Source: Pempheris klunzingeri (Eukaryota > Chordata > Actinopteri > Acropomatiformes > Pempheridae). Taken from it: a stretch of 64,000 nucleotides of DNA. The stretch lies in contig NC_092020.1 of NCBI RefSeq assembly GCF_042242105.1, positions 13,457,288 through 13,521,287 of the forward strand. Direction: 5' to 3'. Every line of letters starts with the position of its first letter. Positions within the stretch are counted from its first letter, which is position 1. Below, piece by piece: positions 1 to 64,000 of this stretch. Below the pieces are notes generated by a model. It worked only from the letters and a program-made list of their open reading frames with translations, searched no databases and was not told where the DNA came from. Position numbers and translations under genes: made by a program.

Positions 1-2019
1 TTCAAGAAATCCAATATTATGTTAGACATAAGTGAGTCAGCTAACGTTGGGGCGAGATTTGTGCTGGACAGTGCGGAGGATCCCGATGTTGGCATCAACG
101 GCCTGCAGAATTACGTTTTAACCTCAAACGACAATTTCGTTTTAAAGCAGCATGTGAATCCAGACGGGAGTAAATATGCAGAGATGGTGCTGCAGAAGCA
201 GTTAGACAGAGAGGAGGTTCCCCGTCTCGCTTTACAGCTCATAGCAGTAGATGGTGGGAATCCACAGAGATCTGGCGCCGTAAATATAGACATAAATGTT
301 TTAGATGTAAATGACAATGCGCCCGCTTTTAACCAGTCAGTTTATAAAGCCACGGTGATAGAAAACGCAGCAAAGGGCACTAATATCGTTACTGTTAATG
401 CTACAGACGCAGACAGTGGATCAAACGGTTACATCACATATTCACTTTCAAACGTGAAGAGCAACATAGCTGACTTGTTATCGATTGATCAAGTTTCTGG
501 TGCATTATTTGTTTCAGGTCCGATTGACTTTGAAAAAGATAAAAAATTTGAGCTCAGAATCGAGGCCAAAGATCAGGGAGGTTTGACAGATTCAAGCAAA
601 GTGATAATTGAAGTAACCGATGTAAATGACAACGCCCCTACCATAAGCGTCATGTCATTCACTAGTCCTGTGTCAGAGGACTCTCCTCCTGGTACAACTA
701 TTGGGATTATTAATGTCAAAGACCTCGATTCAGGTGATAACGGACAAGTAAATTGTAGGATAGAACAAAATGCACCTTTCAAGATTCAGTCTAATTTAAG
801 AAATTACTACACTTTGGTAACAGATACTGTATTAGATCGTGAAAGTGTTTCAGAGTATAACATCAGTGTAGTTGCGACAGATGCAGGGATGCCTCCTCTC
901 TCTACTAGAAGAAGCTTCCAGTTAAAGGTCTCTGATGTGAACGACAATGCTCCAGTGTTTTCACAGAGTGTTTATAATGCGTTTATCACAGAGAATAACT
1001 CTCCAGGTATTTCTGTTCTCACGCTGAGGGCTAAAGATCCTGATGAAAACCAAAACGCCCGAATATCTTATATTCTGGAGGATTCTGACTTTGATGGATC
1101 TCCTGTGTCTCACTGTGTGTCAGTTAATGCAGAAAGTGGAGTGATACACGCAGTGCGCTCATTTGATTATGAGCAGATAAAAAAGCTGGTTTTCGTCGTC
1201 AAGGCGCAGGATGGAGGCTCCCCTCCACTCAGTAGTAATGTGACAGTGAAAGTACTGATCCAGGACCAGAACGACAACCCCCCTCAGGTTCTGTACCCAG
1301 TCCAGACTGGAGGCTCTCTGGTGGATGAGATGGTGCCTCGTTCAGCAGATGTGGGCTACCTGGTGACTAAAGTGGTGGCTGTGGATGTGGACTCTGGACA
1401 GAATGCCTGGCTCTCCTATAAAGTGCAGAAAGCCACAGACAGGGCGCTGTTTGAAGTGGGCTCACAGAACGGAGAAATCAGAACTATCCGCCAAGTGACT
1501 GATAAAGATGCTGTGAGACAAAGACTGACTGTGATAGTGGAGGACAACGGGCAGCCCTCTCGTTCAGCTACAGTCATTGTTAACGTGGCGGTGGCGGACA
1601 GCTTCCCTGAAGTGCTGTCGGAGTTCACTGACTTTACTCACGACAAGGAGTACAACGACAACCTGACTTTTTACTTAGTGTTGGCTCTGGCTGTAGTTTC
1701 CTTCCTCTTCATCACGTGTGTGGTGGTTATTATCTCAGTGAAAATCTACAGATGGAGACAGTCTCGCATCCTGTATCACTCCAACCTGCCTGTGATTCCA
1801 TATTATCCACCACGTTACTCAGACACTTTGGGGACAGGGACTCTCCAACACGTGTACAACTACGAGGTGTGCAGGACGACTGACTCCAGAAAGAGTGACT
1901 GTAAGTTCGGCAGAGCTGGTAGTCAGAACGTGCTGATAATGGAGCCCAGTTCAACAGGGACGATGCAGCGGATACAGAGTGAGAAGAACATCCTGGATGA
2001 ACCAGACTCTCCTCTAGAG
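1..2019 (+). CDS. pcdhg: V1: gamma-type protocadherin variable exon, 5' truncated by window edge
   Basis: Reading starts at base 1 in frame, inside EC2 (FKKSNIMLDISES), so the signal peptide and EC1 lie upstream of the window. Five cadherin repeats follow, marked by DVNDNAP, DVNDNAP, DVNDNAP and DQNDNPP linkers and DRE calcium motifs. A membrane span (about 1660-1740; FYLVLALAVVSFLFITCVVV) and a cytoplasmic stub of the CKFGRAG type come next. The exon ends in phase 0 at GAG|GTTAGT; unspliced read-through would add 51 residues up to the stop at 2172. From about 1203 the DNA is almost identical to every other variable exon, while EC2-EC5 are its own. The product would be a neuronal type I adhesion protein that pairs homophilically between cells. 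It belongs with V2 and V6 by sequence. Confidence 0.95.
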
Positions 2020-2411
2020 GTTAGTTCAGCTTTATCACCCCACTCAAAGATACAATCTATGCTGTGTGCCCCACAAATATTTAATTTCATGCCTGTAGAG
2101 TTTTCAGGTTATATATTAACTCCACTGCAAGCTGTTTTGAATTTTCTATTAGTATTTGATAGCTGGAATTAAATCTTTGAACTGAATTAGGGTGCAAAAG
2201 CAAAATCCACAATATACATGGTGGTTTATGTCGTGTACTGATCATGACTCTTGTGTCCCATGTTGAGGGACTGTTGGCGTGTCCGTGTTTGCATCTTAAA
2301 ATAGCTCGTGCTTGGATACTGATTTTGATTTGATATCAGTATTTAGTAGTCTAATCTGCCACGCCTTTGCTCTTTCTCCTGCTCCCCTTTCACTGCATTC
2401 CTAAGGTTTGT

Positions 2412-2432
2412 TTCAGTACCGCAGACAGCGAC
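2412..2432 (+). promoter_or_regulatory. RE1/NRSE-like site after V1
   Basis: Left half TTCAGTACC, right half GACAGCGAC with the usual 2-3 base gap. It departs from the REST consensus at a few positions, including the first G of GGACAG. It lies about 390 bases after the V1 donor. Confidence 0.6.
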
Positions 2433-2691
2433 AGTCCTATACTTGACACATTACAGTGATCTATTGCCTTTGGGAAGTTATTTGATATTTCTAACAGTAA
2501 AACATTTAACGGGATGCCATTGCAGTTTATATGCCGTTTCTGCTGTTGTTTCAATGCGTAATTCATTCCGTATTTACAACACGACACAAATATCAAATGC
2601 TGTAATATTAACAACTGAGCACCAGCTGTTTATATTGGCAGGTGATAAATGCTTGTCCTCCAAGTGCCAATGTAAGGAGTTCAGGTTTTGT

Positions 2692-2715
2692 ACTCTAAGT
2701 GACGCTGTTGATCAA
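2692..2715 (+). promoter_or_regulatory. CSE (CGCT box) of the V2 promoter
   Basis: Core ACTCTAAGTGACGCTGTTG, about 230 bases before the V2 ATG. In mammals this element binds CTCF and is needed for promoter choice; here the call rests on sequence and position. Confidence 0.85.
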
Positions 2716-2941
2716 CAAAACGATTCGAGTGTTAAGAGCCAGCCTGTTCTCTTCGCTCTCTGCTGTCCTTCGTGGGAGGACAGGGAGAGAAGAGGCGATT
2801 TTTTTCCCCACGCATTTGTCTTTGGAATATAGGAGGAGCACTGTGTCATCTGAAAGCTGTGCAACATATTTAAGCTGGACTACAAGCTCATGTTTGTTTT
2901 CTTCTCTGAGGACGCATTCATCAAGATCTTTTGTTTCTGAT

Positions 2942-5380
2942 ATGGCAACCCGAGGTCTGCCCTGCCCTAGAAGTGTAAGATGGCGATTGTCTTTTATATT
3001 AAGATGTCAAGTGAGATTTCTTATTTTGCTTTCTTTCATTGGTGCCAGAGTGGCGGGTCAGATTCGTTATTCTGTTCCAGAGGAGATGAAAAAAGGCTCC
3101 GTTATTGGTAACGTAGCACAAGACCTCGGCCTGGATCTGAAAAGGCTCCGTTCTGGCCGGGCCCGTATCGTGAGTGGAGAAAACATCCAGTACACCGAGC
3201 TGAAGACAGACAAAGGGACTCTAGTTGTGAATGAGAGAATAGACCGAGAGCAGCTTTGTGGAGACGTGACACCGTGCAGCCTCAGCTTCGAAATCATTTT
3301 AGAAAACCCAATCGAACTTCATCGTATTACTGTCGAAATTTTAGATATTAATGATAACTCGCCTTTCTTTTCAAATAAAGACATCCAGTTTGAAATGAGT
3401 GAATCTGCTACAATTGGAGCAAAATTTCCAGTTGAAAGCGCAGTTGATCCTGACGTTGGACTTAACACGTTACAAAATTACATTCTATCTCCAAATAATC
3501 ATTTTATGCTCAAACAACATGCAAATCCAGACGGCAGTAAATACGCTGAACTGGTGCTCCAGAAGCCGTTAGACAGAGAGGAACACCCCAGTCTCCCTCT
3601 AAAAGTCATAGCTGTTGACGGTGGAAACCCACAGAGATCTGGTACGGTGAATATAATAGTGTCAGTTTTAGATGCAAACGATAATGCACCTGTGTTCAAC
3701 CAGTCAGTTTATAGGGCCGTCGTTGTTGAAAATGCACCAAAAGGGACTTATATTACAACAGTTAACGCCACTGATGCAGACATTGGCACTAACGGGGAGA
3801 TAATATTTAGTTTTTCGAAAATAAAAGGCAGTACGGTTGATATGTTTAGTATCGATGAAAACACGGGTGACATATCAGTTGCTGGACTTATAGACTATGA
3901 AAAAGAGAAAAAATATGAGCTTAGGTTAGAGGCAAGAGATCGAGGGGGTTTGACCGGGACCAGTAAAGTTATAATTGAAGTTAGCGATGTCAATGACAAT
4001 GTTCCAGTTATTAATATCATGTCATTTTCGAATACAATATCAGAAGATGCCACTCTCGGCACAACAATAGCTGTCATCAACGTCAAAGACGCTGATTCAG
4101 AGAAAAATGGAAAGATAACATGCACCACAGACAAAACGCTCCCGTTTCAAATCCAGTCGTCATTAACGAACTACTATAACTTGGTGGTGGATCAGCATTT
4201 TGACAGAGAGGCTACTTCTGAATACGATATCACGATAATAGCAACCGACTCGGGGTCTCCTCCTCTCTCCAGCTCTGTCACACTGCAGCTTAGAATATCT
4301 GACGTAAACGATAACGTCCCCGCGTTCGACAGACACTCCTATTCTGCTTACGTCACAGAGAACAATTCTCCTGGAATGTCCATCACCACTGTGAGGGCAC
4401 TAGATTCTGATTGGAATCTTAACGCGAGAGTCTCGTATTTCCTGGAGGAAAAACAAATCAGCGGAAATCCAGTGTCTACTTATGTGTCCATAAACTCTGA
4501 AACTGGGGTTTTGCATGCGGTGCGTTCCTTTGATTATGAACAAATGAAAGAGCTTCAGCTAGTAGTCAAAGCGCAGGATGGAGGCTCCCCTCCACTCAGT
4601 AGTAATGTGACCGTGAAAATACTGATCCAGGACCAGAACGACAACCCCCCTCAGGTTCTGTACCCAGTCCAGACTGGAGGCTCTCTGGTGGATGAGATGG
4701 TGCCTCGTTCAGCAGATGTGGGCTACCTGGTGACTAAAGTGGTGGCTGTGGATGTGGACTCTGGACAGAATGCCTGGCTCTCCTATAAAGTGCAGAAAGC
4801 CACAGACAGGGCGCTGTTTGAAGTGGGCTCACAGAACGGAGAAATCAGAACTATCCGCCAAGTGACTGATAAAGATGCTGTGAGACAAAGACTGACTGTG
4901 ATAGTGGAGGACAACGGGCAGCCCTCTCGTTCAGCTACAGTCATTGTTAACGTGGCGGTGGCGGACAGCTTCCCTGAAGTGCTGTCGGAGTTCACTGACT
5001 TTACTCACGACAAGGAGTACAACGACAACCTGACTTTTTACTTAGTGTTGGCTCTGGCTGTAGTTTCCTTCCTCTTCATCACGTGTGTGGTGGTTATTAT
5101 CTCAGTGAAAATCTACAGATGGAGACAGTCTCGCATCCTGTATCACTCCAACCTGCCTGTGATTCCATATTATCCACCACGTTACTCAGACACTTTGGGG
5201 ACAGGGACTCTCCAACACGTGTACAACTACGAGGTGTGCAGGACGACTGACTCCAGAAAGAGTGACATCAAATATATGCAACCTATCAGTCAAAGTTTAG
5301 TGAGTGTGGATGGAGCTGGGACTGATGCAGCGCAGATGGAGAAGCAACTGTCCGGCAACTGTTCTCAAATGTCAACTTTG
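2942..5380 (+). CDS. pcdhg: V2: gamma-type protocadherin variable exon with alternative cytoplasmic tail
   Basis: 813 codons. The ATG at 2942 is the last in-frame ATG before the hydrophobic signal segment; the mature protein probably starts at QIRYSVPEE (residue 40). EC1 has the CX5C loop (CGDVTPC) diagnostic of clustered protocadherins. Six EC repeats and the shared membrane span follow. The extracellular half is specific up to about 4570, then the DNA joins the shared block. After SRKSD the tail switches to IKYMQPISQSLVSVDG and ends with QMSTL at the donor TTG|GTGAGT (phase 0), in place of the usual CKFGRAG...DSPLE tail. Only V4 shares this tail. Read-through past the donor stays open to 5635. 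An upstream open stretch (from 2699) overlaps the CSE and is unlikely to be translated. Confidence 0.95.
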
Positions 5381-5490
5381 GTGAGTGATATTTTACATCC
5401 TTCGTTTTCCGTTTTGTTGTTGTTCTCGTATATTTTTCCTGAAGTAGTTGAAGCAAACAGAACGTCCACGGCTGTCAGCAGAGTCTCGGT

Positions 5491-5511
5491 GTCACTGTCC
5501 ACGGTGCTGAA
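5491..5511 (-). promoter_or_regulatory. RE1/NRSE site after V2, reverse orientation
   Basis: On the minus strand it reads TTCAGCACC, GT, GGACAGTGAC: both halves match with canonical spacing and a mismatch at the C of GCG. It begins 111 bases after the V2 donor. Confidence 0.75.
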
Positions 5512-5987
5512 ACGGTCGATGTGCTCATTTGAAGTAACTTTCTTTCCTTCATGTATCGCAAGCCAAGTTTTTAGTGTTCATATCACAGATACTACCGGAA
5601 CAATGAGACAATTAAATGATCACAATATATTGTAATATATATTGCCTCGAGTACAAAATGTTCTACTACTTCTTTGTTTGGCGTTTATGTATTTTTTATT
5701 TTTGTAATTTATTCTACAGATCATCATTGTTTCTCCCTCCTGCATCAGTTGTGATCTTAGTTAATAATAAACTCTTAAAGACATTGAAACAAAACGTGAT
5801 TTCACCATCTTATCTTAAACTTAAGAGGCTTAATGGAACAGAGCCTACTCAGTATGTAGCCACCGACTTCATTCGCACTGCTCCTTTGTAAACCTATAAT
5901 CCATTTCCTTTAAATGGACTATCCACACGTTTTGAATACATCTAACCTGTTCCTAATAATGTGCACACCACATACATTACCGTGGAT

Positions 5988-6010
5988 GGACTCTGAGCGC
6001 CGCTGTTGAT
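5988..6010 (+). promoter_or_regulatory. CSE of the V3 promoter
   Basis: Core ACTCTGAGCGCCGCTGTTG, about 225 bases before the V3 ATG. Confidence 0.88.
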
Positions 6011-6233
6011 ACATCAATGATTAACTGTCCAAATAAGCAGAGCAGCGGTCCACCCCTTTAATTCAGTTCAGTGTTTTACTGCTCGGAAAGAAGACGTCTG
6101 GCCCGTCGAGGTCCAGATAGTAGCATTTCTCGTGGAATTTCTCAGCTGAAAATACCCTACCTTTTTCAGTCTATGGATTTAATCACTCCAGTTTTAGAGT
6201 GAAAGGGATCATTTCGTCTGTAGCTCTGGATTT

Positions 6234-8654
6234 ATGATGGCTTGTATGTGGATAAACGCCCGCAGAGGCCGATGGCAGGCACTGTTTGTCATTCTTTGTC
6301 TGTTCAAGCTGAGCTCAGTGACTGGACAGGCTCGGTACTCCGTACCGGAGGAGCAGGCAGAAGGGTCTTTTGTTGGGAACATTGCGAGAGATTTGGGCTT
6401 GGATGTGGCGAGGCTCATATCAGGTAAAGCTCGTATCATTACAAAAGGAAGCCGACAGTACGTTGATTTAAACCGAGACAAAGGCCTCCTTGTTATTAAA
6501 GAGCGAATCGACCGAGAAGAACTGTGTGGAAAGACGACGCCCTGTAGCTTCAGTTTCGAGGTGATTTTAGAGAATCCGATCCAGCTTTATCGGGTAACAG
6601 TGGAGGTAATAGACATAAACGACAACAGTCCGTCCTTCCCAAAGGATGAAATCCATTTGAAAATTGTCGAAAGTGCTGCATCAGGGACTCGGTTCACGTT
6701 GGTGAGTGCCGACGACCCTGATGTTGGTATTAATGATATTCAAAAATACACTCTGAAACCGTCAGAAAATTTCAAATTAGAGGTACAGAACCAGCCTGAT
6801 GGAGGAAAATTCATAGAAATGGTTTTACAAAACCCGTTAGACCGAGAGAAAGAGGAGACTCACACACTGGTGCTGATCGCTTCAGATGGAGGAGAGCCAC
6901 ATAGATCAGGGACAGTGCGTATTCATATCACTGTGCTGGATGCTAACGATAATGCGCCAGTGTGCAGCCAGCCTGTTTACAAAGCAGATGTCAAAGAGAA
7001 CTCTGCTGAGGGGACAGTGGTAACCACTGTTAGTGCAGAGGACGCAGATAAAGGAAGTAATGGGGAGGTAACTTTTTCTATCCCATTTGTCGCTAAACAG
7101 ACAAAACAGCTTTTTGAAGTAAACGCTAAAACTGGAGAGATTAAAGTTGCAGGTAAACTGGATTTTGAAAAATCAAAGACTTTTCAATTAAATGTTCAAG
7201 CTAGTGATCACGGTGGATTTACAGATACATGTAAAGTTATTATTCAGGTAATTGACGAGAATGACAACGTCCCCACAATACAGCTAATGTCATTTTCTAA
7301 CTCGATATCCGAGGATTCTCCTCCAGGAACAACTATAGCTGTTGTTAACGTGGATGATGAAGACTCTGATGGTAACGGTGTTGTCAAGTGCTCCATTAAC
7401 TCTGATGTACCTTTTAAAATCGAGTCCTCATTAACTGGATATTATACTGTAGTGACCGAAGACTTCTTAGACAGAGAAAGTGTTCCCGAGTATAATATCA
7501 CCATAACCGTCTCTGACCAAGGCTCTCCGCCTCTGTCTAGCAGTAAAAACATCAATGTGAGAGTGTCGGACGTGAATGACAGTCCACCCAAATTCGATCA
7601 GTCAGAATATAGAAAGACTGTAGCAGAGAACAACTCTCCTGGATTCTCTGTGTTTACTGTCAGTGCCAGTGATGCAGACTGGGGCCAAAACGCTCGAGTT
7701 TCCTACTTTGTGGACGAGAAAGAGATTAATGGGGTTGCTGTGTCTGCATTAGTGTCAGTAAATTCAGAAAGTGGTGTCATTCATGCAGTGAGGTCGTTTG
7801 ATTACGAACAAATTAAGTGGTTTGAATTTAACGTAACTGCTCGTGATGCTGGATCACCTCCTCTGAGTTCGGTGGCCACAGTTAGAATACTGATCCAGGA
7901 CCAGAACGACAACCCCCCTCAGGTTCTGTACCCAGTCCAGAGTGGAGGCTCTCTGGTGGATGAGATGGTGCCTCGTTCAGCAGATGTGGGCTACCTGGTG
8001 ACTAAAGTGGTGGCTGTGGATGTGGACTCTGGACAGAATGCCTGGCTCTCCTATAAAGTGCAGAAAGCCACAGACAGGGCGCTGTTTGAAGTGGGCTCAC
8101 AGAACGGAGAAATCAGAACTATCCGCCAGGTGACTGATAAAGATGCTGTGAGACAAAGACTGACTGTGATAGTGGAGGACAACGGGCAGCCCTCTCGTTC
8201 AGCTACAGTCATTGTTAACGTGGCGGTGGCGGACAGCTTCCCTGAAGTGCTGTCGGAGTTCACTGACTTTACTCACGACAAGGAGTACAACGACAACCTG
8301 ACTTTTTACTTAGTGTTGGCTCTGGCTGTAGTTTCCTTCCTCTTCATCACGTGTGTGGTGGTTATTATCTCAGTGAAAATCTACAGATGGAGACAGTCTC
8401 GCATCCTGTATCACTCCAACCTGCCTGTGATTCCATATTATCCACCACGTTACTCAGACACTTTGGGGACAGGGACTCTCCAACACGTGTACAACTACGA
8501 GGTGTGCAGGACGACAGACTCCAGAAAGAGTGACTGTAAGTTCGGCAGAGCTGGTAGTCAGAACGTGCTGATAATGGAGCCCAGTTCAACAGGGACGATG
8601 CAGCGGATACAGAGTGAGAAGAACATCCTGGATGAACCAGACTCTCCTTTAGAG
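6234..8654 (+). CDS. pcdhg: V3: gamma-type protocadherin variable exon (QARYS family)
   Basis: 807 codons from the first of three close in-frame ATGs (6234, 6237, 6246). The signal peptide ends near SSVTG and the mature chain starts QARYSVPEEQAEGSF, unlike the QIRYS or QVSYS families. EC1 has CX5C (CGKTTPC). EC3 opens with a cysteine (APVCSQP) and has a second in TDTCKVII, a pair absent from several other exons. EC1-EC5 are family-specific; the shared block begins only at about 7888 (LIQDQNDNPP). EC6 carries the PVQSGG variant. The standard CKFGRAG tail ends at GAG|GTAGGT, phase 0. V5 is a near-identical copy except for two patches in EC2 and EC3. Confidence 0.96.
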
Positions 8655-8770
8655 GTAGGTTTATGGATCAAGCCTTCTTCACAATCTTAACATGCATTAG
8701 CTGTGTATCTTTAGATCATAGATATTACTTGCTTTTATGTATTAGTTTCACTGCCTTCTCAGAAGGCATC

Positions 8771-8797
8771 TTCAGTACCACTAGTGATGGACAGCTC
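8771..8797 (+). promoter_or_regulatory. Split RE1-like site after V3
   Basis: Left half TTCAGTACC and right half GGACAGCTC are separated by 9 bases, against 2 in the canonical site. REST is known to accept some widened half-site spacings. It lies 117 bases after the donor, where other exons have normal sites. Confidence 0.5.
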
Positions 8798-9107
8798 GCA
8801 TCCATCCAGTCAATTAACTGAAGTGTGAAACATCCAGTAATAAAATGCACACCATGAAACACATACATTCTGGTGCTGTTGAGTGATACCAACATTTAAT
8901 GTTGTCTGTACTGCAGAGGCTGTTTTGTGTCTTTATTAATTGGAAAATATATATATGGCCTTTATGCTTTCAGCAAAGTTTTTGTTTTTTCTGGAGGGAG
9001 AAAGCAAATTTAATAGTGTGACGAGAGAGCGTTTCCACGTATCAAAAGTCTCACGGCAGTACTAATTTCCCAGTTTCTTTTGTGGCAGCACTTGTTATTT
9101 TCATATC

Positions 9108-9131
9108 GGACTCTAAGGGCCGCTGTCGGTC
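9108..9131 (+). promoter_or_regulatory. CSE of the V4 promoter
   Basis: Core ACTCTAAGGGCCGCTGTCG, about 260 bases before the V4 start, with one change in the last bases of the core. Confidence 0.85.
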
Positions 9132-9387
9132 TTCAAAGCACATTTGAAGCTTCTGAAATGCAGCTCCACGTCCTGGACTCCTCTCAGTGTACGGCGGAGA
9201 GCAGGGCATTCACTCTTAATATTCACTGGTGATTTTTAGACTAATGTACTCGTTGTCACACCGTGGATTATAAACACACCAACAGAAGGACTGTAAACTG
9301 TAGTAGGGCGGCTTTTTGCAACATACTTTTTTGCTGATTTGATTGGATTGCCTCGGGAATATGATTTACATCAGCAGTGGACTCACG

Positions 9388-11766
9388 ATGAAATGGCAAG
9401 TACGGGCCTTCATCCTTGTTTTTCTCATTGACGCCACAATCTGTCAGATCCGCTACTCTGTCCCAGAGGAGATGAGGAAGGGTTCCTTTGTAGGGAATGT
9501 GGCTGAGGATTTAGGTATCGACGCTAAAAGACTGACATCAGGCGGTGCCCGAATTGTTAGCGGTGATAACAGCGAGTATATCAGGCTGGATGTAGACAAA
9601 GGGATTCTTGTCGTGGAAGACAGAATAGACAGAGAGCAGCTCTGCGGGCAGACATCGCCCTGTAGCTTGAATTTTGAAATGGTTATGATGAATCCAATGC
9701 AACTACATAGCGTTGTAGTGGAAGTGTTGGATGTCAATGATAATGCACCTGTGTTTCACGAGAAAGACGTGCATGTAGAAATAGTAGAATCTGCTCTTCC
9801 AGGAACCGAAATATTACAAGAGAGTGCCACCGACCCTGATGTTGGCATCAACGCTTTACATGGTTATACGTTACACCCAACAACGCATTTTAATATCAAG
9901 GTCCTGTCCAGCCCAAATGGTCATAAATATGCACAATTGTACCTGTCTAATACTTTAGACCGCGAGAAAGAGGAAAAGCTGCTTCTCACCCTAACTGCTG
10001 TTGACGGTGGTGAACCACAGCGGTCAGGGACGCTGAAAATACACGTAACCGTGCGAGACACTAACGACAATGCTCCGGTTTTCATGCAATCGATTTTCAA
10101 GGCATCTGTTAAAGAACATGTTCCAAAAGGAACCTTGGTGTTGAGTTTGAGCGCAACAGACGCAGATGAGGGAATGAATGGCCGTGTTACATACCACTTT
10201 AATCGCATGTCAAGTAATGTTGCTGAACTATTTAATCTGGATGAAAACAGCGGTGATTTAACTGTAAACGGTTTGATTGATTATGAAGAGAATAAAATAT
10301 ATGAGATAGGCGTGCAGGCAAAAGATCAAGGCGGACAAAGCACATCAACAAAAGTAATAATTGAGGTGACGGATGTGAATGACAACGCACCTGTAATAAC
10401 ACTTACTTCGTTTTCTAGTACCATTGCTGAGAATTCTCCCAGTGGAACTACTGTGGCTATCATTAATGTTAAAGATCTCGATTCAGGCAAAAATGGCAAA
10501 GTAGACTGTTCAGTTAACGGTAATATCCCGTTTGCAATCCATTCATCTCTAAAGAATTATTATACTCTGGTGACAAACGGTGTCCTCGACAGGGAGCGTA
10601 ATCCTGATTACAATATCACTTTCACGGCTAAGGATGAGGGTAGCCCACCACTCTCGACAAACAAAACAATAACACTTCGAGTATCCGACGTAAATGATAA
10701 TGCCCCAGTATTTGAACACAGTTTTTATGAAGCTAATATCATGGAGAATAACTCCCCAGGATTGTCTGTGTTTTCCGTAAATGCACGGGACTCTGACTCA
10801 GGGCAGAACGCAAGAGTGTCTTACCTGCTTGTTGATACTCAGATAAATGGAAACCCCATATCCACTTACATATCTGTTAACGCTGAAAGTGGAACTATAC
10901 ACGCAGTTCGATCATTTGACTATGAGCAAATAAAAACTTTGAATATTTTCGTTAAAGGACAGGATGGGGGGTCCCCGCCCTTAAGCAGCAATACCACAGT
11001 TAAATTAATTATTCAAGATCAGAACGACAATCCCCCTCAGGTTCTGTACCCAGTCCAGACTGGAGGCTCTCTGGTGGATGAGATGGTGCCTCGTTCAGCA
11101 GATGTGGGCTACCTGGTGACTAAAGTGGTGGCTGTGGATGTGGACTCTGGACAGAATGCCTGGCTCTCCTATAAAGTGCAGAAAGCCACAGACAGGGCGC
11201 TGTTTGAAGTGGGCTCACAGAACGGAGAAATCAGAACTATCCGCCAAGTGACTGATAAAGATGCTGTGAGACAAAGACTGACTGTGATAGTGGAGGACAA
11301 CGGGCAGCCCTCTCGTTCAGCTACAGTCATTGTTAACGTGGCGGTGGCGGACAGCTTCCCTGAAGTGCTGTCGGAGTTCACTGACTTTACTCACGACAAG
11401 GAGTACAACGACAACCTGACTTTTTACTTAGTGTTGGCTCTGGCTGTAGTTTCCTTCCTCTTCATCACGTGTGTGGTGGTTATTATCTCAGTGAAAATCT
11501 ACAGATGGAGACAGTCTCGCATCCTTTATCACTCCAACCTGCCCGTGATTCCATATTATCCACCACGTTACTCAGACACTTTGGGGACAGGGACTCTCCA
11601 ACACGTGTACAACTATGAGGTGTGCAGGACGACTGACTCCAGAAAGAGTGACATCAAATATATGCAACCTATCAGTCAAAGTTTAGTGAGTGTGGATGGA
11701 GCTGGGACTGATGCAGCGCAGATGGAGAAGCAACTGTCCGGCAACTGTTCTCAAATGTCAACTTTG
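9388..11766 (+). CDS. pcdhg: V4: gamma-type protocadherin variable exon with alternative cytoplasmic tail
   Basis: 793 codons from the ATG at 9388 (MKWQVRAFI), the position that aligns with MxRQV starts elsewhere; an in-frame ATG at 9361 is a possible alternative. The mature chain starts QIRYSVPEEMRKGSF. EC1 CX5C is CGQTSPC. EC1-EC5 are clearly different from V2, and the EC5-EC6 linker DNA still shows its own codons until about 11037, where the shared block begins abruptly. The tail is the IKYMQPISQ type, with donor TTG|GTGAGT. From the shared block on it is a copy of V2, so V4 looks like a recombinant: its own ectodomain joined to V2-type tail and intron. Confidence 0.95.
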
Positions 11767-11876
11767 GTGAGTGATATTTTACATCCTTCGTTTTCCGTTT
11801 TGTTGTTGTTCTCGTATATTTTTCCTGAAGTAGTTGAAGCAAACAGAACGTCCACGGCTGTCAGCAGCGTCTCGGT

Positions 11877-11897
11877 GCCACTGTCCACGGTGCTGAA
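11877..11897 (-). promoter_or_regulatory. RE1/NRSE site after V4, reverse orientation
   Basis: Minus strand TTCAGCACC, GT, GGACAGTGGC. It differs from the V2 copy by one base. Confidence 0.75.
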
Positions 11898-12373
11898 ACG
11901 GTCGATGTGCTCATTTGAAGTAACTTTCTTTCCTTCATGTATCGCAAGCCAAGTTTTTAGTGTTCATATCACAGATTCTACCGGAACAATGAGACAATTA
12001 AATGATCACAATATATTGTAATATATATTGCCTCGAGTACAAAATGTTCTACTACTTCTTTGTTTGGCGTTTATGTATTTTTTATTTTTGTAATTTATTC
12101 TACAGATCATCATTGTTTCTCCCTCCTGCATCAGTTGTGATTTTAGTTAATAATAAACTCTTAAAGACATTGAAACAAAGCGTGATTTCACCATCTTATC
12201 TTAAACTTAAGAGGCTTAATGGAACAGAGCCTACTCAGTATGTAGCCACCGACTTCATTCGCACTGCTCCTTTGTAAACCTATAATCCATTTCCTTTAAA
12301 GGAACTATCCACACGTTTTGAATACATCTAACCTGTTCCTAATAATGTGCACACCACATACATTACCGTGGAT

Positions 12374-12396
12374 GGACTCTGAGCGCCGCTGTTGAT
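12374..12396 (+). promoter_or_regulatory. CSE of the V5 promoter
   Basis: Same core as V3 (ACTCTGAGCGCCGCTGTTG), part of the duplicated unit. Confidence 0.88.
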
Positions 12397-12619
12397 ACAT
12401 CAATGATTAACTGTCCAAATAAGCAGAGCAGCGGTCCACCCCTTTAATTCAGTTCAGTGTTTTACTGCTCGGAAAGAAGACGTCTGGCCCGTCGAGGTCC
12501 AAATAGTAGCATTTCTCGTGGAATTTCTCAGCTGAAAATACCCTACCTTTTTCAGTCTATGGATTTAATCACTCCAGTTTTAGAGTGAAAGGGATCATTT
12601 CGTCTGTAGCTCTGGATTT

Positions 12620-15040
12620 ATGATGGCTTGTATGTGGATAAACGCCCGCAGAGGCCGATGGCAGGCACTGTTTGTCATTCTTTGTCTGTTCAAGCTGAGC
12701 TCAGTGACTGGACAGGCTCGGTACTCCGTACCGGAGGAGCAGGCAGAAGGGTCTTTTGTTGGGAACATTGCGAGAGATTTGGGCTTGGATGTGGCGAGGC
12801 TCATATCAGGTAAAGCTCGTATCATTACAAAAGGAAGCCGACAGTACGTTGATTTAAACCGAGACAAAGGCCTCCTTGTTATTAAAGAGCGAATCGACCG
12901 AGAAGAACTGTGTGGAAAGACGACGCCCTGTAGCTTCAGTTTCGAGGTGATTTTAGAGAATCCGATCCAGCTTTATCGGGTAACAGTGGAGGTAATAGAC
13001 ATAAACGACAACAGTCCGTCCTTCCCAAAGGATGAAATCCTTTTGAAAATTATCGAAAGTGCTGCATCAGGAACTCGCTTCTCACTAGAGAGTGCCGACG
13101 ACCCTGATGTTGGTATTAATGATATTCAAAAATACACTCTGAAACCGTCAGATAATTTCAAATTAGAGGTACAGAACCAGCCTGATGGAGGAAAATTCAT
13201 CGAAATGGTTTTACAAAACCCGTTAGACCGAGAGAAAGAGGAGACTCACACACTGGTGCTGATCGCTTCAGATGGAGGAGAGCCACATAGATCAGGGACA
13301 GTGCGTATTCATATCACTGTGCTGGATGCTAACGATAATGCGCCAGTGTGCAGCCAGCCTGTTTACAAAGCAGATGTCAAAGAGAACTCTGCTGAGGGGA
13401 CAGTGGTAACCACTGTTAGTGCAGAGGACGCAGATAAAGGACACTATGGTGAAATATCTTATTCCATAGCTCATGTCGCCAGAGAAGCGAAGCAGGTTTT
13501 TGAAGTAAACGCTAAAACTGGAGAGATTAAAGTTGCAGGTAAACTGGATTTTGAAAAATCAAAGACTTTTCAATTAAACGTTAAAGCTAGTGATCACGGC
13601 GGATATACAGATACATGTAAAGTTATTATTCAGGTAATTGACGAGAATGACAACGTCCCCACAATACAGCTAATGTCATTTTCTAACTCGATATCCGAGG
13701 ATTCTCCTCCAGGAACAACTATAGCTGTTGTTAACGTGGATGATGAAGACTCTGATGGTAACGGTGTTGTCAAGTGCTCCATTAACTCTGATGTACCTTT
13801 TAAAATCGAGTCCTCATTAACTGGATATTATACTGTAGTGACCGAAGACTTCTTAGACAGAGAAAGTGTTCCCGAGTATAATATCACCATAACCGTCTCT
13901 GACCAAGGCTCTCCGCCTCTGTCTAGCAGTAAAAACATCAATGTGAGAGTGTCGGACGTGAATGACAGTCCACCCAAATTCGATCAATCAGAATATAGAA
14001 AGACTGTAGCAGAGAACAACTCTCCTGGATTCTCTGTGTTTACTGTCAGTGCCAGTGATGCAGACTGGGGCCAAAACGCTCGAGTTTCCTACTTTGTGGA
14101 CGAGAAAGAGATTAATGGGGTAGCTGTGTCTGCATTAGTGTCAGTAAACTCAGAAAGTGGTGTCATTCATGCAGTGAGGTCGTTTGATTACGAACAAATT
14201 AAGTGGTTTGAATTTAACGTAACTGCTCGTGATGCTGGATCACCTCCTCTGAGTTCGGTGGCCACAGTTAGAATACTGATCCAGGACCAGAACGACAACC
14301 CCCCTCAGGTTCTGTACCCAGTCCAGAGTGGAGGCTCTCTGGTGGATGAGATGGTGCCTCGTTCAGCAGATGTGGGCTACCTGGTGACTAAAGTGGTGGC
14401 TGTGGATGTGGACTCTGGACAGAATGCCTGGCTCTCCTATAAAGTGCAGAAAGCCACAGACAGGGCGCTGTTTGAAGTGGGCTCACAGAACGGAGAAATC
14501 AGAACTATCCGCCAAGTGACTGATAAAGATGCTGTGAGACAAAGACTGACTGTGATAGTGGAGGACAACGGGCAGCCCTCTCGTTCAGCTACAGTCATTG
14601 TTAACGTGGCGGTGGCGGACAGCTTCCCTGAAGTGCTGTCGGAGTTCACTGACTTTACTCACGACAAGGAGTACAACGACAACCTGACTTTTTACTTAGT
14701 GTTGGCTCTGGCTGTAGTTTCCTTCCTCTTCATCACGTGTGTGGTGGTTATTATCTCAGTGAAAATCTACAGATGGAGACAGTCTCGCATCCTGTATCAC
14801 TCCAACCTGCCTGTGATTCCATATTATCCACCACGTTACTCAGACACTTTGGGGACAGGGACTCTCCAACACGTGTACAACTACGAGGTGTGCAGGACGA
14901 CAGACTCCAGAAAGAGTGACTGTAAGTTCGGCAGAGCTGGTAGTCAGAACGTGCTGATAATGGAGCCCAGTTCAACAGGGACGATGCAGCGGATACAGAG
15001 TGAGAAGAACATCCTGGATGAACCAGACTCTCCTCTAGAG
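12620..15040 (+). CDS. pcdhg: V5: gamma-type protocadherin variable exon (QARYS family), duplicate of V3
   Basis: 807 codons. Signal peptide, EC1, EC4, EC5, EC6 (PVQSGG) and the tail match V3 almost base for base. Differences concentrate at 13041-13089 (EC2, IIESAASGTRFSLES against IVESAASGTRFTLVS) and 13442-13496 (EC3, HYGEISYSIAHVAREAKQV against SNGEVTFSIPFVAKQTKQL). The exon ends at GAG|GTTGGT in phase 0; read-through stops after two residues. The changes sit in the domains that determine partner choice in this family, so V3 and V5 could have different homophilic specificity despite being recent copies. Confidence 0.96.
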
Positions 15041-15133
15041 GTTGGTTGAATAATATAATATCGTTTCTGTGCCGTTATTTATTCCTCTGTTTTCAATTTC
15101 AATTACATTTAACTTGTGCGCTAGACTGTCATT

Positions 15134-15154
15134 TTCAGCTCCACGGACAGCATT
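15134..15154 (+). promoter_or_regulatory. RE1/NRSE-like site after V5
   Basis: TTCAGCTCC, AC, GGACAGCATT: strong except for one change in the left half and at the 3' end. It lies 94 bases after the donor. Confidence 0.7.
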
Positions 15155-15752
15155 TTAATCAGTATCACTTGATAGAAATACGGCTTCTCAATCCATATTC
15201 AATACTTCAAAAATATTTCCAAAATTCTCCAACAGTAATATGGTCACACATACTTTCATATCCAATGTACATCTTGATTAACTACTTTTTGTTTTGAAAT
15301 GGACTGATACATCTCCTTATGCTTTTAGAATTATAAATATGACAAATACTAACAATCAAAAATGCCATTTTTATTATGTCTTCGAAAAGCTTGTAACTAC
15401 AATATGCTACATTACCGTTCTAGTTCATTTCCTTCTTTTACTCCTATTCAGGACTTTCTAGCTATTGGCAGAACTTAACATTCAAAACATGAACCTATTC
15501 ATGTATTCAGCACTGTAGTACTGGGAAGTTACAAACAATGAAACTGCTTCTTTTCATTGCTTTAAACCGCTGGCTGTCTTTGATTTTGTGCGGAGTGTAT
15601 TATTTAATGCTACACCTTTGATTGAAATATTTCACTTGTTAAGTTCAAAGACAACAGGTTATATTTCATTACTGTCCCTTTCTACACATTAGATTGGATA
15701 GAAAGTGTTTTTAATACCTGATTGCAGTTGACTCCTGCTCTTTCCTCCGTTT

Positions 15753-15778
15753 GGACTCTAAGGGACGCTGTTGATCAG
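15753..15778 (+). promoter_or_regulatory. CSE of the V6 promoter
   Basis: Core ACTCTAAGGGACGCTGTTG, about 245 bases before the V6 ATG. Confidence 0.87.
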
Positions 15779-16020
15779 TAAAACAGAGTCTAGTGTTGTT
15801 GGGACTGTGGCAGAGGAGAGAAAGAGGAGAGGGAGAAACACTTCCTTCATACAAGGCATTCGACGGACATACAGTCGCTTTGAAACAGCATTTTTCTGTT
15901 AGTAATCGTACAATTGAGTTTGAAAGAAATGCAGCACTATTGGACTGGATTGTAACGTGAGTCTGTGTGTGGCCGTGGGATATAATTTGCAGATACATTT
16001 TGGATTGTATTCTTTACGCC

Positions 16021-18447
16021 ATGGGGATACGCCAGCATCGATGCGGGAAATGGCTGTTGTGTTGGACATTTAGGTGGCAACTGTTAGTTTTTGTCTCCTT
16101 GCTTTCCCCCATCAACGGCCAAATCCGTTATTCAATACCGGAGGAGATGAAGAAAGGCTCTCTGATCGGTAATGTAGCGCAAGACCTTGGTTTGGATCTA
16201 AAAAGGCTCCGTTCTGGCCGGGCCCGTATCGTGACCGGAGAAAGTAACCAGTACACTGAGCTAAAAACAGACAAAGGGATTCTTGTCGTGAATGAGAGAA
16301 TCGACCGAGAAGAGCTTTGTGGAGACGTGACACCGTGCAGCTTCAGCTTCGAGATTATTTTGGAAAACCCCATTGAAATGCACAGGGTTATAGTAGAAAT
16401 ATTAGACGTAAATGACCATGCTCCGACCTTCAAAAATGATTTAATTACTCTTGAAATTAGTGAATCTGCAACAGTGGGATCTCACTTTGACTTGGAAAGC
16501 GCATATGACCCCGATGCAGGGATTCACGGCTTGCAAAATTACGTCTTGTCCCCTAACGATAATTTTGTTTTGAAGCAACAATCAAACGCCGATGGAATCA
16601 AATTCGCTGTAATGATTTTACAGAAGCCATTAGACAGAGAGGATAACCCACACCTCTCTCTGAAGCTGTTAGCAGTAGACGGAGGAACTCCACCCAGATC
16701 TGGTACAGTAAATATAGAAATTAGTGTTCTTGATGTCAATGATAATCCTCCTGTATTTAATCAATCACTATACACTGCTACTGTGACAGAAAATGCACCC
16801 TTAGGCACCTATATAGCTACTGTGAACGCATCAGATGCCGATAGTGGCTCTAATGGCTTGGTTACATACACCTTTTCTAATGTAAAGGGAAAGTCTAGCG
16901 AAAAATTTCAAATCGACAGTTTATCTGGCAAAATAACTGTTGCTGATAATATCGATTTTGAAAAAGACAAAAAATACGAAATAAGGGTGATAGCTAAAGA
17001 TCAGGGTGGCCTAAGTGACGCCACCAAAGTTGTCATTGAGGTAGCTGATATAAATGATAATGCTCCAGTTATAAATATAATGTCCTTCTCAAGCCTGATT
17101 TCAGAGGACGTTCCTCCAGGTACGACTATAGCTGTTTTTAATGTTAAAGATGCAGACTCTGAAAGGAACGGTAAGATAACATGCTCGATAGACTCTAATC
17201 TTCCCTTTAAAATTCAGTCTTCTTTGACTAATTATTATAATTTGCTCTCAGATGCACCTTTTGATCGGGAAACTAAACTAGAATATAACATAACCATAAC
17301 TGCAACGGATTCAGGGTCACCCCCACTTTCTACTAAAACAACGTTGCACCTCAGAATTACTGATGTAAACGATAATGCTCCGCTCTTCACTAAACCAAAT
17401 TATTCTGCCTACATCATTGAAAATAATGTCCCCGGTGTGTCAATATTCAGTGTGAGCGCAAAAGATTCGGACTGGAATCAAAACGCAAGAATCTCGTACT
17501 TTCTGGAGGACACACATGTTGGTGGAAGCCCGGTTTCTTCTTATGTGTCTATAAACTCTGAAACTGGAGTTGTACAAGCTGTTCGCTCTTTTGATTATGA
17601 ACAGATCAAACAGCTGCTTTTTGTCGTCAAGGCGCAGGATGGAGGCTCCCCTCCACTCAGTAGTAATGTGACCGTGAAAGTACTGATCCAGGACCAGAAC
17701 GACAACCCCCCTCAGGTTCTGTACCCAGTCCAGACTGGAGGCTCTCTGGTGGATGAGATGGTGCCTCGTTCAGCAGATGTGGGCTACCTGGTGACTAAAG
17801 TGGTGGCTGTGGATGTGGACTCTGGACAGAATGCCTGGCTCTCCTATAAAGTGCAGAAAGCCACAGACAGGGCGCTGTTTGAAGTGGGCTCACAGAACGG
17901 AGAAATCAGAACTATCCGCCAAGTGACTGATAAAGATGCTGTGAGACAAAGACTGACTGTGATAGTGGAGGACAACGGGCAGCCCTCTCGTTCAGCTACA
18001 GTCATTGTTAACGTGGCGGTGGCGGACAGCTTCCCTGAAGTGCTGTCGGAGTTCACTGACTTTACTCACGACAAGGAGTACAACGACAACCTGACTTTTT
18101 ACTTAGTGTTGGCTCTGGCTGTAGTTTCCTTCCTCTTCATCACGTGTGTGGTGGTTATTATCTCAGTGAAAATCTACAGATGGAGACAGTCTCGCATCCT
18201 GTATCACTCCAACCTGCCCGTGATTCCATATTATCCACCACGTTACTCAGACACTTTGGGGACAGGGACTCTCCAACACGTGTACAACTACGAGGTGTGC
18301 AGGACGACTGACTCCAGAAAGAGTGACTGTAAGTTCGGCAGAGCTGGTAGTCAGAACGTGCTGATTATGGAGCCCAGTTCAACAGGGACGATGCAGCGGA
18401 TACAGAGTGAGAAGAGCATCCTGGATGAACCAGACTCTCCTCTAGAG
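16021..18447 (+). CDS. pcdhg: V6: gamma-type protocadherin variable exon (QIRYS family)
   Basis: 809 codons from the ATG at 16021, in good context (gccATGG). The signal peptide is long and the mature chain starts QIRYSIPEEMKKGSL (residue 34). EC1 (CGDVTPC) is close to V2, and EC2-EC5 are distinct. Linkers are DVNDHAP, DVNDNPP, DINDNAP, DVNDNAP and DQNDNPP; the first has H where N is usual. The shared block starts near 17629 (KAQDGGSPP). The standard tail carries the EKSILDEP variant and ends at GAG|GTTAGT. Read-through would add about 37 residues. Confidence 0.96.
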
Positions 18448-18520
18448 GTTAGTTATAAACGATTTATCATCGTCTCTGTGCTGTCTATTCTAGTTAACTG
18501 GTGCGTGCTATACCATCATT

Positions 18521-18539
18521 TTCAGCACAGGACAACAAC
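18521..18539 (+). promoter_or_regulatory. Degenerate RE1-like site after V6
   Basis: TTCAGCAC is followed directly by AGGACAACAAC, so the half-sites are closer than normal and the right half is changed. It sits 74 bases after the donor, where RE1s are expected, and may be a decayed copy. Confidence 0.3.
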
Positions 18540-19038
18540 TGACTTTGCATCACTTGCTTGAAACAGATCCTGCTGTAGAGGGTGGCTTTGGCTTTCAATG
18601 ACGCTGCATCAATCCAAATAACTATCCTTACCAGATAATTTTTTTAAAATGCCTTCAGTTATTCAAATCTAGCTAATATATGTGTTTACTATTTAACGCA
18701 CATAAACCACTTTGACATTCCGAAAATATTCCCTTTTACCTCAAGTGACATATAATTAAATCCATGTTTTTACAAGTACAATAATATCAGTACTCAAGCA
18801 ATTTGTAAAACTGAACCATGCAAATAGTTTAGATTAGTCAACTTGTAAACCGATTGATTGGGATAACCTGCACTGATTTGCAAAATGAATCACCTCTCCC
18901 TGATTATACGTTTTTTTCTTTATTATTGTCTTTTTCGTTATTGATATTATTATAGTATTAGATCCATAGTAAATCTGAACTAACGTCAGATATATAGATT
19001 TATACTTAAAGAAATAAACACTCTCCTCGTCAGTGCCT

Positions 19039-19059
19039 GTCAGCACCATGGACAGCACG
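19039..19059 (+). promoter_or_regulatory. RE1/NRSE-like site before V7
   Basis: GTCAGCACC, AT, GGACAGCACG: canonical spacing with few mismatches. It lies about 275 bases upstream of the V7 CSE. Confidence 0.7.
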
Positions 19060-19312
19060 ACATTCAGCACACTTTGTTGAGGTTTCATTCGTGTGTACCT
19101 TCCTCTTTTTTATGCGTTTCCTCTGTGTGTTCCTACAGCTGGCTCTCTGTGCCCGTGTGTGTGTGTTTGTCATTTTTCGCTGATGTTCACAGCAAGTTAT
19201 TTCTAATTTAGTCAGAAATATACGGGGAAACATTAAGAACATATTTGAACACATGTTGTGATCATCAGCATAAAAATCAGGACTCTCTATGTTATGTGTA
19301 GTTCAGTGCATT

Positions 19313-19338
19313 GAACTCACAGGGACGCTGTTGACTAG
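19313..19338 (+). promoter_or_regulatory. CSE of the V7 promoter, with CCTCCC block
   Basis: Core ACTCACAGGGACGCTGTTG. GCAGCTGTACCTCCCCCATC follows from 19363. Confidence 0.86.
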
Positions 19339-19592
19339 TCTGCTGAGATTTCAGAGCTCATTGCAGCTGTACCTCCCCCATCATCTCGTTATGTTACAGA
19401 GAGAGAGAAAATAGAATTAAAAGGCACGTTTTGGAAGAGGAGGATGATCAAACACGGAGATACCATGCGAATTATCAGCGTTTGAGGGATTGTGGACACT
19501 TGATTGCTTCATTGACGTTTGTATCTTAAGCTTTTCGCTGGACAACGGATTTGATACCACTTTTTGTGGACGGGAGAATGTCGGACAGAACA

Positions 19593-21980
19593 ATGACACG
19601 GCAAGTAGGCCTACTGTTGTTTGTCTCGGTTGTTTCTCTCAGCTCGGTTCTTGGGCAGGTCAGCTACTCCATTCCTGAGGAAATGGCGAAAGGATCTTTG
19701 GTCGGTAACATAGCTCATGATTTAGGTTTAGATGTGAAACGGCTGAAATCAGGGAAAGCTCGTATTTATACCAGAGAAGGTCCAGAATACATCGAGCTGA
19801 ATAAAGAAAGGGGAGTCCTTGTAATCAAAGAGAGGATAGACAGAGAAGCGCTCTGTGGACAGACGACGCCCTGCGCTCTTGATTTTCAAATCATTTTGGA
19901 GAATCCTATGCAGTTTTATAGCATCACGGTGGAGATCACCGACATTAACGATAACTCTCCTGGGTTTAAACACAGTGAAATGAAACTCGACATTAGTGAA
20001 ACAGCTCAGATTGGATCCAAATTTGTTTTAGAAAAAGCAGTTGACGACGACGTGGGTATCAATGGGCTCCAGGGCTATTCACTCAGTTCAAGTGACAGAT
20101 TCATTTTAAATCCTTATAGAATAGGCAGCAGTAGAAATGTTGAAATGGTTTTAAAGAAGCATCTTGACCGAGAGAAACAGGAGCGGTTGGCTTTAATACT
20201 GACAGCTTTAGATGGTGGCGACCCGCAGCTGTCTGGAACCATACAAATTGTCATAACTGTATTGGACGCCAACGATAATGCACCTGTTTGCACTCAAACC
20301 GAGTATAAGACTAATGTTAAAGAAAATTCGATGAAAGGAACTGTTCTAACCACGGTTAGCGCATCTGATTTAGACGAGGGTCCGCACGGGCACATACAAT
20401 ACTCAATTTCTAATGCTCCAAAGGGGGCATTCGAGCTGTTCGATATAGATAAAGAAAATGGGATGTTCACTTTAGTGGGAAAACTTGATTATGAGAAATT
20501 TCGACATTATGAGATCGACGTTCAAGCATCAGATGAAGGCGGTAACTCAGATGTATGTAAAGTTATAATTGAGGTTTTGGACACAAATGATAACCCTCCA
20601 GCAATCAATATAATGTCAACATCATCCAGTATTTCTGAAGATGTGAAGCCAGGCACAGTTCTGACGATGATGAACGTTCAGGATCCAGATTCAGATGAAA
20701 ATGGCAAAGTCCACTGCATTTTAGATGAAAATGTCCATTTTTCAATCATGTCGACATCAAACAATGTCTTTACTTTAGTGACAGACAGTGATTTAGACCG
20801 AGAGACAGCCTCTGAGTATAACATCAGTGTGACCTGCTCTGATGAGGGAGTGCCCTCCCTCTCCAGCAGCGTCACTCTCACCTTACAGATCTCTGATGTG
20901 AATGACAACGAGCCTGCTTTTGAGAGGAGCTCATATGAGGCCTACATAGTAGAAAACAACACACCAGGCCTCTCTATATTCACAGTGAAAGCCAGAGACG
21001 CTGACTGGAAGCAGAACGCGCGTGTTTCTTACCTCCTGGAGGACTCCTCTGTTAACGGAGTGCCAGTCTCCTCATATGTGTCCGTCAGTGCTGATAGTGG
21101 AGTCATCCATGCAGTGCGCTCTTTTGACTACGAGCAGATCAAAGACTTCCAGTTCCGCGTCAAGGCGCAGGATGGAGGCTCCCCTCCACTCAGTAGTAAT
21201 GTGACCGTGAAAGTACTGATCCAGGACCAGAACGACAACCCCCCTCAGGTTCTGTACCCAGTCCAGACTGGAGGCTCTCTGGTGGATGAGATGGTGCCTC
21301 GTTCAGCAGATGTGGGCTACCTGGTGACTAAAGTGGTGGCTGTGGATGTGGACTCTGGACAGAATGCCTGGCTCTCCTATAAAGTGCAGAAAGCCACAGA
21401 CAGGGCGCTGTTTGAAGTGGGCTCACAGAACGGAGAAATCAGAACTATCCGCCAAGTGACTGATAAAGATGCTGTGAGACAAAGACTGACTGTGATAGTG
21501 GAGGACAACGGGCAGCCCTCTCGTTCAGCTACAGTCATTGTTAACGTGGCGGTGGCGGACAGCTTCCCTGAAGTGCTGTCGGAGTTCACTGACTTTACTC
21601 ACGACAAGGAGTACAACGACAACCTGACTTTTTACTTAGTGTTGGCTCTGGCTGTAGTTTCCTTCCTCTTCATCACGTGTGTGGTGGTTATTATCTCAGT
21701 GAAAATCTACAGATGGAGACAGTCTCGCATCCTGTATCACTCCAACCTGCCTGTGATTCCATATTATCCGCCACGTTACTCAGACACTTTGGGGACAGGG
21801 ACTCTCCAACACGTGTACAACTACGAGGTGTGCAGGACGACTGACTCCAGAAAGAGTGACTGTAAGTTCGGCAGAGCTGGTAGTCAGAACGTGCTGATAA
21901 TGGAGCCCAGTTCAACAGGGACGATGCAGCGGATACAGAGTGAGAAGAACATCCTGGATGAACCAGACTCTCCTCTAGAG
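19593..21980 (+). CDS. pcdhg: V7: gamma-type protocadherin variable exon (QVSYS family)
   Basis: 796 codons from the ATG in GACAGAACAATG (19593), a start context repeated in nearly every later exon; an in-frame ATG at 19578 would add five residues. The mature chain starts QVSYSIPEE. EC1 has CGQTTPC. EC3 opens with PVCTQTEYK. This is the first exon whose shared block reaches back into EC4 (about 20790), and it has the DRETASEY variant also seen in V13. It reads NDNEPAF where the others read NDNEPVF. Donor GAG|GTTTGA; read-through stops after one residue. Confidence 0.96.
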
Positions 21981-22393
21981 GTTTGACTGCTTTTATACCG
22001 TTTCAATGTATTTTTAATTATTCAAAACATGATAAATAAACAGCATTTTGTCTTTAAGTAACAAACACGGGAGCATAGCGTTTTAAAGGGCATGTTTCAT
22101 CAAGGGGACAGACTTTAATGCTCTGCATAACATTATAAATTGGTTAATTGTTCAGACATTTTTTAATTATTTCACGTGTTCATTCACCAAGGAAACTTTA
22201 ACCTGTCTTACTAGAAGCCATGCCATATTGTTTGGATGATAATAATCATTATCATCAGTCGTAGTATTAGTGATAATAGCTGAAGTAGTAGATGAATTAA
22301 CTCTTATAAGTGGGTTCAAATGTTTTCAACATCTTTCAGCACTAAGTGGCATAACATTATTTGAACCGCTTGAGCTGTTCAGCTTTGATTCAC

Positions 22394-22414
22394 TTCAGAA
22401 CTGCGGACAGCGAC
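22394..22414 (+). promoter_or_regulatory. RE1/NRSE-like site after V7
   Basis: TTCAGAACT, GC, GGACAGCGAC: full right half, two changes in the left half. It lies 414 bases after the donor. Confidence 0.68.
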
Positions 22415-22836
22415 ACAAATAGTACAACAGCACTTTCATCCCGTGTGTCAGCTGATGTTTCCACAGTTTCAAAATCGGACTTTTCTTCCGCTTTACTCAC
22501 AATTTTCCTCTAATCGTTATTTGGGAACCCCTTTGATTTCCGAGTCTCTTTTTTATATATATCCAGCCTTTCAACTGGATTTTATAACTCGTATCCCTGA
22601 TACACCTGCGAGATCTGATGAACCCAGTGTTTTTAAATTGTGTTTGATATCTTCAAATATATTATTGTAACGACTTCGACAGTCAATATGATTGATATCG
22701 ATCATGTCTTCCTCTTGCAGTTGTTTGGAAAGTCTCAGATATTATTTAAGTGATGTATTGTAACTAAATGTCCAGGTGGTTTACATTGAGCTCTTCCCAC
22801 TGGGATTTTAGTTGGTATTGTGCAGTTTTACAGTCT

Positions 22837-22862
22837 GGACTCTTAGGGCCGCTGTTGACCAG
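22837..22862 (+). promoter_or_regulatory. CSE of the V8 promoter, with CCTCCC block
   Basis: Consensus core ACTCTTAGGGCCGCTGTTG followed by ACCAG. The downstream block GCAGCGCCTCCCATG starts at 22891. Confidence 0.9.
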
Positions 22863-23134
22863 AGTGTTGATGAGTGAGAGCAAGGTTGTAGCAGCGCCTC
22901 CCATGTAACATCGTCACAATACAGAGAGCACGACGGGCAAAGCTCGGACAATTCTGGCTGAGGAGCATTTTTCAAAAGAAGAGGAGAAATTTCGATTTGC
23001 AAAAGAATTGCCTCCAATGTGTTGGATATGGAGCTGCTGCTTTGAGATCTGACAGTGGAATCTAAGAGATATCTGTGTTTATTGGAATATAAGCAGACTG
23101 TGGAGCCTCGCTGGGGAAATACTCGGATAGAACA

Positions 23135-25519
23135 ATGAATCGGCAAGTACTGCTGTTTATCTCTCTCCTTTCCCTCGACTCAGTGATCGGGCAGGTCAGC
23201 TACTCCATTCCCGAGGAAATGGCGAAAGGCTCTTTAGTGGGCAATGTAGCACAAGACTTGGGTTTAGAAATAAAACGTTTGCTATCAGGTAAAGCTAAGA
23301 TCTATACTAGAAACAGCGACGAGTACATCGAGCTGAACAGAGAGAGGGGAGTCCTCCTCGTCAAAGAGAGAATCGACAGAGAGGTACTGTGCACAGAGAC
23401 GGCGCTTTGCGCTTTACATTTTCAGATCATTTTGGAGAATCCTATGGAATTTTACAGCGTTACTGTCCAGATCACAGATATCAATGATAATGCACCAGCC
23501 TTTGAAAAAGGTGAAATTAAGTTTAGAATAAGTGAGTCAGCGGTGATCGGGGCGAAATTTGTCCTTGAAAGGGCTGTGGATCTTGATGTTGGAATTAATG
23601 GCGTTCAAAAGTACGAATTAAAACCAACAGAAAATTTTGCTCTGAAACTAGATAATAACCCTGACGGGAATAAAAATGTTGAGATGTTGCTACAGAAGCC
23701 TTTAGACAGAGAGAAACAAGAGCAGATCTCTCTCGTGTTAACTGCTGTAGATGGAGGAGAGCCGCAGATGTCAGGAACAATGCTGATTGTCATCACAGTT
23801 TTAGACGCTAATGATAATGCCCCCGTTTTTACACAGCCCACATACAAGGCTACAGTTACTGAGAACTCACCTAAAGGCACAGTTGTTGCCACAGTTTCAG
23901 CTGCAGATGCAGATCAAGGCTCAAACGGTAAAATAACTTATTCAATCACAAATACATTAGGAAATGTAAGGAAGATGTTTGAGGTAAATGAAGGAAATGG
24001 CGAAGTGTCCTTAATTGGTAACATTGACTTCGAAAAGTCAAGACACTTTCAAATAAATTTACTTGCAAGTGACGATGGAGGACTCACAGACTCTTGTAAG
24101 TTAATGGTAGATGTTCAAGATGTTAATGACAACAAGCCTGAAATTAATATAATGTCGAAGTCAAACGTGATATCAGAGGATGCCAAAATGAATACGGTCG
24201 TTACAATGATAAACATTGAGGACCAAGATTCAGCAGAAAACGGAAAGGTGCAATGTTTTATTAGCGAAAATGTGCCTTTCAATTTGAAATCATCAACAAA
24301 TAATTTCTATAGTTTAGTGACGGACAGTAAATTAGACCGAGAGAGAGCCTCTGAGTATAACATCAGTGTGACCTGCTCTGATGAGGGAGTGCCCTCCCTC
24401 TCCAGCAGCGTCACTCTCACCTTACAGATCTCTGATGTGAATGACAACGAGCCTGTTTTTGAGAGGAGCTCATATGAGGCCTACATAGTAGAAAACAACA
24501 CACCAGGCCTCTCTATATTCACAGTGAAAGCCAGAGACGCTGACTGGAAGCAGAATGCGCGTGTTTCTTACCTCCTGGAGGACTCCTCTGTTAACGGAGT
24601 GCCAGTCTCCTCATATGTGTCCGTCAGTGCTGATAGTGGAGTCATCCATGCAGTGCGCTCTTTTGACTACGAGCAGATCAAAGACTTCCAGTTCCGCGTC
24701 AAGGCGCAGGATGGAGGCTCCCCTCCACTCAGTAGTAATGTGACCGTGAAAATACTGATCCAGGACCAGAACGACAACCCCCCTCAGGTTCTGTACCCAG
24801 TCCAGACTGGAGGCTCTCTGGTGGATGAGATGGTGCCTCGTTCAGCAGATGTGGGCTACCTGGTGACTAAAGTGGTGGCTGTGGATGTGGACTCTGGACA
24901 GAATGCCTGGCTCTCCTATAAAGTGCAGAAAGCCACAGACAGGGCGCTGTTTGAAGTGGGCTCACAGAACGGAGAAATCAGAACTATCCGCCAAGTGACT
25001 GATAAAGATGCTGTGAGACAAAGACTGACTGTGATAGTGGAGGACAACGGGCAGCCCTCTCGTTCAGCTACAGTCATTGTTAACGTGGCGGTGGCGGACA
25101 GCTTCCCTGAAGTGCTGTCGGAGTTCACTGACTTTACTCACGACAAGGAGTACAACGACAACCTGACTTTTTACTTAGTGTTGGCTCTGGCTGTAGTTTC
25201 CTTCCTCTTCATCACGTGTGTGGTGGTTATTATCTCAGTGAAAATCTACAGATGGAGACAGTCTCGCATCCTGTATCACTCCAACCTGCCTGTGATTCCA
25301 TATTATCCGCCACGTTACTCAGACACTTTGGGGACAGGGACTCTCCAACACGTGTACAACTACGAGGTGTGCAGGACGACTGACTCCAGAAAGAGTGACT
25401 GTAAGTTCGGCAGAGCTGGTAGTCAGAACGTGCTGATAATGGAGCCCAGTTCAACAGGGACGATGCAGCGGATACAGAGTGAGAAGAACATCCTGGATGA
25501 ACCAGACTCTCCTCTAGAG
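23135..25519 (+). CDS. pcdhg: V8: gamma-type protocadherin variable exon (QVSYS family; V8/V12/V13 group)
   Basis: 795 codons; a good reference for the family. Approximate residues: signal peptide 1-19, EC1 20-121 (CTETALC loop at 86-92), EC2 122-230, EC3 231-334, EC4 335-440, EC5 441-550, EC6 551-665, membrane span 678-702, cytoplasmic stub 703-795. Calcium motifs are DRE (81-83, 191-193, 401-403), linkers DINDNAP, DANDNAP, DVNDNKP, DVNDNEP and DQNDNPP. N-glycosylation sequons include NIS (409) and NNT (454). The block shared by V7-V18 runs from about 24331 to the donor GAG|GTTAGT. V12 differs by only about a dozen residues. The role is homophilic neuronal adhesion and cell identity. Confidence 0.97.
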
Positions 25520-25666
25520 GTTAGTTTTCAATTAATAATGTTGAACTAATTTGATATCCGCATTTTATATGCGGCCACAGAGTTGTTCAGTGTTGGGCAG
25601 CAGCGCATTTTAGCAAAAGTTCTCTATTTTATTGTATGTGAACTTATTATCCAGTTCTTTTCCAAG

Positions 25667-25687
25667 TTCAGCACCACGGACAGCGCC
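25667..25687 (+). promoter_or_regulatory. RE1/NRSE site after V8, exact consensus
   Basis: TTCAGCACC, AC, GGACAGCGCC: matches the classic 21-base NRSE at every position. It is 148 bases after the V8 donor. Confidence 0.92.
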
Positions 25688-26490
25688 TCAGTGTCATCAC
25701 TTCTTGTGGTTTGAAGATTTGCCATGTGTTGCATTTAAGAAAGTCCATCCAGCATTTGAGATTTTAAATCATTTACCTAACAGTGCAATATCAATTCATG
25801 ATATGAGCGTAATCTTATCTTTCCTTTTCTCCAGTGTCAGGGTAGTTGTACAATTATGTTTTTTTTTCATACGTTAAAATACTTTGTTCATCTTAAAGCT
25901 TTTCTTGAATATGCAAACATGCATTATTAAATCTTACACAGTACATCTAACACTTTTTTACTTCTTTCATGTCTTTGGCATCAGTTTACTTCATGTTGTT
26001 GGACAACAAAATCTTTGTTATTATATGAAATAATCAGAGGCGCTATGATGCACAGTTTTCATATGTCTTTTGAAAAATTAAGGTCTCTCTTTCCAGGTCC
26101 TGATATTCTAAGACAAGAATGTGCTGGGCTTATACTCATGGATAGTTTGCTTGCAGAAATTCATATCCAGCTGCAGTGGGATGACTTTAGTTGACTTAGT
26201 AGTAAGTGATTCAATGCTACAAACATGAATTATGAACATAATTTGATTTATTATCTTTAAATTCAGATTCTGTGATTTAAACCTTGAATGCATAGGTATT
26301 TTGCAGTTGGCAGCATCGGATTTACAATATATGTCGGTCAAAACCTTTGTATTTTTGAGGCTGACTTGCCATTTACAAGTTAATGAGTAATACTTGTAAA
26401 GAAAGAGCTCGGTATTGTGATTTCTGCGGGTTTGAAGTCATAGAAACAGCCTGTGAAGTGACGTGTTATCCCAACATTACAAAAATACTG

Positions 26491-26506
26491 GAGAGAGAGA
26501 GAGAGA
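26491..26506. repeat. (GA)8 microsatellite
   Basis: Uninterrupted GA dinucleotides in non-coding DNA. Confidence 0.85.
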
Positions 26507-26786
26507 TTCATGAAAACATTGTTTTTCCTACTTCGAGTCTATGCTTTCCCTAATCACTGTTTGCTATTCACAAAAGCAACGTTTTCAACGTAGTTTGTTT
26601 TAATGACACGCTCTTTTAGGTGCAGTTATATACCAAGGAAACGTAAAAAGAATATATTTTCATAATAATAGGCTATTTGTTTTTAAATGGACAAAACTGA
26701 CTAACCTGACCATAGTACCTGACCATAACCTGGAGAAACAATGAATCATTTTCCATCATCTGTAGTATTCTGTAGTTCAGCTTGGT

Positions 26787-26812
26787 GAACTCTTAGGGCC
26801 GCTGTTGGCCAG
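26787..26812 (+). promoter_or_regulatory. CSE of the V9 promoter, with CCTCCC block
   Basis: Core ACTCTTAGGGCCGCTGTTG, then GGCCAG. AGCAGTACCTCCCCCATC follows at 26839-26856. Confidence 0.9.
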
Positions 26813-27082
26813 TCTGTGTTAGTTAAGGAGATGAAATCAGCAGTACCTCCCCCATCATTTCATACTGAGAACGAGAGAAAGGCACAAGGAACAGTGCAGA
26901 ATAAAATACCCGAGCTGTAAACGTCGATTTGGAAGGATACTGTACTTTTGTTCTTGTAATTTACGACCCGACTCCGTGATTTTATGACAAACTGGTGTGT
27001 TCAAAGGATTGCCTCTGGAAAAAAAGGCGTTTTTACAGGAATGATACACGTTTCATTTTACAAGAACACGACGGACAGAACA

Positions 27083-29467
27083 ATGAGACGGCAAGTGCTC
27101 CTGTTTATCTCGATTCTCTCTCTCAGTTCAGCCATTGGGCAGGTCAGCTACTCCATCCCAGAGGAAATGCCAAAAGGCTCTTTCGTGGGAGATATTGTGC
27201 AAGATTTGGGTTTGGATGTGAAAAGACTGAAATCAGGAAAGGCGCGCATTTATACGGGAGATAGCGCAGAGTACATCGAGTTAAATTCAGAAAGGGGAGT
27301 CCTTCTCGTCAAAGACAGAATAGACAGAGAGGTGGTTTGCGCTCAGACGTCGCCCTGCGCTTTGCATTTCCAGGTTATTTTGGAGAATCCAATGGAATTT
27401 TATAGCATTACTGTCGAGGTTACAGATATCAACGACAACGCCCCGATTTTTAAAAGAGGTGAAATGAAATTCAGGATAAGTGAGTCAGCTATCACAGGAG
27501 CAGTGTTCTTATTGCAACAAGCAATAGATCTGGATGTCGGTGAGAATGGCCTTCAAAGTTATTTGTTAAAGCCAACCGATAATTTTGTTTTGAGACTGCA
27601 AAATCAAGCAGATGGAAGCAAGATGGTAGAAATGGTTTTACAGAAACCATTAGATCGTGAAAAACAGGATCATTTGTCGCTTGTTTTGACTGCAGTAGAC
27701 GGTGGTGAGCCGCAGCTTTCCGGAACTGTTCAGATACACATTAATGTACTAGACAGTAATGATAATGCTCCGGTTTTTACCCAGAAAATATATAAGTCAT
27801 CTTTAAGGGAAAACTCGCCCGCAGGGACGCAAGTAATGATTGTAAGTGCTTCTGATTCAGATGAAGGATCTAATGGAAAGATATCTTATTCTATACTAAA
27901 TCTACTCGACAACGTGTCGGAATTATTTGAGATAAACAGAGAGACCGGGGAGGTTACTTTGATCGGTAATACTGACTTTGAAAAAAAGCGACAATATCAA
28001 ATACATGTCCAGGCCAGTGATGAAGGAGGACTAACAGACTCATGTAAAATTATAGTGGAAATAACTGACACAAATGATAATATACCTGTTATAAATGTCA
28101 TGTCAAAGTCCAGTGCAATAAAAGAGGACATTCAGCCTGGTACTGTTGTGACCATGATAAATATTCAAGATCCAGACTCAGGAGAAAATGGAAAAGTACA
28201 ATGTTTCATTAACGAAAACATTCCATTCTCAATTTCTTCAACGTCAAATAATTTCTTCAGTTTAACAACAGACAGTGAATTAGACCGAGAGAGAGCCTCT
28301 GAGTATAACATCAGTGTGACCTGCTCTGATGAGGGAGTGCCCTCCCTCTCCAGCAGCGTCACTCTCACCTTACAGATCTCTGATGTGAATGACAACGAGC
28401 CTGTTTTTGAGAGGAGCTCATATGAGGCCTACATAGTAGAAAACAACACACCAGGCCTCTCTATATTCACAGTGAAAGCCAGAGACGCTGACTGGAAGCA
28501 GAACGCGCGTGTTTCTTACCTCCTGGAGGACTCCTCTGTTAACGGAGTGCCAGTCTCCTCATATGTGTCCGTCAGTGCTGATAGTGGAGTCATCCATGCA
28601 GTGCGCTCTTTTGACTACGAGCAGATCAAAGACTTCCAGTTCCGCGTCAAGGCGCAGGATGGAGGCTCCCCTCCACTCAGTAGTAATGTGACAGTGAAAA
28701 TACTGATCCAGGACCAGAACGACAACCCCCCTCAGGTTCTGTACCCAGTCCAGACTGGAGGCTCTCTGGTGGATGAGATGGTGCCTCGTTCAGCAGATGT
28801 GGGCTACCTGGTGACTAAAGTGGTGGCTGTTGATGTGGACTCTGGACAGAATGCCTGGCTCTCCTATAAAGTGCAGAAAGCCACAGACAGGGCGCTGTTT
28901 GAAGTGGGCTCACAGAACGGAGAAATCAGAACTATCCGCCAAGTGACTGATAAAGATGCTGTGAGACAAAGACTGACTGTGATAGTGGAGGACAACGGGC
29001 AGCCCTCTCGTTCAGCTACAGTCATTGTTAACGTGGCGGTGGCGGACAGCTTCCCTGAAGTGCTGTCGGAGTTCACTGACTTTACTCACGACAAGGAGTA
29101 CAACGACAACCTGACTTTTTACTTAGTGTTGGCTCTGGCTGTAGTTTCCTTCCTCTTCATCACGTGTGTGGTGGTTATTATCTCAGTGAAAATCTACAGA
29201 TGGAGACAGTCTCGCATCCTGTATCACTCCAACCTGCCCGTGATTCCATATTATCCACCACGTTACTCAGACACTTTGGGGACAGGGACTCTCCAACACG
29301 TGTACAACTACGAGGTGTGCAGGACGACTGACTCCAGAAAGAGTGACTGTAAGTTCGGCAGAGCTGGTAGTCAGAACGTGCTGATAATGGAGCCCAGTTC
29401 AACAGGGACGATGCAGCGGATACAGAGTGAGAAGAACATCCTGGATGAACCAGACTCTCCTTTAGAG
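27083..29467 (+). CDS. pcdhg: V9: gamma-type protocadherin variable exon (QVSYS family)
   Basis: 795 codons from the conserved MRRQVLLFIS start (GACAGAACAATG). Starting at 26984 would add 33 residues with no signal-peptide character, so I prefer 27083. The EC1 loop is CAQTSPC. EC1-EC3 are distinct from neighbours (EEMPKGSFVGDIVQDLG at the N-terminus). EC4-EC6 and the tail are the shared block from about 28280. Linkers are DINDNAP, DSNDNAP, DTNDNIP, DVNDNEP and DQNDNPP. Donor GAG|GTTAGA. It shares the TTTAGAG codon choice before the donor with V3, V11 and V12. Confidence 0.96.
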
Positions 29468-30156
29468 GTTAGAATTAAACATTTTTTACAGTGAATTTTT
29501 CATTCAATGCAACACGTTTTTGTTTTTTTTCTCTTTAAAAAAATCAATACAAAGATTTGCATTATATTTGGAATGTTTAGTCTATATATCTCTTTATAGC
29601 CTTTATGTCACCCAGTGCGTGCATGCGTGCGTCCGTGTGTGAGGGTGCTTCTCCAGAAACAAGACTAGAACTATATGTGATAAGTATTTTCACGAGCGTC
29701 ATGAAAACTCCAATACTAATGTCTGATTCAGGGTGGTGTGCCTTCACAGTTAAAGTCAATTCCTCAACATTGGCTTAAGAGTGAAGTAGCTGACATCTAC
29801 CTGGTCTCTCTACCAACTCGTAGGCTTAAATGGTTATTATCTTTGCACGGATGTGTGTAGTACATTAGAGTGAACTCTTAGAGACGCTGTTGGCCAGTGT
29901 GTGATAAGTGTAGGGCAGGTTTCAGCAGTACCTCCCCCATCGCCGTTTTGTTTCTTAAATCAGAGGAAAACAGACACACAGTGCGACTGTTACGGACTAA
30001 GAGAGCAGCCATCACCAACGCGGACAGCTGCAGTTAACTGTTATTCAGTGACTACCTCAGTTCGTTGTATATACCGAGGAAATACGTCGGATTTTTCCCC
30101 CAATGGAAATAGGACTCTGGCGGGATTTGTGCTGCATGAAAATGCCGGACAGAACA
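29468..30156. other. V9-V10 interval: V10 promoter, no clear RE1
   Basis: The V10 CSE and CCTCCC block are present. I could not find a convincing RE1 on either strand. In-frame ATG at 30103 precedes the conserved start. Confidence 0.7.
29872..29897 (+). promoter_or_regulatory. CSE of the V10 promoter, with CCTCCC block
   Basis: Core ACTCTTAGAGACGCTGTTG. AGCAGTACCTCCCCCATC at 29924-29941. Confidence 0.88.
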
Positions 30157-32541
30157 ATGAGGCGGCAAGTGCTGTTGTTTATCTCAGTCCTCTCTCTCAC
30201 GTCGGTGGTCGGGCAGGTCAGCTACTCCATTCCCGAGGAAATGGCAAAAGGGTCATTGATTGGTAACATTGCTCAGGATTTAGGGTTGGACAGAAAAAGA
30301 CTGACAACAGGCAAAGCTCGGATATTTACAGGAGACAGCGCAGAGTACATCGAGCTGAACAGAGAACGAGGAGTCCTCCTAATCAAAGAGAAAATAGACA
30401 GAGAGGCGCTCTGTGGACAGACGACGCCCTGCGCTTTGCATTTTCAGATTATTTTAGAAAACCCCATGGAATTTTACACCGTTGTTGTCGAAATCACAGA
30501 TATAAATGACAACACTCCGATATTTGAAAAATCTGACATGAGATTCAAAATAAGCGAATCTGCTGTAATAGGAGCTAAATTCTTGTTAGAGAGAGCAATA
30601 GATCCCGATGTTGGCCTGAATAGCCTGCAGAGTTATGTTTTGACGAAAACCGAAAATTTTGTACTGAAATTAAAAGATCAGCCGGACGGAGAAAAGATAG
30701 TTGAAATGGTTTTACAAAAACCCCTTGACAGAGAAAAACAAGAGGAGATATCTCTAGTGTTGACTGCTGTGGACGGAGGGGAACCAAACCTATCTGGCAC
30801 TGCACAGATACACGTTACAGTGCTTGATATCAATGACAATGCACCTGTTTTTACCAAGACGGTTTATAAAGCTACAATACCTGAAAACGCCGCAAGAGGT
30901 ACGGTGATAACCAAGGTCAGTGCCTCAGATGCTGATAAAGGACCAAATTCCAACATAGTGTATTCGATATCCAACACGATTGCAGACGTGCGAGACATGT
31001 TTGAAATTGATGAATTAAATGGGGATTTGATCTTGAAAAGTAGTGTAGATTATGAAAAGGCACGTTACTATCAAATACATGTGCAAGCCAGTGATGAAGG
31101 AGGACTGACAGACTCATGTAAGATTACGGTTGAAGTGATTGACATTAATGATAACAAGCCAGTTATTACCATAATGTCACAGACTAATGTCATCCCAGAG
31201 GACTCTAAACCAGGAACAGTTGTGACTATGGTAAATGTTCAGGACTTAGACTCTGGAGATAATGGTAGGGTTCACTGCTCAATTAATGAACATATTCCTT
31301 TTACATTAAAGCCAACATCAAGCATTTTTTTTAACCTAGTGACAGACAGTGATTTAGACCGAGAGAGAGCCTCTGAGTATAACATCAGTGTGACCTGCTC
31401 TGATGAGGGAGTGCCCTCCCTCTCCAGCAGCGTCACTCTCACCTTACAGATCTCTGATGTGAATGACAACGAGCCTGTTTTTGAGAGGAGCTCATATGAG
31501 GCCTACATAGTAGAAAACAACACACCAGGCCTCTCTATATTCACAGTGAAAGCCAGAGACGCTGACTGGAAGCAGAACGCGCGTGTTTCTTACCTCCTGG
31601 AGGACTCCTCTGTTAACGGAGTGCCAGTCTCCTCATATGTGTCCGTCAGTGCTGATAGTGGAGTCATCCATGCAGTGCGCTCTTTTGACTACGAGCAGAT
31701 CAAAGACTTCCAGTTCCGCGTCAAGGCGCAGGATGGAGGCTCCCCTCCACTCAGTAGTAATGTGACCGTGAAAGTACTGATCCAGGACCAGAACGACAAC
31801 CCCCCTCAGGTTCTGTACCCAGTCCAGACTGGAGGCTCTCTGGTGGATGAGATGGTGCCTCGTTCAGCAGATGTGGGCTACCTGGTGACTAAAGTGGTGG
31901 CTGTGGATGTGGACTCTGGACAGAATGCCTGGCTCTCCTATAAAGTGCAGAAAGCCACAGACAGGGCGCTGTTTGAAGTGGGCTCACAGAACGGAGAAAT
32001 CAGAACTATCCGCCAAGTGACTGATAAAGATGCTGTGAGACAAAGACTGACTGTGATAGTGGAGGACAACGGGCAGCCCTCTCGTTCAGCTACAGTCATT
32101 GTTAACGTGGCGGTGGCGGACAGCTTCCCTGAAGTGCTGTCGGAGTTCACTGACTTTACTCACGACAAGGAGTACAACGACAACCTGACTTTTTACTTAG
32201 TGTTGGCTCTGGCTGTAGTTTCCTTCCTCTTCATCACGTGTGTGGTGGTTATTATCTCAGTGAAAATCTACAGATGGAGACAGTCTCGCATCCTGTATCA
32301 CTCCAACCTGCCTGTGATTCCATATTATCCACCACGATACTCAGACACTTTGGGGACAGGGACTCTCCAACACGTGTACAACTACGAGGTGTGCAGGACG
32401 ACTGACTCCAGAAAGAGTGACTGTAAGTTCGGCAGAGCTGGTAGTCAGAACGTGCTGATAATGGAGCCCAGTTCAACAGGGACGATGCAGCGGATACAGA
32501 GTGAGAAGAACATCCTGGATGAACCAGACTCTCCTCTAGAG
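30157..32541 (+). CDS. pcdhg: V10: gamma-type protocadherin variable exon (QVSYS family)
   Basis: 795 codons from MRRQVLLFISVLSL; an ATG at 30103 would add 18 residues. EC1 loop CGQTTPC. EC2 is marked by FKISESAVIGAKFLLERAID and EC3 by YKATIPENAARGTVITKV, both specific to this exon. The shared block starts at about 31354. Linkers are DINDNTP, DINDNAP, DINDNKP, DVNDNEP and DQNDNPP. Donor GAG|GTTAGT; read-through adds about 25 residues rich in hydrophobics. Confidence 0.96.
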
Positions 32542-32661
32542 GTTAGTTTTCCAGATCATACATACTGTCTTTATCCACTGGTCCTGGGCCTATTTTTTTA
32601 CAGCACAGTGGATTAGAGCTTGTTGGATGTAGCCGTGCTCTTAATTGTGCGGTTGTTCTGA

Positions 32662-32682
32662 TTCAGCACCACGGACAGCGCA
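32662..32682 (+). promoter_or_regulatory. RE1/NRSE site after V10, first of two
   Basis: TTCAGCACC, AC, GGACAGCGCA: one mismatch, at the last base. 121 bases after the donor. Confidence 0.9.
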
Positions 32683-33006
32683 CAGAGCAGTCGTGTTAGT
32701 CAAATGCCTTAAGGGAAAGGTTTCCTTCCATAATTTCTCCCTGTGTTTGTTTTTCTCTCTATATCCCTCTTTGTTTCCCCTTTCTCTCTCTTTCCTTCTC
32801 TGTTTGTGTGTGTGGTTGTGTCTATTGCAAGCCTCTCTGTGTTTACTTGTGTATTTGGTATCCATAGAGTCTTCGTAATAGGCGTGTCATTGAATATAAT
32901 GTAGACAAATAGACATTTATATTTATTTAATATACACAATTTACAGGCGCACGCAGAAGCGCAGAGTGGATTCAGGAATTATCACTCCGAATGGTTTATT
33001 CTGTCA

Positions 33007-33027
33007 TGCAGCACCACGGACAGCGCA
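33007..33027 (+). promoter_or_regulatory. RE1/NRSE site after V10, second of two
   Basis: TGCAGCACC, AC, GGACAGCGCA: two mismatches, at the second and last bases. Confidence 0.88.
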
Positions 33028-33396
33028 AGTGATAGCTGTGTCACTGCAATGCTCTAAAACTCAAGTATCATGAAAAATCACCTAGATTTTGTCCATTTTG
33101 TACTCATTCACTCCTTCACATGGTACATGCAGCTACCGGTTTGTCCTTGTAACTGTACACGTGTGTGTTTCTTTGCACTACCTTTGTTGGATGTATTATT
33201 GCTTCATATTGTACTTTATATCATTCGTTGCCTTAGTCATCTGTTTGTCGTGTATCAGTGATGTAGACAGACAGGGATTTTAGTGTTTATATGAGAATTC
33301 AATTAATCAAAATATCTCTTAATAAATCGTTTTATTGTATTTTTTAATTCCTTCATGTTGTTTGCCAATGTAAATCGGCATGTAGTTCAGTCCATT

Positions 33397-33422
33397 GAAC
33401 AGGCAGGGACGCTGTTGGCCAT
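33397..33422 (+). promoter_or_regulatory. CSE of the V11 promoter, with CCTCCC block
   Basis: Core ACAGGCAGGGACGCTGTTG; the left part is diverged but the CGCTGTTGGCCA part is intact. Confidence 0.83.
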
Positions 33423-33679
33423 CGAGTTGCTGAGGAAGCATTTGTTGCAGTACCTCCCCTATATCTGTACATATTGCATTGGCAAAGAGAGGCACAGTTA
33501 ACAGTCGGGATCGCCATGAACAGGATAAGCCAGGACGACACTACTGGGGTTCTTTGTTCCCCATTTTAGGATAAGTGCCTTCTTTGGGATTAAATACGTG
33601 TAACCACAGACCAGAAACAGAACCAGGGGCTAAAAAACAGGATTTTCTGTTTTTTTTCTCAGACGTGTCGACGGGAACG

Positions 33680-36058
33680 ATGGAATGGCAAGTGCTGTTG
33701 TTTATCTCGGTGCTCTCCCTCGGTGTAGCGCACGGGCAGGTCAGTTACTCTATTCCCGAGGAAATGAAAAAGGGGGCTCTAATAGGCAATGTAGCCCAGG
33801 ATTTGGGTTTAGGTGTGGAACGACTGAAGTCCGGTAAAGCTCGCATTTATACTGGCAACACAGAGGAATATATTGAGCTGAAGCGAGAGAGAGGAGTCCT
33901 CCTTATCAAAGACAGAATAGACAGAGAATCTCTATGCGGTCAAACAATGCCCTGCGCGCTCCATTTTCAAATGATCCTGGAAAACCCAATGGAGTTTTAC
34001 ACGGTTACTGTCGAAATTACTGATATAAATGACAACCCTCCCACATTTGAGAGAGGTGAGTTGAAATATGAAATCTCCGAATCAGCTCTTACTGGAGCTC
34101 GATTCGTCTTAGAGAAAGCCATAGATGATGATGTCGGTGTAAATGGCTTGAACAGCTACGCCCTGAGGCCCAGTGATAATTTCGCCCTGAAAACCATCAG
34201 CCGAGGCGATGGGAATAAACATGTCGAGATGGTTTTACAGAAACCACTAGACCGAGAGGAACATGAGCATATTTCATTAATACTGACCGCTCTGGATGGT
34301 GGTGAACCACAGCTTTCAGGGACAATGCAGATTATTATAACGGTGTTAGACGCCAATGACAACCCGCCCATTTGTTCAAAACCGGAATATAAAGCAAGCG
34401 TTACGGAGAATGCTCCTGCCGGCACTGTGATAACTACTGTAAGGGCTACAGATAGAGATAAAGGGAATAACGGAAAAGTAACATACACCATTTCAAAATC
34501 TGGAGCCGCGGGTCTCTTTAAGATTGACGCAATCAGTGGACTATTGACCTTAACTGGAAATGTAGATTATGAAAAGAGGAGACTTTACGAGCTGGATGTC
34601 CAGGTGTCAGATCAGGGAGGATTATCTGACGCATGTAAAGTAATTGTGGATGTAACAGATATAAATGATAACCCCCCGTCCATTAACATCATGTCTAACT
34701 CAAACACAGTATCTGAGAACATGATACCGGGAACAGTTGTCACAATGCTTAATATACAAGATCCGGATTCAAACGATAACGGCAAAGTTATGTGTGTTTT
34801 AAACGAGAATATTCCTTTTGCCATCAAATCAACAACAAATAATTTCTTTACCGTTGTGACAGACAGTAAATTAGACCGAGAGAGAGCCTCTGAGTATAAC
34901 ATCAGTGTGACCTGCTCTGATGAGGGAGTGCCCTCCCTCTCCAGCAGCGTCACTCTCACCTTACAGATCTCTGATGTGAATGACAACGAGCCTGTTTTTG
35001 AGAGGAGCTCATATGAGGCCTACATAGTAGAAAACAACACACCAGGCCTCTCTATATTCACAGTGAAAGCCAGAGACGCTGACTGGAAGCAGAATGCGCG
35101 TGTTTCTTACCTCCTGGAGGACTCCTCTGTTAACGGAGTGCCAGTCTCCTCATATGTGTCCGTCAGTGCTGATAGTGGAGTCATCCATGCAGTGCGCTCT
35201 TTTGACTACGAGCAGATCAAAGACTTCCAGTTCCGCGTCAAGGCGCAGGATGGAGGCTCCCCTCCACTCAGTAGTAATGTGACCGTGAAAATACTGATCC
35301 AGGACCAGAACGACAACCCCCCTCAGGTTCTGTACCCAGTCCAGAGTGGAGGCTCTCTGGTGGATGAGATGGTGCCTCGTTCAGCAGATGTGGGCTACCT
35401 GGTGACTAAAGTGGTGGCTGTGGATGTGGACTCTGGACAGAATGCCTGGCTCTCCTATAAAGTGCAGAAAGCCACAGACAGGGCGCTGTTTGAAGTGGGC
35501 TCACAGAACGGAGAAATCAGAACTATCCGCCAAGTGACTGATAAAGATGCTGTGAGACAAAGACTGACTGTGATAGTGGAGGACAACGGGCAGCCCTCTC
35601 GTTCAGCTACAGTCATTGTTAACGTGGCGGTGGCGGACAGCTTCCCTGAAGTGCTGTCGGAGTTCACTGACTTTACTCACGACAAGGAGTACAACGACAA
35701 CCTGACTTTTTACTTAGTGTTGGCTCTGGCTGTAGTTTCCTTCCTCTTCATCACGTGTGTGGTGGTTATTATCTCAGTGAAAATCTACAGATGGAGACAG
35801 TCTCGCATCCTGTATCACTCCAACCTGCCTGTGATTCCATATTATCCACCACGTTACTCAGACACTTTGGGGACAGGGACTCTCCAACACGTGTACAACT
35901 ACGAGGTGTGCAGGACGACTGACTCCAGAAAGAGTGACTGTAAGTTCGGCAGAGCTGGTAGTCAGAACGTGCTGATAATGGAGCCCAGTTCAACAGGGAC
36001 GATGCAGCGGATACAGAGTGAGAAGAGCATCCTGGATGAGCCAGACTCTCCTTTAGAG
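33680..36058 (+). CDS. pcdhg: V11: gamma-type protocadherin variable exon (QVSYS family)
   Basis: 793 codons from MEWQVLLFISVLSL (ATG at 33680). EC1 loop CGQTMPC. EC3 starts PICSKPEYK, with a cysteine as in V7, and is two residues shorter than in V8 (KSGAAGLFKID region). The shared block starts at about 34871. EC6 has PVQSGG as in V3, V5 and V15; the tail has EKSILDEP as in V6, V12, V14 and V17. Donor GAG|GTTTGA, followed by type-A interval DNA, so this exon lies at the left edge of the A-type tandem array. Confidence 0.96.
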
Positions 36059-36471
36059 GTTTGACTGCTTTTATACCGTTTCAATGTATTTTTAATTATT
36101 CAAAACATGATAAATAAACAACATTTTGTCTTTAAGTAACAAACATGGGAGCATAGCATTTTAAAGGGCATGTTTCATCAAGGGGACAGACTTTAATGCT
36201 CTGCATAACGTTATAAATTGGTTAATTGTTCAGACATTTTTGATTCATTTCACGTGTTCATTCACCAAGGAAACTTCAACCTGTCTTACTAGAAGCCGTG
36301 CCATATTGTTTGGATGATAATAATCATTATCATCAGTCGTAGTATTAGTGCTAATAGCTGAAGTAGTAGATGAATTACCTCTTATAAGTGTGTTCAAATG
36401 TTTTCAACATCTTTCAGCACTAAGTGGCATAACATTATTTGAACCGCTTGAGCTGTTCAGCTTTGATTCAC

Positions 36472-36492
36472 TTCAGAACTGCGGACAGCGAC
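36472..36492 (+). promoter_or_regulatory. RE1/NRSE-like site after V11
   Basis: TTCAGAACT, GC, GGACAGCGAC, as in the other type-A copies. Confidence 0.68.
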
Positions 36493-36914
36493 ACAAATAG
36501 TACAACAGCATTTTCATCCCGTGTGTCAGCTGATGTTTCCACAGTTTCAAAATCGGACTTTTCTTCCGCTTTACTCACAATTTTCCTCTAATCGTTATTT
36601 GGGAACCCCTTTGATTTCCGAGTCTCTTTTTTATATATATCCAGCCTTTCAACTGGATTTTATAACTCGTATCCCTGATGCACCTGCGAGATCTGATGAA
36701 CCCAGTGTTTTTAAATTGTGTTTGATATCTTCATATATATTATTGTAACGACTTCGACAGTCAATATGATTGATATCGAGCATGTCTTCCTCTTGCAATT
36801 GTTTGGAAAGTCTCAGATATTATTTAAGTGATGTATTGTAACTAAATGTCCAGGTGGTTTACATTGAGCTCTTCCCTCTGGGATTTTAGTTGGTATTGTG
36901 CAGTTTTACAGTCT

Positions 36915-36940
36915 GGACTCTTAGGGCCGCTGTTGACCAG
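36915..36940 (+). promoter_or_regulatory. CSE of the V12 promoter, with CCTCCC block
   Basis: ACTCTTAGGGCCGCTGTTG; CCTCCC block in 36969-36990. Confidence 0.9.
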
Positions 36941-37212
36941 AGTGTTGATGAGTGAGAGCAAGGTTGTAGCAGCGCCTCCCATGTAACATCGTCACAATAC
37001 AGAGAGCACGACGGGCAAAGCTCGGACAATTCTGGCTGAGGAGCATTTTTCAAAAGAAGAGGAGAAATTTCGATTTGCAAAAGAATTGCCTCCAATGTGT
37101 TGGATATGGAGCTGCTGCTTTGAGATCTGACAGTGGAATCTAAGAGATATCTGTGTTTATTGGAATATAAGCAGACTGTGGAGCCTCGCTGGGGAAATAC
37201 TCGGATAGAACA

Positions 37213-39597
37213 ATGAATCGGCAAGTACTGCTGTTTATCTCTCTCCTTTCCCTCGACTCAGTGATCGGGCAGGTCAGCTACTCCATTCCCGAGGAAATGG
37301 CGAAAGGCTCTTTAGTGGGCAATATAGCACAAGACTTGGGTTTAGAAATGAAACGTTTGCTATCAGGTAAAGCTAAGATCTATACTAGAAACAGCGACGA
37401 GTACATCGAGCTGAACAGAGAGAGGGGAGTCCTCCTCGTCAAAGAGAGAATCGACAGAGAGGTACTGTGCACAGAGACGGCGCTTTGCGCTTTACATTTT
37501 CAGATCATTTTGGAGAATCCTATGGAATTTTACAGCGTTACTGTCCAGATCACAGATATCAATGATAATGCACCAGCCTTTGAAAAAGGTGAAATTAAGT
37601 TTAGAATAAGTGAGTCAGCGGTGATCGGGGCGAAATTTGTCCTTGAAAGGGCTGAGGATCTTGATGTTGGAATTAATGGCGTTCAAAAGTACGAATTAAA
37701 ACCAACAGAAAATTTTGCTCTGAAACTAGATAATAACCCTGACGGGAATAAAAATGTTGAGATGGTGCTACAGAAGCCTTTAGACAGAGAGAAACAAGAG
37801 CAGATCTCTCTCGTGTTAACTGCTGTAGATGGAGGAGAGCCGCAGATGTCAGGAACAATGCTGATTGTCATCACAGTTTTAGACGTCAATGATAATGCCC
37901 CCGTTTTTACACAGCCCACATACAAGGCTACAGTTACTGAGAACTCACCTAAAGGCACAGTTGTTGCCACAGTTTCAGCTGCAGATGCAGATCAAGGCTC
38001 AAACAGTAAAATAACTTATTCAATCACAAATACATTAGGAAATGTAAGGAAGATGTTTGAGGTAAATGAAGGAAATGGCGAAGTGTCCTTAATTGGTAAC
38101 ATTGACTTCGAAAAGTCAAGACACTTTCAAATAAATTTACGTGCCAGTGACGATGGAGGACTCACAGACTCTTGTAAGTTAATGGTAGATGTGCAAGATG
38201 TTAATGACAACAAGCCTGAAATTAATATAATGTCGAAGTCAAACGTGATATCAGAGGATGCCAAAATGAATACGGTCGTTACAATGATAAACATTGAGGA
38301 CCAAGATTCAGCAGAAAACGGAAAGGTGCAATGTTTTATTAGCGAAAATGTGCCTTTCAATTTGAAATCATCCACAAATAATTTCTATAGTTTAGTGACA
38401 GACAGTGATTTAGACCGAGAGAGAGCCTCTGAGTATAACATCAGTGTGACCTGCTCTGATGAGGGAGTGCCCTCCCTCTCCAGCAGCGTCACTCTCACCT
38501 TACAGATCTCTGATGTGAATGACAACGAGCCTGTTTTTGAGAGGAGCTCATATGAGGCCTACATAGTAGAAAACAACACACCAGGCCTCTCTATATTCAC
38601 AGTGAAAGCCACAGACGCTGACTGGAAGCAGAATGCGCGTGTTTCTTACCTCCTGGAGGACTCCTCTGTTAACGGAGTGCCAGTCTCCTCATATGTGTCC
38701 GTCAGTGCTGATAGTGGAGTCATCCATGCAGTGCGCTCTTTTGACTACGAGCAGATCAAAGACTTCCAGTTCCGCGTCAAGGCGCAGGATGGAGGCTCCC
38801 CTCCACTCAGTAGTAATGTGACCGTGAAAATACTGATCCAGGACCAGAACGACAACCCCCCTCAGGTTCTGTACCCAGTCCAGACTGGAGGCTCTCTGGT
38901 GGATGAGATGGTGCCTCGTTCAGCAGATGTGGGCTACCTGGTGACTAAAGTGGTGGCTGTGGATGTGGACTCTGGACAGAATGCCTGGCTCTCCTATAAA
39001 GTGCAGAAAGCCACAGACAGGGCGCTGTTTGAAGTGGGCTCACAGAACGGAGAAATCAGAACTATCCGCCAAGTGACTGATAAAGATGCTGTGAGACAAA
39101 GACTGACTGTGATAGTGGAGGACAACGGGCAGCCCTCTCGTTCAGCTACAGTCATTGTTAACGTGGCGGTGGCGGACAGCTTCCCTGAAGTGCTGTCGGA
39201 GTTCACTGACTTTACTCACGACAAGGAGTACAACGACAACCTGACTTTTTACTTAGTGTTGGCTCTGGCTGTAGTTTCCTTCCTCTTCATCACGTGTGTG
39301 GTGGTTATTATCTCAGTGAAAATCTACAGATGGAGACAGTCTCGCATCCTGTATCACTCCAACCTGCCTGTGATTCCATATTATCCACCACGTTACTCAG
39401 ACACTTTGGGGACAGGGACTCTCCAACACGTGTACAACTACGAGGTGTGCAGGACGACTGACTCCAGAAAGAGTGACTGTAAGTTCGGCAGAGCTGGTAG
39501 TCAGAACGTGCTGATAATGGAGCCCAGTTCAACAGGGACGATGCAGCGGATACAGAGTGAGAAGAGCATCCTGGATGAACCAGACTCTCCTTTAGAG
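37213..39597 (+). CDS. pcdhg: V12: gamma-type protocadherin variable exon, near-copy of V8
   Basis: 795 codons, about 98% identical to V8 by eye. Visible changes include AQDLGLEMKRL for EIKRL, RAEDLDVG for RAVDLDVG, LDVNDNAP for LDANDNAP, SNSKITY for SNGKITY and INLRASDD for INLLASDD. A unique change in the otherwise constant EC5 is KATDADWKQ for KARDADWKQ. EKSILDEP tail, donor GAG|GTTTGA. It sits between two type-A intervals, so it is one full repeat unit of the array. Confidence 0.96.
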
Positions 39598-40010
39598 GTT
39601 TGAGTGCTTTTATACCGTTTCAATGTATTTTTAATTACTCAAAACATGATAAATAAACAGTATTTTGTCTTTAAGTAACAAACATGGGAGCATAGCATTT
39701 TAAAGGGCATGTTTCATCAAGGGGACAGACTTTAATGCTCTGCATAACATTATAAATTGGTTAATTGTTCAGACATTTTTGATTCATTTCACGTGTTCAT
39801 TCTCCAAGGAAACTTCAACCTGTCTTACTAGAAGCCGTGCCATATTGTTTGGATGATAATAATCATTATCATCAGTCGTAGTATTAGTGCTAATAGCTGA
39901 AGTTGTAGATGAATTAACTCTTATAAGTGGGTTCAAATGTTTTCAACATCTTTCAGCACTAAGTGGCATAACACTATTTGAACCGCTTGAGCTGTTCAGC
40001 TTTGATTCAC

Positions 40011-40031
40011 TTCAGAACTGCGGACAGCGAC
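40011..40031 (+). promoter_or_regulatory. RE1/NRSE-like site after V12
   Basis: TTCAGAACT, GC, GGACAGCGAC, 414 bases after the donor as in the other two copies. Confidence 0.68.
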
Positions 40032-40453
40032 ACAAATAGTACAACAGCATTTTCATCCCGTGTGTCAGCTGATGTTTCCACAGTTTCAAAATCGGACTTT
40101 TCTTCCGCTTTACTTACAATTTTCCTCTAATCGTTATTTGGGAACCCCTTTGATTTCCGAGTCTCTTTTTTATATATATCCAACCTTTCAACTGGATTTT
40201 ATAACTCGTATCCCTGATACACCTGCGAGATCTGATGAACCCAGTGTTTTTAAATTGTGTTTGATATCTTCATATATATTATTGTAACGACTTCGACAGT
40301 CAATATGATTGATATCGAGCATGTCTTCCTCTTGCAGTTGTTTGGAAAGTCTCAGATATTATTTAAGTGATGTATTGTAACTAAATGTCCAGGTGGTTTA
40401 CATTGAGCTCTTCCCACTGGGATTTTAGTTGGTATTGTGCAGTTTTACAGTCT

Positions 40454-40479
40454 GGACTCTTAGGGCCGCTGTTGACCAG
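40454..40479 (+). promoter_or_regulatory. CSE of the V13 promoter, with CCTCCC block
   Basis: ACTCTTAGGGCCGCTGTTG; CCTCCC block in 40508-40529. Confidence 0.9.
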
Positions 40480-40751
40480 AGTGTTGATGAGTGAGAGCAA
40501 GGTTGTAGCAGCGCCTCCCATGTAACATCGTCACAATACAGAGAGCACGACGGGCAAAGCTCGGACAATTCTGGCTGAGGAGCATTTTTCAAAAGAAGAG
40601 GAGAAATTTCGATTTGCAAAAGAATTGCCTCCAATGTGTTGGATATGGAGCTGCTGCTTTGAGATCTGACAGTGGAATCTAAGAGATATCTGTGTTTATT
40701 GGAATATAAGCAGACTGTGGAGCCTCGCTGGGGAAATACTCGGATAGAACA

Positions 40752-43136
40752 ATGAATCGGCAAGTACTGCTGTTTATCTCTCTCCTTTCCCTCGACTCAG
40801 TGATCGGGCAGGTCAGCTACTCCATTCCCGAGGAAATGGCGAAAGGCTCTTTAGTGGGCAATATAGCACAAGACTTGGGTTTAGAAATAAAACGTTTGCT
40901 ATCAGGTAAAGCTAAGATCTATACTAGAAACAGCGACGAGTACATCGAGCTGAACAGAGAGAGGGGAGTCCTCCTCGTCAAAGAGAGAATCGACAGAGAG
41001 GTACTGTGCACAGAGACGGCGCTTTGCGCTTTACATTTTCAGATCATTTTGGAGAATCCTATGGAATTTTACAGCGTTACTGTCCAGATCACAGATATCA
41101 ACGATAATGCACCAGCCTTTGAAAAAGGTGAAATGAAATTCAAAATTGGCGAGTCAGCGATCACCGGAGCGAAATTCGTTCTTGAAAGGGCTGTGGATCT
41201 TGATGTTGGGGTCAATGATCTTCAAAAGTACGAATTAAAACCAACAGATAATTTTGCCTTGAAGCTTCACAGTAACGCAGATGGGAATAAAAATGTTGAG
41301 ATGGTGCTACAGAAGCCTTTAGACAGAGAGAAACAAGAGCAGATCTCTCTCGTGTTAACTGCTGTAGATGGAGGAGAGCCGCAGATGTCAGGAACAATGC
41401 TGATTGTCATCACAGTTTTAGACGTCAATGATAATGCCCCCGTTTTTACACAGCCCACATACAAGGCTACAGTTACTGAGAACTCACCTAAAGGCACAGT
41501 TGTTGCCACAGTTTCAGCTGCAGATGCAGATCAAGGCTCAAACAGTAAAATAACTTATTCAATCACGAATACATTAGATAATGTCAAGAAAATATTTGAG
41601 GTAAATAAGGAAACCGGAGAAGTTTCATTAATTGGCGATATTGACTTTGAAAAGTCAAGACACTTTCAAATAAATTTACTTGCAAGTGACGATGGAGGAC
41701 TCACAGACTCTTGTAAGTTAATGGTAGATGTTCAAGATGTTAATGACAACAAGCCTGAAATTAATATAATGTCGAAGTCAAACGTGATATCAGAGGATGC
41801 CAAAATGAATACGGTCGTTACAATGATAAACATTGAGGACCAAGATTCAGCAGAAAACGGAAAGGTGCAATGTTTTATCAGCGAAAATGTGCCTTTCACT
41901 TTAAAATCATTGAGAAATAATTTCTTCAGTTTAACAACAGACAGTGATTTAGACCGAGAGACAGCCTCTGAGTATAACATCAGTGTGACCTGCTCTGATG
42001 AGGGAGTGCCCTCCCTCTCCAGCAGCGTCACTCTCACCTTACAGATCTCTGATGTGAATGACAACGAGCCTGTTTTTGAGAGGAGCTCGTATGAGGCCTA
42101 CATAGTAGAAAACAACACACCAGGCCTCTCTATATTCACAGTGAAAGCCAGAGACGCTGACTGGAAGCAGAACGCGCGTGTTTCTTACCTCCTGGAGGAC
42201 TCCTCTGTTAACGGAGTGCCAGTCTCCTCATATGTGTCCGTCAGTGCTGATAGTGGAGTCATCCATGCAGTGCGCTCTTTTGACTACGAGCAGATCAAAG
42301 ACTTCCAGTTCCGCGTCAAGGCGCAGGATGGAGGCTCCCCTCCACTCAGTAGTAATGTGACCGTGAAAGTACTGATCCAGGACCAGAACGACAACCCCCC
42401 TCAGGTTCTGTACCCAGTCCAGACTGGAGGCTCTCTGGTGGATGAGATGGTGCCTCGTTCAGCAGATGTGGGCTACCTGGTGACTAAAGTGGTGGCTGTG
42501 GATGTGGACTCTGGACAGAATGCCTGGCTCTCCTATAAAGTGCAGAAAGCCACAGACAGGGCGCTGTTTGAAGTGGGCTCACAGAACGGAGAAATCAGAA
42601 CTATCCGCCAAGTGACTGATAAAGATGCTGTGAGACAAAGACTGACTGTGATAGTGGAGGACAACGGGCAGCCCTCTCGTTCAGCTACAGTCATTGTTAA
42701 CGTGGCGGTGGCGGACAGCTTCCCTGAAGTGCTGTCGGAGTTCACTGACTTTACTCACGACAAGGAGTACAACGACAACCTGACTTTTTACTTAGTGTTG
42801 GCTCTGGCTGTAGTTTCCTTCCTCTTCATCACGTGTGTGGTGGTTATTATCTCAGTGAAAATCTACAGATGGAGACAGTCTCGCATCCTGTATCACTCCA
42901 ACCTGCCTGTGATTCCATATTATCCACCACGTTACTCAGACACTTTGGGGACAGGGACTCTCCAACACGTGTACAACTACGAGGTGTGCAGGACGACAGA
43001 CTCCAGAAAGAGTGACTGTAAGTTCGGCAGAGCTGGTAGTCAGAACGTGCTGATAATGGAGCCCAGTTCAACAGGGACGATGCAGCGGATACAGAGTGAG
43101 AAGAACATCCTGGATGAACCAGACTCTCCTCTAGAG
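40752..43136 (+). CDS. pcdhg: V13: gamma-type protocadherin variable exon, mosaic of V12-like and V14/V16-like parts
   Basis: 795 codons. The signal peptide and EC1 are V8/V12-like almost base for base. At 41135-41282 EC2 switches to MKFKIGESAITGAKFVLERAVDLDVGV and LKLHSNADGNK, close to V14-V16, then returns to the V12 sequence. At 41567-41648 EC3 differs again (TLDNVKKIFEVNKETGEVS). EC4 has SLRNNFFSLTTDSDLDRETASEY, whose FSLTTDS recalls V9 and whose DRETA recalls V7. The tail is EKNILDEP with donor GAG|GTTTGA, followed by type-B interval DNA. Confidence 0.96.
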
Positions 43137-43704
43137 GTTTGACTGCTTTAGTGTTATTTTTACACATTGTTACAAGTGACATTTCTGAAATATAAAGCAC
43201 GTTTTTTTTAGTAGAAATGATAGGGCAATGACGGGCTTCATGATCATATTCACGTTGTCTTAAATTCTCTAACCTTACTATGTAGCCATGTTAAATTATT
43301 CTATGTCTTAAAAGTCGATTCAGTCAGTGCTTTAATCTCTTCTGATGTTCAGTCTTTTAATATAGAGTAGACTGGGTATTAATATCAGTGTTGGATTCCT
43401 GTGATTTAAGTTGCTCCAAAGGCAGATAAACAACAATACATTTTTTTCTGTGTTGGCTTTACATAATCTAGGAAAGCTCTGCCCTTTGTTTCAGTACTCG
43501 ATGTCCATTTACATCAACCCCTTTTTCTTACCTTTTGCTACTATACATTGACGTGTTTTCAGTAGAATATATAATGTCTTTGCAGCGAGCATTACTATCC
43601 TTTGTGGTCATCAGTCCCAGAAAGGTTTGATTATTTTGGCACATGAATCCTTGTATTGTGACAGAACCTGAGCGGTGATATCTGTCCCTAATCAGTTTGA
43701 TCGT

Positions 43705-43725
43705 TTCAGAACATTGGACAGCGAC
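43705..43725 (+). promoter_or_regulatory. RE1/NRSE-like site after V13
   Basis: TTCAGAACA, TT, GGACAGCGAC. 569 bases after the donor. Confidence 0.68.
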
Positions 43726-44099
43726 AGTAACTTTAACTGCCTCTTTCACGTCCTCTCTGTATCCCCACTTTATGTAGTCAGGTTTGTCTGTACCTTTTTC
43801 ACATTTCTGGCTGAATCGTTTCAAGCTTTTAGTCGGTATGCTGTTTTTGATGCGTTTACTCAAATTGTTTCATAATTTTACATACGACAGTATATAAATA
43901 CAGCATTCCATAGTTAACCTGACTTAAAAAGTGACTGCAAACACATCAAACAGTAGCTTTGACGATATTCCGAATAGGTTTTTAAATGTATTCTCGTTAC
44001 CACAGTATTTATAATCACTTGATTCAACTACAGATTTTTTTTAACTAATCCCCCTGAACAGTGATTGTTTTATGTTGTATTTCTGCAGTTTTATCATGT

Positions 44100-44125
44100 G
44101 AACTCTTAGGGCCGCTGTTGACCAG
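44100..44125 (+). promoter_or_regulatory. CSE of the V14 promoter, with CCTCCC block
   Basis: ACTCTTAGGGCCGCTGTTG then ACCAG; CCTCCC block in 44154-44175. Confidence 0.9.
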
Positions 44126-44377
44126 TGTGTCGATGGCTGACAGTAGTGTTATAGCAGCACCTCCCATCTAACATCCCCATGATAAAGAAAGAGCACGACG
44201 GGAAAGAACAGACACTCGACTCATGTCGAATATTTGAAAAGAGGACATCGACTTTTAAGACGTTTTCTGTCTTGTGTGGATTAAGCTGGTGCTAAATTAA
44301 CGTTTGATACTGGGATCTATATCGGTTTTATCGGATTTGTATACACTGAATCACACGGAAACTATTCGGACAGAACA

Positions 44378-46762
44378 ATGGATCGGCAAGTACTGCTGTT
44401 TATCTGTCTCCTCTCCGTCGACGCAGGGCTCGGGCAGGTCAGCTACAGTATTCCAGAGGAGATGGCCAAAGGATCCTTAGTGGGCAATATAGCACATGAT
44501 TTAGGTATAGAAACCAAACGTTTGACTTCTGGTAAAGCTCGAATCTATACCCGAGACAGTGGTGAGTACATCGGGCTGAACAGAGAGAGGGGAGTCCTCC
44601 TTGTTAAGGAGAGAATCGACAGAGAGGCGCTCTGCAGACAGACGACGCCGTGTGCTTTACATTTTCAGATCATTTTGGAGAATCCTATGGAATTTTACAG
44701 CGTTACTGTCCAGATCACAGATATCAATGATAATGCACCAACATTTGCAAAAAGTGAAATGAAATTCAAAATTAGTGAGTCAGCCATCACCGGAGCTAAA
44801 TTCATGCTGGAGAGGGCTGTGGATCTTGATGTCGGAATTAATGGCGTTCATAGATACGAATTAAAGCCAACAGATAATTTTGCCTTGAAGCTTCACAGTA
44901 ACGCTGATGGGAATAAAAATGTTGAGATGGTGCTACAGAAGCCTTTAGACAGAGAGAAACAAGAGCAGATCTCTCTCGTGTTAACTGCTGTAGATGGAGG
45001 AGAGCCGCAGATGTCAGGAACAATGCTGATTGTCATCACAGTTTTAGACGCTAATGATAATGCCCCCGTTTTTACACAGCCCACATACAAGGCTACAGTT
45101 ACTGAGAACTCACCTAAAGGCACAGTTGTTGCCACAGTTTCAGCTGCAGATGCAGATCAAGGCTCAAACAGTAAAATAACTTATTCAATCACGAATGCAT
45201 TAGATGATGTCAGGAAAATATTTGAGATTAATGAAGAAAATGGTGAAGTTACTTTAATTGGAAACATTGACTTTGAGGAGTCTCGAAACTATCAAATAAA
45301 TTTACTTGCAAGTGATGAGGGTGGACTCACAGATTCGTGCAAATTATTTGTGGATGTACAAGACATGAATGACAACAAGCCTGAAATCAACATAATGTCA
45401 AAGTCGACTGTTATATCGGAGGATGCCAAAGAAGGCACCGTTGTTACAATGATAAACATCGATGACAAAGACGCAGGTGAAAACGGAAATGTTAAATGCT
45501 TCATCAGCGAAAATATGCCGTTCACTTTAAAAACATCGACAAATAATTTCTACAGTTTAGTGACAGACAGTGAATTAGACCGAGAGAGAGCCTCTGAGTA
45601 TAACATCAGTGTGACCTGCTCTGATGAGGGAGTGCCCTCCCTCTCCAGCAGCGTCACTCTCACCTTACAGATCTCTGATGTGAATGACAACGAGCCTGTT
45701 TTTGAGAGGAGCTCATATGAGGCCTACATAGTAGAAAACAACACACCAGGCCTCTCTATATTCACAGTGAAAGCCAGAGACGCTGACTGGAAGCAGAACG
45801 CGCGTGTTTCTTACCTCCTGGAGGACTCCTCTGTTAACGGAGTGCCAGTCTCCTCATATGTGTCCGTCAGTGCTGATAGTGGAGTCATCCATGCAGTGCG
45901 CTCTTTTGACTACGAGCAGATCAAAGACTTCCAGTTCCGCGTCAAGGCGCAGGATGGAGGCTCCCCTCCACTCAGTAGTAATGTGACAGTGAAAGTACTG
46001 ATCCAGGACCAGAACGACAACCCCCCTCAGGTTCTGTACCCAGTCCAGACTGGAGGCTCTCTGGTGGATGAGATGGTGCCTCGTTCAGCAGATGTGGGCT
46101 ACCTGGTGACTAAAGTGGTGGCTGTGGATGTGGACTCTGGACAGAATGCCTGGCTCTCCTATAAAGTGCAGAAAGCCACAGACAGGGCGCTGTTTGAAGT
46201 GGGCTCACAGAACGGAGAAATCAGAACTATCCGCCAAGTGACTGATAAAGATGCTGTGAGACAAAGACTGACTGTGATAGTGGAGGACAACGGGCAGCCC
46301 TCTCGTTCAGCTACAGTCATTGTTAACGTGGCGGTGGCGGACAGCTTCCCTGAAGTGCTGTCGGAGTTCACTGACTTTACTCACGACAAGGAGTACAACG
46401 ACAACCTGACTTTTTACTTAGTGTTGGCTCTGGCTGTAGTTTCCTTCCTCTTCATCACGTGTGTGGTGGTTATTATCTCAGTGAAAATCTACAGATGGAG
46501 ACAGTCTCGCATCCTGTATCACTCCAACCTGCCCGTGATTCCATATTATCCCCCACGTTACTCAGACACTTTGGGGACAGGGACTCTCCAACACGTGTAC
46601 AACTACGAGGTGTGCAGGACGACTGACTCCAGAAAGAGTGACTGTAAGTTCGGCAGAGCTGGTAGTCAGAACGTGCTGATAATGGAGCCCAGTTCAACAG
46701 GGACGATGCAGCGGATACAGAGTGAGAAGAGCATCCTGGATGAACCAGACTCTCCTCTAGAG
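44378..46762 (+). CDS. pcdhg: V14: gamma-type protocadherin variable exon (V14/V15/V16 group)
   Basis: 795 codons from MDRQVLLFICLLSV. EC1 is nearly identical to V15 and V16 (AHDLGIETKRLTSGKAR, CRQTTPC loop). EC2 is specific (FAKSEMKFKISESAITGAK, GVHRYELKP). EC3 has NALDDVRKIFEINEENGEV. EC4 has SKSTVISEDAKEGTVV where related exons have SNVISEDAKMNTVV. The shared block starts at about 45575. EKSILDEP tail, donor GAG|GTTAGT, then unique intron. Confidence 0.96.
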
Positions 46763-46837
46763 GTTAGTTGAATAATGTGGCTACGTCTCTTTTGTCTAGT
46801 TGTGCTTTAATAGTGAATCGTTGCACACTATTCCTCC

Positions 46838-46858
46838 TTCAGTACCTTGGACAGCTCC
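46838..46858 (+). promoter_or_regulatory. RE1/NRSE-like site after V14, first of two
   Basis: TTCAGTACC, TT, GGACAGCTCC: two mismatches outside the gap. 76 bases after the donor. Confidence 0.78.
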
Positions 46859-47471
46859 CCATTGTCTACATTCACAAGCACTTACAGACTGTTATATTGT
46901 TTCAGACACGTCACTTTTATTTAGTTCTGTTGGGTGTCAAAGCTGAGTGACAATTCCCTTTGAGGTTAGACCACTTTAACATTGTTATCATCCACACAGT
47001 TTTGATAGTTCACCCTTTTTGTTATGTAATAGCACATGATGGGTATGGCAATTTTAAACACTTAGAATGTGTATGAACGTTTCAATCCTTCTTACTTCAT
47101 AGATATTTTGTATGATAGCTCTATTTTATATGTGTGTCATTGGTCCTTTACTTTATTGGAAACCTTACTTAGAATCAGTAAACGGGCTTTTCAGTGAGAC
47201 CTGGTGTCGGTATTTGATGTAGTATCCACCTGGCTGTTCTTGTATTTAAATCTTCGTATTTTTTTCCCGTGCATATTGTTCATACACCGTCGTGATTTAC
47301 TGAGTGATTGTTATGCAAGTCGTTTCATAATTAACATTAATTTATCTATTTTAAAATCCATCAGTGGCACTCTCATTTTCTTATGTTAAACTTGATACAT
47401 GCAATAATCTTTTCTGCCTGAAAGCAGTTTTGATGGTCAGTAGTGCCCGACGTACGTAAGACTTTCATAAT

Positions 47472-47492
47472 TTCAGCACCTGGGACAGCGAA
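47472..47492 (+). promoter_or_regulatory. RE1/NRSE site after V14, second of two
   Basis: TTCAGCACC, TG, GGACAGCGAA: both half-site cores complete. Confidence 0.85.
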
Positions 47493-47787
47493 TCTTCTAG
47501 CCTGCTTTTTCCTCTTTGTCCCCATTTGTATTCGTTAAATCTTATTTTGTTTTTTTTTATTATTCTTCCAAACAATTTTATTTATTAATTTCCCTTTTCA
47601 CACCTTTTGTTAAATGTGAGTTATGGACACATTATTATAGCTGAAGGTTCATACAAAAGGGAGAAATCAAAACCATGAACTGTTTTGAAGTGAAGGCTAT
47701 TACTGCCGTGTTTCAACTTACATTCCACCTAACAGTAAACCCTCTGGACAGAGAAATTCATTTTGGCTTTCTGCAGTGTTGCATTAC

Positions 47788-47813
47788 AAACTCTTAGGGC
47801 CGCTGTTGACCAT
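47788..47813 (+). promoter_or_regulatory. CSE of the V15 promoter, with CCTCCC block
   Basis: ACTCTTAGGGCCGCTGTTG preceded by AA; GCAGCACCTCCCATG starts at 47840. Confidence 0.9.
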
Positions 47814-48068
47814 ACTGTGCACAGCTGAGACAGGGTGTAGCAGCACCTCCCATGTAACATCCTCATAATGAAAAGCGAAAACGACGGGAAAGAACGGACA
47901 TTTGGTATGTGGGATATCTGACAACAGATAGAACGACATCCGATACTTTTCTGGACATTGTTTGGATAATATAGCTACTAAACGTATGTTTGACACTGGT
48001 ACAGATTTCGGTTTCTGGAAAATATAACCGGACTGTGGAAGCTTACTGAAAAATACTCGGTTAGAACA

Positions 48069-50453
48069 ATGAAAGGACTAGCGCTGCTGTTTTTCTCTTT
48101 CCTCTGCCTTGGATCGGTAATTGGGCAGGTCAGCTACACCATACCGGAGGAGATGGCGAAAGGATCTTTAGTCGGAAATATAGCACATGATTTAGGTATA
48201 GAAACCAAACGTTTGACTTCTGGTAAAGCTCGAATCTATACCAGAGACAGTGGTGAGTACATCGGGCTGAACAGAGAGAGGGGAGTCCTCCTTGTTAAGG
48301 AGAGAATCGACAGAGAGGCGCTCTGCAGACAGACGACGCCGTGTGCTTTACATTTTCAGATCATTTTGGAGAATCCTATGGAATTTTACAGCGTTACTGT
48401 CCAGATCACAGATATCAATGATAATGCACCAACATTTGACGAAGGTGAAATCGAATTCAAAATTAGTGAGTCAGCGATCATCGGAGCTAAATTCATGCTG
48501 GAGAGGGCTGTGGATCTTGATGTAGGAATTAACGATCTTCAAAAGTACGAATTAAAGCCAACAGATAATTTTGCCTTGAAGCTCCACAGTAACGCTGATG
48601 GGAATAAAAATGTTGAGATGGTGCTACAGAAGCCTTTAGACAGAGAGAAACAAGAGCAGATCTCTCTCGTGTTAACTGCTGTAGATGGAGGAGAGCCGCA
48701 GATGTCAGGAACAATGCTGATTGTCATCACAGTTTTAGACGTCAATGATAATGCCCCCGTTTTTACACAGCCCACATACAAGGCTACAGTTACTGAGAAC
48801 TCACCTAAAGGCACAGTTGTTGCCACAGTTTCAGCTGCAGATGCAGATCAAGGCTCAAACGGTAAAATAACTTATTCAATAACAAATACATTAAATGATG
48901 TCAGGAAAGTATTCGAAGTAAATAAGGAAAACGGCGAAGTCACTTTAATTGGAAATGTTGACTTTGAGGAGTCCCGAAATTTTCAAATTCATTTACGTGC
49001 CAGTGACGATGGAGGACTCACAGACTCTTGTAAGTTAATTATTGATGTGCAAGATGTTAATGACAACAAGCCTGAAATTAATATAATGTCGAAGTCAAAC
49101 GTGATATCAGAGGATGCCAAAATGAATACGGTCGTTACAATGATAAACATTGAGGACCAAGATTCAGCAGAAAACGGAAAGGTGCAATGTTTTATTAGCG
49201 AAAATGTGCCTTTCAATTTGAAATCATCAACAAATAATTTCTATAGTTTAGTGACAGACAGTGAATTAGACCGAGAGAGAGCCTCTGAGTATAACATCAG
49301 TGTGACCTGCTCTGATGAGGGAGTGCCCTCCCTCTCCAGCAGCGTCACTCTCACCTTACAGATCTCTGATGTGAATGACAACGAGCCTGTTTTTGAGAGG
49401 AGCTCATATGAGGCCTACATAGTAGAAAACAACACACCAGGCCTCTCTATATTCACAGTGAAAGCCAGAGACGCTGACTGGAAGCAGAACGCGCGTGTTT
49501 CTTACCTCCTGGAGGACTCCTCTGTTAACGGAGTGCCAGTCTCCTCATATGTGTCCGTCAGTGCTGATAGTGGAGTCATCCATGCAGTGCGCTCTTTTGA
49601 CTACGAGCAGATCAAAGACTTCCAGTTCCGCGTCAAGGCGCAGGATGGAGGCTCCCCTCCACTCAGTAGTAATGTGACCGTGAAAGTACTGATCCAGGAC
49701 CAGAACGACAACCCCCCTCAGGTTCTGTACCCAGTCCAGAGTGGAGGCTCTCTGGTGGATGAGATGGTGCCTCGTTCAGCAGATGTGGGCTACCTGGTGA
49801 CTAAAGTGGTGGCTGTGGATGTGGACTCTGGACAGAATGCCTGGCTCTCCTATAAAGTGCAGAAAGCCACAGACAGGGCGCTGTTTGAAGTGGGCTCACA
49901 GAACGGAGAAATCAGAACTATCCGCCAAGTGACTGATAAAGATGCTGTGAGACAAAGACTGACTGTGATAGTGGAGGACAACGGGCAGCCCTCTCGTTCA
50001 GCTACAGTCATTGTTAACGTGGCGGTGGCGGACAGCTTCCCTGAAGTGCTGTCGGAGTTCACTGACTTTACTCACGACAAGGAGTACAACGACAACCTGA
50101 CTTTTTACTTAGTGTTGGCTCTGGCTGTAGTTTCCTTCCTCTTCATCACGTGTGTGGTGGTTATTATCTCAGTGAAAATCTACAGATGGAGACAGTCTCG
50201 CATCCTGTATCACTCCAACCTGCCTGTGATTCCATATTATCCGCCACGTTACTCAGACACTTTGGGGACAGGGACTCTCCAACACGTGTACAACTACGAG
50301 GTGTGCAGGACGACTGACTCCAGAAAGAGTGACTGTAAGTTCGGCAGAGCTGGTAGTCAGAACGTGCTGATAATGGAGCCCAGTTCAACAGGGACGATGC
50401 AGCGGATACAGAGTGAGAAGAACATCCTGGATGAACCAGACTCTCCTCTAGAG
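48069..50453 (+). CDS. pcdhg: V15: gamma-type protocadherin variable exon with own 5' end and V14/V16-like EC1
   Basis: 795 codons from MKGLALLFFSFLCL, a signal peptide unlike the MxRQVLLF of its neighbours, and QVSYTIPEE for QVSYSIPEE. From about 48180 the DNA becomes almost identical to V14 and V16 through EC1. EC2 is FDEGEIEFKISESAIIGAK. EC3 has TLNDVRKVFEVNKENGEV, and EC3 end to EC4 is V8/V12-like (SNVISEDAKMNTVV, ENVPFNLKSSTNNF). EC6 has PVQSGG. Donor GAG|GTTTGA, then type-B interval DNA. The exon is a mosaic of at least three sources. Confidence 0.96.
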
Positions 50454-50929
50454 GTTTGACTGCTTTAGTGTTATTTTTACACATTGTTACAAGTGACATT
50501 TCTGAAATATAAAGCACGTTTTTTTAGTAGAAATAATAGGGCAATGACGGGCTTCATGATCATATTCACGTTGTCTTAAATTATCTAACCTTATTATGTA
50601 GTATTAACATCAATGTTGGATTCCTGTGATTTAAGTTGCTCCAAAGGCAGATAAACAACAATACATTTTTTTCTGTTTTGGCTTTACATAATCTAGGAAA
50701 GCTCTGCCGTTTGTTTCAGTGCTCGATGTCCATGTACATCAACCCCTTTTTCTTACCTTTTGCTACTATACATTGACGTGTTTTCAGTAGAATATATAAT
50801 GTCTATGCAGCGAGCATTAATATCCTTTGTGGTCATCAGTCCCAGAAAGGTGTGATTATTTTGGCACATGAATCCTTGTATTGTGACAGAACCTGAGCGG
50901 TGATATCTGTCCCTAATCAGTTTGATCAC

Positions 50930-50950
50930 TTCAGAACATTGGACAGCGAC
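50930..50950 (+). promoter_or_regulatory. RE1/NRSE-like site after V15
   Basis: TTCAGAACA, TT, GGACAGCGAC, as after V13. 477 bases after the donor. Confidence 0.68.
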
Positions 50951-51324
50951 AGTAACTTTAACTGCCTCTTTCACGTCCTCTCTTTATCCCCACTTTATGT
51001 AGTCAGGTTTGTCTGTACATTTTTCACATTTCTGGCTGAATCGTTTCAAGCTTTTAGTCGGTATGTTGTTTTTGATGCGTTTACTCAAATTGTTTCATAA
51101 TTTTACATACGACAGTATATAAATACAGCATTCCATAGTTAACCTGACTTAAAAAGTGACTGCAAACACATCAAACAGTAGCTTTGACGATATTCCGAAT
51201 AGGTTTTTAAATATATTCTCATTACCACAGTATTTATAATCACTTGATTCAACTACAGATTTTTTTTAACTAATCCCCCTGAACAGTGATTGTTTTATGT
51301 TGTATTTCTGCAGTTTTATCATGT

Positions 51325-51350
51325 GAACTCTTAGGGCCGCTGTTGACCAG
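51325..51350 (+). promoter_or_regulatory. CSE of the V16 promoter, with CCTCCC block
   Basis: ACTCTTAGGGCCGCTGTTG; CCTCCC block in 51379-51400. Confidence 0.9.
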
Positions 51351-51602
51351 TGTGTCGATGGCTGACAGTAGTGTTATAGCAGCACCTCCCATCTAACATC
51401 CCCATGATAAAGAAAGAGCACGACGGGAAAGAACAGACACTCGACTCATGTCGAATATTTGAAAAGAGGACATCGACTTTTAAGACGTTTTCTGTCTTGT
51501 GTGGATTAAGCTGGTGCTAAATTAACGTTTGATACTGGGATCTATATCGGTTTTATCGGATTTGTATACACTGAATCACACGGAAACTATTCGGACAGAA
51601 CA

Positions 51603-53987
51603 ATGGATCGGCAAGTACTGCTGTTTATCTGTCTCCTCTCCGTCGACGCAGGGCTCGGGCAGGTCAGCTACAGTATTCCAGAGGAGATGGCCAAAGGATC
51701 CTTAGTGGGCAATATAGCACATGATTTAGGTATAGAAACCAAACGTTTGGCGTCTGGTAAAGCTCGAATCTATACCAGAGACAGTGGTGAGTACATCGGG
51801 CTGAACAGAGAGAGGGGAGTCCTCCTTGTTAAGGAGAGAATCGACAGAGAGGCGCTCTGCAGACAGACGACGCCGTGTGCTTTACATTTTCAGATCATTT
51901 TGGAGAATCCTATGGAATTTTACAGCGTTACTGTCCAGATCACAGATATCAATGATAATGCACCAACATTTGAAAAAAGTGAGATGAAATTCAAAATAAG
52001 TGAGTCAGCGGCAATCGGAGCAAAATTTGTGCTAGAAAGGGCTGTGGATCTTGATGTAGGAATTAACGACCTGAAAAGCTACGAATTAAAGCCAACAGAT
52101 AATTTTGCCTTGAAGCTCCACAGTAACGCAGATGGGAATAAAAATGTTGAGATGGTGCTACAGAAGCCTTTAGACAGAGAGAAACAAGAGCAGATCTCTC
52201 TCGTGTTAACTGCTGTAGATGGAGGAGAGCCGCAGATGTCAGGAACAATGCTGATTGTCATCACAGTTTTAGACGCTAATGATAATGCCCCCGTTTTTAC
52301 ACAGCCCACATACAAGGCTACAGTTACTGAGAACTCACCTAAAGGCACAGTTGTTGCCACAGTTTCAGCTGCAGATGCAGATCAAGGCTCAAACGGTAAA
52401 ATAACTTATTCAATCACAAACACGCTTGATGATGTCAGAAAAGTATTCGAAGTAAATAAGCAAAATGGTGAAGTAACTTTAATTGGAAATATTGACTTTG
52501 AGGAGTCTCGAAACTATCAAATAAATTTACTTGCTAGTGATGAGGGTGGACTAACAGATTCGTGCAAATTAATTGTTGACGTACAAGACATGAATGACAA
52601 CAAGCCTGAAATCGACATAATGTCAAAATCAAACGTGATATCAGAGGATGCCAAAATGAATACGGTCGTTACAATGATAAACATCGATGACCAAGATTCA
52701 GCAGAAAACGGAAAGGTGCAATGTTTTATCAACGAAAATATACCATTCACTTTAAAATCATCAACAAATGATTTCTACAGTTTAGTGACAGACAGTGATT
52801 TAGACCGAGAGAGAGCCTCTGAGTATAACATCAGTGTGACCTGCTCTGATGAGGGAGTGCCCTCCCTCTCCAGCAGCGTCACTCTCACCTTACAGATCTC
52901 TGATGTGAATGACAACGAGCCTGTTTTTGAGAGGAGCTCATATGAGGCCTACATAGTAGAAAACAACACACCAGGCCTCTCTATATTCACAGTGAAAGCC
53001 AGAGACGCTGACTGGAAGCAGAACGCGCGTGTTTCTTACCTCCTGGAGGACTCATCTGTTAACGGAGTGCCAGTCTCCTCATATGTGTCCGTCAGTGCTG
53101 ATAGTGGAGTCATCCATGCAGTGCGCTCTTTTGACTACGAGCAGATCAAAGACTTCCAGTTCCGCGTCAAGGCGCAGGATGGAGGCTCCCCTCCACTCAG
53201 TAGTAATGTGACCGTGAAAATACTGATCCAGGACCAGAACGACAACCCCCCTCAGGTTCTGTACCCAGTCCAGACTGGGGGCTCTCTGGTGGATGAGATG
53301 GTGCCTCGTTCAGCAGATGTGGGCTACCTGGTGACTAAAGTGGTGGCTGTGGATGTGGACTCTGGACAGAATGCCTGGCTCTCCTATAAAGTGCAGAAAG
53401 CCACAGACAGGGCGCTGTTTGAAGTGGGCTCACAGAACGGAGAAATCAGAACTATCCGCCAAGTGACTGATAAAGATGCTGTGAGACAAAGACTGACTGT
53501 GATAGTGGAGGACAACGGGCAGCCCTCTCGTTCAGCTACAGTCATTGTTAACGTGGCGGTGGCGGACAGCTTCCCTGAAGTGCTGTCGGAGTTCACTGAC
53601 TTTACTCACGACAAGGAGTACAACGACAACCTGACTTTTTACTTAGTGTTGGCTCTGGCTGTAGTTTCCTTCCTCTTCATCACGTGTGTGGTGGTTATTA
53701 TCTCAGTGAAAATCTACAGATGGAGACAGTCTCGCATCCTGTATCACTCCAACCTGCCTGTGATTCCATATTATCCACCACGTTACTCAGACACTTTGGG
53801 GACAGGGACTCTCCAACACGTGTACAACTACGAGGTGTGCAGGACGACTGACTCCAGAAAGAGTGACTGTAAGTTCGGCAGAGCTGGTAGTCAGAACGTG
53901 CTGATAATGGAGCCCAGTTCAACAGGGACGATGCAGCGGATACAGAGTGAGAAGAACATCCTGGATGAACCAGACTCTCCTCTAGAG
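51603..53987 (+). CDS. pcdhg: V16: gamma-type protocadherin variable exon, duplicate of V14
   Basis: 795 codons; signal peptide and EC1 match V14 except RLASGKAR for RLTSGKAR. EC2 differs (FEKSEMKFKISESAAIGAKFVLERAVDLDVGINDLKSYELKP). EC3 has TLDDVRKVFEVNKQNGEV. EC4 begins like V8 (SNVISEDAKMNTVV) with ENIPFTLKSSTNDF. EC6 carries the silent GGGGGC variant otherwise seen only in V18. Donor GAG|GTTAGA; read-through stays open for about 84 codons to 54239 and contains hydrophobic runs, but has no recognised function. Confidence 0.96.
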
Positions 53988-54057
53988 GTTAGAATTTCCC
54001 CCTTTCCCTGTGTAAAAGCAACATGTTTAAATGTGTCTGTTCCGCTAACAAAAGAAT

Positions 54058-54078
54058 TTCAGCACCTCGGACAGAGGC
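54058..54078 (+). promoter_or_regulatory. RE1/NRSE site after V16
   Basis: TTCAGCACC, TC, GGACAGAGGC: perfect left half, GGACAG kept, GCG changed. 71 bases after the donor. Confidence 0.75.
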
Positions 54079-54362
54079 AGTACTATGAAACCCTCTTCGA
54101 CGTTCTTTCTCTCCTGTTTCATGTCATACAGCTGCAGTTTGCTCTTCTTTGTGTGGATCATTCTGACTACGTGTTTTATTTAAGCTCAGTATCTTTTAAT
54201 TATCTATTTTTGTTATGCATGCCATTTATTATGATCTAATATTTGGAAATAGGCGCCCCCTTTCTATGAATTTGAAAGATTGTTCTCCATCATACGACTA
54301 ATGCGTATCCCCAAACGATTTCAAATGATGTTGGGTTTACTTCACTTGTAATTTCGCTTCTC

Positions 54363-54388
54363 CAACTCCATGGGCCGCTGTTGGTCAA
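54363..54388 (+). promoter_or_regulatory. CSE of the V17 promoter, with CCTCCC block
   Basis: Core ACTCCATGGGCCGCTGTTG; GGAGCCTCCCATGTC from 54419. Confidence 0.86.
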
Positions 54389-54639
54389 CATGTTGCAGAT
54401 GTAGACAGGATTTGAAACGGAGCCTCCCATGTCATGTCGTTATTTCAGAGAATGAAAAAGGGAGAAAGCGCTGCTCAGGGAGAGATTCCGCCTTAGATGG
54501 ACACATTGAGCTGATAGACTCTCCTTCAAACCTTGTGGATTATATCGATTCTTCATTATTGTTTTTCGCATGGATACCTTTTTCTTGTGAAACCGATTTC
54601 AGCACCTTTTGTGTTGCACCGTAAACTGCGGATAGAACA

Positions 54640-57015
54640 ATGAGTCGGCAACTGTTGTTCATCTCCATCTTCTCGCTCGGTTCAGTTCTCGGCCATGTCA
54701 GCTACTCTATTCCGGAGGAAATGGCAAAGGGCTCTGTCGTGGGGAACATAGCACGGGACTTAGGTCTAGATGTGAAAAGACTTAAGTCAGGTAAAGCCCG
54801 CATATTTACGGGCGACAGCGCCGAATACATCGAGCTGAGTAGAGAAAGAGGACTCCTCCTCGTGAAAGAGAGAATCGACAGAGAGTCGCTCTGCAGACAG
54901 ACGACGCCTTGTGCTTTACATTTGCAGATTATTCTAGAAAACCCAATGGAGCTCTTTCGAATAACAGTAGAGATCACCGACATCAACGACAACAGTCCTA
55001 GTTTTAAGAATAACGAGAAACGTTTTGAAATCAGCGAATCCGCAGTTACAGGGTCTAAATTTGTATTAGAAAGAGCAGTTGATGCAGACATTGGCCTGAA
55101 TGGTTTGAAAAATTACAGCTTGAAACCTGCAGATAATTTCGTACTGAAATTACAGAATCATGCAGATGGTAACAAAAAGGTCGAAATGGTGTTAAACAAG
55201 CCTTTGGATCGAGAGAAAGAGGAGCAGATATCGTTGCTGTTAACAGCTGTGGATGGAGGGGAACCTCAGATGTCTGGTACAGTGAAGATTTATGTCACCG
55301 TGCTCGATGCTAATGACAATGCTCCTGTTTTTGTGCAGTCGGTCTACAAGGCAGCCATAGCGGAAAATTCCCAGAAAGGTACAACATTGACAACAGTGAG
55401 TGCTTCTGATGCAGATAAAGGAACAAACGGGGAGGTTTCTTATTCAGTGTCGACCACTATGGACAGTGTGTCAGACATATTTACAATAAATGAAAACGGT
55501 GAAGTAATACTAGTCGGTGAAGTTGACTTTGAAAAAGCCAAGTATTACGAAATTGATATTGAAGCTAAAGACAGTGGTGGTCTTTCTGATTCCAGTAAGA
55601 TTATCGTTGACGTTATTGACACTAATGATAATAAGCCTGTAATCAGTATTCTTTCAAAGTCTGATTCAATCCCAGAAGACTCTCCCCAAAATACAGTTGT
55701 AGTCATGTGTAGTGTCCTTGACCCAGATTCAGGTAACAATGGGCAAGTGAACTGTAGAATAAATGGCAACATACCATTTGCCATTACGTCTTCAAATGAT
55801 TTCTATAGTTTAGTAACAGACAGTGATTTAGACCGAGAGAGAGCCTCTGAGTATAACATCAGTGTGACCTGCTCTGATGAGGGAGTGCCCTCCCTCTCCA
55901 GCAGCGTCACTCTCACCTTACAGATCTCTGATGTGAATGACAACGAGCCTGTTTTTGAGAGGAGCTCATATGAGGCCTACATAGTAGAAAACAACACACC
56001 AGGCCTCTCTATATTCAAAGTGAAAGCCAGAGACGCTGACTGGAAGCAGAATGCGCGTGTTTCTTACCTCCTGGAGGACTCCTCTGTTAACGGAGTGCCA
56101 GTCTCCTCATATGTGTCCGTCAGTGCTGATAGTGGAGTCATCCATGCAGTGCGCTCTTTTGACTACGAGCAGATCAAAGACTTCCAGTTCCGCGTCAAGG
56201 CGCAGGATGGAGGCTCCCCTCCACTCAGTAGTAATGTGACAGTGAAAGTACTGATCCAGGACCAGAACGACAACCCCCCTCAGGTTCTGTACCCAGTCCA
56301 GACTGGAGGCTCTCTGGTGGATGAGATGGTGCCTCGTTCAGCAGATGTGGGCTACCTGGTGACTAAAGTGGTGGCTGTGGATGTGGACTCTGGACAGAAT
56401 GCCTGGCTCTCCTATAAAGTGCAGAAAGCCACAGACAGGGCGCTGTTTGAAGTGGGCTCACAGAACGGAGAAATCAGAACTATCCGCCAAGTGACTGATA
56501 AAGATGCTGTGAGACAAAGACTGACTGTGATAGTGGAGGACAACGGGCAGCCCTCTCGTTCAGCTACAGTCATTGTTAACGTGGCGGTGGCGGACAGCTT
56601 CCCTGAAGTGCTGTCGGAGTTCACTGACTTTACTCACGACAAGGAGTACAACGACAACCTGACTTTTTACTTAGTGTTGGCTCTGGCTGTAGTTTCCTTC
56701 CTCTTCATCACGTGTGTGGTGGTTATTATCTCAGTGAAAATCTACAGATGGAGACAGTCTCGCATCCTGTATCACTCCAACCTGCCTGTGATTCCATATT
56801 ATCCACCACGTTACTCAGACACTTTGGGGACAGGGACTCTCCAACACGTGTACAACTACGAGGTGTGCAGGACGACTGACTCCAGAAAGAGTGACAGTAA
56901 GTTCGGCAGAGCTGGTAGTCAGAACGTGCTGATAATGGAGCCCAGTTCAACAGGGACGATGCAGCGGATACAGAGTGAGAAGAGCATCCTGGATGAACCA
57001 GACTCTCCTCTAGAG
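54640..57015 (+). CDS. pcdhg: V17: gamma-type protocadherin variable exon (QVSYS family, diverged)
   Basis: 792 codons from MSRQLLFISIFSL. The mature N-terminus is HVSYSIPEE, with H for Q. EC1 loop CRQTTPC. EC1-EC3 are clearly its own (NPMELFRITVEITDINDNSPSF; FVQSVYKAAIAENSQKGTT), closest in EC1-EC2 to V19. EC4 is three residues shorter than in V8. The shared block starts at about 55827. Two unique changes lie in otherwise constant parts: IFKVKARDAD for IFTVKARDAD in EC5, and SRKSDSKFGRAG for SRKSDCKFGRAG in the tail, which removes a cysteine. Donor GAG|GTTAGT. Confidence 0.96.
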
Positions 57016-58327
57016 GTTAGTCTCATGGAATGACGCAAAGTGCTTCATTACACATTTATTGACAGCACTTTTTTGTATCTATTTATTATATTGCTCACTA
57101 AACTTGGGGCTCGTGGAACTCTCAGAATCACAATATAATGCAGTTGTTTTCCTCTTAAACCAGTATTTCCATACTTACAACTTACCGTCCTCAATACTTT
57201 TTTATAATAATGCCTTTAATATCCATTACTTCACATTTGAATTCATAAAACTTAGACATAGTTCTCTGCAAAATTCAGCAACATTTAAGTTTTTTTTAAC
57301 CTTAGCCATACAACACCAATCATTCTGTCTGGTAATCAATCATTTAGTAGGAATTTTAGAGCAAGAATTTCAAATTAAACATTATACAAAGACAAACTCA
57401 ACAGTGAGGCAAAAATCTCCCTTGGCAGAACACACAGTCTGTTTCAGTGAGTATTTGAGTAGTCGGTTACAGAGGTGACAGTGCATACAGATGATCTGTC
57501 ATGCTCACATACATCATTCACAAAGTCCATTCATTTATTATATATTTTCCCTACAGGCTTGCTGCCATACCCCTTTAATTATGTAATTCTATATTTGTCA
57601 TCTATAATTTTCTTTACTGAAGGCGATTCTTTCTTCAAGGCTGCAGTTAACACTCAGTTTTCAACTGGTAACACTTTAGGAGTCGGTGTAGGATTTGAAT
57701 ACTGATGTTTCAAGCTGCTTAGCTTTTATAGATATGCAATGGCATGCAGCCAATGAAGATGAGCGGAAAGTACTGTCTTAAGTCACTTAGTTGATTGACA
57801 CATGAGACACTTCCAACTATTTGTTTCAAGAATATGGGGCCACTAAAAGCAATACAGCATCTACTGGTGTCCTTATCCTCCACTTTAAGCATCATATGAG
57901 ATTTGGATAAAGTCGATTATGTCAAAAATGTTTCATGCAGTCCAAGTTCCAGATTGTAATGGCACCGATGATTTCTAGACTATAAGTCGAGTCAAACTCA
58001 AAAATGTAAAACAAATGTCATTTGTCTTTTAGGGCACAAGATTTGTCTTTGAAGGACTTTTGATTCTGGCCATGTGTTAAAGTCACAGACTCAGTACATT
58101 GATGTATGAGCTGTTTCCGACGTTTACTTCAAGCTTTTAATATAATGTTTGATTACGACATACATCACACGTGTTTATTGATTTGAAAAATCTCTTTCCT
58201 ATTGTATAAGTAACATACATTTTTGCAGAAAGGCCATCCTACTTTAGTCCTCTTTACAGCTGAAGCTTTCTCACATTTTTTGTAATTAAAACCACAGGTT
58301 CTGCCTATTGGTTAATATTATGGTGCA

Positions 58328-58353
58328 TTCAGCACCTTTGTCATGGACAGCAC
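58328..58353 (+). promoter_or_regulatory. Split RE1-like site in the V17-V18 gap
   Basis: Left half TTCAGCACC and right half GGACAGCAC separated by 8 bases instead of 2. It lies 1.3 kb after the V17 donor. Confidence 0.5.
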
Positions 58354-59719
58354 TATCCAGGGAGGAACTTTGCAAAAAACAGTGTCACAGTTAAAGAAAA
58401 ACGCTCAGTCACTCAAAAACAGATGCTTGCAATGTCAGTTTCCTGAAAATGTTTCCACCATGTCTTTTAATATACATTTGTTGGCATTTCATTCTATTAC
58501 TGTGGAGTTTTATATTTTCTTTTCTTACAATCTCAATGTTATATTAATAGGAAATAGTTTTGTTTCTAAAGACTGTGTGGATTAGAAGATTTACAGTCAG
58601 TTAACTGATATGGCATTACACAGGAGTCCGTAATACTCCCCAGACAGTAGGTGTGGTTGTTCCCTGCTTTACTACTCCGTGTGTCAGTTGTCCTTACACT
58701 TGATTTCTCTCCTTTCACCAATTCTCAGTGTTGGTAGTATTATCCACCTCTTGCTGATCTCCTATTGGTCATCAGCAAAGACACACCCATGGCAGTAGAT
58801 ATATAGTTACCTTGTTGTGCTCTGGTCTTACTGTAGTCCACCTTGCTGTCCTGCTGTGCATATGTCTTAGTGAGGCTGAATAAGTAACTCCGCCTGACTT
58901 CCTGCTCAAACTCTATGCAAAGAACTACTTTTTTGACAGGATGAAGCTGTGGGAAGTAAACAAAATAGTTTTAACAAATTTAAATGTAAGTCACTTTGAA
59001 TTACAGTTCAAGTCTGTGGAGAGTACATAGAAAATAGTTAAATGTCTATTGTAGTGTCAGTTTAAACTCATGACCCACAGGTGGATCTAAATCAAATGAA
59101 AATAGAGAGTAATATTTCAGTGCTACATATACGGTGATGAATCATCTAATGCTACACCTCTGTAGAAAACTAAAAGTTTGATAAGACTTTAAGTTACAAA
59201 TATAAAGTCCCTGCTGTTATATACATTTTATGAGCTGCTGAAGGATAGTCTGTGGGATGTTTCTTCCTGGTGATCAGTTTACCATGTTAATTGCCAAAAA
59301 GCATATTATTTATAGATAATGTAAATAATTTATTGATGTTTGATGATACATTTTCCCCTAATTTCCTTGTGAGGGAAAAATTACTTCAGTAAACAATTTG
59401 ATCACTGTCTTCAGTTAAAATTGGACTGTTAAGGTGAGGCTCAGGTTAGCAGTGATTGCCAAGATTTAGAATTTAACTGTTTATGGTCAACTCCACAAGA
59501 CCCATTTATTCTTTGTTCTAACATTACTGTATTCTGTATTGAGGAAACTACATATTTGACACCTGAACCCACAGTGTATTTGTCATCTATATAATACATA
59601 TTCATTGAGCAGTTATATGTAATTTAATTTCTTTAAAAGTAAGGCATTGCTTAGTCACTTTAATTTATTCATACTGAACCATGTACTGCACAGTGGGGTT
59701 TTCTGCAGTGCAGGTGTTT

Positions 59720-59745
59720 GGACTCTCAGGGCCGCTGTTGACCAA
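59720..59745 (+). promoter_or_regulatory. CSE of the V18 promoter
   Basis: Core ACTCTCAGGGCCGCTGTTG followed by ACCAA. The CCTCCC block is degenerate here (GAGCCTATCC near 59751). Confidence 0.88.
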
Positions 59746-59793
59746 TGTAGAGCCTATCCTCGTCGTTTGTTATATTTAAGAGAGAAAGACACT

Positions 59794-59816
59794 CACACAC
59801 ACACACACACACACAC
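59794..59816. repeat. (CA)n microsatellite in the V18 5' leader
   Basis: About 11 CA units, between the V18 CSE and its start codon, so probably transcribed. Confidence 0.9.
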
Positions 59817-60005
59817 GCCATACTAACGTCGTTGCCGAAACGGAGAGACAACCGCGCTGCTATTCATTAATTGTGAGAAACACGAAGACAACCAGTCGTT
59901 CTCTGGATTAGTCTGGATTTTTCTCTGCAATAAAGGGACCTTAACGCTTTGGAGTATTTCTATACATCTACAGTATTTGTCGACGATAAAATGTCGAGCA
60001 GGACA

Positions 60006-62390
60006 ATGAGACGGCAAGTACTGTTGTTTATCTCGATTTTTTCTCTCAGCTCAGCGTTCGGGCAGGTCACCTACTCGATTCCCGAGGAAATGTCCAAAGG
60101 CTCTCTAGTCGGTAACATAGCGCAGGATTTAGGGTTAGAGGTGAAAAGATTGAAGTCCGGTAAAGCTCGCATATATACAGGGGACAATGCAGAATACATC
60201 GAGCTGAATAAAGAAAGAGGAGTCCTGCTTGTGAAAGAGAGAATCGACAGGGAGGCGCTCTGTGGGCAGACAACACCTTGTGCTTTACATCTTCAAATTA
60301 CACTGGAAGACCCGATTGAATTCTTTACAGTTACTGTCGAAATTAATGACATCAACGACAATGCACCCAGCTTCAAAAAGGACGAGATGAAATTTAGGAT
60401 CAGTGAGTCGGCTGTGATTGGAGCTAAATTTGTACTAGAAAGAGCTATGGATCTAGACGTCGGTGTGAACGGATTGCAGAGTTATTCGCTAAAACCCACA
60501 GACAACTTTCATCTTAAACTCCAAAATCAGCAAGACGGGAGCAAAAAGGTGGAGATGGTTCTGCAAAAACATCTAGACAGAGAGGCGCAAGAGCACCTCT
60601 CTTTAACTCTCACAGCTACTGATGGTGGTGATCCTCAGCTGTCGGGAACAATGCGAGTAGAAATTTCAGTGCTAGACGCAAATGACAATGCCCCGGTATT
60701 TACGCAGGAAGTATATAAGGTTACTATAATGGAGACTTCTCCAAAGGGCACCGTGTTGTGTACCGTTAGTGCTGTAGATGCAGATCAAGGTTCAAATGGA
60801 AAAGTGTCATATTCAATAACAAACACGTTGGATGACGTCCCTGTTATGTTTCAACTCGACGAAGAACATGGTGTGGTGGTTTTATCTGGAAACCTGGATT
60901 ATGAAAAGGCTCAGCACTACGAAATACACGTACAAGCTAGTGATGATGGAGGACTGACAGATTCATGCAAGATTATTGTAGAGGTGACTGATACTAATGA
61001 CAACCATCCGGCCATTAATGTCATGTCTAAAACCAATTCAGTACCAGAAAATTCTAGGCCAGGGACTGTGGTAACTATTTTTAATGTTCAAGATCCTGAC
61101 TCTGGAGATAATGGCAAAGTTTCATGTAATATCGAAGACCATATGCCATTTCTGATGAAAACAACATCGAAAAAATTCTTTAGCCTAGTGACAGACAGTG
61201 ATTTAGACCGAGAGAGAGCCTCTGAGTATAACATCAGTGTGACCTGCTCTGATGAGGGAGTGCCCTCCCTCTCCAGCAGCGTCACTCTCACCTTACAGAT
61301 CTCTGATGTGAATGACAACGAGCCTGTTTTTGAGAGGAGCTCATATGAGGCCTACATAGTAGAAAACAACACACCAGGCCTCTCTATATTCACAGTGAAA
61401 GCCAGAGACGCTGACTGGAAGCAGAACGCGCGTGTTTCTTACCTCCTGGAGGACTCCTCTGTTAACGGAGTGCCAGTCTCCTCATATGTGTCCGTCAGTG
61501 CTGATAGTGGAGTCATCCATGCAGTGCGCTCTTTTGACTACGAGCAGATCAAAGACTTCCAGTTCCGCGTCAAGGCGCAGGATGGAGGCTCCCCTCCACT
61601 CAGTAGTAATGTGACCGTGAAAGTACTGATCCAGGACCAGAACGACAACCCCCCTCAGGTTCTGTACCCAGTCCAGACTGGGGGCTCTCTGGTGGATGAG
61701 ATGGTGCCTCGTTCAGCAGATGTGGGCTACCTGGTGACTAAAGTGGTGGCTGTGGATGTGGACTCTGGACAGAATGCCTGGCTCTCCTATAAAGTGCAGA
61801 AAGCCACAGACAGGGCGCTGTTTGAAGTGGGCTCACAGAACGGAGAAATCAGAACTATCCGCCAAGTGACTGATAAAGATGCTGTGAGACAAAGACTGAC
61901 TGTGATAGTGGAGGACAACGGGCAGCCCTCTCGTTCAGCTACAGTCATTGTTAACGTGGCGGTGGCGGACAGCTTCCCTGAAGTGCTGTCGGAGTTCACT
62001 GACTTTACTCACGACAAGGAGTACAACGACAACCTGACTTTTTACTTAGTGTTGGCTCTGGCTGTAGTTTCCTTCCTCTTCATCACGTGTGTGGTGGTTA
62101 TTATCTCAGTGAAAATCTACAGATGGAGACAGTCTCGCATCCTGTATCACTCCAACCTGCCCGTGATTCCATATTATCCACCACGTTACTCAGACACTTT
62201 GGGGACAGGGACTCTCCAACACGTGTACAACTACGAGGTGTGCAGGACGACTGACTCCAGAAAGAGTGACTGTAAGTTCGGCAGAGCTGGTAGTCAGAAC
62301 GTGCTGATAATGGAGCCCAGTTCAACAGGGACGATGCAGCGGATACAGAGTGAGAAGAACATCCTGGATGAACCAGACTCTCCTCTAGAG
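60006..62390 (+). CDS. pcdhg: V18: gamma-type protocadherin variable exon (QVSYS family)
   Basis: 795 codons from MRRQVLLFISIFSL; an in-frame ATG at 59991 would add five residues. Mature N-terminus QVTYSIPEEMSKGSL. EC1 loop CGQTTPC, and EC1 ends VEINDINDNAP after LEDPIEFFTV, where most have LENPMEFYSV. EC2-EC3 are specific (LKLQNQQDGSKKVEM; YKVTIMETSPKGTVLCTV). The shared block starts at about 61203 and carries the GGGGGC silent variant seen in V16. Linkers are DINDNAP, DANDNAP, DTNDNHP, DVNDNEP and DQNDNPP. Donor GAG|GTTAGA. Confidence 0.96.
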
Positions 62391-62537
62391 GTTAGAAAAC
62401 TGTAACTATCACAATGTTTCATGTTTATGCAAATCAAAGGAATGGCACTGGTGCTTTCATTTCATAAGAAGGATGCTTTTAGTAGCAGCCCGAAAAAAAC
62501 AGATTTGAAAGTTTGAGAATTTGATATAACACTCAGG

Positions 62538-62558
62538 TTCAGAACTATGGACAGCGAC
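62538..62558 (+). promoter_or_regulatory. RE1/NRSE-like site after V18
   Basis: TTCAGAACT, AT, GGACAGCGAC. 148 bases after the donor, the same distance as the perfect site after V8. Confidence 0.7.
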
Positions 62559-62832
62559 ACAATGTTTATGGGCATTATGTGTCCATTTTTGTTCTTGGTT
62601 TCATACCTTCTATTTATATGGACTTCATTCATAAATACTGCTTTGGTAATCACAACATGCAAATATATTATTGAACCACTTGAGTACAATGTCATCAAAG
62701 CATGCATTTTGGGAAACTTCAGTATTTTAAATCAATGGCCAACTTGTCTCTGGTTTTAGTTTGGCTTGATTATCAGTGTGACTTTGCATTGCACTGTTTC
62801 TCTTTTATATTACTTGCTGTAATTTGTGTTTT

Positions 62833-62858
62833 CAACTCAAAGGGTCGCTGTTGGCAAG
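62833..62858 (+). promoter_or_regulatory. CSE of the V19 promoter
   Basis: Core ACTCAAAGGGTCGCTGTTG; about 265 bases before the V19 ATG. Confidence 0.84.
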
Positions 62859-63119
62859 CGTGTTGCGATTTAACTTGATGTTTTTTTTTTCTGTCTGTGT
62901 CCTGCCCCTTCGTGTCGATACGTTGGATATAATCAGAGAAAGACAGAATGCACAGTCGTCGTTCATAGGGAGCACAGCAAGGAACGATAGAACTGGATAC
63001 ATTGTTTTGCTTCTTCTACTTGGAGCGCTGATGATTTTTGTTTGTTATCTACCTTCGCTTTGACTGCATTGGGAATGCTTTTGTTTTAACCGTGCAGGGA
63101 AACGACCTCGGATAGAACA

Positions 63120-64000
63120 ATGAGACGGCAAGTACTGTTGTTTCTCTCGGTCATATCTCTCAGCTACGTGTTCGGGCAGGTCAGCTATTCAATCCCCGAA
63201 GAAATGGCGAAAGGGTCTCTGGTTGGTAACATAGCGCATGATTTAGGTTTAGATCTTAAAAGGCTGAAATCAGGTAAAGCTCGCATCTACACAGGAGGCA
63301 GTGTAGAATACATCGGGCTGAATAAAGAAAGGGGAGTGCTCCTCATCCAAGAGAGGATAGACAGAGAGGCTCTATGTGGAGAGACGACGCCTTGTGCTTT
63401 GCATTTCCAGTTAATTTTGGAAAACCCAATGGAATTGTTCCGTGTAACAGTGGAAATAACCGACATAAACGACAACACCCCCACTTTTACAAACGCAGAA
63501 AAACGTTTTGACATTAGCGAGTCCGCTGCGACAGGATCGAAATTCGTATTAGAGAAGGCCATTGATTCTGATATTGGTATGAATGGCTTACAGCGATACT
63601 CACTTACTCCAACTGATAACTTTGTATTAAAACTAGAAAATCAGGCAGACGGAAGTAAAAAGGTAGAGATGATTCTACAGAAGCCTCTAGACCGAGAAAG
63701 ACAGGCATCAATTTCACTCTTGTTAACAGCTGTAGATGGAGGGGAGCCGCTGATGTCTGGGACAATGCAGATATTTGTCAATGTATTAGATGTGAATGAC
63801 AACGCGCCTACATTCGCCAAACCACTGTATAGAGCAAAAATACTGGAAAACTCTCCTAAAGGAACCAGTGTAACTACTGTTAGTGCATCTGATAAAGACA
63901 TCGGCTCGAACGGATATGTATCGTATCTGATATCAACCAGTAAACGTCTTTTATCTGAAATGTTCAAGATTGATTCGAAAACGGGTGAAATGATCCTAAT
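63120..64000 (+). CDS. pcdhg: V19: gamma-type protocadherin variable exon, 3' truncated by window edge
   Basis: The frame is open from ATG 63120 (GATAGAACAATG context) to the window end, 293 codons and two bases. MRRQVLLFLSVISL signal peptide, mature QVSYSIPEE. EC1 has the CX5C loop CGETTPC and ends DINDNTP. EC2 ends DVNDNAP, and the window stops within EC3 (IDSKTGEMIL). EC1-EC2 resemble V17 (NPMELFRVTVEITDINDN; NAEKRFDISESAATGSKF), although V18 lies between them. Nothing indicates it is broken; the rest should follow downstream. Confidence 0.94.
   Translation, partial: MRRQVLLFLSVISLSYVFGQVSYSIPEEMAKGSLVGNIAHDLGLDLKRLKSGKARIYTGGSVEYIGLNKERGVLLIQERIDREALCGETTPCALHFQLILENPMELFRVTVEITDINDNTPTFTNAEKRFDISESAATGSKFVLEKAIDSDIGMNGLQRYSLTPTDNFVLKLENQADGSKKVEMILQKPLDRERQASISLLLTAVDGGEPLMSGTMQIFVNVLDVNDNAPTFAKPLYRAKILENSPKGTSVTTVSASDKDIGSNGYVSYLISTSKRLLSEMFKIDSKTGEMIL

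What the first reader, a model, noticed from the sequence alone, without database searches (positions are those of the whole stretch)
2412..62558. An RE1/NRSE (REST) site follows almost every protocadherin variable exon
I found 20 RE1-like sites: 13 of the 18 intervals hold one canonically spaced site, counting the two reverse copies after V2 and V4; V10 and V14 are followed by two each and V6 by one good and one degenerate site; V3 and V17 are followed by split sites; V9 by none. Most lie 70-570 bases after the splice donor, that is in the transcribed intron and upstream of the next promoter. The left half TTCAGNACC and right half GGACAGCG recur while surrounding DNA is unrelated between exon groups, which argues for selection. 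REST represses neuronal genes in non-neural cells. I recall reports of NRSEs scattered in vertebrate protocadherin clusters and one in the mammalian HS5-1 enhancer, so the principle may be known; a one-per-exon layout is the striking part. It suggests each unit carries its own silencer.
Basis: partly seen in the sequence, partly recalled or inferred. Interest (0 to 1): 0.8.

Follow-up and report, generated by a model that had tools for sequence, protein, structure and literature searches.

The report
REST silencer sites between protocadherin exons
In this fish protocadherin cluster a binding site for the neural-gene silencer REST lies ahead of almost every alternative promoter; the principle was already known from pufferfish and human, but here the orientation and the internal spacing of the sites also differ between blocks of the cluster, which could be tested.

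Summary
The window holds 17 canonical RE1/NRSE sites (at most 1 mismatch in 15 positions) against 0.005 expected from shuffles, and two with 9- and 8-base gaps. All 19 lie between exons, in 17 of 18 intervals; V9-V10 has none. Motif search without a template finds RE1. The genome holds 599 exact sites in 646 Mb; the window is about 118-fold enriched. Exact half-sites lie 7-9 bases apart 58 times genome-wide and 3-6 apart twice, the spacing rule published for human REST.

"After each exon" reads better as "before each promoter": all 19 precede the next promoter element, and three duplicate sets carry interval, RE1 and whole downstream exon together. In 284 kb, RE1s are reversed in one gamma subcluster, forward in the window's, and have 7-8-base gaps in the third. 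Multiple NRSEs in fugu clusters and one or two per human alpha/gamma exon are published, so the principle is known; subcluster-specific syntax was not seen in the papers searched. REST binding and silencing are inferred, not measured.

The parts
2412..2429 (+). RE1, canonical, interval V1-V2
   Evidence: 1 mismatch
5494..5511 (-). RE1, canonical, reverse, interval V2-V3
   Evidence: 1 mismatch
8771..8795 (+). RE1, noncanonical, gap 9, interval V3-V4
   Evidence: both halves exact
11880..11897 (-). RE1, canonical, reverse, interval V4-V5 (duplicate of 5494)
15134..15151 (+). RE1, canonical, interval V5-V6
   Evidence: 1 mismatch
19039..19056 (+). RE1, canonical, interval V6-V7
   Evidence: 1 mismatch
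22394..22411 (+). RE1, canonical, interval V7-V8
   Evidence: 1 mismatch
25667..25684 (+). RE1, canonical, exact, interval V8-V9; holds the 16-mer tested in zebrafish (PMC3531662)
32662..32679 (+). RE1, canonical, exact, first of two in interval V10-V11; same 16-mer
33007..33024 (+). RE1, canonical, second in interval V10-V11
   Evidence: 1 mismatch
36472..36489 (+). RE1, canonical, interval V11-V12 (duplicate of 22394)
40011..40028 (+). RE1, canonical, interval V12-V13 (duplicate of 22394)
43705..43722 (+). RE1, canonical, interval V13-V14
   Evidence: 1 mismatch
46838..46855 (+). RE1, canonical, exact, first of two in interval V14-V15
47472..47489 (+). RE1, canonical, exact, second in interval V14-V15
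50930..50947 (+). RE1, canonical, interval V15-V16 (duplicate of 43705)
54058..54075 (+). RE1, canonical, interval V16-V17
   Evidence: 1 mismatch
58328..58351 (+). RE1, noncanonical, gap 8, interval V17-V18
   Evidence: both halves exact
62538..62555 (+). RE1, canonical, interval V18-V19
   Evidence: 1 mismatch
2693..2710 (+). promoter element (CSE-like), V2
5991..6008 (+). promoter element (CSE-like), V3
9111..9128 (+). promoter element (CSE-like), V4
12377..12394 (+). promoter element (CSE-like), V5
15756..15773 (+). promoter element (CSE-like), V6
19316..19333 (+). promoter element (CSE-like), V7
22840..22857 (+). promoter element (CSE-like), V8
26790..26807 (+). promoter element (CSE-like), V9
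29875..29892 (+). promoter element (CSE-like), V10 (the interval without an RE1)
33400..33417 (+). promoter element (CSE-like), V11
36918..36935 (+). promoter element (CSE-like), V12
40457..40474 (+). promoter element (CSE-like), V13
44103..44120 (+). promoter element (CSE-like), V14
47791..47808 (+). promoter element (CSE-like), V15
51328..51345 (+). promoter element (CSE-like), V16
54366..54383 (+). promoter element (CSE-like), V17
59723..59740 (+). promoter element (CSE-like), V18
62836..62853 (+). promoter element (CSE-like), V19
1..2019 (+). variable exon V1 (cut by window start)
2942..5380 (+). variable exon V2, with a different 3' tail and donor
6234..8654 (+). variable exon V3
9361..11766 (+). 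variable exon V4, tail as V2
12620..15040 (+). variable exon V5
16021..18447 (+). variable exon V6
19578..21980 (+). variable exon V7
23135..25519 (+). variable exon V8 (cadherin domains, Cadherin_C_2; best PDB match protocadherin gamma B4)
27041..29467 (+). variable exon V9 (start codon uncertain)
30157..32541 (+). variable exon V10 (start codon uncertain)
33680..36058 (+). variable exon V11
37213..39597 (+). variable exon V12
40752..43136 (+). variable exon V13
44378..46762 (+). variable exon V14
48069..50453 (+). variable exon V15
51603..53987 (+). variable exon V16
54640..57015 (+). variable exon V17
60006..62390 (+). variable exon V18 (start codon uncertain)
63120..64000 (+). variable exon V19, cut by window end

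Best explanation
These are REST-binding silencer elements of a teleost clustered protocadherin gamma locus. Nearly every alternative promoter has, a few hundred bases or more upstream of its conserved CTCF-like element, at least one RE1. In cells with REST (non-neural cells, progenitors) REST binds the RE1, recruits co-repressors and keeps the neighbouring promoter, probably also neighbours in the array, off; when REST falls in neurons the promoters are released for stochastic choice. RE1 and promoter travel with the downstream exon when the cluster grows by recombination between homogenised exon 3' halves; flanking DNA drifts but the RE1 is kept. Shown here: sites, statistics, gap rule, order, duplicated blocks. 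Inferred: REST binding, repression and its release, the recombination route. Not tested: which promoter each site controls.
For: 17 canonical sites against 0.005 expected. With the promoter element cut away RE1 is the best de novo motif, score 208 against 66.8-79.4 in 8 mononucleotide shuffles searched from fewer seeds; it lands on a canonical RE1 in 11 of 14 intervals, not in I3 and I17 (split) or I9 (none). All 17 canonical sites are in intervals. In 284 kb half-site gaps are 2 (38 sites), 7-9 (9), 3-6 (0), others from 0 to 30 (4); Markov means 0.0, 0.0, 0.25, 0.7. Genome-wide: gap 7-9 58 exact, gap 3-6 2; the same rule is reported for human REST (PMC8096226). Two sites contain the 16-mer that, as a single element, gave brain-only expression of a zebrafish transgene in at least 10% of embryos against 0 of 114 without it (PMC3531662). 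Zebrafish NRSE transgene silencing needs REST (PMC3529185, abstract). Removing NRSEs from Pcdh constructs made expression ubiquitous in Xenopus (Tan 2010 as told by PMC3601302). Duplicated blocks hold interval plus whole downstream exon.
Against: No binding, chromatin or expression data for this species. PMC8096226 notes that human PCDH gamma, unlike alpha, is not neural-specific although its exons have NRSEs, because the beta-gamma enhancer lacks one; I found no RE1 in about 44 kb after the last variable exon here either, so silencing of a gamma cluster may be partial. V10 has no RE1; outside the window subcluster A has strict sites before 10 of 17 exons and subcluster C before 5 of 8. No within-site conservation test was possible: intervals are about 98% identical or unalignable. 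13 of 17 canonical sites carry one mismatch and may bind weakly. The RE1 to promoter-element distance varies, 259-1371.
Confidence: 0.82

Rival explanations
1. The sites bind REST but work as a cluster-wide array: many RE1s spread REST repression, or hinder CTCF/cohesin looping to a distal enhancer, over the locus, so that no RE1 belongs to one promoter.
For: Some intervals have none and others two. Human REST at HS5-1 lowers enhancer-promoter contacts (PMC8096226). Recalled from the abstract of Tan 2010: genes without an NRSE are regulated by those of neighbours. RE1 distance to the promoter element is not fixed.
Against: Near one-per-interval spacing in the window and copying together with the downstream exon would not be needed for a diffuse array.
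Confidence: 0.35
2. REST at these sites acts inside neurons, keeping non-chosen isoforms off, rather than excluding the cluster from non-neural cells.
For: Suggested for the human exon sites in the discussion of PMC8096226.
Against: REST is reported as undetectable in mature neurons (introduction of the same paper); no test here.
Confidence: 0.08
3. The motif works in RNA (for instance a splicing element in the pre-mRNA), not as REST DNA sites.
For: 14 of 15 distinct window sites point in the sense direction, two-sided p 0.001, and most lie soon after the donor.
Against: Reverse copies after V2 and V4, and 12 of 12 strict sites before the exons numbered 0-18 upstream of and up to the start of the window's subcluster are reversed. 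The 2-or-7-9 gap rule is REST's. The motif occurs on both strands genome-wide, 278 and 321.
Confidence: 0.02
4. The repeats come from recent tandem duplication or a mobile element carrying an RE1, without selection to keep it.
For: Three duplicate sets in the window, more outside. A few of 210 flank comparisons score high, z up to 4.3, and the six bases 3' of the core are more alike than random, p 0.0065.
Against: 15 distinct sites remain, with no flank similarity overall: mean z 0.01 (5') and 0.16 (3') over 105 pairs.
Confidence: 0.04

Closest known systems
NRSEs of the fugu protocadherin cluster (Tan et al. 2010, NAR 38:4985; not held, seen through citing papers; abstract recalled)
   Same: Teleost clustered protocadherins with multiple NRSEs, placed in promoters by a review (PMC3601302 figure legend); silencing of protocadherin constructs in non-neural tissue
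Human PCDH alpha/gamma NRSEs (Tang et al. 2021, PMC8096226; sections 20 and 26 and passages seen)
   Same: One NRSE per alternate alpha and gamma-b exon, two per gamma-a exon except a9; gap 2 or 7-9; none found in the beta-gamma super-enhancer
   Different: Human sites lie inside the variable exons; here 38 of 38 strict canonical sites and 9 of 9 with gap 7-9 in 284 kb lie outside them
Zebrafish NRSE transgene elements (PMC3531662 section 13; PMC3529185 abstract)
   Same: Same 16-mer core at 25668 and 32663 (PMC3531662)
   Different: Artificial promoters, not the native cluster

Membership tests
Canonical RE1/NRSE | Left half TTCAGNACC, 2-base gap, right half GGACAGC, far above chance | tested here: met
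Canonical RE1/NRSE | Bound by REST in vivo | not testable with these tools
   no ChIP data; two sites hold a 16-mer with published function in zebrafish
Noncanonical RE1/NRSE | Gap 7-9, not 3-6 | tested here: met
   window gaps 9 and 8; 284 kb 9 against 0; genome 58 against 2
Clustered protocadherin variable region | Tandem large exons, same strand, cadherin repeats plus cytoplasmic stub, then a splice donor | tested here: met
   domains scanned in 3 of 19 exons, PDB in 1
Clustered protocadherin gamma | Downstream gamma constant exons | tested here: inconclusive
   frames at about 239.5 and 241.4 kb in flank coordinates (C9:13598662) look like gamma constant exons, recognised by recall only; the family search did not complete
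Pcdh promoter CSE / CTCF site | Conserved element shortly upstream of each exon | tested here: met
   18 of 18 window intervals, 225-277 bases before the ATG in the 17 measured
Pcdh promoter CSE / CTCF site | Binds CTCF | not tested
   inferred from position and from reviews

The most novel reading that the evidence does not exclude
Each gamma subcluster has its own REST syntax: reversed canonical RE1s in the first, forward canonical ones in the second, sites with 7-8-base gaps in the third. If gap and orientation tune REST affinity or its interplay with CTCF, the subclusters would be released at different REST levels, so that a silencer code staggers protocadherin isoform use during neurogenesis.
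Probability: 0.2. Interest if true: 0.7.

Novelty: new member of a known kind. Interest (0 to 1): 0.45.

Why it matters
Clustered protocadherins give neurons individual surface identities, and how the array is kept silent where it is not wanted is only partly known. A cluster where almost every promoter has its own REST site, with natural exceptions (V10 without, V11 and V15 with two, V4 and V18 with the alternative spacing, whole subclusters with other syntax), allows a direct test of local against cluster-wide REST silencing and of whether RE1 spacing class matters in vivo.

Tried and rejected
Searches for relatives in viral contigs (none) and genome contigs (one distant cadherin-like stretch in a bacterial MAG, L001) gave no fish comparison. 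Rfam at gathering thresholds and tandem-repeat scans found nothing. The right half GGACAGC occurs in 18 of 18 exons V1-V18 but inside the homogenised 3' block, so conservation there proves nothing; not counted as RE1. Flank homology between distinct sites: rejected overall. Fixed distance from donor or promoter element: not found. No distinct RE1 lies within 258 bases of the promoter element (p 0.0006 under uniform placement) and RE1s lie nearer the donor than uniform (mean fraction 0.36, p 0.03, 14 sites); the first statistic was chosen after looking. A regular expression for the promoter element gave some match before 41 of 59 exons in the wider locus, a few of them spurious, missing most of subclusters A and C, so RE1-then-element order is claimed for the window only. 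Tan 2010 could not be read (a guessed DOI was not held). Two paper searches aimed at this question returned 0 papers (protocadherin, NRSE, teleost; protocadherin, RE1, subcluster, orientation); others were. The Fisher tests use distinct intervals collapsed by hand, the interval before exon 51 counted with C; intervals 52 and 53 still share 222 bases at 77%. They came before one search showed more exons upstream; interval 0, also reversed, was not added. Left out of strict counts: 8 gap-2 sites with exactly 2 mismatches in 284 kb (5 in or before subcluster A, 3 in B). Confidence was lowered from 0.88 to 0.82 on recheck because of the human gamma expression remark.
Full report
The window is a stretch of a teleost clustered protocadherin locus (teleost is inferred from the cluster's make-up). 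It lies at C9:13457288-13521287 of a 646 Mb genome. It holds 19 large same-strand variable exons, the first and last cut. Three exons scanned have cadherin repeats and the cytoplasmic stub; the closest solved structure to V8 is protocadherin gamma B4. Of the 18 exons whose 3' end lies in the window, 16 end in the same coding tail; V2 and V4 have another tail and donor. The last 700 bases are at least 99% alike among those 16, as described for fugu subclusters and put down there to gene conversion (PMC1852091, abstract and sections 5 and 7 seen). Frames resembling the gamma constant exons lie downstream (recognised by recall), and the three subclusters resemble the three gamma subclusters of fugu Pcdh2 (inference).

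The motif is not chance. With 15 scored positions the window holds 4 exact and 13 one-mismatch matches and none with two; shuffles give 0.005 at up to one mismatch. Of 300 permuted motifs none reaches 17 at up to one mismatch; 1, 3 and 1 reach the observed counts at up to two, three and four. An expectation-maximisation search on 14 non-redundant intervals, with no template, returned first a promoter element CTCTTAGGGCCGCTGTTG in several registers and then RE1. With the promoter element cut away RE1 was the best motif, 208 against 66.8-79.4 in 8 mononucleotide shuffles started from fewer seeds, and fell on a canonical RE1 in 11 of 14 intervals. The genome holds 599 exact copies of TTCAGNACCNNGGACAG (reversed-pattern control 1), 0.06 expected per window against 7 seen. 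By the criterion of a zebrafish scan that found 1102 sites in that genome (PMC3531662 section 13) the window has 10.

The gap fingerprint is REST's. The two split sites have gaps of 9 and 8. In 284 kb around the window half-site pairs have gap 2 (38), 7 (2), 8 (6), 9 (1), none at 3-6, and 4 at 13, 19 and 25; the two at 25 reuse the left half of the reversed sites in I2 and I4. Genome-wide, exact halves are 7-9 apart 58 times and 3-6 apart twice; 4 of the 58 lie in this locus. PMC8096226 (sections 20 and 26 and passages seen) reports gaps of 2 or 7-9 and not 3-6 for human REST.

Layout. In the window 17 of 18 intervals have an RE1; V9-V10 has none. All 19 sites lie outside exons and 5' of the promoter element, which stands in 18 of 18 intervals, 225-277 bases before the next start codon in the 17 measured. 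For the 15 distinct sites the distance to that element is 259-1371 bases. Three sets of near-identical blocks show what is copied together: 20585-25522 / 34663-39600 / 38281-43139; 4565-8661 / 10951-15047; 43376-46767 / 50601-53992. Each holds the interval (in the third set most of it) and the whole downstream exon and stops within about 10 bases of that exon's donor. In the first two sets only the 3' part of the upstream exon is shared. In the third the upstream exons are alike too: 40703-43285 / 48021-50601, 94.7%, running about 149 bases into the interval, so there a two-exon block may have been copied. After near-identical exons (V3/V5, V8/V12/V13, V14/V16) the intervals are unrelated yet carry different RE1s, except for short promoter-block matches. 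Because exon 3' halves are alike everywhere, the true crossover may lie anywhere in them; what co-segregates is interval, promoter and the 5' part of the downstream exon. By descent the RE1 therefore goes with the downstream promoter.

Beyond the window. 100 kb on each side plus 10 kb at each end were fetched. tblastn maps 59 exons in the inner 264 kb and two more whole ones upstream, here numbered 0 and -1. In the first subcluster (17 exons with a preceding interval) strict canonical RE1s precede 10; 2 more have only two-mismatch sites and 5 none. With those before exons 16 and 18, 12 of 12 strict sites are reversed. In the window's subcluster (32 intervals, before exons 19-50) 24 have a strict canonical site, 3 a gap 7-9 site, 3 a two-mismatch site, 2 none; all but the two duplicated reverse copies are forward. 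In the third subcluster 5 of 8 intervals have a forward gap 7-8 site (two of them near-identical duplicates) and 3 none; the interval before it has a reversed gap-8 site. On distinct intervals orientation (7 reversed, 0 forward against 1, 19) gives p 9e-6, and gap class (17 canonical, 3 not, against 0, 5) p 0.001; such intervals share descent, so these figures are descriptive. No site was listed after the last exon, in about 44 kb, in keeping with the report that the human beta-gamma super-enhancer lacks a REST site.

Known and new. A review describes multiple NRSEs in the fugu cluster, in promoters, whose removal made transgenes ubiquitous in Xenopus (PMC3601302, passages); passages of two other papers cite the same work (PMC7811963; PMC4978886). 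Human alpha and gamma alternate exons hold one or two NRSEs each (PMC8096226). Near one-per-unit REST sites are thus not new in principle. The orientation and gap class per gamma subcluster was not found in the papers I could search (searches returned none), but the main fish paper was not readable here.

Mechanism. Sequence shows sites, order and co-duplication. From established knowledge of REST I infer that it silences these promoters through co-repressors in non-neural cells and progenitors. A published alternative for the alpha enhancer is REST hindering CTCF and enhancer contacts, and the same paper remarks that human gamma genes are not neural-specific, so silencing here may be partial. 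Whether each RE1 acts on one promoter or the array acts together is open; V10 without a site is the natural test.

Noticed in passing
window 1596, 4963, 8231 and the homologous place in all 18 exons V1-V18: An exact REST right half GGACAGC inside each exon, coding for A-D-S in the shared 3' block. Human gamma exons have REST sites inside the exon; whether this is the same place was not tested.
   Followed up: partly
window about 5267-5380 and 11653-11766: V2 and V4 end in a different cytoplasmic tail and donor from the other 16 exons with a 3' end in the window; exon 17 upstream of the window has a similar tail.
   Followed up: no
C9:13357288-13587398 (flank coordinates 1-230111): 59 variable exons in one direction, in three subclusters with single divergent exons between them.
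   Followed up: partly
window 5471-5477 and 11857-11863: A second right-half-like TGACAGC (reverse strand) follows the left half of the reversed RE1s in I2 and I4 at a gap of 25.
   Followed up: no
L001 3058-3366: A cadherin-like stretch, 32% identical to V8, in a contig labelled Sphingomonadales MAG.
   Followed up: no
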